This document shows positions 1 through 64,000 of a DNA stretch of 64,000 nt, piece after piece. How positions within the stretch are numbered: the first letter of the stretch is position 1; every line of letters begins with the position of its first letter. Under the pieces are notes generated by a model that searched no databases, had not been told where the DNA came from, and saw only the letters and a list, made by a program, of their open reading frames with translations. The position numbers and the translations under genes were made by a program. The DNA comes from Hymenochaete sp. R1 (lineage: Eukaryota; Basidiomycota; Agaricomycetes; Hymenochaetales; Hymenochaetaceae). The stretch spans positions 1 through 64,000 of the forward strand of contig JAFREE010000094.1 in assembly GCA_019400425.1 (NCBI GenBank). The letters are read 5' to 3'.

Positions 1-993
1 TCAAGACGTATTTAGAATGATTTTTCAAAAATTTGATGGATATATTGGGACGAAATACTTGCTTGTGTTTGTAGTGAATATATTTTCGAGTTTTAATGAC
101 CCTGAAAACCCCAAAACATATAATGAATATATTTCACACTTTTCGATGAGTACGTTAGACCAAATGATCCGACTATGCCTGCTGTGAGAGAGGTGGCCTC
201 ACCAAAAATTCGGAATAGCCGAACTTAGCCATAGTAAACTTTCACAGTCACATGACCCTTTCGACTTCGCCGTGCATTTTTTGCGCCTCCTCTGAGTGCC
301 AATGATTGGACTGTGCCTGTGTTGTGTTCACTTTGCGCACAGACCACGGTGTTATGTGTGCGCCCACGATTTTCTTTTTTGGTCGAGCTCAATCCTCAAT
401 CATGTCATTTTACTCTTTTATTCTTACCAGCAGCTGGCAGTAGCCTGAGCAACTTTGACCCCCCCCCCCCCAATGAATATCCTGAGGTTTACATCAAATT
501 TTTGATACACTTCCTCAACGAGCACTTTGACGGTATCCGTGCTGACGCGCCGAGCGTCATCTTTGCCTTGGATAGAGTGATAGAGATATGTCTCAAGAAT
601 ATCCCTTGTAGAGGAGAAGGATATGGCTCGACTTCATGTCACTGTTACATTGGCTAGTAGGTCCATTCGACTGCGGGGAACATAATCAGCAAATCTGTCA
701 AGCACTTCTTTGGGTGGGCACTATCATGGGGGAACTGTCACTGGAAGGATTCAACGTATCTTTGGCCTTCTTTAAGAATCCAGTTGACAATCAGCCAAAT
801 GTGTCATGCATATAGCCGCTTTGCAGGCCATTTTGCACTTTCTGATATCCATTCCCTGTTGTGTTCGACACGTAACAAGGACAAGCACCATGTTTCTAGC
901 ATCCAGGCCTGAGGCTAGTTCGGCCAGAGTAACATACCTTTGTCCCATTCTGTCTGGATTAGTGAAATGGCGCCGACATTTGTTCTGATCCAA
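1..993. other. Non-coding or decayed sequence left of solo LTR
   Basis: No convincing gene is seen. A 114-codon open frame at 313-657 and shorter overlapping frames on both strands exist, but none has recognisable motifs, a matching intron structure or a partner exon. There is a C-run near 461-470. Given the solo LTR at its right edge, this is probably intergenic or old repeat sequence. Confidence 0.4.
989..993. repeat. Target-site duplication, left copy (TCCAA)
   Basis: TCCAA immediately precedes the TGTTA end of the solo LTR and is repeated exactly after its TAACA end. Confidence 0.75.
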
Positions 994-1402
994 TGTTATG
1001 GAACTTCGGTGCAAGGCTTATCTAAGGCTTTGCTGATTAAGCCTAATCGACACCTTTTATAGTTAAAGGTTATAACTTCAAAGTAGAGTTCAAAGAGTAA
1101 GAGTTCTTAAAGCCGAAGCTTTATCAGAGACCTTGTAACCAGATAGTTATTGAGAACTAAGAGGTCAAGCTGAGGTTCTAACACCGAAGCTTGCCCTCTA
1201 TTTATACTACATGATGAGGCTGTGCAGGCTGTGCACGGACCATCTGACTAATACAAAAGAATGTTCCAGAAATGAGTCATGTGGAGTCGAATGACATCAT
1301 CATGAGACGAAACATGAAACAACAATAGAAAACAAAAGAAAACGCGTCAAACAAAAGAGAACAATAAAGAAAATTTAGGTAAGGGGTTTTATTGTTGTAA
1401 CA
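994..1402. mobile_element. Solo LTR of an LTR retrotransposon
   Basis: The segment begins TGTTATGG and ends TTGTAACA, so it has the TG..CA ends of an LTR and 5-bp terminal inverted repeats (TGTTA/TAACA). It is flanked by a perfect 5-bp direct repeat, TCCAA, at 989-993 and 1403-1407, the target-site duplication expected of LTR retrotransposon integration. Its length (409 bp) fits an LTR. No retrotransposon coding sequence lies beside it, so it is best read as a solo LTR left by LTR-LTR recombination. TATA-like strings exist on both strands (plus: ctctatttatac near 1195; minus: actataaaagg near 1057-1068), so orientation and Copia/Gypsy assignment stay open. Confidence 0.8.
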
Positions 1403-1407
1403 TCCAA
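1403..1407. repeat. Target-site duplication, right copy (TCCAA)
   Basis: TCCAA immediately follows the TAACA end of the solo LTR and matches the left copy at 989-993. Confidence 0.75.
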
Positions 1408-1540
1408 TCCGCGGATGTTCAAGTTACCACATCCAGCAGAGAAATACTCGAGTTACAGATATTTTGAAGTTTCATTTTCAGCACATCTTTCCCTTTTCCG
1501 CCAGAACCCAGGCCTGTGTGTAGGTGGTCCGTGCGGTTAC

Positions 1541-1617
1541 TACAGGTGGGTACAGTAAAGTTTCGCTCACCCCATTTTTGGAAAGCACGTCAATCACCTG
1601 CAACATGGGGATTTTCT
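1541..1617 (-). repeat. Inverted repeat arm 1 (CpG-decayed)
   Basis: The reverse complement of this 77-nt stretch matches 1732-1808 at 72 of 77 positions. All five differences are CG in arm 2 against TG or CA here, the signature of cytosine deamination at methylated CpG. The arms are separated by about 114 bp. No encoded product is recognised, although both arms keep an open frame in the same register. Confidence 0.85.
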
Positions 1618-1731
1618 TATTCAAACTAGTCTTTATGCAGTTTAATATCATAAGACATCACCATTAATGTATAAATTCTTTGCAAGTCCAATGGAAAGTT
1701 GTTTTTTCACACCTCGATGGTTTGCCCACCC

Positions 1732-1808
1732 AGAAAATCCCCGTGTCGCAGGTGATCGACGCGCTTTCCAAAAACGGGGTGAGCGAAACTTTACTGTACC
1801 CACCTGTA
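1732..1808 (+). repeat. Inverted repeat arm 2 (CpG-intact)
   Basis: Partner of 1541-1617. This copy keeps CpG at all five positions where arm 1 has TpG or CpA. It lies within weak open frames (1667-1972 and 1680-1961) that I do not recognise. The sequence on to about 2240 keeps short open stretches with stops, which suggests a decayed coding relic. Confidence 0.85.
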
Positions 1809-2424
1809 ATACTACTAGTACTTCGCCGACATGGCCGCCACAAAACAGCTGTACCTCAATCACAGCTTTCTCTTCGGCTTCTTTTGATATGTCGAAGCTC
1901 ATTGTGGTCAACGGCCGCCCATGTTCACCAAAATCAAAGCTGTTTTCGGCCTTCGTGCTGACGGCTCAGTGATGGGTATTTTTACGCCCAAGCAGACAGT
2001 GTAAAATATTGAGTTTCAAGAAGCTTCCAATGTCAAGGAGCCTTCCGATCATAATAATCCTCACTTCACGCGGCTTGTGGGGGATTTTGTTGCCAATGAA
2101 AAGACTGTGCCAGATACCAAATCGGCAAACGTCTGCTTTTTCGTCGACATGTTTCTCAAAACACTATTCTTATTTAGGGAACACCGGTGAACGTAGCTCT
2201 CACCCACCAGATTTCCGGGTATTGAGCAGACTTGATTGACGGGGATAGAATGGAAATACAGTTTGTTGTTTATCATGTTACTGATACTTGATTATTTGTA
2301 GCTGGAGGTCACATCGGGATTCTTACTCTGAGGACACTTTAGACATTCCTTCGTCGGCCAAATGCGATTCCGACTGACTATATAATGCCCCAGAAGAATA
2401 CGACCCTTGGCACCAGCGGCTCGT
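1809..2424. other. Decayed sequence and upstream region of small Zn2Cys6 gene
   Basis: Fragmented open frames with in-frame stops are seen to about 2250, possibly an unrecognised relic gene. A TATA-like string (tatataat) sits at about 2379-2386, 39 nt before the first ATG of the next gene. Nothing else is supported. Confidence 0.35.
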
Positions 2425-3091
2425 ATGCACCACTCTCAGCTCAACGCAGATCCGGAGCCCTCAGACGGCAATATGTACCTCTCGCATTTCTTCGACGATG
2501 GGCTCTTCCCATACGCTCCCGCAGTCTACGATTACAATCACCAGCCATTCAACATTGACCCACCATTCGGCAACAATGGTCCGCTCTTTTCCGCACCAGC
2601 CGACCAAGCCTCCTGGCCCGATGTGCCTAGCAATCTCACTTCACAGCAGACCACGCATTTCACCATGCCATCTGAATCCATGACTCAGCCGACAAGCGTT
2701 TCGAGAAGCGGGGAACGTAACACCCACACAGAAACGCCACCAACAGATGTTGAGGTTACGTCTCCACCACCATCTACTTCACGAAAGCCTCGAGTGAAGG
2801 CCTGTGGATACTGCCAAAGCCAGAAGAAGCGAGTAAGTGTCTCGATAGCGAAGTCAATGATAGGTAACGGCTGCTTACTCGCAATCTCAGTGCGAAAGAG
2901 ATCCCGGAAATGCCGTCGCGTGCAAGGCGTGCCTCCAGAAGCGGCAACTATGCCCACCGCATGTTCAGTGCGGTTCGGTCATTCAACAGGCATATTCCGG
3001 AGGAGCGCATGTGGTGAGTTCCGTTGCTTTCACGTCTCCCCGAGCTTATAACCAATACTGGTACAGTGAGCTCAGCGATAGGAATATCTGA
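2425..3091 (+). CDS. Small Zn2Cys6 zinc-cluster protein, zinc finger at C-terminus
   Basis: Probable fungal transcription regulator. The first ATG is 2425 (the frame opens a little upstream without ATG). About 135 residues rich in Pro, Ser, Asn and His come first, then the cluster. An intron at about 2832-2891 splits it: joining KACGYCQSQKKR to CERDPGNAVACKACLQKRQLC gives C-x2-C-x6-C-x9-C-x2-C-x6-C, a perfect Zn2Cys6 binuclear cluster. After it the protein ends within a few tens of residues. A possible second intron (gtgagt near 3012 to tacag near 3066) would create a stop at the junction; unspliced, the stop is at 3089-3091. No fungal-specific TF regulatory domain follows, so it is a short or truncated regulator. 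The 3' end is uncertain. Confidence 0.6.
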
Positions 3092-4163
3092 CCTGAATGA
3101 ATGGAAGTACTGGCTCGCACGAATTGCGTAAAGGGATTGTTTTTTTTTTCGTCCTTCTTGGTCAATTCTTCCAGGTGTTGGAAGGCAGTAGTAAACTCCT
3201 GTCTTGTTCTTTGATAATCCTCTCTCGTGAATGTCATGTATGCAATTTATTGGAAGAATGCATTTGCTATAGGGCCGATTAATTACGGGCAAGAAAAAGA
3301 ACGTTTAGCTGACTCACTTGGACATCTATCGGCTGTTTTCTCATCGTGAACCCTCTTTATTAGAAATAAGTTGCGACAATGTTCCCCCAACCCCCACAAT
3401 CCTCACTCCCCCCTCCGACTCCAGCATGCATTAGTAATTTATTCAATATCCTCTCAAGCTCGGAGCTCTTCATCCTAGGAGATAGCTTCAAGAGATATGC
3501 GAGTAAGCTACACACCAACTCGGATTCTTTCTCAAAATTCATTACGCCTCGAGCGGAGCCTCTGGGCCCTGCATTGGATCTGGAGAAGGACTTTATCCAG
3601 TCACTAACCGCACCTTGATGCTATTCCGAGTTCCGAGAGCTTTGCCAGCTTTCTCTTATGATTGGCCCAGTAGCTATAATAACGAGGAAATGATCTTCCA
3701 TAACGTTGGCTCCGTCATGGATAGCTCCTGTAGGTTACACGTCAATACATGCATGTGTAGGAAATGAATGGGAATGGGCTCACCGGGCTTCAGACGGCGG
3801 TCGAATGTTCTTTACGAGTTCCCCCCCAAAAAACAAACAAACAAACAAACAGTTTATTCAGATTAATTTTAGCCCGGTAACTTGATCCAAACTCGAAAGG
3901 GGCTTGTTTGCACTTGCAAAATACACAGAACCAGCTACCGGAGTCGAAGATGTAAGAATTAATTCCGGCCGACAACGCCGGGTCTGTGCACCGCTCTTGA
4001 GCCGACAACCCCGCCGTGTAAGTAGCCAAATCTCACGCTCCTCAAAGAGGTAAAGAAAAAAGAGTTTCGCATTTCATATTCGCACCCTTCCCCTTCCCCC
4101 CGCGGCTCGTCTGAGTGAAACATACTCTAAAAAGCAAGCCACTCGCTTTCCCTCACCTGTGTC
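3092..4163. other. Intergenic region
   Basis: No supported gene. Short frames exist on both strands (for example minus 3046-3237 and plus 3379-3618) without recognisable features. It contains an AAAC microsatellite at 3831-3850. Confidence 0.5.
3831..3850 (+). repeat. (AAAC)n microsatellite
   Basis: Five tandem AAAC units, preceded by a C-run. Confidence 0.9.
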
Positions 4164-5676
4164 TCACGCACCAAGCCCCAGCGTCCTCCTCACCTCCCCT
4201 ACCGTCTCCCTCGAAACCACCCTAGCCTTTTCCGCCCCCCTCTTCTCCACCTCCTTCAAATATCCCCTTTCCACCCTCAACCGCTCAAACAGTTCCCTCG
4301 GTCCCTTCAGCATCTCCTCCACAGCCGCCGCCACATCCCTCTTCAACTCCCCATGTCCCGTCCCGGCACTTTGATACCTCTCCGCTACACTCTCCACGTC
4401 CTCGCCTCTGCACGACGCGAGGAGAAGGAGCAGATTCGAGGTGCCGGGCCGGGTGAGGGGGTCGTAGGTGATGGTGGGCAGTGAGTCTGTAGGGGCGCGT
4501 TTGAGCTTTTGGAGGATGGTTGGGTAGGGGTCTGTGAGGAGGATGCGGGAGTTTGGGTCCGATGCAGATTTGGGCATTTTGGCGGTAGGATCTTTGAGGG
4601 ACAGGATCCGCTTCGCCGGATCTGGCGGGGATTAAGAGAAGAAGAGAGAGGGGGGGGGGGTAAAGAAATTTTGGTTGAATTGTAGATGAGTTATTCCGGA
4701 GGTTGAGGGAACGCACTGATGACGCTTTGTGGGAGGGGAAAGATAGGAGCTCTGGCGTGGCGGTTGATTATCTCTGCCAAATCGCGACAGAGTTCGAGGT
4801 GTTGTGCCTGGTCATCTCCGACAGGGACATGGGTAGACCTACATAGTCACCATTCAGCGGTTTGAAAGACAGAAAAACAATTGGCAGGAATCACTTGTAG
4901 GCCAAGATATCTGCTGCCTGTAGGACGGGATATGTGAAGAGACCCGTGTTGAGAAGCGATTCGTCCACTTCAGATTCATCATTTGCGTTACGGGAGACCG
5001 CAAGCCTGCTCTGGAGGACCAGTTACTGAGCTTTCATGCAATAGAGAACGGCAGCAGATAGATTGCTTACCTTCCATGTCGTCATCCGTCTCAGCTTCCC
5101 AACAGGAGTGAAGCAGCTCAACAACCACGCCAATTCGACATGGTCCTGGTTCTACAGGTCCCCCGCCAAAGACATAACATCCAGCTATCAGTTTTCATTG
5201 CATACCCGTATTTTTTTTCAGAAAACCAAAGAGACTAAGAAACTCACACATTCTTGATGGAAGATGGTCACCCGCTCTGGGTCAAGCCCAATAGCCAACA
5301 ACGTCGCAAACATATCCCGCCTCGACTCCACAAGCGCCTTCGGGTCCTGAGGGAGCGTGAGCGCGTGCCATCCGACGACGGAGAAGATGAGCTCGTCGTC
5401 TGGGCCGGCGTCTTCTTGCAGCTTCACCCAATTTTGTAAGGCGCCGAGGTAGTTGCCTATCTAAACTGGGTTGATAAGATGTGAGAAGATAGAGATGGTG
5501 AACGATGTCAAAGGGGGGAAGCGGACGTGTGGAATGCCTGTGGGTTGGATCCCGGAGAAGACGACCTTTTTCTTCTTAGTTGGTGTCGCCGAGGTGCTTG
5601 TGAGATGCCTTGTAGCTAATTTGCAGATACTAGCTCGTTGTATGCATTTGTGTAAGGTGTGAAACGTCCTGTGCAT
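4164..5676 (-). CDS. MSW1: Tryptophanyl-tRNA synthetase, mitochondrial
   Basis: Class I aminoacyl-tRNA synthetase charging tRNA-Trp, predicted mitochondrial. Six exons reconstruct cleanly: 5676-5527, 5460-5248, 5151-5071, 5010-4895, 4838-4717, 4621-4164. The chosen ATG starts a Ser/Arg/Lys-rich, acid-free leader typical of a mitochondrial presequence; an in-frame ATG lies 24 codons upstream. Visible family blocks are FSGIQPTGIPHIGNYLGAL (signature 1, HIGH-like), HVELAWLLSC, NTGLFTYPVLQAADILAYK, HVPVGDDQAQHLEL, and the signature-2 loop. That loop reads KMPKSASDPNSRILL, with Pro in place of the usual Ser of KMSKS. The C-terminal helical region and length (about 380 aa) fit bacterial/mitochondrial TrpRS. 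The 5' splice site of intron 1 (gtccgc) is weak but restores the HIGN motif exactly. Confidence 0.93.
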
Positions 5677-5917
5677 GGACGCCTTGTAATAGTGTAGTCG
5701 TAGTAAGAGGAAGAAAGACCTAAGGGCATGCGATGATGTTGGCGTCAAGAAGGGATGAATGTCCAGCTAGCCGTCTCTTTGCGAGCAACGCCCACCACGC
5801 CATCTGCGATACCAGCATGTCCACACTCTACACTTCTAGCTGACGACGAAACGATATTCACAACGACCTCGACGAACTTTGAATAGAAAGCTAGAGATTG
5901 ACGACGACCAAAAAATC

Positions 5918-8900
5918 ATGGACTTGCCAGGCGGGGATGACTTCCAGGACGTCACCCAGCTCTTCGTCGACGGTGCAGACGGTGAGCACGCCCCTTTACC
6001 ATTCTCATTCACAACAACGCCTTTACTGATTTGGAGTCGGTAATTGAAAGATATGCACATAGACGAGATGCTCATGGTGCCCGGCTTCACGCTGCACGAG
6101 GCAATGAGTGCCATCGAGGTCAGTTCCTCCTTCCGTCATTCCATTTCTTCATATTTGCTCATAGTTCCTGTTATCTTCATGAATCCATGCACTTGTATTA
6201 GATAGGTGATCCACGCATGGACAGCGGGGCTCCCCTCCCAGACAACGAACGAGTGCCAGACTTCAACCCTCTCACACCACTTCTACCCGAGGAAGTCTGT
6301 TTCATCCTCGATCGATGCTTAGCATGCGAGGTGCGTGCCGTTCTCTATTACTGTCGAGCTCGGGTATTTTGTGGTTTGGTCTTGCTAACGGGAAGTATCT
6401 TTATTATTGGTGCGTGTATGCAGATGCACTGGCACGCAGGCAACGCACTCGCGCAGACTGTCCTTACATGCCGCTACGTTCACCATTTGAGGGCGCTTGA
6501 GCCTCAGAACATTCCGCCCCCCGTCTCGGACGTCCACCACTTCAACACTTTTGAGTCAGCTGAGTGGGAACAGGACAGAAAGGAGAAGCCGCTGGAGCTG
6601 ATGACAATAGTTTTGAGAGCTGGGGTAATGGGCATGCTGAAATGCTGCGATTTAGCGTATCGGGAGCTGGTGAAAGGCTGTGTGCATGATGTAAGTGCCT
6701 CCGCCTCTGTAGTATCACGACCTGCCTAACGTCGTGATAACGCGTTTGTGCTGCATGCTCTTCCCTGGGCGATGGCTTTCAGTGTGAAGACTGGCAAGGT
6801 GAAAAGTCGAATGTTTCGTTACTTGAAGGCTACCCGCAGCACTTCATCATTCAGACGCTGGACGAGGCAGAGCAATGGTTGCTTCGGGACGATGGTGAGT
6901 CACCAACTGCATTTTGCTTCGAATATCCTGACGAACTCCATTGCGTAACTGTTCCATGTTTTTTAGTGAATGACTTGGACTTTCGTGAAGATCTCGTGCA
7001 GAGGATACAATTTCGAAAAGTACGTTCGCTGCATCACAAGCGCAATAAAGGTTTTTGTGAATGCTTACTTGGATCGGTACAGACTCTACTTCAATTGCTC
7101 GCGCTGGACCTCCCACAACGCTCTCCTTTTATACTCCCCCTTCTGATCGAACTACGCCGTCTCCTCACTTCCCTCCGCTCTCACAGCCTTTCCATCCCGC
7201 CATCCTCCCACTCTGCCTCCCCAATCACCGTCCCCGATGATGCCTCCCCCAATCTATCTCCCCCTTCGCAAAATTACGCAGCCCACGCAGCATTCGACCC
7301 ACATATCACCCGCCAACTTGCCTCCATAATGCCCCTCCGTGCTCTCACCATTCCCAGCGCGGAAGAAACCTTGGTCGCCGTTTCAAGGTTCCTGGACGGG
7401 TGGGAGAATGTGTATGAGCTAAGCGGGTGCGAGAATTTGATTGCTTGGAATGTGCGCGCTTGTCCTACTGCATTGGCGTTGAGAGTGTGCTGTTCTGATT
7501 GATTTGTGTATCTGGTTATGTGATGCGCATCGCTTGGTTGTGCGCGTGGGTTTGGTTAATAGACAGTCGGGCTGATGCAAGCGTGTAATGCACTCAAAGC
7601 GCCGGGTCGCTTTCCATTCATCCGATCTTTGACACAGGTCAGTCTTTTTCCCCTTTTCTTATTCCTAATCCACACTCCCCCTCCCCCCAAACTATGAATA
7701 TTTTCGTCTGAACAACGTTGGCAAGAACGTCTTCTCGAATGGCGGGGCTATACTGGACCGGTTTAGCGCATCGTGGCTCGTGGACCGGTTCTTTCTCGAA
7801 ACAACCCACACGCCCTACGCGCGTCTCCTCGCACTCTTCGTTGAGCCCGATTTGGGGAGCTATGCCGACCCCTACTCCATATCGTCACCTTCGACATCTG
7901 CGGCGTTTGAGGAACTACACGGGGCTCTTTCTAAGGTAAGGCTTCATCAAGTCCTTGGTTTTCTTGATGTTGAGGCTAAGAGTGTTCTGTGGCGTTTTTA
8001 TTTCTTTCGTTGAAAAAATAGTTATTACTACAGCAAGTGTGGTCGACCCAACATAATCGGCCGCGGCATCGTCGGCATTCAATGCATGCAGCATTCGATT
8101 GGCACATAGCGTATGACACCGCCCTTTCTCTTTGCTCTCGAGTCACGGCTCCGTCGACAGTGAACCCCGAGGCAAGTTCTATATATTCTTGTCATTCTCG
8201 CTTTCTCCTATGTATTAGAATTCAAGTCGAAAGCTAACACACGCTACCCTCGTTTCAACATTAGGTTTCCTCGCTATTTTCTCCACCCCGCATCGCTCCC
8301 TCGTCTTTCGTTTCTCAAAACTCACCCTCTCACACTGACACACGCACACTCACCGTAATTCCGCTCGCCATTCTGCACTGGCGCGCTTCCCTCATCCAGG
8401 ACGTCGTCCTCTCCGGCTTCGAACTCGAGCTATACAACGCCGACGACCGAATATTCGCGTATTGGTATCTGGGTAGGGTCGTGCTTGGTGGGGATGATGA
8501 TGAGGTGGAGCAGGGACAGGTATCGATGTTAGAGAAATTGAGGAAGAGTGTACCCGAAGGTATGAGAAATGGCAGACTTGTAGTAGTAGACTAATAGCGC
8601 TGACTGCTGCTAATGTGTAAAACATTCAAACAAACAGGAACACCAGCACGACACTACATTGACACAAGATTAGCATACGCACTCTTACTTCGCGGTATGA
8701 GCTTAGCTTGCTTCGAGGTGCGCTTCGTTGCATCACTTTTACCCCCTTTCATTTCTTCACCACCATTGCCATTATCATCAACTTGGCCCCCAACTAACTG
8801 TCATATTTTTTTTCTTCCTCTTTCTTTCTTTGCTCTAGCTCCTCGCGTCTCGCCCGTCCTTCGACCAACTACGCCGCTGGACGAACTTCACGGCACGCTA

Positions 8901-9464
8901 CAAATGGATGCTCGACCGGCGCTACACAAGCATCACGACGCCAGACCCCTTCGTACCGAACTTTGATGCGTTCTTGAGAGACGAGAAGGGAGTGTTGAAG
9001 AAACTATGGGTGCGTTTTTCCTTTCCCTTTACTCTAGTTGACTTTGAAACTGATTAACTGAACTGAATTGAACTGGTTTGACGTATGCAGGTTGAGAGAC
9101 TAGATAATGCTAAGCGCGTACTGGACGGGGCGCTGGAACATGCATTGGAGCTTGGTGTAGCAGCAGAAATGGACGACAGCGTGCGGTTATGCAAGGCGGA
9201 GTTCCTACATGAGGTGCGCTATAATACCATGTCCATACCCTTCTCTATGATAATATCAACGGCTAATTTATCGAATGTGTATTATGGATTATCGTTCGAT
9301 AGCATGTGGCGGGGATCATAGCCACTTGTAGTACGTTCAGGGAATGCACCACCGAGTGCATGAAGTTGTCATCGTCTACGTCGGTCGGGAAACCCACTCG
9401 GATCGGTTTTAAATGGGATTTTACTGTTTGTTCGTGGTTCCCTCAGGGAATGGTGGTAAGCTAG
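5918..9464 (+). CDS. MAK10: NatC N-terminal acetyltransferase auxiliary subunit Mak10/NAA35
   Basis: Non-catalytic scaffold subunit of the NatC complex, which acetylates N-termini beginning Met-Leu/Ile/Phe/Trp in the cytosol. The first exons (5918-5981, 6051-6118, 6202-6330, 6424-6690, from 6783) join in frame. They give DVTQLFVDGADDMHIDEM, then FTLHEAMSAIEIGDPRMDSG, the most conserved Mak10 block, then a helical region with MHWHAGNALAQTVLTC and LKCCDLAYREL. Later exons give NVGKNVFSNGGAILDRFSAW near 7690-7780. The last exon (about 9330-9464) follows FLHE in phase and ends at TAG 9462-9464. Total length is probably over 750 residues in about 12 or more exons. Internal exons between 7040 and 9000 were not all resolved. 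No catalytic acetyltransferase motif is expected or seen. Confidence 0.88.
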
Positions 9465-9668
9465 TGCTGTATCCAGTCACTGATAGTCATTGACCCGGAA
9501 TGCACGAATATAGATAAAAAGCGGCACATAGGAAATTTTAGATATCTAAAAGGATGTGATATAGAGATCTAAAGCATTACTTTTATGAAATAATGAGATT
9601 ACGATAAATTGTGCAGGTCAGTCCATTATAATGCGTGTAAGGGTATGGAGAACCTATAATTCTTTTAT

Positions 9669-12080
9669 TCAACCCGTCGCACTCATCCTCATCCCTTCCT
9701 CCTTTATTTCGTTAATCTCCTCATACCCAATAACACATTTCTCTGCCTCTGCCTCCTTCACCAAAGCCAGCGCCTCCAACCTCTCCCTCTCACGCAACTC
9801 CTTCTCCATAGCCCTCGCCCTCGCACTCCGTATCATACTCAAACACCACTCGATTGACCCCTCACACTCTTCCTTTACTTTCACAGCCTCTCCACGCTCC
9901 GCAAAAACCGTCGGAAGCCGAAGACTAAACCACATGTATACCACCGCGATGCGATATAGACTCTCCAGTTCGAGTAAAGATGCGAGAGGCGGTGGGGGCA
10001 TCATCTCGCGTTCCTTTTCGGAGGGGGCAGCGTCGTACCGATTTCGCATCCGTCGGACGCTTTCGAGTCCTTTGAGTAGGTTTAGGCCCTCGCATGGTTT
10101 TCGGAATCGTACGACCTCCCCTCGTCCGTATGTTTTGAGGAACTCCCGGCTCGCAGCGTGTACTGCAGGATCTCTCCATTGTATAGGTGCTACCAGTATC
10201 CGCACCCGCTCTTCCAACGAATGGTCCGAGCAGAATTCATCAATGGTGCCGACGATATGTTCTTCATTCTTGTCGCGCTCGGCGAGGCTGTAATGGGGTA
10301 GGAGGCGCGCACAGGTTTTTTGGATGTCGAAGAGTGCCGCGAAACCTGCGGAAGGGCGGATAGCTTGTTCGAGGGCTGAGAGCTTATGCATCTCGTTTTG
10401 TATAACGGCACGTTTAGAGAAAGGTATGATTGGAGTGTTGACGGCTTTACGGACGGTGGGAAGGTCGGAATCGAAGAGTGTCGTGACGATGCCCCCGACT
10501 TCGGAGGCGTCGGAGGATACGGATCCATGAAGGCCATAGCGACCTGCACGGCCGGCGATTTGTTTGAGTTGGGAGAGGGAAAGGAGGTTGTCAGTACTGC
10601 CGTCGAATTTTGAAGTAGATTCAAATATGATCCGCTTGATTTTTCTATTAAGAGATTGTTAGAGTCGCAGAAAAAGAACAGATGAAACCAGATAGACGCA
10701 CAGATTCAAACCCATGCCAATGGCGTCACTGCCAACCAGTACATCATACCCGTTACCGGGTGTATTAAACAATTCCGCCTGTTCAGCGCGAACTTCAGGA
10801 GGCAGTCTTCCATAGATAATTGCGCAGCGCATTCCAGTCTCCTTTTCTATTTGCGTTTTGAGATCGAATAGTCGATTCCTAGAGAATGCCACGACGCAAT
10901 CCCCCTTCTGGATTTTCTTGAAGTCGCCGTCGAGCGATTTGGGAGCGACAATGAGAGGCGACAGTCTGTCATACTGATGCACGATCACCTCATCACCTGT
11001 GTCTTCCAACATCTTCCTCACAAGCGGAACGGATGCTTCTTCGCCACAGAGGTGAATTTCGTTCGCGTTCAGACCGAGGACAGCAGCTGTCCAAGCTCCC
11101 CCACGCTCCGGATCCGAAAGCATCTGTATTTCGTCGACCACTGCGACATCGTAAAACGCTGAGTGACGCAACATCTCAATCGTACAGCTAAGCAAGCCAG
11201 CGTTGGAGTCTACAATGCGAGCTTCTTCGCCAGTCAGTAGATTGCATGACCGTGCCCACGTCTCGGGATCAGAAGTCGAGTCTACGTCGAGGGGCATGAT
11301 CCGACCCTTGTTTAGTCGTTCAAAGACCTCGTAGGCCAGGAGTCGCAAAGGGGAAGCATAAACGCCACGTTTGGAGGCTGCGAGAGCACGAAGGGCGTTA
11401 TGAGTCTTGCCACTGTTAGTCGGGCCGACATGCATATGAATCTTCCGTCGAAGTTTGCGAGCGCTTTTGTATACGAGAGCGAGGTCGGTGTAGTCAACAG
11501 CATCGTACACGGTATTCAGAACATCACGGACACCCGGTGGTACGATCCGCCGAGTCCGAGTAGCTTCGATGACCCACGCCATGAAACGCCTTGTCAAAGC
11601 AGCGTCAAGTGCACCCAGAAAATCCCTCGTCGAGTCGTCCATGACACGTTTCATTTGCCATGTATCATCGGCGGACTCTGGAAACCAGCCTCCAACAACA
11701 AGGGGTTCCTCGTCCGCGAAAGTGGCGAGGAGACGGCGAGCATGGACCTCTTCGACACCCATAGCTCCTAGACGGGTGATCGTTTGTGGTGAGCGTGACC
11801 ATCGTCGAAGTTCATACTGCAGCGCAGACCGACACCTATCAGCCGTGGCGTCTTTTAACTTCTTTGGTTGCGGAGGTTGCCTAGCTCTGGCTGGCGGCGG
11901 AGGCTGCTTCCGACTAAATTGAGGCTTTGCAGGTCGTGGACGGTCGGAGAACCGTTGAGGCGGTCCAGACAAAAGCTTCCTTTCTGCGACTGGCGTGGCA
12001 TACAGTGACCGCGCTGAGGTTAGAAACGGTCTACAGCGTGCGCATACTACTAGTCGTTTTGCAGCAGCGGAGCTCAACAT
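9669..12080 (-). CDS. SUV3: Mitochondrial ATP-dependent RNA helicase SUV3
   Basis: DExH-type helicase of the mitochondrial degradosome, which unwinds RNA for turnover and splicing-related surveillance. Exon 1 is 12080-10702 and exon 2 is 10644-9669; the junction joins IGMGLNL to KIKRIIFES in frame. The ATG at 12080 gives a basic, acid-poor presequence (MLSSAAAKRLVVCARCRPFL). Motif I is GPTNSGKT, motif II DEIQ, then VAFSRN, a YGRLPPEVR block, VGSDAIGMGLNL and motif VI QIAGRAGRYG. A Suv3-type C-terminal helical domain follows. An open frame continues upstream of the ATG to 12281 but has no ATG start and would run into the divergent neighbour. The start is only 182 bp from RSM27 on the other strand. 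Confidence 0.95.
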
Positions 12081-12262
12081 AGAAGACAACGGATGAGCAA
12101 GAGGTTTTGGATGCAGTCGACGAACGCACTGACACGGTTTTCCATGGGTGATCGACGCTCTGGCTTTCTTTCGTCGTCGCTGTCGTCGCTCAGACTCGTA
12201 CTCGGAAGCTCTTCCTCCCTCAACCTCGGACCACGACGACGATAACACCGAGGGTCTGTGCA
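12081..12262. promoter_or_regulatory. Bidirectional promoter between SUV3 and RSM27
   Basis: A 182-bp gap separates the start codons of two divergent genes for mitochondrial RNA turnover and the mitoribosome. It contains GTCGTCG/CGACGACG-type repeats but no TATA box that I could see. Co-regulation is inferred from the arrangement only. Confidence 0.6.
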
Positions 12263-12647
12263 ATGGCAGAAGTAACCCCAAGCCTACTCAAGTCACTCAA
12301 TAGACTACGGTGCTCTATATTCCAAACAGCGTACAACCCTCAATCGAAGCGCACAGGTGCGAAGTATCTCAAAGCACGGTTACGAGGCCCGTCTATGGTC
12401 AACTACTACCCGCTGCGGGATGAGATGTCCATCGGAGCGTTGAATAGAATGTGTCCTGGCTGGAACCTTGTTGACACACACGAGGTGCGGAGAAACATCG
12501 CGGTCGAAGAACACAAGGCGAGAGGAAAGGGCGCGCCGAAGAAGGCGAAAGATAAATGTGAGCTTGTTGTCTCTGATTGTGACTTTAGAAAACTGACTCG
12601 AGGCTTTGACAATAGCGCAGTCTCGGAGGAATCAAAAGAGGCGGTGA
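12263..12647 (+). CDS. RSM27: Mitochondrial small-subunit ribosomal protein mS33 (Rsm27)
   Basis: Small protein of the mitochondrial 37S ribosomal subunit. Exon 1 is 12263-12557 and exon 2 is 12616-12647, giving 108 residues. The sequence resembles yeast Rsm27/MRP-S33: a helix ending FQTAYNPQSKRTGAKYLKAR, then RLRGPSMVNYYP, then an acidic WNLVDTHEVRR segment and the signature RGKGAPKKAK. The second exon supplies a short basic tail (SQSRRNQKRR) as in other mS33 proteins. Without splicing the frame would run on to 12844 with unrelated sequence. The phase-1 junction and the basic end support the spliced model. It diverges from SUV3 over a very short promoter. Confidence 0.92.
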
Positions 12648-14005
12648 TGTGGTGGAACTTGCATACTCGACTTCTCTACTCGTACATAACCTCAATGACG
12701 ATTGTAGAGCTCTCCTCAACGGTGTATCAACCCTGCATCGTCATATCGATATACCAAAACATATTCAACTATTGCATTGTGTTTCATCGTGCGCGTTACC
12801 TGAACTGTCAATCACGGGATTCCTACCTATTCCAGGGCGATTAAGTGGAAATGTTGACACAAGCCTTTCCGTCTTCGTCGCCTTTCGAGATGGTCGACAT
12901 TGAGTGGTGGTTTCTCGTGATTAACCTACCGACCCAAATCTGAGACGCGATGCAAAGCGAGGCTTCTCGAGTGACAACTCATCGCGCGGAGCAACGCCGT
13001 GTATGTCGCAAGGAAGGTGACATGGTACTAAAGAATCCTGGCTCCTAAAAGATGTTGCTCCACTTCAGGTTTGCACCAGCCAAGTTTGCTTACTTTCAAG
13101 TTGAGATATGTATCGACTATCAAGAGGAAGCAGCCTTTCCAGAAGAGTGGAAATAATCGCGTAACATTCTATCTAGCTGACGTATGCTTAACTTCCCTCA
13201 AGGGCTTCTGGGTGAACCGGTCCTTTATCAAGTTGGCATCGATAGTAAGCCCGATGTGTTCCCTTCAAAGGAGCTCGGTTGACTATTTACTCGTTTGTGT
13301 TTTGTTTAAAGAAAGCCTTGAGTGCTCCTCACATCGTTGTGCTTTCGCTTAGTACGACCGTTCTCTGCGTCTCACTCCAAGCATTGCGGGTCGAAAGACA
13401 GTTCTCGCGGCACGATTTCCAGAGCCCCAGTCACTTCGCTCATCTTACCATGCATGTGAATGAGTTGATCTTCTGCTCCTTCAGCATAATTTCGAGAACT
13501 CCGCAGTGTATACTGAGGATAAGCGCGATATGCTCATCTCAGAGCGGCTTTGCAAGCAGCCGTTAGAAGCAGGCATCAACGCTTCCTCGCCCCCGCTGGA
13601 TGTCCTCTCCTTCTGTCGGCTCTTTGATTTTTTTTTTACTTTCTTAGCAACCTTCTCGTGTTTCTTATCATATTCGAAGTTCGTCGAGGCCATCCATTTC
13701 GATACTTAAGCGGCGGGGTCGTCCGGGCCTAGCACGAATTACCATGTATATCAAGATTGCGTTCTCTAATGCGCCGCAATGAACTGTTATTCTCTTCAGT
13801 TCAATTGCAGTCGGTACCTTCAAATTTCGTTTTGGCTGACTATTTCATCGGGCTTTCCCCTTTTGATGCACAAAAGGAAGTTTCACAGGGAGTCAAATAC
13901 CGAAAAGGTTTCTTGATATTACTACCAAAATTGGGCGGTATCTTTTACGTCCATTACTAGTACACCTCTTAGGTTTAACGTCACCATCGCACCGCTTGCC
14001 TTTCA
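12648..14005. other. Intergenic region
   Basis: No supported gene. A minus-strand frame at 13481-13693 begins with ATG and encodes a Lys-rich peptide (KKHEKVAKKVKKKSKSRQK) that could be a small ORF or chance. There are short direct frames on the plus strand without motifs. Confidence 0.4.
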
Positions 14006-15070
14006 TCAGATTTTTGTACCAAGCCCGTGATGAAAGGCTTCCGCGCGACCAGCGTCGCGGTATAGTACGCCGTCAGAGAATACTTCATAGTCCAAGAACT
14101 CTTTAACAAACCGAGACCTTGCATCCTTCATCCAACGAATCTTGCATTCATTCTGTCCGTAAGAGAGGGCAATTTCACGTCTGCGGGTACTATCCGTACC
14201 CTTCACCTTCAAGTCCTTCCATTCTTCCTTCAAATCCCGATTCTTGCGGGTGAGGTAGATTATTTGAGAAAATGTGAAGATGTACGAGGCTATGAAAATC
14301 AGCCAGCGAACGCGTTGACTCAACATTTTGCCTCTTGTGATATCCTCGCCGCATTTCGATCTGTGGAAGATGTAGCCTATTTCGTTGCGCAAGCTCCTCG
14401 TGAAGTGTCGCTGACGGTTCAACTCCCCAGTGAGAGTGCTGAACTCTTCGAGATGGTCGCCCGTCTTGTCGTCTGGGAGTGGGTAAGGGCTCACCATGCG
14501 TTTTATCGGGCCTTCGGGAGGAAAATACCGCTTGCTCTCTTCGTCTCTGTGGCCCTTCCAAGCCTCCCCGAATGAAATTTTCCACAGAAAATGGTTGCAA
14601 AGCCAGGCTGAGACTCCAATCCACTGAGCCTCACCCTCCTGTGGGTCATCATCGGAATTCGAGATTTCCTTGAGCCGTTTCGATTCGTCGTCCCAGAATC
14701 GGATAATCATATCAAAGAGTGAGTTTCTGGGAACCATCAGTGCTGTGTGGGAGGCGCCACCCTGTGTCTGATAATCAAAGGTATCGCTGACCGCCTCGAT
14801 GATACCGCACTCGTATTCGAAAATGGCCCGGGTAGCGGTCTCTGTCTTAGCCTCTTTGGAAGGAAAGAAGAAGATGGATGAACCGTCCTCGTTGAGAAGC
14901 TCGTAACCAAAAGAATCAAGTTTGAGTTTTGGGTCGGCAGCGAGATGTGATATGACAGAATCACTTGTTGGGGTAGCGCCACTCTTCAAGTCGTCCAAGG
15001 GGGTGGACGTGTCCGGTTTTTCTTCGTAAGAAGATTTGGACGGTAGTGCAGAGAATCGAACCTTCGACAT
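14006..15070 (-). CDS. Orphan protein with one predicted membrane helix
   Basis: Single-exon gene of 354 codons; the start is ATG at 15070. I do not recognise the family. The first about 45 residues are Ser/Thr/Asp rich and probably disordered. Residues about 48-230 look globular, with blocks such as SFGYELLNEDGSSIFFFPS, YECGIIEAVSDTFDY, LFDMIIRFWDDESKRLKEI and WIGVSAWLCNHFLWKISFGE. Around residue 260 a hydrophobic stretch (VRWLIFIASYIFTFSQIIYL) could span a membrane, followed by a basic, highly charged C-terminal region. There is no signal peptide. A TATA box lies upstream at 15193-15200. Flanking genes are housekeeping, so context gives no function. Confidence 0.7.
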   Translation of the reverse strand: MSKVRFSALPSKSSYEEKPDTSTPLDDLKSGATPTSDSVISHLAADPKLKLDSFGYELLNEDGSSIFFFPSKEAKTETATRAIFEYECGIIEAVSDTFDYQTQGGASHTALMVPRNSLFDMIIRFWDDESKRLKEISNSDDDPQEGEAQWIGVSAWLCNHFLWKISFGEAWKGHRDEESKRYFPPEGPIKRMVSPYPLPDDKTGDHLEEFSTLTGELNRQRHFTRSLRNEIGYIFHRSKCGEDITRGKMLSQRVRWLIFIASYIFTFSQIIYLTRKNRDLKEEWKDLKVKGTDSTRRREIALSYGQNECKIRWMKDARSRFVKEFLDYEVFSDGVLYRDAGRAEAFHHGLGTKI

Positions 15071-15192
15071 TAATAGGATAAGTTAAGGAGAACGCCCTGG
15101 ATAATTTGGGTAATGAACTGGTGCTTCGAGAGGGAGATAGGTGAACAGAGGAAAACAGGAGGGGTAAGAGAGGCTGCATTATCCTGAGATGA

Positions 15193-15200
15193 TTTATATA
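15193..15200 (-). promoter_or_regulatory. TATA box for orphan gene 14006-15070
   Basis: Minus-strand TATATAAA lies 123 nt upstream of the ATG and is followed by a mixed, pyrimidine-containing leader. Confidence 0.55.
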
Positions 15201-15611
15201 GTTCACTTTGCAGTGGCGATAGTCACTTTCCCACACTAACTTGAAGTTTTCTTAGATATCGATCTTTGAAGGTGATCCAAGTATGCGCCTCGCCGCGCCG
15301 TGCATTGACTCAAAGTAGACCTACAAGGTGAACAAAAAGGCGTGACCCCATTGTAGCGGATTGTAAGATAGTGACGAGCGCCATCAAATGATAAAAAACA
15401 ACGAGCCTGGTAGACGGAAGGTGGTCAAGGGCTACTTGCGCGGGGAAGCGGATGGTCTCTGAAGAAGTATACAGGTGGAGATTATTAGCTTAATAGACTG
15501 CAGAAAACGCACGAGCATGTACAAAGCGTCTGATTGCATAACACTACGCTGCGAGCTGCGACAACAGAAGATATGGAAGTGAAACGATGCATTGTACAAA
15601 TTAAAAAAAAC
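15201..15611. other. Intergenic region
   Basis: About 410 bp beyond the orphan gene's TATA box and before the 3' end of PFS2. Nothing recognisable. Confidence 0.5.
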
Positions 15612-17487
15612 TCAATATCGATTCCCTCGTCTTGGCCCCCATCTTCCACGTCCGCCGGCATTAGCCCCTCCCCCTCGGGCATATCCCCGCGTATACCCTC
15701 TATCCCGATCCCGACCCCTTCCATTGTATACTTGGTCCCAGTACCCAGGATCATCCTGGTCGTGGTTTGACATATTTGCCTGTTGGACGGAAGGCTGCTC
15801 GGCGTTGGGCGTTGACGAGGGTCCCGACGAACGACCGAATCCAGGTATACCAGGTAATGCATCTTCCATCCCGTTAGCGGGGCCGGATGCCGTGCCAAAT
15901 CCGAGACCTGGTAAAGCAGATTCTACACCTCCACTCGGAGGTAGACCCTGATTCTGACCCTGACCCATAAACGCAAAGCCAGGTAGCACCATATTGTCGT
16001 CGTCGTCATCATCATCTTCGTCATCGGGTTGTTGCTCTGGTGGTCTGACACCTCCCGAGAAATTCGACGTCGCGTCTCCCGGACGCTCTCGCGCCCAGAA
16101 ACGTGTGGTGTGGTCGTTGGAGGCGCTGGCAAGGATATGGCCCAGGGGGTGGTAAGCAAGTGACCAAACGTTAGAATCGTGTGCTTGGGTGAGTGACGCG
16201 CGAGGACCACCGTTTGTCCCTGGTGGGAGTTGGTTGATAGTGCTGGCAGAGGGGGGAGGTGGTTCGGGGGCAGAAATATCCCAAAATAGAATGGATCCTT
16301 CTGATCCACCGGACGCGAGAATGGGATGTACGGGATGCCATGCTACAGCTATTAAAAAACAGGCATGAGTCGAATTTGAATAAGGAAAGAGGTCGAAAGA
16401 AACGCACAACAAACATCTTTCTTGTGTCCCTTGAGGACACGGTACTCTTTCATTGCTCTTATGTCGAATAGACGGACAGTCTGGTCTCTGGACCCTGTCG
16501 CTACTAAATCTCCGGAGGGTGACCAGGCCAATGCCTGGATAGTGTTTTTATGGTGATGTAGCGTAGATAGACACGTCCCCGAGCGCGGATCCCAGAACTT
16601 TACGAGATTATCCTTACTTCCAGATACAAGGAGTCCTTTCGTGGGATGCCACTCCACGCACCGAACGTCCCACCCGTGACCAGAGAACACCCTCTCTTCA
16701 CGGCTTTCTTCAAAGTCCCATAGCCTCACAGTTGAATCATCACTCCCGGTAGCAAACCTCCTGTCATCCGGAGAAAATGTAATACCTCGTATGGCTTCCC
16801 TGTGTCCTTGCCAGGCAGTCAGGTTGTTCATGTTTGGCTGGAAATATTTGAGAATTCCTGTTTGGTCTGCGCTGACAATGTACGCGCCCGCGCGGGAGAA
16901 CGTGAGTGCACGAACGGCAGCATCATGTGCTTGGAGAATAGTTTCGAAGTTGAAAGTAAGACCGTTCCATAATGTGAACTCTCCCGACGAGCTTCCCGTA
17001 AGGATTCTCCGTCCCTCGGGTGTCCAAGCTATACAATTCACGGGGCACCGGATTTTATTAGTTGAGGTGTGAATGAACTTTGTTGTGAGTGAAGTTGAAG
17101 GATCATTTGGATATGCGGCGGGAGGAAGGAGCTACAGAACCATTAGACATGTATTACAATTGCCCAGTAGAAGTCACTTACGTTGACAATGAACGGCGGG
17201 GCAGGTTGTATCGATGGAAGGTAGTAAGGACACGGTCGACACCGTCTTAGCTGGATCCATTTGCCCATTGCACCCCCATAGTCAACCGTCCTCCGAGGTC
17301 GTGTCTTCTTTAGTGCTTTTCCGTCTAAAAGTTGTTTGGCTGCGGCTTCTGCTACTTGAGCACGGTGTTCGTCCATAGGCGCAGGCTGAGGCCGTTCGTT
17401 GTACCGTGTCGGCATCCATCCTGTTTGCGAAACCGTAGAAGCCGGTGGGACAGAAGAGAAAGGCAAAAGTACAGGCAGTTCTTCCAT
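15612..17487 (-). CDS. PFS2: Polyadenylation factor subunit Pfs2 (WD40)
   Basis: WD40 subunit of the nuclear cleavage and polyadenylation factor (WDR33 in animals), which helps recognise the poly(A) signal during mRNA 3'-end formation. Exon 1 (17487-17182) carries the typical N-terminal [20 protein letters not shown]. Exon 2 (from 17131) carries most of the propeller: [64 protein letters not shown] and [17 protein letters not shown]. After an intron near 16404-16352 come [16 protein letters not shown] and [16 protein letters not shown], for seven blades in all. The tail is acidic (an Asp run) then Gly/Pro rich, ending in RGG-like [20 protein letters not shown]. The start is 184 bp from a divergent gene. 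Confidence 0.95.
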
Positions 17488-17671
17488 TGCTTTTCAATTT
17501 GAGGTTGCGGAATATGTGCTCGTCGATGTTGCCGGCAGCGCGCTCGTCGTCGTTCGCGTTCTCCGGCAGTGTCTTTACCGACGCGTCGATCACCCATAAA
17601 TAGCAAGTACCGTCACACAACCTCGTCATTGGTGTCTAGCCAAGGTATACCGACATCTTCCTCTGACCTCC
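17488..17671. promoter_or_regulatory. Bidirectional promoter between PFS2 and the FG-GAP gene
   Basis: The divergent start codons are separated by 184 bp. No TATA box was seen. Shared promoter use is inferred from spacing. Confidence 0.5.
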
Positions 17672-20302
17672 ATGTTCTCCTGGCAACGACAAATGCGGAA
17701 ACATGCCCTGAACTTTCTGGTGCTGGCTTCAGCGTGTAAAGCCTCTCTATGGCCGTTCCAGCCTAAACGATTCAAGGGCAACGCGTTGCTAGTGGCCGGG
17801 TCGTTGGGACTTGGGGATGATGAGCGTGCTGTGGCCTTTGGTGACTTCAATGGTGACCAGTTGTGGGTACTCGTGTTTCTTGAATGCCATAACTTATATT
17901 CAAGCGCTTGATACAGTATGGACGTTGTTACGCTAGATGCGAATGCTAAAAGGTTGACTGTCCATTTGTGGGATCATCGTATGTTTAATTCGATCTCATA
18001 GCTAAGCACGACTTGACAGCTTTGTGCCCTAGAAAGCTTCTTGTTCAGAGATTCCAACTACGTTTCTCATAATGAACAAGTTCGAAACGTTGTTCCTGGT
18101 GACTTCACACATGACGGAACTCTCGACCTGCTCGTTATGAGTCAGAGCGCGTCGACATCTGAATTGAAGATGGAATTGTATGTTGGTGTCCCTGGGAGAG
18201 GCTTTAGTGGGTCTCGTTTTATTTTACTTTTCTATAGAAATACTGAAGATTGGAAGATCAATTACCATTATCTATACCGCCCTCTAGCCTCGCTCAACCG
18301 GTGCCTTTAGATGCAAACGGAGACCTCAAAATTGATTTGCTCGGTCTAGCGCCGGGCTCAAACTCTCTACGTGCTTGGATGAACGTCTATAATGAATCTG
18401 ATCCCAACACTTTAGCTTTCTCTATGTGAGTCCATACCCCAAACCGCATACTATTGTCCGCATGCTAAATATTTGCTTACAGCGCAGATGCACCATTCAA
18501 CGGTCAAACATGCAAGATCTCAGACCCCCATAGCAATGCGGTCGTGGATATAGACGGCGACTGCTTGGCAGGTGGATAGCTTATTTGACCTTTTCTTAAA
18601 ATAAACTCTGATATCGTTCGATAGACGTTGTCCTCATCTGTGACGAAGAAGGCACCGACAACAAGTATTTTCAGATCTGGACGAACGACAACAATGGAGG
18701 ATATTCCCTTGCGCGACTTGGGAGTCTCCCTAGAAGCTTTCAGTCAATGTCTTTTGCGGACGTGGACAGGGACGGAACAATTGACATGGTTTTCACTACT
18801 TGTTCAGCTGTGTCGTCTTCGACAGGTGTAGGAACTGGCTGCGAAATTCACGTGGTATATAATCAACAGCTGCAGCTCTGTGAATCATCGACAGCGCCAA
18901 TATCCAGGAACGGGAAAAGGCTCTGTAGGCAACCCGTCGAACTTTGTGTCGCGGATGAAAATTTCCAGTTTGACCTGAATGATAACCCGGATAACCCTGT
19001 GCGCTATTTGACACCGGCCTTAATTTGCATGGAGCTGACATCTATCTATACAGGGATATGTACATTTCCCAGTAAAAAACCTCTTCTCCACGGATGCACT
19101 TCTCGTACTCGATACGCGTGCCTCCCCGCCCATTCCTCTTCCTATCCGCCTCGGTGATGCAAATCTCGACGGGTTTCCTGATATACTTCTTGTCACGGCA
19201 TCATCACCTCACGGTGGATTCTTGGGAATCGGCGACACGAGCGATCGAACACCTCAGCTCGCATTATCAATGTCATGTGCGTGGGCTGTAGCAGGATGCG
19301 ACCTTTCGGGAAGAGGAAGGGTCGGGTGGAGAGCTGTCCGGAAAGATGCGGAGCCCCTGCAAAATATTGTCGATGCTAGCGGTGTTGCCTTCCTGGATAT
19401 TGATGAAGATGTGAAAATATTTTCTTAAAATATCCAGAGAAACATTTGTTGACGATTTTTTTTAATAAACTAGGGTACACTGGATATTTTAATCCAGAGG
19501 ACGGGTGAACAAGGTCAAGGACCTTTTCTATTTGTGCAAAACAACTTCTTCTTCGACGCTTTCTTCTTGAAAGCTATAGGTAAAAGCTCATCTATTTTGA
19601 TGATGTAATGTCTGATATCTTGAGGTAGTCCTTAACGGAGCGTGCGATAATGGATGGTGCAGCGGGGCGAATGGTTCTGGGAGATATCACGTAAGAGCTA
19701 TAGTTCATACATTTTTATAGTATACTAATGACATCTCACAGCCATTCGGTGTCAGCTACTCGGGTGCTTCGTACAAGTACACTGTCCTTGATACGACAGG
19801 TCGACGGTCAGCGGCTCAAGGTGTGCTGGCTTTTTCTTCTTCGACCATTATAAATGACCTATTCTTTCCCAGTTGCCCAACTTCCTCAGACTGCGTATCA
19901 GTCTCTGCTCACCCCATACGCCTTCTTCGGGCTTGGTCGTACAAACAACTATATAGAAAACCTCTTCGTCGGTTCTACGAAGCAGTCGGGCACGCGTTTC
20001 ATCAACATGGAAGGAGTAATCCCCAACTCCAAGGTTGTTATTTACCCACCAGTAGGAAGCGAAGACGCATGGCGCAGGGAGTTATACTTGAGACCTGGGC
20101 AATGGATTCCATGGGTGACGCTGACTGTGTTCGGACTTGTAGTGGTTTTCGCGTGTGTGGTGCTCGTGCTACATTTCGGTGAAAAGGTGAGTCCGAGATC
20201 GAGGGTTTCAAAGGAAAGGGTAATTGATTCGCTTGTTTGCAGAGGGCGGATGAACTGGAAAGAAGACGACTATCTCACCATATCAATTTCGACGCTTTAT
20301 GA
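17672..20302 (+). CDS. ITFG1: FG-GAP repeat membrane protein, ITFG1/TIP (T-cell immunomodulatory protein) homologue
   Basis: Predicted type I membrane glycoprotein of the secretory pathway with an integrin-alpha-like beta-propeller; its role in fungi is unclear. It is multi-exon. The N-terminus has a basic then hydrophobic signal segment (HALNFLVLASACKASLW). FG-GAP/calcium-loop blocks follow: VAFGDFNGDQ, VPGDFTHDGTLDLLVM, PLDANGDLKIDLLGL, VVDIDGDCLADVVLIC, FADVDRDGTIDMVFT, LGDANLDGFPDILLVT and FLDIDEDGTLDILI. Further blocks diagnostic of this family are YTVLDTTGRRSAAQ, QTAYQSLLTPYAFFGLGRTN and VVIYPP. A single C-terminal membrane helix (WIPWVTLTVFGLVVVFACVVL) is followed by a short cytosolic tail (KRADELERRRLSHHINFDAL). 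The last exon follows a small intron near 20188-20242, with TGA at 20300-20302. Confidence 0.9.
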
Positions 20303-20676
20303 TGATGCCATTAGCTCGATGGCTTTCCCCCCAAGATCAACACAGTGCAATATAATTCGTGCGAAGAAACTGGCTTCTTTTATATGCGCCTGATTAACGA
20401 TTGGGTTGGAGGATGGTTCACCGCCTCTTCCGCGCTACGCATCGTAAACCTTTGCAATGATTTTACTTCGCAATTTTTCGTGTGGATGGCCAACATGCAA
20501 AATTGACGGGCTGCATAATATTTTGCCCACATGCATACTTTCAAGCAATAAAGTAACAAAGATGGATGGCAAGTTCGCTATTAATAAGCGCCCTCACCAT
20601 TCCCTGCGTTTCAGTTTCAGTTCGTTCCCCCAAACATTGACAGTCTTGCTATTGAGCAATTACCTTACAAATTTTC
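20303..20676. other. Intergenic region upstream of family member A
   Basis: 374 bp between the FG-GAP gene and member A. The last 100 bp are pyrimidine rich. No clear TATA box. Confidence 0.5.
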
Positions 20677-21916
20677 ATGCCTCAGACAAAGAGTTGTAAG
20701 TCACTTTTTGGCTTGATATGTAGCAGACTCAATTATTGATCAACACATTTATCATATGGTTGTCAGCGGGGTCAGGGAGGAGAGGCAAGAAGCCTTGGGA
20801 GCCTTCGCCGATCCTTGATGATGAAAACTTGCTTAAGGAATGGAAGACGCTACTTGAGGAAGAGGACATTGCACGCCAGGATAGGGTTACGCACAGCGTA
20901 ACCCAGACAATTAGAAACTTCAGAATCTACGAGGAATATACGCATCGCAGGTCTGAGCTTTCAATAGAGCAGAAGGTCGAGAACGTCAAGCGTCAGAAGG
21001 AAACCGGAGAGAAAGCGATGATAGAGTCCATTCAAGGAAAGGGAAGATTCTTCGACGAACGTGACAGATTGCGCAAGATGTTTTGCGACTCGAGCGATGC
21101 TTGGTTCTCCAAGCGTTCTGAGCTCCATAGCACGAACCCCGCTTTATTGACTGCTGACCTCCATGAAGGAAGTCCGCTGGCTGCACCTATCGCCTTTCTT
21201 TATTTCGTACGCTTTGAAGTTCTATACAACAAGCATCTCAAGAATGTTAGACTCCCTTACTCTGATTTCCCTGCGCCCCTTACAGTGAAGCATGCAGCCG
21301 CCCTCGGGAAGATCCTCAGCGAGTTTGAAGGGCTGAACGAAGTTTATGAAGCGCGCTTGACCAGCTTATCGCGTAGACGCAAAGCAATGAAAAAAGCGCA
21401 GGAATTTAAACAAGATTCGACTTTCACTCAGAAGCGGAACAACTTGATCGATCTCAAGGATGCTGATATCGACAAGTTGAAAGAAGAGGCGGACAAATCC
21501 TTGAAAGTGATCCAGAAAAGGCCGGAATCGACATCTCGGCTTCCCGCTGAAATCAAGCTGTACTCGGCGTACCGAGTCAGAGATCGAGATATCGACGCGC
21601 AAATAAACGAGGACATACATAAGCTCGATTCGATCATGCAGCTTACACTTTCGATGGAGGAAGAAGAGGTCAAGAAGCTGAAGAAGACAGTGGATGACCT
21701 GAACGAAGCTTTGGCTAGGTACACAGCGGACGCGATCAGCAAAGATGTAGATCTCGTTAATGGTAAGGAGTGCAGACTATTGGGATGCTTGGAAATTATC
21801 CTGACAATTTTACAGGTGATAATTCCTCGGGCGGCTCAAAGAGATCTGCTGGAGATAGCACAGCCCCGGGCTCTGGTAAGCGTCGTAGAGGCGATCCGAG
21901 CAGCGCACCATGTTAG
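20677..21916 (+). CDS. Unknown expanded family, member A
   Basis: First of seven homologous genes in the window; no known family recognised. Exon 1 is 20677-20695 (19 nt, MPQTKS plus one base), exon 2 starts at 20767, and a 53-nt intron lies at 21763-21815. Shared blocks are DDENLLKEWKTLLEEE near the N-terminus, RNFRIYEEY, FFDERDRLRKMFCDSSDAWF, LAAPIAFLYFVRFEVLY, YSAYRVRDRDIDAQINEDI, and a Glu/Lys heptad-rich helix. After the last intron the tail carries a basic cluster, GKRRRGD, a possible nuclear localisation signal. There is no signal peptide or membrane helix. The stop at 21914-21916 assumes no further splicing; a possible donor at 21913 would still end within a few codons. Closest relative here is B, 525 bp downstream on the same strand. 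Confidence 0.78.
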
Positions 21917-22441
21917 TCACTATCCTTTGATCTGCTCGCATTCAGATGTTCTGACCTAGCTACAGAATCGATGACGGTCCAGCACGGTGTACGCTCACTC
22001 GATTCGCTTTTGACAATAGCTATACATTTTTGTAAAGTCGTGTCAGCGATAATGCATTGCATCTTTAGATAACCCGGGTCCCTTCTACGAATTCGAAAGA
22101 AGGAGCAAAGGATTGAATTGCTCGACATTGACTATTATTTTGAACTCATCGTGTAAAGGCAAGCCCTTATGTCCACGTCGAACCCGGGTCGCTGGCTTCG
22201 TCTCCTTATAGAATTCACAGCCCTCGCGCACATGCGATACGTTGCACTGAGAGGCGAGTTAAGGACGTTGATTAATGCTAAGAGGTTACTTTGTTCGTAG
22301 GAATTTCGCAAGAACGCATTCTGCAAAGCTAAGATACGTGCTCTATCGACTCAAGCTGGACCTGGACTTTGCTCCCCTCTTCCCTCTCCTAAGATACCTG
22401 TCTCTCCCCCTTTTAACTGATACATAATCCCCGTGTCTACT
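21917..22441. other. Spacer between family members A and B
   Basis: 525 bp. No gene seen. The last 90 bp before B are CT-rich, a common fungal promoter feature. Two ACCCGGGTC strings occur (about 22072 and 22187); their meaning is unknown. Confidence 0.45.
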
Positions 22442-23818
22442 ATGTCTTCTTCTAGTAACGGTATGCGCTTCTTTTCATTCTCGTGTCGAGTTCTGTTGCT
22501 AATACTTTTGATATGATGGCAATTCAGGATCACAAAGCAACGGAAACGAATCAGGACATAAGAAGCAGGCAAAGAACGGCACTTGGACTCCTGGTCCAAT
22601 CTCAAATGAAGAATCCCTAAGGAAAGAGTGGAAGTCCCTCCAGAATGCAGAAAACCAAGCTCGCATCAATAATCTCTCAGGTGTCATGTCAAAAGCGACT
22701 GTCTTCTTTAGGGATTTTGAAGGATTCACATTCCGTCGGACGGATATCACAGAAGAAGAAATACAACGGAAAATTGACGATGAGAAACGAAAGGTGAAGG
22801 AGAAGGGTGAAGGGGCAATTACAGGCAACAGGAGAATGAAAGGCGGATTCTTCGAAGAGCGCGATAGATTGCGAAAACTATTTCTCGACGCGTCCCAAGA
22901 CTGGTTCTTAGGCCGTCTGCAGAAGCACTACGACGATGCCTCCCGCCGGATGTTCAAAGGGGACTTGGAACGCAAAGACGAGGATGGGAATCCTTTGCTA
23001 TGGCGCTCGGCTCCTTACGCTTTCTTATACTATCACTACTTCATCGACCTATTCGGGCTCAGAGTCAATTTTTGGGATGCTTCCTCGACCATAACATCCA
23101 CCGCCGATGCCCTCCGACTTCGAAAAGAACTGGACGAATTTGATGGAATCGAAAGTGTTTTCGCCGTCCGATTAGCGACACTTGACAGCGCCCATCGAGT
23201 TCTAGAGATGGCGCAAGACCGGAAGCGACCCTCTACGATCTCGCTCAAATGGAAGAATCTGCAAAAATACGAAAATGCCGATCTTGCTCAGTTGGAAAAA
23301 GAGGCGGAAGAAGCTCAAAAGAAGAAACCGAAAGGGCCGGATACAAAAAAAAGGCACGCGGAAGAGAATCGTTTATCTTCTGCTTGTCGTGTGCAAGACG
23401 CGGAAAAGGCTAAGAGGCAGATCGAGGAAGATATCAGGACTCACGACTCCATCCTTCTACTTTCCCTCAAGATGGAGAAAGACGATGTAAAGAAATGGGA
23501 GGAAACTATCATTGATAAGATTAACACGCTGCTAAACGTTCTGGAATCTTACACTTCAGCTGCAATTGAAAGAGACGCGATGATCAATGAAGGGGAGAGA
23601 CCGAAGAAAGTGAAGAAATATTTAAGGACGGAGCCGGGGAAGCAGCTCGTCAGTAGCCTGAAAAGAGCTGTACCTGCTGAAACACAGCTTTCAGCCAGCG
23701 TCGGCAAGAGAAAGAAAGGGGAATCGAGTAATGCTTCAGGTATGTTCCTTTGATTGAATCACGAATCTCAGAAGTTGCATGTTGCTGAATGCTGCGCGTA
23801 GGGACAACAGGACCCTAA
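22442..23818 (+). CDS. Unknown expanded family, member B
   Basis: Exon 1 is 22442-22460 (19 nt, MSSSSN plus one base, phase 1); exon 2 resumes after the cag near 22528. The main frame gives ISNEESLRKEWKSLQNAENQ, FFEERDRLRKLFLDASQDWF, APYAFLYYHYFIDLF, ACRVQDAEKAKRQIEEDI and a long Lys/Glu-rich helical stretch. The C-terminus carries SVGKRKKGESS, matching the basic tail of A. A last intron from about 23741 to 23800 would end the protein as ASGTTGP with TAA at 23816-23818; unspliced, it stops at 23753. B and A share FF(D/E)ERDRLRK(M/L)F and are the closest pair. Predicted soluble, possibly nuclear; function unknown. Confidence 0.78.
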
Positions 23819-24087
23819 TCTGTTAGTCTAATGAGAGGTCTCACTTTCATTTTACAGCTTTTTCGGGAGCACATAATTTATTCCATAACTATATACTATA
23901 CATCGCTGTCAAGGCTACAAACGGTCTTTTCATATTTCAATCCATTGTTTACAAAAACTAGAAAATCGTGTTTAAAAGGAGATACATCCATCAACGCCTT
24001 CATCATGAAAACGTGGTAAAAAATGAGACTTTGATAATGAAAGATGATACCAGATATTCAAATGGAAAACGATTTACAAACCTCATA

Positions 24088-27000
24088 TTAGAAAGGCTTG
24101 ACTAGGCCGATCCTTACTGAATGTGCAGCAAACTCATCGAAGTACGAGGAGTCGGGAAGTGATGAAGGGGGCTGTTCGTGAAGTAACAAATAAGAACCAG
24201 ATATCGCCGATGGCCAAGAAAAAAGAACAGGAGAGACCGGGCGAAGCTTCTTGAAAGGAAGTGGCTTGACGAGACCCAGAGAGACAGCGTGAATCACAAA
24301 CTCGTCAAAGAAAGTGGGACAAGGAAGCGTCGTGGGAGGAGCTTCATCCAGTAACGAGTCGCAGTTCAAGCTGCGTCGATACAAGTCCTGAGTAGAGCAA
24401 GTAATAGGAGCCAACAAAGATGAAGGAGCCTGCTCATCGAGTTGAGTATCAATGGCAGGAGCTAGACAAGCAAGTTCAGAGGGAGCGGCTGATTGACGGG
24501 TCTGGGGTGAGAAAGGTTCTACAATACCCAGTGAGACGGCCCTGTGCGCGAACTCGTCGAAGAAGTAAGAGCGGAGAATATCCGCAGGAGGTTGCTCATC
24601 CAAGAGTGAGTCATAGTTGAGACTCATTCTGTAAAGGTCTTGCGTAGATGAGTTACTCGGTGTAGACGAAGTGGCAACTTCAATTGCAGTAGACTCTTGA
24701 CGTTGAGAGAGAGCCCTGACTGTACTCGTCGAGACTGAGGCCATGACTGACCAGTCTCGTTCGTATTCGCAATTCATAATAGGGAAAGGGGTGTAGAGGT
24801 CCACCTCATATGACTCTTCACAGCTGAAAGGTGGCGACTCGGTCTCCAGAACGCCACAAATGTCGGCATTGGAATTTGTCTTCGCCATCAGCTCAGAGAC
24901 CGACAAAGACTGGTCGGAGCCGTCCGAAACTGCGAACTCGGTCGGATGAAGCGAAAGGGATGACTGTATAACGTGATTAGAAAGTTGCGTTCGCAAGAAA
25001 AACGATAACTCACAGAGGCGGACTTTTCGATGGCGTCGTCAACCACGTTCAAATCTGAAACAACCTCCCTAACGATAGTGTCCCGCGCCACATCGTGCTT
25101 ATTTCCTTTCCGTTCAAAACCGACATCCTCCCATTCAGACTCAACACTTAGGTTAGGTTCGTCGATTACCAATATATTTCCTCCGTCAGGCCCCAATCGA
25201 GTGTCCAACGCGTCTACGAGTTGTCTGCAAGTGAGGCTGACTTCACTCTCTGCGGAAGGGGAGACCGAACAGACATGTTCGTTGTCCATTTGGCCTAGTG
25301 ACGAAGACGTAGTTAGCCCGCCTATTGAGAGTCGATCCTCAATTTCCACATTCTCGTCACCCGAACCAGTAGATAAAATCGTTTCCTCTAAACTGGGAAC
25401 CGCTATGTCCTTGGTCAGGTTGACTTTCTCCGTCACCATCTCGAAAATCGCCTCGCAGCTATCCATATGTATGAAAGGAAGCTCATCGTCATCGTCATCC
25501 AGATCGTGCTTCACTGTATCGATCGAGGCATTGGCTGTCTCCAAAAGTTCGATCGATTCGCTAAGATCAAATGTTTCGTCCTCGTTTCTGACCAAGTGAT
25601 CGGCTCGTTCACCGCTTGAATTTACTCCCTCGCTGAATAAGAATGTTCTATCCTCATTGCGGACATCAAACTCGTCCAAGGCCGCTGCCTTCTTGACCGG
25701 AAGATCTGGCACGACCTGCCCGTCCGCATTGATGAACGTGGTGCTATTATCCGAGTTCTCGAAAAGGAGCACAATCCCGTAGTCACCAACATCGGACTCT
25801 TGTTCCACCAGTTCAACCGATACCACGCTGTCATTCGTGATACTCGTACCCGAACTTGATGCGGGCGGATTGGCCTCCGAGTTATCTAAATTGCACAGCC
25901 GGTCCCTTATAGTACCTTCGCTTTCAGCGAACTGTGGGTGTCCAACGTCCTTGAAACGAACCGCGTCCTGCTCTTTGACAATATCCGCTAGAACCTGCGG
26001 AACCTCGTCAATGCAAGTGACACTATCAACGACGGTCGAGCCCTCGGAAGCTTCGGTCCGAGTGCTTCCATCCGCCTTGTGGCCAAAAACAAGCTCATCC
26101 CCCTCCACAAGCGCAGTTTCGCAAACGTCTACCACACATTCTGAGCAGTCAGGTTGGGTTTCGACTATATCAGAATGTATGGTGAGCTTGTTTGTAGGAC
26201 CGGAAAAGGATGTGTCGCTCGTGGGAACGACCTTCCCTTCAGTACCATCCTCGTCAGTAGAGACTAAACCGTGATGGTCAGCCTCAAACTTAGGGGTTCG
26301 ACGAGGAGGTGAAGGAAGAGCCGCGGATGTGATGGAGGGAAGAGTAGGTTGAGAGTTGTTGATGGAATAAGGCTTGAGCGTGCCTTCAATAATGGATTCA
26401 GTGGCGGCGCTGAAAATGGACTTGATAGCAGGGCGTATAGTAGGGCTGGCAGTAAGTTCAAAGGGACAAGGGGATGATTGTGCCCGGAATGTTTGATCAG
26501 GATCAGATGAACTGAGGGTGAAGGAGCTCTGAGCATCGATACCAGCTGCAAAGACATCGTCATTCAGAAGCGGAGTATCTGGCGTTCTAGGAGTTCTGCG
26601 CGGTCGTGGGCGTGGGCGTCGGGGCGAAACCTCAGTGAACTTGATTGAGGTGTCACCTAGTGCGTTCTAATAAAGACTTGAGCGACGCCAAAAAAACTAC
26701 TAACAAATCGTACGTACTGCAGTGAACCTATCGACGGCGGACATACGACCTGGTTGGATGTCGATAATAGGCATATCCTTTCCAATGAACTATCAGAATA
26801 AGATATCGGAAGGTTTTAACCTCGGCTTACCTTCGGGGGCTCGTCTTCTGATTGCAACTTACGGCACGCCTCGCTATCGTTGAAAAGCATTCGAAGTCGC
26901 AGTAGCGTATACCGAAAGTCCAGCTGCTTCGAGTATGAAGACTGAAAGAATTGTAAGAGAAAGTGACGGCAACCAAGGCGGACAATGCATACCGTCATAT

Positions 27001-27875
27001 ATAACCATGCCATCCCCACCACAGCGACCAGAAAAATGCGCGCGGGAAGGACGAAGCACACTGGGCCAGTACCGGTTGATGGTGATGCTGCGAGTCGACG
27101 CGTACGATCGGCGACAGTGTCAAGGACGAGAGAGATGGGTCGGAGGACAGAAGCATAGGATGAGAAGCAATCGAAGATGAGAAAAGCAAATTCGTTTACT
27201 GGAGCATTGACAAGCTCAAAAACGAGGGAAGGACGAGTAATAAACGAGAAGAGGGTGATAAAGCAAAAGAGGAAGACTAGCGGCAAGGATGCTCGAGTAA
27301 GGACCGGGGTGGAGCGTTGAGGCTGAGCAACAGCGACGGGAATAGGGAGAGAAGCTTTACTTGGAAGAGATGTTTGGTTCAAACTGGGAGCAAAAGGGAA
27401 GATAAGCGTAGAAGGGCATGTATCGGATGGTGTGATGGGCCACGAAGGCTGCTTGGAAGATAGAGCTGTGGGGCTGACCGCTGCTGATGCAGGAGCTGAG
27501 ATACTGGGAAGAAGAGAAAAAGCTTCAGAATGGGTAGTTGAAGAGAAAACGTGCTCAGCGGTAACCTAGTGAATGATTGTGGTAACTGCTGAGGTGCGAA
27601 CATGGAGAGAATGGACTATTTAAGAACACGCCGTATCATGTGATCGCGGCTGACAATAATAAAACAAAACAAATAAACTAAACATCGACCATATCCATAA
27701 GTCCGCTTCGCTCTTTCCAGACGACTCAGTCGACAGTAGTAAAGGCCTGTGTTTCTTGGAAATGTGCTGGCTGGCCGGCCGACGAAGGAACACGGTCGAC
27801 ATTGTCGGCGTCACGCTCGGTGATGGACGAGAAGACGAGGGCAGAAAAGAGGTAAAGGATAGAGCGGCTTCGCAT
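24088..27875 (-). CDS. Orphan secretory-pathway protein: signal peptide, membrane segments, acidic region, three C-terminal repeats
   Basis: Not recognised. ATG 27875 follows a TATA box and gives a signal-peptide-like start (MRSRSILYLFSALVFSSITE). A large frame then has hydrophobic stretches LPLVFLFCFITLFSFIT and VCFVLPARIFLVAVVGMAWL. Introns at about 26831-26773 and 26695-26669 join EDEPPK to FIGKDMPIIDIQPG and DRFTA to NALGDTSIKFTE. Then come an Arg/Pro run (PRRPRPRPRR), over 450 residues of acidic Ser/Asp/Glu-rich sequence, and an intron near 25013-24964. The end holds three imperfect repeats of the form (D/H)E.PP.....(S/T).FDEF..(H/R).V.(L/I)G(L/I)V(K/E)P. TAA is at 24088-24090. How the signal-peptide exon joins the next exon (near 27570) is uncertain because its donor is weak. 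Confidence 0.6.
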
Positions 27876-27980
27876 TGTGTATGCACAAGAAGAAATAAAG
27901 TAAGGAGAGAGGGTAAAGTGAACTGGACGAAATGAGAGAAAGGACAGAAAAGATGGGGGAAATCAAAGGGGAGGGACGAG

Positions 27981-27988
27981 TTTATATA
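27981..27988 (-). promoter_or_regulatory. TATA box of the repeat-containing orphan gene
   Basis: Minus-strand TATATAAA lies 106 nt before ATG 27875 and is followed by a long CT-rich leader. This supports the chosen start. Confidence 0.65.
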
Positions 27989-29373
27989 GACTCACGAAAA
28001 CGTTAGCCTCCTTCCAGCCGCCTCTCTTCTTCATTCGACCAGCCCCCGATGGTCATTGATCCAGTTGATGTCATTATGACCACTGAGAAGTAGATTATAT
28101 CACATCGCAAGTAAATGTCGTGTCGCTTTTCCTACATCGACATGCATGGTAGACGGATGCCAAATTGTCCAAAAAAGACGCGGTACCAGTTTTTCAAGAA
28201 AAGTCGAATTTCAAGTTCTTTGGGCATTGATTATCACGTGAGTTATTCGCACAGTCGTCGAGTCGACGTCGTCACTGGCTCGTCAGTTTCATCTCGCATT
28301 GACATTGATGTGTTCAAGTTTCGGTGCGCTCTTGTCAAAGACACGATAGTGTACCTAGGAGATTCATGCTCAAACCAATTTAAGGCAAGAGATATGCCAA
28401 GCTTGACAAAAACGTATGCTAAAGTCTTCGATGAGAGCCAGTTTCTGCGAGCGGTAAATGTCTTCGTTAGATTTCGTTATGCACCTACTAGTAGGGCCAT
28501 CGGAATCTCTTTGGAGGTAATATCCTCCATCCCAGATACCGATGACTTTGGCCATAACGAAGCAACAAAAAAAGAGGAAGGGAACATTCATCATCTTCAT
28601 ACAAGCAGTTTCGACTATGGCATGAGACAGATAGAAGTGCTCACCCCATAATTCGGTGCTCTGCAACAACGAATAAGGAGCCAAAAGGGAAGTATTTGAC
28701 ATACGACGCGACGACTCAAAGGGTTTGCAGACACCCTCCATACGCCAATTGGAAGCACTGGGTGTGGGGGATTGGAACGGAGAGGCAAGTGCCCAAGAAC
28801 TACGTATTCTCTACTCACTTTTTCAGACTTCTAAACTACTCTTCTAAGTTTCATGCCAGTATGATTCTCCTTTACGCTGAGTCTTCGAGTCGTAGCGAGT
28901 ATCGTGGTCGACGCGCAAGTACCTGAAGAAGAACACCGTGCCTTCAACGCCTCTACTGACTTCGTGGGAAGACATTACGTAAAATGCCCCAAGCGCTGCT
29001 TTTGAAATTTAGTAGATGATTTTGGCCGGTCACTATCTTCAAGTTTTCCGTTCGATATATAGTATGCATTGCGCCAACCAACTCGAATACCTCTGCTACG
29101 ATACCTCCCATTCCGGACCAATCTTGAGAAGCAAAGCTAAGAGTACGCTTCATCTATGCAAAGTGGTGATAATTAAGGCAAACAAATCTTGGTGCCATAT
29201 CCCTCGTTCTCATCCGGGCCTTCAACTTCTCCACCCCACTGCTTCCGACGAGCTGCATCCTGACCCACCAATATTATCCATTTATTCTAGGTTCTTTTCG
29301 GGCCATACTCAAGTAAGACACAGTTTATTTGAAATTGTTTCTGTGCACCTAAAGCTGATTCGCTGCATCAGGG
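27989..29373. other. Intergenic region upstream of family member C
   Basis: About 1.4 kb. A 178-codon plus-strand frame at 28115-28651 has no recognisable motif and overlaps a 123-codon minus frame; neither is called. At 29156-29174 the string ATGCAAAGTGGTGATAATT also occurs, with one mismatch, upstream of member F (61045-61063). Confidence 0.45.
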
Positions 29374-30462
29374 ATGTCAAGAAGTTCTACTCTAAATGAG
29401 GGTCAATGGGCTTTGTTCAGTAACGATGAGGAACTGTTCAAAGCTTGGAATGAATTTCAGAAAGGGTTAGCAGATGCTCGCTCCACGAAGATCCGGAATA
29501 CTGCAACAAAGAGCACATCTGACTACAGGCGCTACAAGAAAGGCCCCAGCAATGAAACAGAGAAGCTCCAACAACGACGCGATAAGAGGCTCGATGACGC
29601 TGTAAACCGTTATTTCAGGCACTGCAAAGCTATGCGCGAATCATTCGTAGCGGCGAGCAAGGATGTATTCGAGAATCGCATGGATATTCATCGTCTCATT
29701 CCTACCATTCTGGAGGACGAACTCACCTATAAACGCCCTCTGGCAAGGCCCTTTACCTTTCTGTATTTCCATTATTTCCTCAGCGACCGCAACATAGAGC
29801 TGAAGAATAAGCTCGAAGATGCCAAAGTCCTTTCCGAAATCGACTCGCCACGCAACTCCGCAATTCATGCCCTCGAGCTTCGCGAGTTGCTAAAAGATGT
29901 CAATGAGAAGTTCTTTGGCATCAAGCAAGTCCATGCCAAATTTAAGGCCCATACAGATGCTGATATTGCTCAACTACAGTCTCGAAACAAAGCGTACCGG
30001 GCTCAGGCTCGAGAAAAGAGGCTGAAGGCCATTATAATGCCCTTGAAAGCGGACATTGACGGTTCGGCGCAAGAAATCGATGAAGCTGGGAAGGTATCCG
30101 TGGAAAATGATCCTAGCTTTTCTCAGGATCTGGAGGAAGAGTATGTGAAGCAAATTGATGAAGATCTTGACTTAGCTGATAAGACGGTCCTCCGAGCGTT
30201 CCGGGAAGACGAAGATAACATTGAGAAGCTTGGCAAAATCGTCACGAAAATTGATGAGCTTGAAACTAGCCTGGAAGAATACGTCCAGAAAGTGTTGGAG
30301 GAGAGGGGCGAGCATGATGCGGCTTTGAAGGGCACTGCCCATGGGGAAGCATTCTCGAATTGGATGGACGCGGAAGGCAGAGAAACATCATATAGAACCA
30401 AGAGATACACACCTCCCGAAGAAGATCGGTCCGCAAAGAAAGGGAAAATGAGTGCAGCCTAA
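29374..30462 (+). CDS. Unknown expanded family, member C
   Basis: 362 codons, called from ATG 29374 (MSRSSTLNEG). This ATG lies just after a good 3' splice site (ctgcatcag at 29362-29370), in the place where F begins exon 2. No ATG-containing 19-nt exon is found upstream, so either the 5' exon has lost its start or this internal ATG is used. Shared blocks are NDEELFKAWNEFQKG, MRESFVAASKDVFENRMDIH (Trp of the WF motif replaced by Val), LARPFTFLYFHYFL and EEYVKQIDEDL. A C-terminal segment GEAFSNWMDAEGRETSYRTK precedes the basic tail RSAKKGKMSAA. The last 60 residues match F best, so C and F form a subfamily. Confidence 0.75.
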   Translation: MSRSSTLNEGQWALFSNDEELFKAWNEFQKGLADARSTKIRNTATKSTSDYRRYKKGPSNETEKLQQRRDKRLDDAVNRYFRHCKAMRESFVAASKDVFENRMDIHRLIPTILEDELTYKRPLARPFTFLYFHYFLSDRNIELKNKLEDAKVLSEIDSPRNSAIHALELRELLKDVNEKFFGIKQVHAKFKAHTDADIAQLQSRNKAYRAQAREKRLKAIIMPLKADIDGSAQEIDEAGKVSVENDPSFSQDLEEEYVKQIDEDLDLADKTVLRAFREDEDNIEKLGKIVTKIDELETSLEEYVQKVLEERGEHDAALKGTAHGEAFSNWMDAEGRETSYRTKRYTPPEEDRSAKKGKMSAA

Positions 30463-30958
30463 TCCCTTCTATGATTGATGTCCCCTTTTGTTTCGACGAA
30501 GATGAGAACTTGTTGAACCTAACATGGGTTTGCGGATGTCAGATAGCTTTTACCTGGTTCACTTTACTAAATTCCCAATATCATCGGTATCGAATGCTGG
30601 CACCATTGACGGTAGCAAATGCGGTGCTTTATGTTTTGTCTCTGAGAATATATTTTATTTCCTATACGCTACACGAAAAGTGGGCCAGAACCTGCTTACG
30701 AACTCTCCCTTCCTGGTAATATTCTATCGTCCAATCGATTCAATAAAAGTCGTGCATGCTCAGGTCAATAGTCTACTTATGCCCCGACGTATCTGGTCTT
30801 CTGTCGGCGCATTGATGCCCTCCGCCTACCTGCTCATGCGCAGTGTTTGACAAAGTACGATACATTTCTTGATCCACTAATCGCAAATCAGCGTAATATA
30901 CAATCTTTGAGAGAATAATTGTAAAAAAATCGCGCAGCTTCATTTTTCTTCTCTTTCT
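30463..30958. other. Convergent intergenic region
   Basis: About 500 bp between the 3' ends of member C and the lyase gene. Nothing recognisable apart from AT-rich stretches. Confidence 0.5.
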
Positions 30959-32057
30959 CTAAGCGCCTGCGACAATTATAGCCCCAGACACATCCGCAAA
31001 ATACGCACTCTGGTCTTGTGGACTCGCCCAGTCACTCGTACTCCCTCCAAAGAAAGTCTGGAAATGCATCCCCATCACCGTTGCCCCTTCATCGCTCCTC
31101 AACTGCACGTTCTCCAGCTGAATCACCTTCTCCCCCTCTACCCATACCTCGACTCCTCCATCCTGTCCGGGCTCCCCATCATCACCGATCGAGTTCAACT
31201 TGACATGCTCCGCAATCGTCACCCATTTTCCAGGAGGGAACGAAAACGAGCCTCGTCCGATAGAGTACCCATAGTCGGAATTAGCAATAGAGCCTGGGAC
31301 GGACAGCTGGGAGGCGTTGTTGGCGGGCGTGAGGGGGAGATAAGTGTACAGCTCGCCGGCGCCGTCCGTGCGCCACATAAAGCGTGCATCGAAACATTCG
31401 GAACGGGCGTCTTGCCTGCCTCCAGAGCACCCGTAAGCACTGGCACCATCCCCGCCAACTGATTTTTCAAGAGAGAATGTGTGAGCGACGCAAAAAGCAA
31501 ACGAAGTTCGGAATAGACTTACAGGCGCCTGGTATTTTTCCTCCCTTATTGAACTGAAATCCGTTTTGGAATTTGACGGAGTATGAGAAGAGCACATCTG
31601 TTGCGCCTGCCACCATTTCCTCGCGGAAGGCATCTGTACCATTCAAGTAGAAACCAAAACCGCCTTTTACCAAGCATGAGCGGTCAGACGTACCGTCGAG
31701 GATTGGTTAAAACGAAAACCTACCTTTGGGTGTATTTGACGGATTCCAGCTGCCTTGCGGATAATCCGCTTCCCACGCCGTCTTTCCGTTTTGGGTCACC
31801 ACGTTACGCGTAAAACCGCTGGAAACTTTAATCACATTCAAATCATCGTCGTCCAATCCGACCTTCGATACGCCCGGGACAGATATACCGTTAGCAGTAG
31901 TGAATCCGTTCGAGTATGTGAATCCGGAAGGGAAAAGATTGGAGGATAGACTCCTCTTTACTTGAATTGGCGAGTGGGTATACGAGTTCGAGTCATGGCT
32001 GGGTGCAGCGAAAGCTGAGCCTAATAAGATGAAAGCCAACTCGAGTCGAAAAAGCAT
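30959..32057 (-). CDS. Secreted polysaccharide lyase, PL14-like
   Basis: Predicted extracellular lyase that would cleave uronate-containing polysaccharides (alginate or glucuronan type) by beta-elimination; the substrate is not known. ATG 32057 gives a clean signal peptide (MLFRLELAFILLGSAFAAPS). Three exons join in frame: TPKG to GFGFYLNGTDAF across an intron near 31723-31672, and GKIPGA to FGGDGASAYGCSGGR across one near 31521-31459. Blocks typical of the fungal PL14-like fold are YSVKFQNGFQFNKGGKIPG, FDARFMWRTDGAGELYTYLP, WVTIAEHVKLN, GGVEVWVEGEKV and a terminal HFQTFFGGSTSDWASP. Such enzymes fit plant-litter or cell-wall degradation. Confidence 0.85.
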
Positions 32058-33304
32058 CGTGAGTCAAGTCGATGCTAGCTAGCGTCGGAAAGGTGGAGAG
32101 TGGATGCCAGATCCTTGGAAAGGAACTCTGAGAGGTCACAGTGCTATTTAAGCTGAACGATCAGACATTAATGAATGGAGAAGGCCAAAGGCAGTTTTCG
32201 CGGAGAAACATGGGCACGATGCAGAGCATGCGTCCTAAAGGCAACGAGGTGACAAAAATGTGTGGATACATGTGTCAAAATCATCAGAGAAGTCAAAGAG
32301 AAGAGACCGAAAATCATCACGTACCAGCGCCAGCTCATCGACTCCGCACCGAAGGGATTGTCAAATGGCCTTCCAATCAATTGCGCCTGCCTCTACTACC
32401 GAGATGCTCAGAAAAAGTCGGAGATTGAGCTTGAGAAGCATCATCGTGCGCTGTGCTCATGCATTAGCGGACTTAGCATATTCTGGTTGTGGAGGTCTTC
32501 CCGGCAGTGCTGCAAAGTTTTAAGATTTGAAGACCCCTGTGGTTGCGATGGCGGTCAGCGTGCCACGTAGTGAGACGGTGACAACTTACTGCGAGAGCCA
32601 CAGAAGCTGGGTAGCCCCGTGGACATTTGCATCGATGGACCCTATTTGTTACCTTCTTTGCTGGAACAGCTTGTCCAGCTGAAGTTTCGGGTTTCGTCAT
32701 GTTGCCTAGATATGAGACATGTTTCTTTATGCAGCCGATGTCTGACTTTTGGTAGGTACAGCCTTTCGTTCTTTACTATGCTCGTTGAATATGAGCTAGC
32801 CTTCAATTCTCTGACAATACGCATTTTAGAAGGAGGGCAAGTCGGATAACGTAGTAAGTTGATGTCCAGTGTCTGATACCAAATTCGAGCCGGTGAGCGG
32901 TGAGCACTCTCAAGAATCCACGGCATTGATCGACACTGGCTCGCCGGGTTAGCCCGATAAAGCCAGCCCGGATCCGGTACATGAATACTGATGCTCTCTG
33001 AGACTGAGGACCTCAATTGTCGTCTTTCAACCATACTATGCTATATGTGAGGGGAACTCACCCTCCATGTTATACACTCGCCTTGCCTTAAGAATCTCTG
33101 GTAGTCCAAATTTCCCACGGCTGCAGTCGAGGCTATCAAGTTGCGTTATAGAAATAGAACATATTTACCCCCAAACCCCTATACATAAGTACTTTTACAT
33201 GGAAACTGCTGCCTATTTTCGGCCCGGAACGCTCTAACTTCTAAGTCGTGATAATAAATCAGGTTGTCGGCAGGATTCAAATAGCTACTGGTATCGTAAG
33301 TAGC
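32058..33304. other. Intergenic region
   Basis: About 1.25 kb. A TATA-like TTAAATAG (minus strand, near 32143-32150) may serve the lyase gene. Overlapping short frames at 32141-32570 on the plus strand have no recognisable product. Nothing else supported. Confidence 0.45.
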
Positions 33305-36034
33305 TTATGTAAGTGCAAACCTGCGACGCAAAACTCTTCCCTTAGTCTGAACAAAAGGAACTACCAATACAAACAACCCCATGACGATACTAATGGATAA
33401 TCGTGTTAATACACGCCGGATTTTATATCTCGATAACGTGAAACTTACGCTGCTTCTACGCCAAAAACCTGCAAAGCACCATGCTCCATGGCCCAAGGGA
33501 TTTGGAAGTACGCCACCGCAAAACCACCCAAGGTGCGAGCCAGGTTGATCAAAGCAGAAACTTCCCCCTATATTGAAGTATCATTCAAGTCACCCGTTAC
33601 ACAGAGCATGGAGAGATAAAAGGGTTCGCACCCTATGACGAGGGAAGCAATCGTTACAATACGCATCTGCGCGAATCAGTGTCAAAAAAAAGTTATGTAT
33701 AAGGAGTATGCACTCACAGACTGCGACAGTGGCGACCATGATGGCAACATTTGCTAGGCCCCAGCCCATTACCAAAGCGCCGACGGAAAGTTGGTATTGG
33801 AAAGCGGCGCCCAGAACAATAAATCCACACAAATACAGAGGAATGGCAATATATACTGCCCTGGATAAAGGTCAGCATGGTATTAGCCTTCGCAGTAGAA
33901 GAGGCGCACCAGAGGCGAGTCTCGGCTTCGAAGATGCCGTTGTTCCTCTTGATGCCTTGGTTCATGATCCATTCATTGGCATAGCGCCCGACCAGCTCTC
34001 CTACGAAGACGGCAACCTAATGCAAGGGACGATTGAGATGCAAATCTACCAAAGATCGCCCGTGTGGGAGCTTACAATTGGCGTCCCGTACGAACCAGCC
34101 ACACCAAATTGTCCAAAGCCGTAGCCTTCTGGGGGTGGTAGTTGAAGAAAGACTACATTAGTAACCTAACAAGGGCAAGCATCATTTGATTTTTTAACTA
34201 TCAGTCGACCAAAGCCTGTTCAAGCTCACATTTATGCCTATTCCAAACCCAAACAACATTGCCTCAAAAACAAGAATGAGAATGAGGTGGGGCCGCCAAA
34301 CGATTTCGAGAGGTGCAACGATAGCCTCCTTCCAGGATCGACGATACTTGCGCATCCGAGCTCCAGTAATACCGATAAGAGTCTCAATTCGGTATCGGAG
34401 CCTGGAGGTCGGTCTCGTGGGTTGAGCCTTGAGATGCCTATCATACAGCCTACATTGAGATGAAGGCGTCCAAACCCAAGGTAAGGAATGTCACCCTTAT
34501 GAAATAGAATAGAAATTCTCACGTTTCTTCCATAAACAGAGCGATTAGGCATATGACTATAAAACCGTAGATCGTCGCAATTCCGTACGCCCATCGCCAA
34601 CTATATGACACACTGGTCAGACTTGTGCTTTCTTGATATAAAAGAGATTAAGGGACCTTACTTTGCTCGAGCGACAAGAAAGCCGAGAACGAATGGAGAT
34701 AAGAATGGAGAAACGATGAACCCCATGGTCCAAACGTTCAGCTTAAAAGGCACCAAATTAGTCTTGTACGGCAAGGAAGAAAACATAAGTATACGAACTT
34801 GCCGAGCTTGCACATGGAAGGGATACATGTCGGTAATCACAAATAAACCCTACGATGGCTACAGTTTGATTGAGCCTTGATTTTGCGTATTAATCACTGA
34901 CCGTGACTTGAGGGCACGTCCTGCACGATCTCGTCAGAAATGGCACATCTGGATGTTCAATAAACATACACACCCGAAGAATGCAGCAAGGCATCTAAAC
35001 GCTATACATAGTTTTAAATGAGGATGAGAATTTATAGCCACGACAAGATATCAATTAACATACCAGCGAATGTTTTCAAACTAGGAGCAAATGTGCATCC
35101 GGCTAGAAAGCCCGCCGCCAGTATTTGCGACCAGAACAGAACCGGCAGCCTGCCAAATCTATGCATTGCCATAACTGCAAACACTCCGCCCCACCCTCAA
35201 ATAAATAATGACAATAATTTGGTTAGCAGAAGTCGCCATGAGCAAGCTTGATGTTAGGCACTCACCTACGAGGAAAATACTCCAACTGAAAAAGGAATCC
35301 AATGCATCAGTCACATTAATCCCGTATGTTAGTAAGCCTTCCGTATCAAACGCTCATACTTTGAAGTCAGGTTGTTGATTTCCCCGGCTGTCGTGTTGAA
35401 CTGGTCCGCTAATGGGAAAAGGGCAGCGATACCTGGAAGGAAGCGTTCAATTTTGATGGAAGAACTCTTGCTTCGGCAGTATACACTTACCGACCGCAGA
35501 GTCAAAGTCCGGAACGATAGCGGCCAGAGTGCAGATTATAAGATGGACTAGCTTCTTATTATCGGACCACTTGAGATGAGTGACTCAGTTTGGCATCGAA
35601 AAAAAAAAGAAATTTAGTAAACGTACGTTCTGTGGATCGTTTTCGTCATCTGCGGGTTGTGGCCAGAGTACTTTCGAGCCATCCCTTTCGATTCGAGTTC
35701 GTTAGTAAAAAACAAAAGCAAGGCGTACGCAGATATACGTCTGACGTACCGAGATAATTTCAGTTGGTTGGCAACGGTCTCTCCAAACACGATCTTTGCT
35801 TCGCTGTGTGGTCATCGGACGTCAGAAGCATCAGCCCCAGTCTGCGAAGGCATACGCGAGTCAGGCCAGGACTAACTGTGGGTCGACGACAAGGCTACCG
35901 GCGTTCTCCTCGCAGTAACGGTCGAAATCGATGCTCGAGTTTCCAGTGCTACCGATAGAACGAGCTTCGACGTCAGTTACATCGACCTTTTCACTCGGAG
36001 AGACCTCTTTCTCTGCGCTGCTGCTGCGTTCCAT
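33305..36034 (-). CDS. MFS general substrate transporter
   Basis: Proton-coupled major facilitator of the drug/small-molecule type (12 helices expected) in the plasma membrane; substrate unknown. It is split by roughly ten introns. ATG 36034 (MERSSSAEKEVSPSEK) begins an acidic cytosolic N-terminus, then KIVFGETVANQLKLSR, DGSKVLWPQPADDENDPQ and WSDNKKLVHLIICTLAAIVP. The body includes IAALFPLADQFN, WSIFLVGWGGVFAVMAMHRF, MGFIVSPFLSPFVLGFLVAR and WRWAYGIATIYGFIVICLIA. The central loop is basic, with RPTSRLRYRIETLIG. The C-terminal half has CGFIVLGAAFQYQLSVGALV, a typical fungal block YAYCNDCFPRH, and IVMGLFVLVVPFVQTKGRV, ending TAA at 33305-33307. Exon borders were not all resolved. Confidence 0.85.
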
Positions 36035-36098
36035 GGCAGTGAAGATAGGTGGACCGTGAGCGTGAAGACGAACAGAAATTTCCGAGTACGAACTGGTA

Positions 36099-36106
36099 CT
36101 TATATA
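36099..36106 (-). promoter_or_regulatory. TATA box of MFS transporter gene
   Basis: Minus-strand TATATAAG lies 65 nt upstream of the MFS ATG at 36034. Confidence 0.55.
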
Positions 36107-36755
36107 GCCCCTCTGAATAGAAGCTGAAACGGCCTGCCGCTCGACAGCTTTTCTAATCATTCTCATCAGCGCCCCCTTGATGAAAGGCAACGCTCGGCGT
36201 CCTACTCACGTCGTCGTTGACAACTCCAGATTCGACATTGCCTGATAAAGATGCGAAGCTGCAATGCAAGCAGATAAGAAGTAATGGCATTGAAATTGAT
36301 AATGAAACTGACCTTGGCATGCTACGGGCGTTGTAATTGATGGCTGAAGGGTAAAGAAGACGATATCACTAGTGAAATAACCTTTTTTTAAGGCTTTCAT
36401 CTGTAGGCGCGCCAGAGCTTTTCCAAATATGAATTAAGCATTTGCAAATGATGTTGAATAAGTTATATGAAAACGCAGATAATATGCGTAAGCCGACGAC
36501 CACGCAGTCTAACACTCCCTTGATCCGACCTACGGTAATACCCTGATGCTCACCATGTCTGGGACTTTTCGAAGGTTTGATGGGAACGATTACTGGTGTG
36601 AAATTGCTTGCAACTGTTCACGCGTCAGTGAGCAAGCCCAATGGCAAAAGAGAAAGGACTTTAGCGATTCTCTACGACTCGAGTCATGAGAGAGACAAGC
36701 AATGGTTACTCATTCAGCACCAATACATACACCACCCACACCTGGACATATGAGT
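36107..36755. other. Intergenic region
   Basis: About 650 bp beyond the MFS TATA box, up to the 3' end of NUO51. Short frames only; no gene supported. Confidence 0.5.
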
Positions 36756-38423
36756 CTACTGCTGTTGTTGCTGCTGCACCTGCTCCGGCTCCAATAAGTT
36801 TGCCCCCAAGTTATCTGGCAACGCCAACGTCCGATCTTCCACCTCACCCACCACCCGTCCACCAAACATAGCCGGCCCGTTCTCCCTCCTGAACCTCTCG
36901 ATTCGCTCCTCAACCTGCGGCCTGAAATGTCTCATCAGTCCCTGGATAGGCCACGCAGCCGCGTCGCCGAGGGCGCAGATGGTACGTCCTTCGATTTGCT
37001 TAGAGATTTCGAGAAGCATGTCGATCTCGCGCGAATGGGCGTTACCGACGACAAGGCGGTCCATCATCTTCATCATCCAAGTAGTACCTTCGCGACAGGG
37101 CGTGCATTGACCGCAAGATTCGTGTTTGTAGAACTATGCAAGAAGTTGAAAGAAGTGAAAGCGAAAACAGAAGAAATGAGATCGTACGTGAGCGAAGCGG
37201 GCAATGGCGGAGACAATATCGGTTGACTTGTCCATGACGATGACCGCACCCGTACCCAGACCTGACTGCGCGTCCTTCAGCGAGTCAAAATCCATCAACA
37301 CCTCCTCACACTTGTTTTTCGGCAACACGGGCACAGAACTTCCACCTGGAACAATACCTAGCAGGTTATCCCACCCACCACGCACACCACCACAATGTTT
37401 CTCGACGAGGTCCTTGAGTGGAATACTCATCTCCTCCTCGACAACACACGGGTTATTCACATGGCCCGAGATACAGAACAATTTCGTACCCTGGTTGCGT
37501 TCGCGCCCAAAGCCCGCAAACCAGCTCGAGCCACGCCGACAAATTGTCGGTGCAACCGACACAGTCTCGACGTTCGCGACAGTCGTCGGACAGCCGAACA
37601 GTCCAACGTCGGCGGGGAAGGGCGGTTTAAGACGAGGTTTCCCTTGCTTTCCCTCCAAACTCTCAATGAGCGCCGTCTCTTCTCCACACACGTACGCACC
37701 AGCCCCACGGTGAACGTATACATCGAAATCGTACCCGGACCCACACGCGTTCTTACCGATGAGACCAGCCTTGTACGCCTCGTCGATGGCTTGCTGGAGG
37801 TGTCGCGCCTCGAGGAAAAACTCACCGCGGATGTAGATGTACGCAGCGTTGGCATTCATGGCACGTCCAGCGACGAGACAGCCTTCAACGAGTTTGTGCG
37901 GGTCTCCACGGAGAATTTCACGGTCTTTGCAGGTGCCCGGTTCACCTTCGTCGGCATTAACGACGAGGTAGCGTGGACGAGGGTCTTTCTCCCACCCAGG
38001 CTTATTCATGAACGACCATTTGAGACCAGAAGGAAAGCCTGCACCTCCTCGACCGCGAAGACCTGAGTCTTTTATGGTCTGGATAATCCATGAGTCGCCC
38101 TTGAGGATGATGTCTTTTGTACGGTGCCAGTCACCACGAGACTATATATCGCGGCAGTTAATGTTGAAGTCGTACGATAAAAATTGAAGAGCAACGCACC
38201 TGAGCACCTTTGATGCCATGGTCATGTCTGCAGTAAGCATTTGTGAATATCCGGTCCTGGTCCTTCAACCCGCCATATCTTCGAACCGGAGGATCCGCGA
38301 CAGTTGCAAACGACCGAACCGTCCTCGACGGTAATGGTCGAGCAGCGGCTGTAGAAAGCAAGAGTTAGCTTTAAAAATATTCAGTCTGTCGACGATGATA
38401 CCTGAGCGAGCTCTCGAGAGCAT
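36756..38423 (-). CDS. NUO51: NADH:ubiquinone oxidoreductase 51-kDa subunit (complex I, NDUFV1)
   Basis: FMN- and NADH-binding subunit of mitochondrial complex I, carrying iron-sulfur cluster N3; it accepts electrons from NADH in the matrix arm. The 22-nt exon 1 (38423-38402, MLSRARSA) joins to [18 protein letters not shown], giving a mitochondrial presequence. Motifs seen are [17 protein letters not shown] (FMN/NADH glycine-rich region), [57 protein letters not shown] and the cluster-binding [16 protein letters not shown]. The C-terminus has [20 protein letters not shown] and an unusual short poly-Gln end (EQVQQQQQQ). TAG is at 36756-36758. At least four introns, all with family-consistent joins. 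Confidence 0.96.
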
Positions 38424-38514
38424 GATGGTGGAAGGAAAGAAAAGAGCGTCGAGGCTGTTGACGATGAGTGGAGAGTTTGTCCTGTCCTGCTCATCCCGAA
38501 ACTCCTTCTTCCTT

Positions 38515-38519
38515 ATTGG
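38515..38519 (-). promoter_or_regulatory. CCAAT box upstream of NUO51, proximal
   Basis: CCAAT on the NUO51 coding strand, about 92 nt before its ATG. A second copy lies at 38540-38544. CCAAT boxes bound by the HAP complex are a known feature of fungal respiratory gene promoters; binding here is inferred. Confidence 0.45.
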
Positions 38520-38539
38520 CTTATGAGAAATTTACTTTA

Positions 38540-38544
38540 ATTGG
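38540..38544 (-). promoter_or_regulatory. CCAAT box upstream of NUO51, distal
   Basis: Second CCAAT on the NUO51 coding strand, 25 bp from the proximal one (start to start). The close pair makes chance less likely. Confidence 0.45.
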
Positions 38545-38588
38545 TAAACTTTACCCACGACTACTTCCCTTTTTTAGATTTATAAGTT

Positions 38589-38602
38589 GGGGTTAGGGTT
38601 AA
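38589..38602 (+). repeat. Telomere-like motif GGGGTTAGGGTTAA
   Basis: Nearly two units of TTAGGG, the usual fungal telomere repeat, sit in the shared upstream region of NUO51 and the DUF202 gene. It is too short to be a telomere; it could be a telobox-type regulatory site or chance. Confidence 0.4.
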
Positions 38603-39053
38603 TGTCGCCATCTGTCGAGCACTTCACAAGCCTTCAGTTTGCCTTTGACTTCAATCATCCATGTCAAAGCATCCTTAGCGCTCAATAGACGCTCATCTCA
38701 TTCTCCCTCGTCACTTTCTCTCGCCGTTTCTTTCTTCAATCCTCCCTAAAACTCTCAATTTCTTGAAGAACTCTTCAAACAAAAACACATGCCTAATAAG
38801 GACATGTCTCGCCTCGTGTCCAATAGAATAAAAAAGAAAGGGAAAAATTTGAATGAAAGATCTAGAGCGACTTCAGCGGAAAAATCGGACCGTCGACCCT
38901 TGACTTCTCCGACTACTCCCAGCCCCCACCCCAGGCTTCGTACATGTAAACTTCTTATGAGGCTCGTTTGAACGTTGCCGCCTCGAGTTCCTTCTCACGT
39001 CGCTCTGCCCAGTTGGCTCGTCTCTTCTCTGCTTTCGGCTTTGTTTCGTAGAC

Positions 39054-39855
39054 ATGGTCTCAAATGCTCATGGCCATGTCGAAGAAGTCTCTGCCCTCCC
39101 CCATTTCTCTTCGAAACCCGGTTCTCGCGATAAGCCATACACAGAGCCTATCGACGTTACTTGTACGCCCTCCAGATCCCCAGAACGCATCACCACCAGC
39201 ACCAACAACTCTTCCTCAAGCGCCTCCGCCACCAAGCACGAGCCTTTCTCCATGAATGTCTGGAGATGGGTCGTACGGAACTTGCGTGTCTCCCTCGAGC
39301 TCGAGAATAGCGGGAGTGTCGCACGCGATCACCTAGCCGTCGAACGTACCTTCCTCGCGTACGTCCGCACGTCGCTCGGGTGTGCCGCAGCTGGTGTCGG
39401 TGAGTCTGAATAGTCTCTTACAGAAATATTTTCTTGATCACTCATACGCCTGCGTTATGCGCGAATACTGCGATGTTTGGGGTCGGGGTATTATTCGGAT
39501 AGCGTTGGTCCAGCTCATTGCAATGTCTACCTCTCCTTTACCCCGCAAACTCAAACTCTTCGGCCAGATTGTCGGTGCCCTCATCGAGTCTCTGGGCCTA
39601 TGCATCCTCATCATCGGTGCGCATCGTGTCCCTGTTTCTTCCGATTCCTCTGACACATGCCCTGCACTGTCCATTCTGCTCTTGTTATTACAACATCAAC
39701 GCCAAAAAGCCATCCAACGCTACTTCACGACCCAACGAGCCCTCCTCGCGGGGATGTACGAACCCGCGGGTCCAAGCGTGGGCATCATTGCTTCCGCCGT
39801 CGCAATACTCGTCTTTCTGGTCTTCGGACTCATGGTGGGCGTTGCTGTGAGCTGA
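39054..39855 (+). CDS. DUF202 (YidH-like) small membrane protein
   Basis: Fungal membrane protein with a DUF202 domain, the module also present in vacuolar transporter chaperone proteins; its exact role is unknown. ATG 39054. The disordered, Ser/Thr-rich N-terminus (about 70 residues) is followed by LELENSGSVARDHLAVERTF then LAYVRTSLGCAAAGV, the DUF202 signature. After an intron (near 39400-39502) come ALVQLIAMSTSPLPRKLKLF and a membrane helix, GALIESLGLCILIIG. A second intron near 39618-39710 is likely, joining to AIQRYFTTQRALLAGMYEPA; this intron keeps the frame open, so read-through would only lengthen the loop. The last helix is VGIIASAVAILVFLVFGLMV. TGA is at 39853-39855. Confidence 0.85.
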
Positions 39856-41147
39856 ACCTGCTGAACATCCGGTTATCACGCTGTTTCGTTCATGGAGAAG
39901 TTCAAGTCCAACTTCTTGTATATATGGAGGTGGAAAGAAGACATGGGAGAGAGTCGACGTTTGATGGTAATTGCTGACCCGCCAGTTTCTTCGATGTGGT
40001 AAATTGGACGTGGGGTGAGGAACGGGTAGATTTAGAAGTAGGGGCGCGGAAATGCTAGATTTCATAACATCATTATCCTAGCTTCTTTTTCTTTCCTCCC
40101 GCTCAAAAACACTTACAAAGACATAGAGACTAAAATAGCCATTCTCGACATCGACATCGATCGCAACTTGCGCCACCACCTTTCTTCGCCCATTCGGTGT
40201 TCTCAGATGCACTGGCCCTCTGTCATTCATACTTCCTCCCAACCCGGTCCTACTAATGCTGGCGTCGGAATATCGATATCACCATATTCATCTTTCGAAG
40301 AGTATTTATATACTGCTTTGGGCTGTCTTGTTTCTTTCTTCACCTTTCTGCTTCAATAAAGTGTAGTCAACCGACCAGCCGTCCTCTCTCACTTGGGCTC
40401 GAGACTCTCACTTCTCATTAAATGCTAGATACTATAGTAGCCCAATAAAGCTCACCTAGCCCTCTGAAAGGCTGCCGACTCCTCACACCCAACATAGATC
40501 CAAACAAAATGTGTCAATGATATTTGAAGCTTTAAAAACTCGAGCCAGGGACATGACGCACAACCCGTTCTAAGATTAAAACATTATATTTCTGTCATTT
40601 TCTCACGGAATCATACCGGCATTGAACCCCCGCCCAGATCTACCACTTCAACAATAGGTCTAGCAAAACTCGCGTTCAAAAGGCTGTTGCGTGCATCGCC
40701 CAGTGTCACTTAGTGAGGGAACAGAGGAACCAATAATATCACGAAGCTACGCCAGGTCATAGGGCACCCTCACATGCCCGCGAATACTTGCCGCTCAACG
40801 TTTGCCTGAGAAAGTTACTAGGGGAATGATATAAAGAGGCGAAGACGGAAGGGGCATGAAAATAGACTTTAGACGTAGAGAAAACTAAAGAAAAAAAAAC
40901 AGGGCAGGGGTCGTAAAATAGACACAAACGAAATACTCAGAGAAGAAAAGGGACAGAAAAAATGGGTAAGACGAGAGAAGACAGGGAAGGAGGGGCGGAC
41001 GGGCGGGCAAACCAACAGAGGCGTATCTTGGTGGATGTGGATGGAAAGAAGTACAGAAAGAGATGGTGATGTCGACGTGGATGAAAGAATCGGAAGAAAG
41101 GAATAAAACGTTTCGTACTCTCGTTCGTTTCGTTTCGTTCGGAAAAT
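39856..41147. other. Convergent intergenic region
   Basis: About 1.3 kb between the 3' ends of the DUF202 gene and CDC42. It includes purine-rich stretches likely to be CDC42 3' UTR (about 40850-41147). No gene recognised. Confidence 0.5.
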
Positions 41148-42104
<957 letters not shown>

Positions 42105-43248
42105 ATTGGGCGGGAGTGTTCCACCAGAGGGGCTCTACGTTGGATGCAAGTTGAGAGAATGCGATTAAAAATTCTGGAAAAAATAATAATAATGGTTAGC
42201 TACATCTGAGATGGTGCAAGCAGTAGTGAAACGACGGAGATAGAACAGGTTATAGAGGTCAATACGCCAATAAAATGCCTGGAGGAAGTCTACACCGTGC
42301 ACTGTGTCGCCTAAGCTTATCGCGTTGCGCACAGGTACGCGGTCATTCTTTCTCTCTTCATCCGAATGTCAAACAAGGACTTCAACCTAACACCAGCAAC
42401 AACATTCTAACCGTTGACGAAGTTCACTGCCCCTGTGATGCCATGCGCAGGGATGCAAAAGGGCACCATGGAAGAAAAGGGTCGCTGAAGATGCGTGTTG
42501 TTCTGGACGGTTGAAGCGAAGGTACCGGGGAACACGAAATGCAAGAAGGCGACGACGATGACCGAGAAGCTCACCTTTTGTCGATAGATGAATTAGGAGG
42601 CAGTGGTCGACACAACAATGAGCAGCACGAGTTGTGGACGACGGCGACGACGGCAACGAAGAGGGAAGATTGGCGAGGAGCGAGGAAGAGATGAGAGCAG
42701 AGGAGTGGGTTGGACGACGACGACAGGCACCGACTCGACTAGCTGATGTGAACTCGCGACGACCAACATCACACCAAAGTAACATTTGGCCCGGCCCTAA
42801 TATTGTCACAGTGTAGTCACACATCACGTGAATTGTGTGACATCACATTTTTCAATACTTTCTTTTCTTATTTTTTTCTCTCTTTTCCTTCCTCCATCGT
42901 CTGGGCCTATTTTTAATCTGTACAATTGATGTTTTCCTATATTTTTTCTCGTAAAACTTGAAAGCACAAAATGATGTATACTTTGCTCATAGGCAAACGT
43001 AAAGACTACTGACATGCTAACTTTGCGCTTTTCTCACAGGTCATCCATTCATACCACATCATACGCCCTTTGTACGTCCTCCCTCTTCATTTCTTTCTAC
43101 TTTCATCTCCTACCCTAGTCACTCCTTTAGGTGAGTACTCATTTCAGCCAGTAAATGAACCCAATGGCTTACAAACTATACCCAGAATCACTCAGCTGAA
43201 GCACCAGCACCCTTCCGTTCTTTTAATCCGGTCAGAGACCACTCTTGC
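42105..43248. other. Divergent intergenic region between CDC42 and F-box gene
   Basis: About 1.1 kb, with CT-rich runs (42860-42930) on the F-box side. Short frames on both strands are not supported as genes. It probably holds the two promoters and 5' UTRs. Confidence 0.5.
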
Positions 43249-45318
43249 ATGAGACGCTTCTTTCGTCGGTCCGAACAACGTGACTCCCAATCCCAACTTA
43301 ACACTCACCAGGGTCCTCTCGTTCTCCCTCGCGGCCCTCCTCCTGCCTTCTCCGTCGCAAATTCAGTCTCAAATGCAAGCGCGCAGACGAAGCCGTACGA
43401 CCAGCCCACCCTCGTTTCGCCACCGACACCTCCCCCGCCTGCAGACAAGTATACCCTCGGTGCACTCGTCAACTCCCTTCCGAACGAAGTCCTCTCAGAG
43501 ATATTCTTCTGGTGTACGCCGAATGTAGAAGATCACAACGATGTTTCAGATGACGAGAATGCGTTGTCTGTGCGTGATAAAACGCCTTACCCCGCCCTCT
43601 CCCTCTCACACGTCTGCAAACACTGGCGAACCATTTCCCTCTCCTCCCCACGCCTCTGGACATACTCCCGCATCCCAATCAAAAACCAAAAGCTCGGATC
43701 GGCTGTAGCCCTCATGAGTCTTTACCTCGCCCGCTCGAAGCAATGCTCCGTGTTTCTCGACTTTGACTTCGTCGAGAAGTTCAGTTACTATAAGCATGTG
43801 ATGGGCTTGTTTGAGCGCATGGTTGAGGTGGCAAAGACGGTGAGGGGTGAGAGGGCCGTCGAAGATAGTTTCTTGGCGACGCATCTTGAATCGAGCAGTT
43901 CGGAGAACCGGGCAGCAAGGGAAGAATGGTACTTTTGGTCCGCGAGGCCGAAATTACCACCCACCCAGGAGCTTATCACTGCTTCAACTGGACCCATACC
44001 TGGCAATGGCTCTCGCTCTGGCACTGGTTCTAATCATGGCATGACCCGCTCTACATCTAATCCAGATTTTAGTACGGCCGATACAGATGCGGGCATCCGC
44101 GACTATCTCCAACTCGCCAACACCCCCGCCACCGACTCCATGTCACCCACCCTCTCCGACCCCGTCCCCACCGTCACTTTACGCGCCCTCCGACTCGCCA
44201 TCGGCTCCTTCATACTCGAGCCATACCACTCCTGGGCCTCCTCACTCACCTTCCTTGTCATCAAGGATCTCAACAACTACACAAACCTCACCAACGTCTC
44301 CGCGCGCGAGATTCTTTCTACGTTCCCGCTCCTCGTACATTGCTCGCTGCATATCGACTTTGAGGTCGCGGAGCAGCTTGCGGAAGTCGAGGCGGTGGAC
44401 ATGCTGTGGCCTGAACACGTGCAGGAAATTGCTAATGGTGAGGCTCAACAAGGACAAGGGCAAGTTGGCGATGTGGATGCTGCTCCGGCAGACGCTGCGA
44501 ATAGAACCCTCGCCGCACGTGTTGACCTTCCCTTCCTGAAAAGCCTCTCCCTCTCTTGGAATGACCTCGTCAACATCGGTCCCCTCCTCGACGCCCTCCA
44601 CGTTCCCGCTCTCCGCGAGCTCGAACTCGATGGCGTCGCGCCCGAGTCTCCCGAAGCTGGTACTGGCACCTGGCCGCACCTTGTCTGGCTTCTCCGGCGC
44701 ATGCAAGCTGATGCCGCTGCTCTCGGAGTCGGGGTCGCTCTTGGTTCAGGTGCAGGTATCACACACCTCATACTGACGAAACTCGACCTTTTCCATGCCG
44801 AGTTTCTTAACGCCTTACCCCTGATCGGGCCTACCCTCGAAGGGCTCTGGCTCGAGGAAGTGTTGATGGACGAGAGCATCCTCCGGGGTATGCAGCCTCT
44901 TTTTGTGAATCCAAAGCTGAAGACAGTCGTGATGATGGATGCGTACACGTTTGATGTTGGGGAGCTGGCGAGGATCATGAAGGAAGTGGACCGTGATGAT
45001 GTGGGTCTTGTTGATCCGAGGAGCGGAAGATCTGATGCCAGTGGTGCAGGCGAAGGTGCATATGAAGCGCCGGTGAAAATATACGTTGACCGATGCGGGG
45101 AAGTGACGCCAGAGCATTTCGAGCTCATTCTCGAGCTCGGTGTTGGCAACTTGGAGATCGGGCCAGGGAGCTTAGCCGAGGCGTTTGGTACCCAGTCCGA
45201 ATTCGAGGATAATGCTGTAAATGATGAAGCACTCGAAGGCCAGGACGACGGTGGAGAAGGAGCGAGTCCGAATGGGGACGTCAGTCCCCGTGAGGCGTGG
45301 ATTGAGGAAGTCGAGTAA
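43249..45318 (+). CDS. F-box protein with leucine-rich-like C-terminal region
   Basis: Likely substrate-recognition subunit of an SCF (Skp1-Cullin-F-box) ubiquitin ligase; target unknown. Single exon, 689 codons, ATG 43249. The N-terminal about 75 residues are basic then Pro/Ser rich. The F-box lies at about residues 77-135: LVNSLPNEVLSEIFFWCTP, an acidic insert, then YPALSLSHVCKHWRTISLSS and PRLWTYSRI. The rest has repeated leucine-rich-like strands (VTLRALRLAIGSFIL, FLKSLSLSWNDLVNIGPLLD, ALRELELDGVAPES, LEGLWLEEVLMDESILRGM) and an acidic C-terminus. Many such genes are expanded in Agaricomycetes. The reverse strand also stays open over 44445-45404, which I regard as a shadow. Confidence 0.88.
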   Translation: MRRFFRRSEQRDSQSQLNTHQGPLVLPRGPPPAFSVANSVSNASAQTKPYDQPTLVSPPTPPPPADKYTLGALVNSLPNEVLSEIFFWCTPNVEDHNDVSDDENALSVRDKTPYPALSLSHVCKHWRTISLSSPRLWTYSRIPIKNQKLGSAVALMSLYLARSKQCSVFLDFDFVEKFSYYKHVMGLFERMVEVAKTVRGERAVEDSFLATHLESSSSENRAAREEWYFWSARPKLPPTQELITASTGPIPGNGSRSGTGSNHGMTRSTSNPDFSTADTDAGIRDYLQLANTPATDSMSPTLSDPVPTVTLRALRLAIGSFILEPYHSWASSLTFLVIKDLNNYTNLTNVSAREILSTFPLLVHCSLHIDFEVAEQLAEVEAVDMLWPEHVQEIANGEAQQGQGQVGDVDAAPADAANRTLAARVDLPFLKSLSLSWNDLVNIGPLLDALHVPALRELELDGVAPESPEAGTGTWPHLVWLLRRMQADAAALGVGVALGSGAGITHLILTKLDLFHAEFLNALPLIGPTLEGLWLEEVLMDESILRGMQPLFVNPKLKTVVMMDAYTFDVGELARIMKEVDRDDVGLVDPRSGRSDASGAGEGAYEAPVKIYVDRCGEVTPEHFELILELGVGNLEIGPGSLAEAFGTQSEFEDNAVNDEALEGQDDGGEGASPNGDVSPREAWIEEVE

Positions 45319-45881
45319 CTGCTCAGTAGACTGAGATACCTCCATGGCCGCGCAAAAGTTGGTTCATCATACGTACGAGTCGATATGCTCTCGCATAGAG
45401 CCACAATCTTTGACTCTGACCTTCGTCACCTTATCTTCCTTCTAATTTAAGGATTAGATAGTGATTGGCCCGGGGACATACAGCTACATGTACGGAGCAT
45501 TTATGCATGTAGAGCAGAGTACTAGCGCCACCGCCAATTGAGAGTGAAGCAAGAAAATGTCATCGTATAGTTGGTAAAGGATAAAAGCAAATTGAAAAGC
45601 TTGAGATGTATGAAAAGAGACAATGGAAAATACAATGAGTCCTAGATCAGTGCGGGTCCAGGAATGCGAGAAAGAAAGAAATGTAATGCAATGATGCAGG
45701 AGAATATCCTTTCGTCTATGTTAGAATGGAGAAGAAGTAAGCCAAACAAACATGAAAGCGGGATAATGATACGATCCAAAATAGTCCGTGTCCAATTTCA
45801 AGAGGATGAACGAAGAAAAAATGAAAAAAACTACCATTGATAATCAAAAAATCCCCACACTTGATCTACCTGTATCAACCT
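45319..45881. other. Convergent intergenic region
   Basis: About 560 bp between 3' ends. AT-rich to purine-rich, with no frames of note. Confidence 0.5.
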
Positions 45882-47247
45882 CTATACTTCGTCGTACTCT
45901 TCCTCCTCGCACTGCTCATCCACCTCACCGACTGTGACTAGCTTCGGGATCCTCGAAATCCGCCTTGCCTCCAAACTCCGCTTCACTAACATGACAGCCG
46001 GCGCCTCACGAACCATCTTTACCCACCCCGATGCCCGACATAGCTTCTCGAGCGCTGCTTCGCGCGCTTGCTGTCTTAGCGATTCGGAGTCGATTTCGTC
46101 ATCATCGTTCGAAGAGGAGAAAGAAGGAGAGGGGGAGGAGGCGCGGGTAAAATCGAAGTCGTCGGAGAGCGAGATAATTTCGTCTTCCGAGCTTGCGTTC
46201 GAGTTGGCGTTCGACGTAGATGCCGATATTGATGTCGATACGTGCGTCCCCGAATCAAAAGTAGGCTTGACTGGGTAAGAATGATTGCGACGCAGAAACG
46301 CTGCTTCTAACGGGGTACGAGGCGAAGATGCACCGCTAGACTCGGAATCCTCATCGTTATCACCGGAATCAGACTCAGCGTCACTGGACCCCCCGTACCC
46401 GTAATCAAACGTGCGGTAGTCCTCGGAGTCGGAACTATCGTAGGCCTTGAGCGAGCTCACTTTGGCTTGAGTTTTGGCGATGACCCGCTGAAGATGTCGA
46501 TGCGATGGGGTTGAGCTCGAACGAGGGTATGTCGAGGAGATCGGTGCGGGACTAAATATTGGTTCGGGGACGGTAGCTCCACGAGAAGCGTGGCTGGGAC
46601 CGACTGCCTCTTCCGCTCCTTCCGACACCGTCTCGAGCCTCTCGTGCTCGCTAAAATCGTCGACGTCGTCAATCCACATGGATAAACCTGCATGCTCGAG
46701 CTGCGCTATCCTTGCCGAAGTAATATGAGCTTGTGTGAGCTTCGAGAGGCGGAGGCAGGTACCCATGATACGGGGTTCGGGCTCGCTTTGTTGAATGACT
46801 CGGATGCGCGATAAGAGTTCCGTGAGGCGTTCCTGTGCATTTGGGGAATGAATCGCGGAGGATATAGAACGTTCTAAAAATATGAGCTCTTGCTCTTTAA
46901 TAACTGTTGAAGCTAACGACGCTGTTGTGCTAGAGTACTGGATCAGGCATAGGTGTATCAGTGATGAGAGTTGAGATAGAATGGGAACGGTGTGCTAATA
47001 CCTGGGATAAAGGTGAAGACTGGAAAGGGTTGGATCTCGAGGCATTTCGCTCATGTTTTCGTCGCCTATGAATGAACTCGTGTCGTTGTTGTCGCTGCTG
47101 GGCTGATTCGGAGAACTTGCGAAGACGGCCTCGACTATCAAACAGGGAAAGGTTGGACTCTGGTGTTGAGTAGTGACCAATCGACAGCGGGGTGCTGTTC
47201 GAAGAACCCTCGTGATGTTCCAATGGCGAAGCCTGCGTGTGAATCAT
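45882..47247 (-). CDS. Orphan Ser- and acid-rich protein
   Basis: Not recognised. ATG 47247; exon 1 (47247-47002) joins after an intron to a long second exon beginning YSSTTASLAS (about 46938). The N-terminal 80 residues are His/Ser/Arg rich (RGRLRKFSESAQQRQQRHEF). A helical segment follows (about residues 90-170): VIKEQELIFLERSISSAIHS and RLTELLSRIRVIQ, then TCLRLSKLTQAHITSARIAQ. The middle is low-complexity Ser/Asp/Glu with Pro-directed sites (SSPRTP). The C-terminal 60 residues form a predicted helix, LRQQAREAALEKLCRASGWV, then a basic stretch and an acidic end (EEEEYDEV). Predicted soluble and partly disordered. The junction join and ATG are well placed, so I trust that it is a gene; I offer no function. 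Confidence 0.65.
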
Positions 47248-48046
47248 GATACGTTGTTAATGATCGAGGAGTCGGAGACAAAATAGATCATTGGAATTCC
47301 GCATCAATCCTTTTGTAGTCGACGCAAGGAATGAAGCTGAGAAAAGGAATCCGGTCGGAGTTTGACATGTCTCATACGGTCCGTGGAAGGTCTCCGAGAT
47401 GAAGCGCATCGAGTATAGGCATTGAAAAGATGCTCCGACGTCATAATGACTTAGACTCGAGACTCACACCGTCAGCAGCATCCGCCTGAGAGCTTCCTGA
47501 GACTACGGCACGGCACGGCACGCTCACGCTCACGTAGAGAATGGGCTGATGTTCGATTGCGCGGGCCATGTTCATGAGTATGAGTCACTGTGCATTTCAT
47601 TACAATTCCGAGACATTTCAAATTATGTAACTGACTGACGCACCCAGAGGAAGTATATCTATGTGATACGTTGACTGAGACAGACAGCCTCTCTGTTAGA
47701 ACTCCGGATAATAATTGTTGAGTTCAGCTTGAAGACGGGCATTGACAAGCTTAAGTTTGCGAAGAAAATCACAGAAGGCGTGAGAAAGAGAAAAGGAGGT
47801 GATGTAATTTGTTCCCACACTTGCTTCGGTCAATCCGGCAGTGAGTCCGGCTTCAAGTCCGGCAAATCCGGCCAAGTAGTACTAGTCCTTTCTCGGGTCA
47901 TCCCGGTCTCTACCTCGTTTCGGGATGGGACTCACACAAACTTGGTCCCACCTCTTCACGATGCGTCCTATACACTTCAACTCGAAGTTACTCTCGAGTT
48001 ACAGCAACGTTTACGCGGCACTGTTGCTTTTCTATCAACTTTCGCC
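47248..48046. other. Divergent region and possible in-frame upstream extension of HTD2
   Basis: About 800 bp. An open frame in register with HTD2 runs from 47729, but its sequence does not resemble the family, so I treat it as 5' flanking sequence. A tandem GGCAC repeat occurs near 47510-47522. Confidence 0.45.
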
Positions 48047-49427
48047 ATGTTATTTGGGTTGAAACGTAACCGATTGAGCGACTCGCACATCTTTTTTGGC
48101 AGACGTCGCTGCATTAACCTCATAAACCGGACGTTCTCGCAATATTCAATCGACGCGACATCGGACAGAGCACTGGACAATTGGATAACTTCAACCCTCT
48201 CCAGACCACCTCTCATCTACTCGGATACAATCACTTACTCGAAGCTCTTAGACTTATATCTGACGCTGCCCACTCGTTCCCATGATCAACAGGAGCTACA
48301 ACAGCCGTCCAAACAAAACGCTGACATCACCGCAAAGACTCAGACAGACTCGAAGGAGGGAGAAGCGTTATCTCCACTACACACTCTTGCATTCTTTCAT
48401 CCACGTGTGTCTGAGAATGACCTGGGGAGTGATGGTACAGAGCGGCTTAACTGCCCTCCAACGCTATTCGGAAGACGGATGTGGGTCGGCGGGGCGTTCG
48501 ATTTTGCTCCCTTTTTAGCCCCTTCCGGGCTGAAGCCGGGATCGAGCCCGAGTCCAACGATGATGACGAGTGGTTTGAGAGTAGGTGGAGAGGCAACTGT
48601 CAGTACGAGGGTGGTTGGAATTGAGAAGAAGGGATTCGAGGCAGGAAGACCGTTGGTGTTCGTTCATCAGGAAATGGAGTATCGGAACGGTGGGGTTGTA
48701 ACCAATGAAGTTCAGGTTAGAGAAAGAAGGACGCACGTTTACTTACCTACAGCTGAAGGCTATGCAAGCGAGGAAAGTACGAACAAAAGGGTGACGAAAA
48801 GAGGTGTGTTCTCATCTGACCTCGCTTACCCTTTGAAGTTCAATGTCGCTCATTTATTTGACAATCATTTTTCAGTCGAAGGTTTGCCTGTGGCTCAATA
48901 CAGATTTTCCTGGACACCGACTCCCATAACGCTCTTCCGTTTCTCTTCTCTAACTTGGAATGCTCACTTGATCCACCTTGACCGGGAGTACGCAAAGCAG
49001 GTGGAAGGTCATCAAGGTTCGCAATCTGTTATCTCTCCGCACGTTATCCCATCGAAATTGCGCGTATGGTTCTCAAATTTGAGTCTAACACACGTTTAAC
49101 ATCTACTTCTGTGTACTTGTAGAACGTCTAGTTCACGGACCCCTGACGGCCCTGGTGCTTGTCGAAGCCCTCTTAAGCCCATCGGGTGGTGCACAAACCC
49201 TTTCTTTCGGCCAATCTCAACATCGAGATAAAACTTCTCCCTCCACCACGCACTTCAAAATCTCTTCCTTCACATATCGAGCACATAATCCTGTACTCGT
49301 TAATCGCAGACAACATCTGTGCGGGGCGTTGGTGGATGATAAAGAGCCTGATTCGCGCGGAAAGGCAGTGGTGTGGGCAGAGGACGATGACGGAGTCGTT
49401 GGGATGAGTGGAGAGGTGAAGTTTTGA
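48047..49427 (+). CDS. HTD2: Hydroxyacyl-thioester dehydratase type 2, mitochondrial (Htd2)
   Basis: 3-hydroxyacyl-ACP dehydratase of mitochondrial type II fatty-acid synthesis, which feeds lipoic acid production. The chosen ATG at 48047 gives a basic mitochondrial leader (MLFGLKRNRLSDSHIFFGRR); an in-frame frame opens at 47729 but adds non-family sequence. Hot-dog-fold blocks are LFGRRMWVGGAFDFAPFL, KKGFEAGRPLVFVHQEMEY, RERRTHVYLP, and the catalytic-helix region TPITLFRFSSLTWNAHLIH then LDREYA. An intron near 49014-49123 joins VEGHQ to ERLVHGPLTALVLVEALLSP, the other family hallmark. The C-terminal strand FKISSFTYRAHNPVLVNRR matches the fold. TGA is at 49425-49427. It converges with family member D 324 bp away. 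Confidence 0.9.
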
Positions 49428-49751
49428 TTGTGAGTTTTAATTAATAAACATGTTTTGTTTGCATTGATTATAAGCCGGGGGTTTTTTTTTCGGATAGCAG
49501 TTGATTCCAAATCGAATCACCTTTCCAATGGTCTAATATCGAGGTGCGTCCATTACAATTATCGTGCAAGTCACGATATTTTATATTGCATTGAATAGAC
49601 ATATACATCTGACACTCCTCAACGTGAGAGGAATTGAGGTAGAAGAATAGTGCACTTTGGAGTGCCAAAACTCACTAGTGTATACCTGTTCCCGTTCCTG
49701 CGCTCTTAACCGGCCCAGAGATTCAACTAAGAACAAGAAAATGTGACCTGC
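49428..49751. other. Convergent intergenic region
   Basis: 324 bp between the 3' ends of HTD2 and family member D; AT-rich, with a T-run near 49484-49492. Probably the two 3' UTRs. Confidence 0.5.
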
Positions 49752-50987
49752 TCAAACGTGTCTGGCCCTCTTTGAGCGATCATCGTCGGCAGGAGGTGGC
49801 GACCTCTTCAGGAAATACGAGAACATTCTCCCGCGATCCGTCTGCAACCAGTTCTCAAACTTCTCCTCCATTTCGGCGTCGCCAAACGTCTCTGGATCGT
49901 TCTTAATACTTTCTTGCGTTACGCTTATGACCTTTTCCAAGATATTGTCAAGTTCTTTGACCCTTTCAACAACTTCGTCTAATTCTTTCCCCATATTTGT
50001 TCGTTCGTCCCTGATCAATCCCTTCTCAATTGACACCTCGAAGTCCTCGTCTTCATTCATTTGCTTCCTATAATCTCGATGTTGGGCACGATATGCGTTC
50101 AGGAAATCGTGTTCCTGTCTAAAAGAAGGCAACGTCTTTTCCCGGAAGCCCCGCTCCTTCCTAAAATCCAAGAATATCTTCTGCAAACTCTCTAAGTCTG
50201 CCTTTTTGAAATTCTCAAATGCATTCTCCTTCCGTGTCCTGGAAATAGTTGGGTATTGGACACTCTCAAGAGCAGAGTTGAGGTGAGTCTCACGGATACG
50301 TCGAACGGTGCGGATGGCTTCGACGTCTGCCATTGACTTTTCCAAAGTAGCGCTTAGTGCCATGGCTTGTGGCACTGTTTCGTGTGGCGGGTTTTTGGTG
50401 GAGGGAATAACAGCATTCCCGAGAGCTCCGTCGTTGAGCATGACAAAGTGATGATGATAGAGGAAGGCGAGAGGTTCGGAGAGGGAGTGATCCACGTGAA
50501 GCTCAGTAAAGAAAGCATTTCGATCAAGAACATGAGCTTCCATGCGTTTCAAGAACCAGGGACTACAAGCCTGCACGAATATCTTTCGGGTGTTACCAGT
50601 CGTCGTGATAAACTTGTCTACTGCTTTGTTCTTTTTTCCCAAGCGTTCCTCTTTGAGTCCCGATATTCTTCTTGCTTGTTCCTCGGCGGTTCTTTCTCTT
50701 TGCATGATAAATTCTTCGTGATATCGGAACACGTTTGTTATAAAGTTCAGCTTTGAGTGAACTTGTTTGTCGTATTCGGCCTTCTCGAATCCCTGCAAGG
50801 TTTTCCATTCTCGAAGAATGTCTTCATCGGTAACGATAGGCAATCGCATCTGGGGGCCTTGATCGCCTTGCCTTTTCCGTTTGTTGGACCCTCTGGATAA
50901 TTGATCTCCTTGGAATGGCATTGGCGTCAGTAATTAATTAGGTTGTCATGAATTAGAAAGAAACCTACGGGCTGAAGACTGGGACAT
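49752..50987 (-). CDS. Unknown expanded family, member D
   Basis: Only minus-strand member. Exon 1 is 50987-50969 (19 nt, MSQSSA plus one base), the intron runs to an ag at 50910-50909, and exon 2 is 50908-49752. Blocks are a basic N-terminus (NKRKRQGD), TDEDILREWKTLQGFEKAEY, VFRYHEEF, TRKIFVQACSPWFLKRMEAH, FFTELHVDHSLSEPLAFLYH and NAYRAQHRDYRKQMNEDEDF. A helical heptad region follows, then FENWLQTDRGRMFSYFLKRS and the basic tail RSKRARHV. Closest to G: both have VDHSLS.PLAFLY, LN.ALES.QYP, and an identical 19-bp context over the start (CGCGCCATGTCCCAGTCTT). Predicted soluble; function unknown. Confidence 0.78.
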
Positions 50988-52328
50988 GGCGCGATAGGGT
51001 GAAAACAACCCAACTCAGCTGAGTAAGGTGAAGAAATAGCAAGGTAGAGTTTGTACGTCGTTGCTCGTTTAATACAGGGTCCTTTGCGCTTACAAATATC
51101 TGCAATGTTTTCCATGCACATTGCTTTGTGACCCTAGAGTATTCACGTCGACTTTCGGTTTACTAAAATTGAAGTTGTGGAATGAGTGAACGACGTTCAA
51201 ACTGTGCCTTTTCGAATGAGGTTTTCAAGTTGAGAGCCGAAAGAACGTGCTTACACAGCAGAAATGGTTCAATTTGTGGACCGGAGCCCGATAAATGCGC
51301 CGAAATTTGGGAAATGTATTGTAAGTTTGTCTTAAAATTCGCGAGATAGACAATTCTGAAGTAACCTCTTATTCTCCCGCCGAAATATGGTTAAATTTTC
51401 GAGTTTGCGTGCAGAAAAGGCTCCACACACATACTTAACAATTTTCTACAACATTTGAATGATTAATTGAGGTCACAAATCCTTATTTATCTGTAGTGTT
51501 AGTATGGGTTTCGGTGAGTAATACCAGGGGGAGCGTTTATTTGTGATAGACAATATGCTGTTCAACTTTTAAACGAATTTTGAACTAGTCGTAGCTCGCC
51601 ACAAAACAACCAGGACTTCTTCAGCAAGTCCAAGATAACAAATGGGCTTTCAGGTTTCGAGCAATTCGAGCGTCGCTTTGTTATGTGGCGCTTTGAGTCG
51701 CCCATATCTGTTTATCTCGCCTTTCTTTCTGCAGACTGCAGGGAGAGAAAATGTGAAGATAGTGATCGAAAACTGGGAGAGATGCATCACACACTTCTGG
51801 CTAACCAAGACGTAGCAACCCCCCTCCAAAGTCAGTGCAAGCAAGCAGGAAAGAATTTCAAGGTGACAGAGGAGATGAAATAGATCATATGCCCCCTTGC
51901 TCCATAACATTCCACACCGACAATTTGGACTTGGAAAGGCAAACGAAAACAACTTAATGCGAGTTTGTCGAATTTCCAAAACTGAATAACCAAAACATAC
52001 ACACTACTTAATGAGTTTAGACCTGCAGTCAAACGTGTATGGACAGAACGTTTTTAAGAAGGAGGAGAAACGGAGACTAGGAAAAGCGAGAGAATTACGC
52101 TGATATACATTGATATAGGATTAAAAAGTTGCCAAGTTTTACGAGGATGGCATGGAATTTTCTCTACATCTGCAAGAAAGAAAATTGTGTGCCTCGAATC
52201 TGAAAGCGAAATGAAATGACAAGTCGTCACGAGTCGTAAAAAAGAACGGGTGCTGTCAAGGATGAAATTCCATCTAAGCAAATCCGAGTACGTCCATTTC
52301 CGCTGAGCGTTTTATGCACCCCAGTTCT
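50988..52328. other. Intergenic region, AT-rich
   Basis: About 1.3 kb between the start of member D and the 3' end of the large zinc-cluster gene. It holds only short frames on both strands and no recognised repeat. Confidence 0.45.
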
Positions 52329-55300
52329 CTACGATGAACCTGCACCTGCGTTGGCGCGCAAGGACTGCTCTACCTTTTGAACTTGATACTCTTTTCATGG
52401 CAAGAAGTCGAGGAAAAGAGATCATGATCCGTCAGTAATCTGTTTCTGAGAACATGCGAAACAAACTTACGAGCAACGGGAAACACGACACTCAACCTCT
52501 TCAGCGCATCCATCACCGTCTCCAATTCGTTGACCACACCGTACGTCCTCCCATTCTCAGCCAGACTTACGACGTCGTCCTCGGGCCTCCCCATCCCCTT
52601 CGCACATTCCATGTCCCCACCCCACTCTTTCTCCCGTAACAAGACATCAGCGACGCACATCCAACATGTGCCGATTACAGGGTCGACCAACGAAAATCGG
52701 CGCATAACGATCTCTTCGGCACGGCCTGCGGTGCTGGTGGCGACATCGAACAAAGGAGAAATTTGGAGTAACTGCCTGGCGATGCGCGTAGCGAGTGCAG
52801 CAGCACGCACGCATTCTCCGTGCGCTGCTGCATCTTTCTGAGCACGAGGGTGATGCAGTTGGATGAGCGCAGCGTGCGCCAGCGTATGTACCAGCGCCAT
52901 CTCCGTATCCACCGTGTCCGCGTCTCCGTCCCCGCCCTCATGTCCTAGCATCCCAGCATCCTCCAACGAGCCGGCGCGAGCGCTAATGAACGGCTTTAAT
53001 CCACCGGTGAACTTCCCAATCGCATATTCCAATTGTCCGAACTGGTCCCAGTATGTCGGTTCGCTCTGCATCGATGAAATCCTCGCCGCCCTCTCGAACA
53101 ACGCCGCTGCTTTTGCCTTGAGCGCTTTAGTGCACCCGCTCGCAAGAGCAATAGAACTAGGGTCCGATGGCGCTCCTGAAATCGAACCTCCGGGAACACG
53201 ATCACGCTCGAAAAGTAGTCCAAGACTCGTATAATCCGCAGATTCTCTTGAAATGACTCCTTCGGCCTCAAGAGCAGACGTAGAGTCTGCATTGACACCC
53301 CACGGCCAGACACTACATATCTTCAACTGTGGATGCTCGTCATCGGGCAATGACGAAGGCAAACCCGTTGCGACACTCCAACAGCGATCGATCACAAACA
53401 CACTCCAAAAGGCCGAGACACGTTCGCGATGTTCTGCAGGGCTTCGCGCAGGTGGAAGGAGGACAGCGGGAGCAAAAGAGGTGGTCATTGTGGAAGACGA
53501 GATTGGATTTGGAGCAGGAGAGGTAATGTTGCCGCCAGGCGTCAGGGAATGCGTGGTGACTGCCACTGTATTCCAATTCGAAGCATACACAGATGTAGAC
53601 GATTCAGGCGGGATTGCTGGCGATGTGCCCGCGAGCTCATACATGTTCGAAGTGGGATTTGGCGCATTGGGATTGGGTGACGTCGTATCTGCTGGCGTCC
53701 ACACTGCTGTTCGAATCTGGTGCATACCGAGTGAAACAGCAAGGCGCGCTGCCGCAGAGGCGTGGTAATAGCCTTCGAGGAGGCGGGCCTGAGCAAACGT
53801 ATGAAATGTAAGTTGTCGGACAACATACAATCTAAAGGAGCTGCATTACCTTCGCAAAGAAATACACCGCTAACAATGCGGAAGCCTGTACGGCATCCAC
53901 GAGCGGCGTTGCAGGGTCAAGCTGCCCTCCTTCCGCCTCTCCGCCCCAGCGCTGACCATGACCATGACCCCTCTTCCCATTCCCGGGAGACCTCGTACTC
54001 ACAGGACTCGCAGGCCCGCTTCCACCAACTCCGGTCCCATCCCGCACACCCATACTACTCGACCCAACAACCCCAAAACTCGTACTGGCACTCAAACTCC
54101 GACTTCGGCTCTTGCTTCTCCCTCTCCACCCACCCCTATCAGACCCACCCCATCTACTCCCGGAAGAGGACGATGATGCAGAAGATGATGCAGAGGAACA
54201 GCAGGTCGCGGCCGCCTCGCCTGCTTCAAGCGCAGCTGCAATGCCCCGCAACGCACGGGTGAGAAAGACCGACTCCGCATCTGCAAGTTCTTTTTTGAGA
54301 GCCAGCGGGTTTAGTGAATGAAGATGTGAGTTGACAGATGATGCGCCGAGTGTGATTGGAAGACTGGCACTGGAACCAAAGTGACATGCAAGAAGGAAGA
54401 TGGCGTTAACGAGGGCAGGATGGGCTGGCGGTGGGTGGTCTCGATCAGACTCGGATGATGTGGATGCTGGGTTTGGAGCATAAGCTGAAACAGTCGAATC
54501 CAAAGCATACGGGAATGCGCTACTAGTGCCGATGTCGATGCCCAAACGCTGCTGGAACCTTTTTGGAGAAATATCGAGACCACATTGATGTCGGTGAGGG
54601 AGGAAAATGTTCGCTCTAACATAATCGAAAAGGAAAGGCCGTGTCAGTAACGAGTACACAATTTTGAGCCTTCAAATACAGACGGCGAAACGTGAAAGCA
54701 AGCCAAATAGCATAGCAACCATGATCCGACCCAGAAAGGGAAAGACCGAGCCAAAAAGAAAATGACAGGTAACATGAAACACGTCACAACGTCTCACAAA
54801 TTTCTCCAACTCCATACAAAGAATGTTACATCCCCAAAATGAAAACAGACGTGATAATTTTCTTCGAAGTCTGGATGTCAACGAAAAGAATGGTGAAGAG
54901 TGTTAATAATAGCACGGTCAGAATCAGAATTCCAGTCGGACTTCGGAAGCAAAACCTTTCCGGATCCCACCATTTGAATACATCTCTTCGTCCACGACTG
55001 CAATCTCCGAAAAGAAATATCTCCAGAAGCCTTTGCTCGCTTAGAGACCACGGCGTTTCAGGAAACAAAAATTGCAACGAAGCTGAGGGCATTACTTCGC
55101 GCAGAGGGTAGGGGAAACGCATTGAAAGACGACGCCGAGAATCTTGGTGCGTAACCATGCGTGAAAGGAAAAAAGGAGAGACGACACCCAAAGAGGATTA
55201 ACTCACAAAACAGTCCGATCCGGAACGGGCAGCACATCCACATCCCAGCGACTCTTACTCCTATACCCTACCAAACTTTGAGGTACAGAAGCGGGTGCTT

Positions 55301-57072
55301 TGCCCTTCCCCATGGCGGAATTCGATCCTAGACATTTCCCATAACCAGTTACGAGTCTATTCGACGCCGTGCCCGCCTCTACGGCGCCAAAGGGCGCAGC
55401 AGAATGTGAATTTGAGTGAGCGTTTGAGGGAAGATTCGGTGAAGCGTATCCGTAGGTCGGTATTATAATAGATGCCGACGTCGAAGCTGAAGAAGGTCCG
55501 CTCGTATTCGTACCAGCACCATGTTCGTTCCCATACGGCGACCCCGAACTTGCATTTCCGAAGCGTTGTTGTACATGATGCTGTTGGTCGGCAAAAGATG
55601 AATTAACCACAGAAGTTCCGCTGAAAACCCCCATATCCACGTCTGATAGTGCCCCAAGCGAATGGACGTCGAATCCTCCAGATCCCGATCCCCCAAACAT
55701 CCCATATTGGGCGTTCGAGTCAGGATGCGGATGCGGATTCGTAACTGGTCCGAAAAAATCCGTCGCCGAGGATCCATACGGAGAGTTGTTTTGTTGCTGT
55801 AGGTCGAGTTGAGGATGTTGGTGGCTAGCAACGCTCATATTCGTGTTTGTATATGCCGATCCGTCGGGGATGGAGGTATGGAGCAGTCCGAAGGGGTCGG
55901 ATGCAGAAGTGGAGGGTTGTGCATGATGATATGACGACGACGACGCGTCACTAGAGTAGGGGACGTGAGACGAGCTTGGGGCTGGGTATCCTGCTACGTC
56001 GAGTCCGTGCGTGCTAGCGTCTGTGTTGGGAAGGGAAAGATGCATGGCGTGGCTGGAGGCGGAGGTTGCGTGTGGATTTGTATGGTCGTATGAAAGCTCG
56101 TACGCGCCTGATTCGACGCCCGCACCGAAATTAAATCCAGATACGTTTTCGTCGAATCCATGGTGATGTTGATGTTGGTACGGTTGCCCGTGCCCCAAAC
56201 CCTCCTGAGCGTACTCATACCCGCCATACTGACCCGCACTTGGTCCAATCCCCATCGCCCCCATCTCTATCTCACCACCAGCGCCGCCATTCATCTCCAT
56301 CTCCATCTCTCTCATTGCCCGTTCCTCTTCTTCCACTTCCTCCTCCTCGAGCTCCCTGATCCGGTCCTCGAGTCGAGCGATCTTCTCCTGCAAGATCTGG
56401 GTACGTGACTTTTGGCGTCCGTCATCATAGTCGCAGTCTTCAGCGCGGTTCGCTTTGATGCATTGTCTACACACTGGCTTTGAGGCGTCGCATTTCTGTT
56501 GGGATGCACCAGGAGAGAAGGTTCCACGCAGTGAGGGGGTAGTGGGGAAAGAAGGAGATTAATCCACGCAAACGACCGGACGACGTTTTATAGCAAGAAA
56601 ACGATAGTAGCGAGATGAGATGGACGGCGAGGGTCGGCCATGAAGAAATTTAGTGGAATGCGGGGAAGATGGGCGATAAAGGAGATGGTATGGGGATGAG
56701 CGGGGTTCCTCGACGTGGAAGATGTGCCACTCACCATCTTGCGCTTCCTGTATACACCACATTATTCCAGATTTGCAGAGATTCCCCGCGTTTACGGAGT
56801 GCCGAGAGAGTATTCGGTGCATGTCCCAAGAGATCAATTGATTTTATGGAAGGAAAAAACGCGCACCGGTCAGTATCGGGGTGAACGATTAAAGCAGTCA
56901 AAGGTTAGACTGACCTGCAATTCAAGCACGCCGACCCACGCTGGAGCGGGTTGCCCGCCTTTCTGTTTGCTGCGGCTGCGGCTGAGCTAGAACCAGTCCC
57001 TCCGCTCCGTGCGCTGGGAGGAGGCGAGTCGGGATCGTTGTCGAGGTCATTATCTGTTCTTGCAGGTGGCAT
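52329..57072 (-). CDS. Zn2Cys6 transcription factor with fungal-specific regulatory domain
   Basis: DNA-binding regulator; target genes unknown. ATG 57072 starts MPPARTDNDLDNDPDSPPPS. The zinc cluster is spread over three exons: GSACLNCR, a 13-nt micro-exon at 56735-56747 (encoding RKRKM), then KCDASKPVCRQCIKANRAED C. Joined, it reads C-x2-C-x6-C-x6-C-x2-C-x8-C. A coiled coil follows (QEKIARLEDRIRELEEEEVE), then a long low-complexity Ser/Gly/His/Gln region. After a 587-nt intron (about 55205-54619) the regulatory domain begins, ANIFLPHRHQCGLDISPKRF. It contains ALVNAIFLLACHFG, ARLLEGYYHASAAARLAVSL, GMHQIR and RERVSAFWSVFVIDRCWSVA. A last intron gives the end YQVQKVEQSLRANAGAGSS, TAG 52329-52331; without it the frame stops at 52370. 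Confidence 0.88.
56735..56747 (-). other. 13-nt micro-exon inside the zinc cluster
   Basis: GAAGCGCAAGATG is bounded by tatacag on its 5' side and gtgagt on its 3' side. It restores the reading frame and the exact CX2CX6C spacing between flanking exons. Confidence 0.85.
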
Positions 57073-59245
57073 GGCTGTTGATGATGATGAAGATAGTGGT
57101 GAGGGAAGGGAGGGGAAGAAGAAGCGGTGGCTGAGAGAGCATGCATTATTTAAAGTGATGTGTTATCAAACAGAAATCTGGAGAGTTCTCCGTTGTGTTT
57201 TGTTTCTGTGTCCAGTCGACGTGAGCGCTCTTCTCTTTCGGGTGATCGTTCAGTTCAGTTCGAGATGCCTTTCGGAATTGTTCAACGCCCGCCGCTTACT
57301 TGATTCAATGCATTACGTCAGCCCCGCTCAACACGTCGCGGGTCCTCGGCAACTCAATTTTTGATTTCTTATCTTGAATGCCGAACGCAAATCTTTTCTA
57401 CGCTACTCCAGAAATAGCAACGATCTGCAGCTCTCCATCACGCCTCGCTTGGTCAGACGTAGAAAACAACGAGGCTTTGGCTTGTACACGGCACTCATAA
57501 GCTTAAGCCAGCACTCGGCACCACGCCTCATCTCATCAATTATCGAGCACTTTTACAGCCTTAGTTCAAGCTCAAGTAATATCATGCATCATCAGCCATC
57601 AACGTTCCTAGGAACAACAACTGCCTTTTTCTGTTTCTTGGTCGTCATCCGAGTCTCCCTCCGTTGCGCCAAACCTCGCATCTGAAGCACGATCACCCCG
57701 CGTTTGGCGACTTGTCGAATTTCGATATCGCTTTCCTAGTCCGCTCGTTCTTTTTGGGGCACGCCCTGAGGCGTATTCGGGTTTCTCGTCTTGATATGCT
57801 GCTACTTTTCCATGGATCTTATGAGGCGTCGTTGTAGCACCGTGGTACCGGGTAGTACAACGTGAACAGGTAGCTTCCAGTAGTATCGCCTTGCGTTAGC
57901 TTCCTGTCTTTTCTTTCCAGAGAAAACCAGTGCTAATACATTTGTAATGCAGTATTTGCGAATTGTTCGCATGGCCTACGCGTCATCTTCCATCAACTCG
58001 ACGTTCAGAGGTCCATTTCAAACACAAGGCACGAACCCTGCATCGGAGCAGGGGATATGACTGATATGACTACGGGAGAACCGACCCGACCCCTTCTGGA
58101 ATCCACTGGCACGCGTCGTTTTAGAAGCCAGGTCGCAAGTCCCGAATCTCAATCAATCAATCTCGTTTTTTTTCAACGCCAACCTCCGACCTCCGAGATG
58201 CCTATTTTCTCGGCCCCTCCTTGCGTTTCGCAATTCATTTGCCCACATGGCACATATGCGCCATTGCACCGCTGGTGATTACCCATCTTTCAATGCCTCA
58301 AACGCGTGATGCTACGGAAACTATCCTCCCCACCCCCCGCGGCAAGCATTGCGTATCCTCGTTAAGATACGCAGAAAGCGCCCCTAAGTAAGAGACCAAA
58401 AAATAGATGTTCCAGGGTCTATCTACCCCATCACTTCGACGTCTAAGCGTATCTCTGCGCGCCAATCGTCATCGGAACATCGGCGTGGGGCTCCCTTCAT
58501 CCCCGCTTTACTTCCCGCGCCGCGCCCTCTTCTACGTGGGGAGTTGGAATGTGCGCACTCCGAATCTCATTGTATCTTATCACGCTTCTCACGGCTTTCG
58601 TACAGGCTTCTATCGAAATATGCGATAATAAGATGGCGATTCCCCTTCGGATGAGCCACTCTTTCCCCCTCGTGCCACTTTACACACGTCGTCGTCCACA
58701 AAGGGAAGATTGGCGAACCGCCGCTCTGGCCGGTTACAACACGCACATGGGCCCATATTTCCCCCAAATAACTGACTTGTAGGCTTTGCCACTACGACAA
58801 TCTTGTAAAAGGAAAAGGCACATCTTTCGATAACGGGATCTTCTCTACGGTATGCCCCTGATAATACACTCGAATGGATTTTGCATTGTTCAACTTCGCC
58901 ATCTCTAAACAGTTACTCGTGGACTGCTACTGTATAGGCGAGCTCCTTGCTTCGCCCCCTTTCCCTTCAGTTTGACTGCAAAGACGTAATAGAGCTTAGG
59001 ATAACTCATCGACAAAGTGACGTGTAACAATGAGAGTCATGATCACACTTTGCAGGTTCAAAGTCGCAAGTGGCCAAACCCGAATTATAACTGCATACAA
59101 AAGGGCCCCGTTCTTTCAGTGATCCTTCCTTCTCACTGCTTATCTTCAGATTTCAGGCGACTCCTCTTTCAGCCTCATTCCCCCTTCTTTTCATTCTTTC
59201 GGCGCGTATAGAAACAGTCTCATCCTACTGTACGAAAAGTGCAAC
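57073..59245. other. Divergent intergenic region
   Basis: About 2.2 kb between the zinc-cluster gene and family member E. Short frames (57374-57685, 58057-58278, 58407-58628) have no motifs or partner exons. The last 100 bp before E are CT-rich. No tRNA or repeat recognised. Confidence 0.45.
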
Positions 59246-60588
59246 ATGTCTGATTCACGTGGAAGTGCGTGCCCCATACCTTTTTGTCTTGTTAGTGGCT
59301 AAACTCTTTCGTCCTCTCAGAGAGAAAATTGGATAGGGATCCACACCCTGGAGGCTCTCAATCCAGCTCCATATCACAACGCAAGCCGTCGGTCTTAACG
59401 TCTAAGCTTGGAATATTCACCCTCTCACCTATCAAGAACACCGAAGACCTACTCGTAGCATGGGAAGCAATAATGGAAAGCGAGAAGAAAGCACATTTGA
59501 AGATCGCCGGCAATATGTCGACCATTCTCCATTCATTCCGGATGTATGAAGAATACTATCATCACAAGCAAGGAGATTCGCCAGACATGGTGGCGAAGAA
59601 CATTAAAAATGAAGAAGAGAGACGTGAGGAAAAGATCGAGAGCACTGTAGACAGGTACACAGAGACCTGCAGCGAGTTACGCATAGCCTTTCTAGAGGCG
59701 AGTCGTGGTTGGTTTACGGATCGCCTCCAACGACACCATAGGGACCACAAAACGGACAAGCTTCTTCCTGCTTTTTTTGCCGAGCTCGGGCCTCAACATC
59801 CTCTATCAGCGCCCCTCGCTTTGCTTTATCAGGCCTACTACATCGATGTGTTTGACAAGTTCTTGGAAAAGGTCGTACGCCCTACTTTGCGTGACCCACC
59901 CCACGCAGCAATGAATGCTGCTTTTACTCTTCGTGCACGCCTCAATCGCACCATTTTCGAGCTCCATGGAATCAACGTTGTCCGCGACGCACGTGAAGCT
60001 CACCTCACCGGTCGAGTCTCAGAAGTCCAAACTCACCTGGCCAAATTCCGCGAAAAATCACTCACGGCCAAAAAGGACTCGTTAAAGAAATATAGTCAGA
60101 ATATTTCTCGCATCCCTGAGCTGGAGAAGAAAGTGGATGAGGAGCGCCGGGTGAAATCGAGTTCTGGGAAAGAGGCTGTTGAGCCTTGTGCTGGGATAGA
60201 GGCGGAACTGTTGAATGCGTATCGGGCCAGAGACCGGGCAGTCGAGGATCAAATAACAAATGATATCGAGAAACGCGAAACAGTGATGTTGCAGGCAGTT
60301 GAAACGGAGAAGAATAGAGAGTTGAACGCGCTGGATAAGCTTGTCAAGGACGTCGATGGGCTGATCGACTCACTCAATATCTTCATTAAGACCGGACTAC
60401 CAGAAGGAGAGTCCTTTGATAGCGGATCTCTCTCCGAGAAAGATGAGAAGGAAAAAAAGTTTATGGAGTACCTGCAGTCGGAGGAAGGGGTGAGGGACTT
60501 ACAACGTCTTGAGGAACTCATGCCCTCTGGCGAAAGTAATACTGAAGAACTGCCTGAGAGACCCAAGAAGAAAGGCCGCAAGGAATGA
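59246..60588 (+). CDS. Unknown expanded family, member E
   Basis: First of the E-F-G tandem. Exon 1 is 59246-59264 (19 nt, MSDSRG plus one base); exon 2 is 59321-60588. Blocks are NTEDLLVAWEAIMESEKKAH, FRMYEEYYHHK, CSELRIAFLEASRGWFTDRL, HPLSAPLALLYQAYYIDVF, NAYRARDRAVEDQITNDI, and a heptad-rich helix (ELNALDKLVKDVDGLIDSL). A short acidic stretch then precedes the basic end RPKKKGRKE. TGA is at 60586-60588. It has the full WF motif and the clearest N-terminal block but no close partner among the other six. No signal peptide or membrane helix; function unknown. Confidence 0.8.
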
Positions 60589-61208
60589 CAACTTCGGCTT
60601 TCGGAATCCGACCCCGCTTTGCACGTTTGTTCATTTTATAACATTATCGACAAAGTATTAGTTACAAATCACTATTATGCTAATTTCCATAGTATTTAAA
60701 GACTCGATAAGAGGGGAGAATGAAATATATGACATCAAAAAAACATGGAATCTACTTTTTGAGTAGTTTAGTACCGTCAAGGCAAAAGTACGGAGGGACG
60801 ATCCGAGCTTCGTCATAAGAAGAAAACAGTATTTTAACGAGTGAAATTTACCCATAATACTCTCTGCCAAATCAGGATTCTTTTATCGGTAGAGAGCGTC
60901 AAGCACGTCGAATTGAAAATCCGAATGATCCAATGCCAGTGGCCATCACTATCAACTCCAGATTAGACCCTATTCAGCTACACCACTGGCAAGTCCGTTG
61001 AGTGCCAAGGCTTGGCGAATATATACTAAGTGCAAAGCGTATTCATGCAAAGTCGTGATAATTGTTTTACCATTTACCACAAAAAGTTTCTGTGCCACAT
61101 TTCCCAGACCCTCCGCCCCCTCGCGGACACATCTTTCGTTCTCCCGTCCACGTTCGACGAGCCACGTTTCCTACAGCACCAGCAAGCGCACGACTTGCAT
61201 AGTTACCA
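60589..61208. other. Spacer between family members E and F
   Basis: 620 bp. It contains ATGCAAAGTCGTGATAATT at 61045-61063, shared with the region before member C, and a CT-rich stretch just before F. No other gene seen. Confidence 0.5.
61045..61063 (+). promoter_or_regulatory. Conserved 19-bp upstream element of members C and F
   Basis: ATGCAAAGTCGTGATAATT differs by one base from 29156-29174 upstream of C. In both genes it lies about 150-190 nt before the exon-1 donor region. It may be a retained promoter element or simply residual homology of duplicated flanks. Confidence 0.5.
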
Positions 61209-62445
61209 ATGCTTCTTCGAAAATCCGGCAGTAGGTCCCATCTTACTTCTTGGCGACTTTCTCTAATACGCCACTCCAGGGAAATCGGAGGGATCTGGTT
61301 CCCGTTCAAAGGAGACGGTCGTACCTGATTGGAAACCATTTGAGGGTGACAAAGATCTGCTCGAGGCATGGAATCTGCTTCTTACCAAGGAACAGGAAGC
61401 GCGTTCCAAGCTCACCAACTCCTTATCTGCCATTACGAAGGACTTCAGACGGTATGAGGAGCACATCCGTCGTAAGGCTATTGAAGAGTCGCAAAAGGAT
61501 TTCGAAATGGATGAAATTCGAGCTGAAAAGCAAAAGAGGGTCGAAAATGCGCTACAACGGTTTTTTGATACCTGTAATCAGCTTCGCGCCGCACTTGTGA
61601 AGGCGAGCGATAATTGGTTCAAAGGCCGCCTAGCTACCCATGGACTCCATGCAGATATCTTCAAGGCTGAGCTCGATGTGGATAACCCGATCTCTGCTCC
61701 TCTTGCTCTTCTGTATATTCGCCACTTTCACGACATCGATGAGAAAAAACTCAAAGAAGCGAAAGTCCCGTCCACAGATGACACTATTCCACGAGACGCT
61801 GCTCTTCAGGTTCTTGAACTCCGAGCGGTGATGTCCGATGTCATATTTGGAGTTGATCTGGTCCGTGATGCATACGTGGCCCACAACGACCTTGCACTGC
61901 AGGAAACAAAGAAATCGCTAGATGGTCACCGAAAGTCTGCTCGAAATACGAAGATAAAAAATCTCAAAGAGCTCGAAAGCGCTAACATTGACGAACTCCT
62001 TCGGAACGTCGAAGAAGCGTGGATCAAAGCCCAATGGAAAAAGAAGACGAAGCCTCGCCACCCTTCGCAATTCAAGCTGCTAGATGCATCTCGCGCTCAA
62101 AGACGTAGCTACGAACATGAGATAGACGAAGACACGCAGTACAACGAAGCAATTATTCATCGATCGTTCACAGACGAAAAGGAGGAAGTTCAGCGGAAGG
62201 TCGACAGCATCAAAAAGAGAGTCGACGAACTCACTATAGCTCTTGACGATTTTATTCAGGCAGTGCTAGAGAAAGGTAGAGGCGAGTATGACGCAGCGTT
62301 GAAGAACATACCGGAAGGGAAAGCATTTTCGGGATGGTTAGATGCAGAGACACAAATTGGGACGTCGCACAGGTCTAAGAGATACACGTCACCCAAACGC
62401 GACGAGGAACGCCCTTCGAAGAAGGGTAAAGGCAGAGAGATCTAA
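61209..62445 (+). CDS. Unknown expanded family, member F
   Basis: Exon 1 is 61209-61230 (22 nt, MLLRKSG plus one base, one codon longer than the other copies); exon 2 is 61280-62445, joining to KSEGSGSRSKETVVPDW. Blocks are GDKDLLEAWNLLLTKEQEAR, FRRYEEHIRRK, CNQLRAALVKASDNWFKGRL, NPISAPLALLYIRHFHDI, DASRAQRRSYEHEIDEDT, and a heptad-rich helix (VDSIKKRVDELTIALDDFI). The segment GKAFSGWLDAETQIGTSHRS matches the end of C. The tail is basic: KRYTSPKRDEERPSKKGKG. An internal ATG at 61507 would omit the N-terminal block, so the spliced start is preferred. Confidence 0.8.
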
Positions 62446-62979
62446 GTCTACCACGGTGAGTGTCGTTTAATTATTTTGACAAAAGATAGAGGAACTGACC
62501 TGATTTTATGAGCATCGTAGATAGCTTTCTGGTAGTCCCAGAGATCCTAGCTTCAAGCTTTCCCCGTTAGTCGCAAAGTCTCCAATTCAATGTCTAGACC
62601 TGTAATATTAATTGTTGAATGTTGATACTACTTGGATTAAGCGTCGAAATTGAAGTCAGATTTGTGTAGAGAGCTTTGTAAAGGAACAAAGTTTGAAGCA
62701 AAGAAGTATCCATTATGTACAATCGAGCAGGAGTGGATATTTTGTCGACAAGTTCGGGTTCGGATCGAAGTCCGATCCTATTTTGCGTCAGTGCGTTTGT
62801 GTTTGTAATGCCGTATGAGTTGTTATGTGTAAATAAACCTGAAATACCCTGAGCGCAAAGTAAAGCATGTGAGGAATGAATGTATAAGTATACCTTCACG
62901 TCCTTTTCTCTCTCTAGCTATCCTACTCTTCTCCACGATCAATCTTAAACGCTCTTCGGGCCTCTTTCGCAGCCGCGCC
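62446..62979. other. Spacer between family members F and G
   Basis: 534 bp. A TATA-like tataagtata lies about 100 nt before G, followed by a CT-rich leader. No other gene seen. Confidence 0.5.
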
Positions 62980-64000
62980 ATGTCCCAGTCTTTCACTCGT
63001 ATGTCTCTTCTCAATCCGTGCTGCTGTCGTTTTTTTTCACTAATGATAACGTGATTTAAGAAAGAGGGTCGGAGTCCAGAGGGAACAACAACCACAATGA
63101 ACAAGTTGGACGTGATCTCCACAAATGGTTCCCAATCGAAACAGACGCAAACGTTGTCAATGCATGGCAGTGCATACAGACAATTGAGAAGGACCAGCGC
63201 GAGAAAAAGGTCACCAACCTTTTGTCGAAGGCTATCACGCGGTTTAGATACAACGAAGAACATACGATGCATATAGAAGGGCTCACCGGGGGGGAACGCG
63301 GGAGGATGATTGTTGATCTTGAGACCAAACGTCAAAAAGAGGCTGACGAATGTGTCCGGCTTTTTGTTGAAAAGCGCGACGAGATGCGACATGTGTTTGT
63401 GGAGGCAAGCAAGTCATGGTTCCAGAAACGCCTGACAGACCATGTTCACGATCGGAATTTGTTTCTTACCGAACTCCGAGTGGACCATTCTCTCTCCAAA
63501 CCTCTTGCCTTCCTCTACCAGAATCATTTCTCCGAGCTCTACAATAGAAGACTAAGGGATGCCGCTAATCCTTCTCCCAAGACTCCGACTCAAGCAATAG
63601 TATCACAAGCCATGATACTGAGCACCTCTATGAAAGACGCAATGGCAGACCACCAAGTTCTCAATGCAGTCCGCCATGCCCGGATAGAGCACCTCAATAC
63701 CGCTCTGGAGAGTATCCAATACCCACCTCGATCCAGATCGCAGAAGTTAAACAAGTTCAAAAAGCTTAGAAATGCTGATATCGAGAAATTAAAGAAGTCT
63801 TACCTGGTGATTAGGGAGAATAAAGGCGCTGCCGGAGAAATTCCTCATTATGCTCCCGTGCAAGACTTTTTCGACGCTTATCGTGCTCGGCATCGACAAT
63901 ATGAGAAGCAAATTGATGAAGATATCGAAATCGAGATTTCAGTTTTGAAAGGCATAGCAATAGAAGAACGGGAAAACATGGAGAATGAGCTCGACAAGGT
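62980..64000 (+). CDS. Unknown expanded family, member G (runs off the window)
   Basis: Partial gene, 3' end missing. Exon 1 is 62980-62998 (19 nt, MSQSFT plus one base) and exon 2 opens at 63061 and stays open to 64000. Blocks are ETDANVVNAWQCIQTIEKDQ, FRYNEEHTMHIEG, RDEMRHVFVEASKSWFQKRL, VDHSLSKPLAFLYQNHFSEL, LNTALESIQYP and DAYRARHRQYEKQIDEDIEI. It is closest to D over the whole visible length, including the start-codon context. The basic tail seen in other copies would lie beyond the window. Minus-strand frames over this region (62823-63392) are shadows. Confidence 0.78.

Follow-up and report, generated by a model that had tools for sequence, protein, structure and literature searches.

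A locally amplified family of putatively nuclear, helical proteins at three loci of a Hymenochaete genome

The genome of Hymenochaete sp. R1 (27.8 Mb in 336 contigs) contains at least 18 intact copies of a gene family at three loci, eight each on contigs C331 and C287 and two on C14. Common descent and a shared gene structure unite these genes, as do selective constraint, seen in the pairs examined, and a motif that recurs upstream of the copies. The window, i.e. the whole stretch of 64,000 nucleotides analysed, comprises positions 1-64000 of C331 (93,640 bases). With a probability of roughly 55%, we consider the family to be one that was amplified locally, is kept by purifying selection and encodes co-regulated nuclear helical proteins that form homo- or heterodimers and serve as adaptors or scaffolds. 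It is best read as an undescribed family, yet one of a familiar kind, namely the local tandem families of fungi. Three handles on its function are on offer: an import-like tail, a helical core predicted with confidence, and a motif present at most copies.

All seven members recognized in the window (A to G) are present in the predicted, partly tandem arrangement, and their gene models, long frames with tiny first exons, match the predicted coordinates (Table 1). Seven is thus right as the count for the window but too low as a copy number, with eight copies on C331 and at least 18 in the genome. When the open frames of the contig were compared all against all by blastp, every pair among A to H matched (28 of 28; E from 3.7e-81 for D-G to 2.6e-7 for B-H), a likeness far above chance. 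The three ordered blocks described before are seen when A to G are aligned, with 13 invariant columns; across the 18 copies one tryptophan is invariant and five more columns are conserved in at least 90%. As even the closest pairs are only 40-41% identical on C331 and about 58-60% elsewhere, the copies are not one gene assembled repeatedly, and an assembly artefact is ruled out.

Table 1. Family copies and upstream motif occurrences on contig C331 (motif offsets in bases from the start of the copy named).
Feature	Position	Strand	Details
A	20677-21916	+	exons 20677-20695, 20767-21762, 21816-21916; 377 aa; end after removal of the 3' intron; tail KR-x13-KRRR-like
B	22442-23818	+	exon 1 22442-22460, exon 2 22528 (or 22555)-23739, exon 3 23802-23818
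C	29374-30462	+	ATG 29374; modelled as one coding exon, without a located small first exon
D	49752-50987	-	19-nt first exon, ATG 50987; long exon open frame 49752-50933
E	59246-60588	+	ATG 59246; long exon after a 19-nt first exon; non-bipartite tail KKKGRK
F	61209-62445	+	ATG 61209; 22-nt first exon, then long exon; basis of both structure models
G	62980-64181	+	19-nt first exon and long exon ending 181 bases past the window
H	67304-68566	-	eighth copy, just outside the window
GCAAAG, reverse only	20450		A
GCAAAG	22323-22328	+	B, -119
GCAAAG x2	29131-29163	+	C, -240 and -213 relative to the start adopted here
GCAAAG	51082-51087	-	D, -100
GCAAAG	58978-58983	+	E, -268
GCAAAG x2	61032-61052	+	F, -177 and -162
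GCAAAG	62698-62860	+	G, -282 and -125

The extent of the family beyond C331 depended on the query. With E, D, C or B as query, convincing matches were confined to C331 and pointed to a single-locus family. This idea was overturned by query A, whose five matches on C14 and C287 were weak (E 9.3e-7 to 0.05), and by queries from the second subfamily. All five open frames fetched from these contigs via A match the A-H profile (E 2.5e-21 to 2.1e-13), and the second-subfamily queries brought the totals there to two and eight, plus a broken copy with five stops (C287:123780-124253). The number 18 is a lower bound because the genome searches score the best candidates only. Query B also gave a weak match at C57:86336-86467 (E 0.31).

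In a tree of the 18 copies, the eight copies of C331 lie on one side of a branch with full support (100/100) and those of C14 and C287 on the other, which indicates that the loci expanded mostly in place; the C287 copies form no single group of their own. A long exon after a tiny first exon is the layout common to both sides. The first exon could be located in 13 of the 18 copies (19 nt in ten, 22 nt in two, 31 nt in one) and is followed by a phase-1 intron in all 13, the splice joins being checked via translation for A and B only and read from the sequence before GT in the other copies. Within C331 the pairs A-B, C-F and D-G are well supported, and E and H, whose position is not fixed by this tree, are reciprocal best matches. 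The pairing of C-F, D-G and E-H in gene order suggests a past duplication of a three-gene block, with D and H inverted. Gene turnover is visible in the broken copy and in younger pairs of 53-58% identity. In other pairs of C331 third positions differ at 63-72%, saturated or nearly so, and these pairs are therefore old. Of the rapid, lineage-specific expansion proposed in the original prediction, expansion at local loci was confirmed; 'rapid' is unproven given the age of the pairs within C331, and 'lineage-specific' could be argued only from absence in databases, which is a weak basis.

Selection was assessed in three pairs chosen among 153 possible ones, with dN/dS of 0.28/0.91, 0.36/1.46 and 0.48/1.68 (ratios of about 0.25-0.31), where dS above 1 is rough and pairwise averages may miss selection at single sites. 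In 12 of 12 quarters of these pairs dN is below dS. The tested pairs are under purifying selection, show no sign of the diversifying evolution that had been expected, and represent working genes under constraint. These data bear on the view that the copies form an orphan family, once or weakly functional and loosely kept, that drifts by chance turnover and has no common job. We regard it as unlikely: although the divergence is large, conserved positions are lost in some copies and one copy is broken, there are 18 long intact frames with dN well below dS, and splice phase, tail and motif are kept across two anciently split subfamilies.

The family is without match in the libraries searched. In agreement with the original prediction, neither a known domain in Pfam, PADLOC and other libraries nor a strong profile match to a described family was obtained. 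Pfam searches covered the seven window members (A represented by its second exon, G truncated where the window stops), H and the ten copies of C14 and C287; none of these 18 exceeded a curated cut-off, and no HET, nucleotide-binding or similar domain appeared. DUF7605 (PF24564) was considered and rejected, as it resembles E only (one of seven members; E 0.022, below cut-off), the other six being without match; the one match to it found in the genome lies on another contig (13.8 bits versus a cut-off of 27). Also below cut-off is a QWRF match of the 98k copy (E 0.0057). PADLOC returned one match in one of the seven window members (E 0.33), sequence searches of the PDB nothing significant (best E 0.05 with query A1 and 0.41 with query A4), and Rfam no match within the window.

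From a protein database that may hold few fungal proteins, query F retrieved nothing at E<=1, and query D a single match, a 96% identical protein (P0001) from a public metagenome. A search with the family alignment gave none at E<=0.01, which says little because it missed even this 96% identical copy although D is part of the alignment. No family like A to H was listed in the literature searches, which leaves room for one described elsewhere. RSIDELD is the C-terminal motif of the Serendipita DELD effectors; a relation to these was dismissed, with zero exact matches of the pattern in the genome.

Allorecognition or defence, a role suggested by the original prediction, would make the copies non-self sensors, or effectors either of somatic incompatibility or of defence against mycoviruses and mobile elements, diversified by turnover. 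Such a role could account for local arrays of diverged copies without known domain, for the broken copy and for several younger pairs. In a passage of PMC8229728 the mechanisms of somatic incompatibility in basidiomycetes are called completely unknown, which would leave room for new components of allorecognition, and a tie to somatic incompatibility would matter, if true. However, the purifying dN/dS ratios, with no quarter above 1, and the lack of any HET, nucleotide-binding or PADLOC match leave the proposed role unsupported. Likewise, the metagenome counterpart of D, at 96% identity, shows no unusual allele divergence, as far as a single counterpart considered without a neutral rate can tell. 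We judge a function in defence or allorecognition to be improbable. The data likewise give no direct evidence for effector targets, the third role named in the original prediction.

The proteins are predicted to be all-helical and devoid of enzyme domains. In the structure model of F (pLDDT 81.8 for the whole and 90.2 for the core; the models rest on 7-8 sequences) the predicted core consists of two helices, 42 and 54 residues long. A long helical hairpin is predicted to hold the conserved Trp/Arg/Phe positions, and is followed in the model by a long C-terminal helix, which could form a coiled coil, and a disordered tail. The absence of membrane helices noted before was borne out, the 19-residue maximum of mean hydropathy being 0.44-1.4 in B to H (scanned without exon 1); in A, a peak of 1.92 at residue 350 falls within the translated 3' intron. 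The matches listed by fold searches against the PDB are generic helical bundles, none of them significant; families absent from those lists may still share the fold.

Among the folds listed are some long-helix proteins of viruses and phages (all E >0.05). Together with the multiple copies, they could hint at a protein derived either from a transposon or from a structural protein of a virus, domesticated or active. Against such an origin stand the local clusters among ordinary genes, the spliced first exon common to the copies and the absence of repeats of at least 24 bases flanking or linking E, F and G. Moreover, no PHROGs match is better than E 0.016, each being confined to a single member, and scanning viral contigs with F and one C287 copy as queries gave no match. 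We regard descent from a mobile element as the least probable of the explanations considered.

Three features escaped the original prediction: the clusters on two further contigs, a C-terminal tail resembling a bipartite nuclear localization signal (NLS), and a shared upstream motif. The tail pattern KR-x7-15-[KR][KR] is present in 13 of 15 testable copies compared with 5.4% of internal windows, where the spacer range was chosen after viewing the tails and paralogous tails are not independent. The bipartite form is missing in E and in the 98k copy. The count omits the tails of the 81k, 119k and 101k copies, which a 3' intron probably interrupts; if they are counted, the fraction becomes 13 of 18. 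NLS-like patterns occur in cytoplasmic proteins, too. As a sequence pattern, the tail nevertheless suggests that the proteins are probably nuclear.

The motif GCAAAG occurs in sense orientation within 300 bp upstream of 12 of 17 copies (6 of 8 on C331, 6 of 9 on C14 and C287) and in either orientation in 15, with two copies having neither. In 477 other non-coding windows of C331 the corresponding frequencies are 7.8% for GCAAAG, 17.2% for CTTTGC and 24.3% for either. Based on a background of 12.5%, the mean of the first two, p is about 5e-8, a value that is uncorrected for the ~4096 six-mers and refers to a motif picked among the 6-8-mers of the same 17 windows in which it was scored. The 80.2k copy was left out as its start was not located, the starts of C, C14_20k and C287_72k are approximate, and the ATG of C287_101k is assumed. 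Among 14 neighbouring genes the motif was present in sense in one and in reverse in three, scored over 500 bp before the open frames as opposed to 300 bp before the start of the family copies. Promoters shared by descent could inflate the count. With this reservation, the copies are probably co-regulated, and the combination of NLS-like tail and shared motif would fit nuclear, co-regulated proteins. Provided that the motif is genuine, the whole set is under a single regulator, and knowing when this regulator is active would point to the function. An F-box gene between C and D (open frame 43159-45318) has two reverse GCAAAG (window 42981-43026), located 178 and 138 bases upstream of that frame.

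Based on the protein anatomy, we propose that the family provides paired nuclear helical adaptors. Local duplication at the three loci would have generated the at least 18 intact genes, which purifying selection would keep. A single DNA-binding regulator acting on TGCAAAG may switch the copies on together; the proteins may then enter the nucleus by means of the bipartite import-like tail and, as homo- or heterodimers, serve nuclear complexes as adaptors or scaffolds, the divergence between copies setting the choice of partner.

Tandem families limited to a lineage are common in fungi, where they evolve by birth and death. The present family resembles them in its local arrays, diverged copies, broken copy and lack of domain matches, and differs in that most copies, in both of two subfamilies that split anciently, have the import-like tail, the tiny phase-1 first exon and the upstream motif. 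At the HD1/HD2 mating-type loci of basidiomycetes, diverged nuclear proteins that pair through helical regions are encoded in clusters. Here, too, there are clusters of diverged, putatively nuclear proteins with predicted helical regions that may pair, but the homeodomain is absent among the 17 Pfam families listed for the seven members at E<=10, and at least 18 copies occupy three loci. CAAAG, the core of the upstream motif, is also the core of the pheromone-response element of smuts, which is bound by an HMG-box protein. Since the base preceding CAAAG differs, being mostly G in the present family, this likeness is a lead only. It is tempting to speculate that the three clusters constitute a combinatorial nuclear pairing system in which diverged helical partners are co-induced via TGCAAAG, an HMG-box regulator of sexual development being one candidate inducer, and assemble in the nucleus into specific hetero-oligomers that would, for example, recognise or manage the partner nucleus of a dikaryon; we give this extension of the adaptor proposal very little credence.

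The neighbours of the family are ordinary genes, encoding Mak10, SUV3, a WD40 protein nearest THOC3, NDUFV1, a polysaccharide lyase, an F-box protein, an ABC transporter and a metallo-beta-lactamase-fold protein. A Fungal_trans match slightly above its cut-off, a sub-threshold Zn-cluster match and the relic of a KDZ transposase listed below agree with a fungal origin of the DNA. An orphan frame of 369 aa, 'I' (C331:75683-76789), begins with a region containing LLDAW, ends in KRKR and was not counted as a copy. It is not listed in the search with the A-H profile, reaches E 0.014 at 3% probability in hhalign, and scores 0.3 bits as a whole and 6.9 bits in its best stretch with the second-subfamily profile; it may be related to the family very distantly. 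A broken partial copy of 'I' (C331:66590-66976; 76% DNA identity over 363 columns) lies between G and H. A short frame on the minus strand (C331:77634-78029) shows 45% identity with H across 40 residues (E 4.8e-4) and may be the remnant of a decayed copy. Within the window, a 592-aa frame (24891-26666, minus strand) matches neither Pfam nor another place in the genome at E<=0.01. A KDZ transposase match with internal stops (178 bits) is located at C260:1572-2438, the sole place found in the genome search, and an 80-base inverted repeat of 92.5% identity at window positions 1538-1811 resembles a small foldback element.
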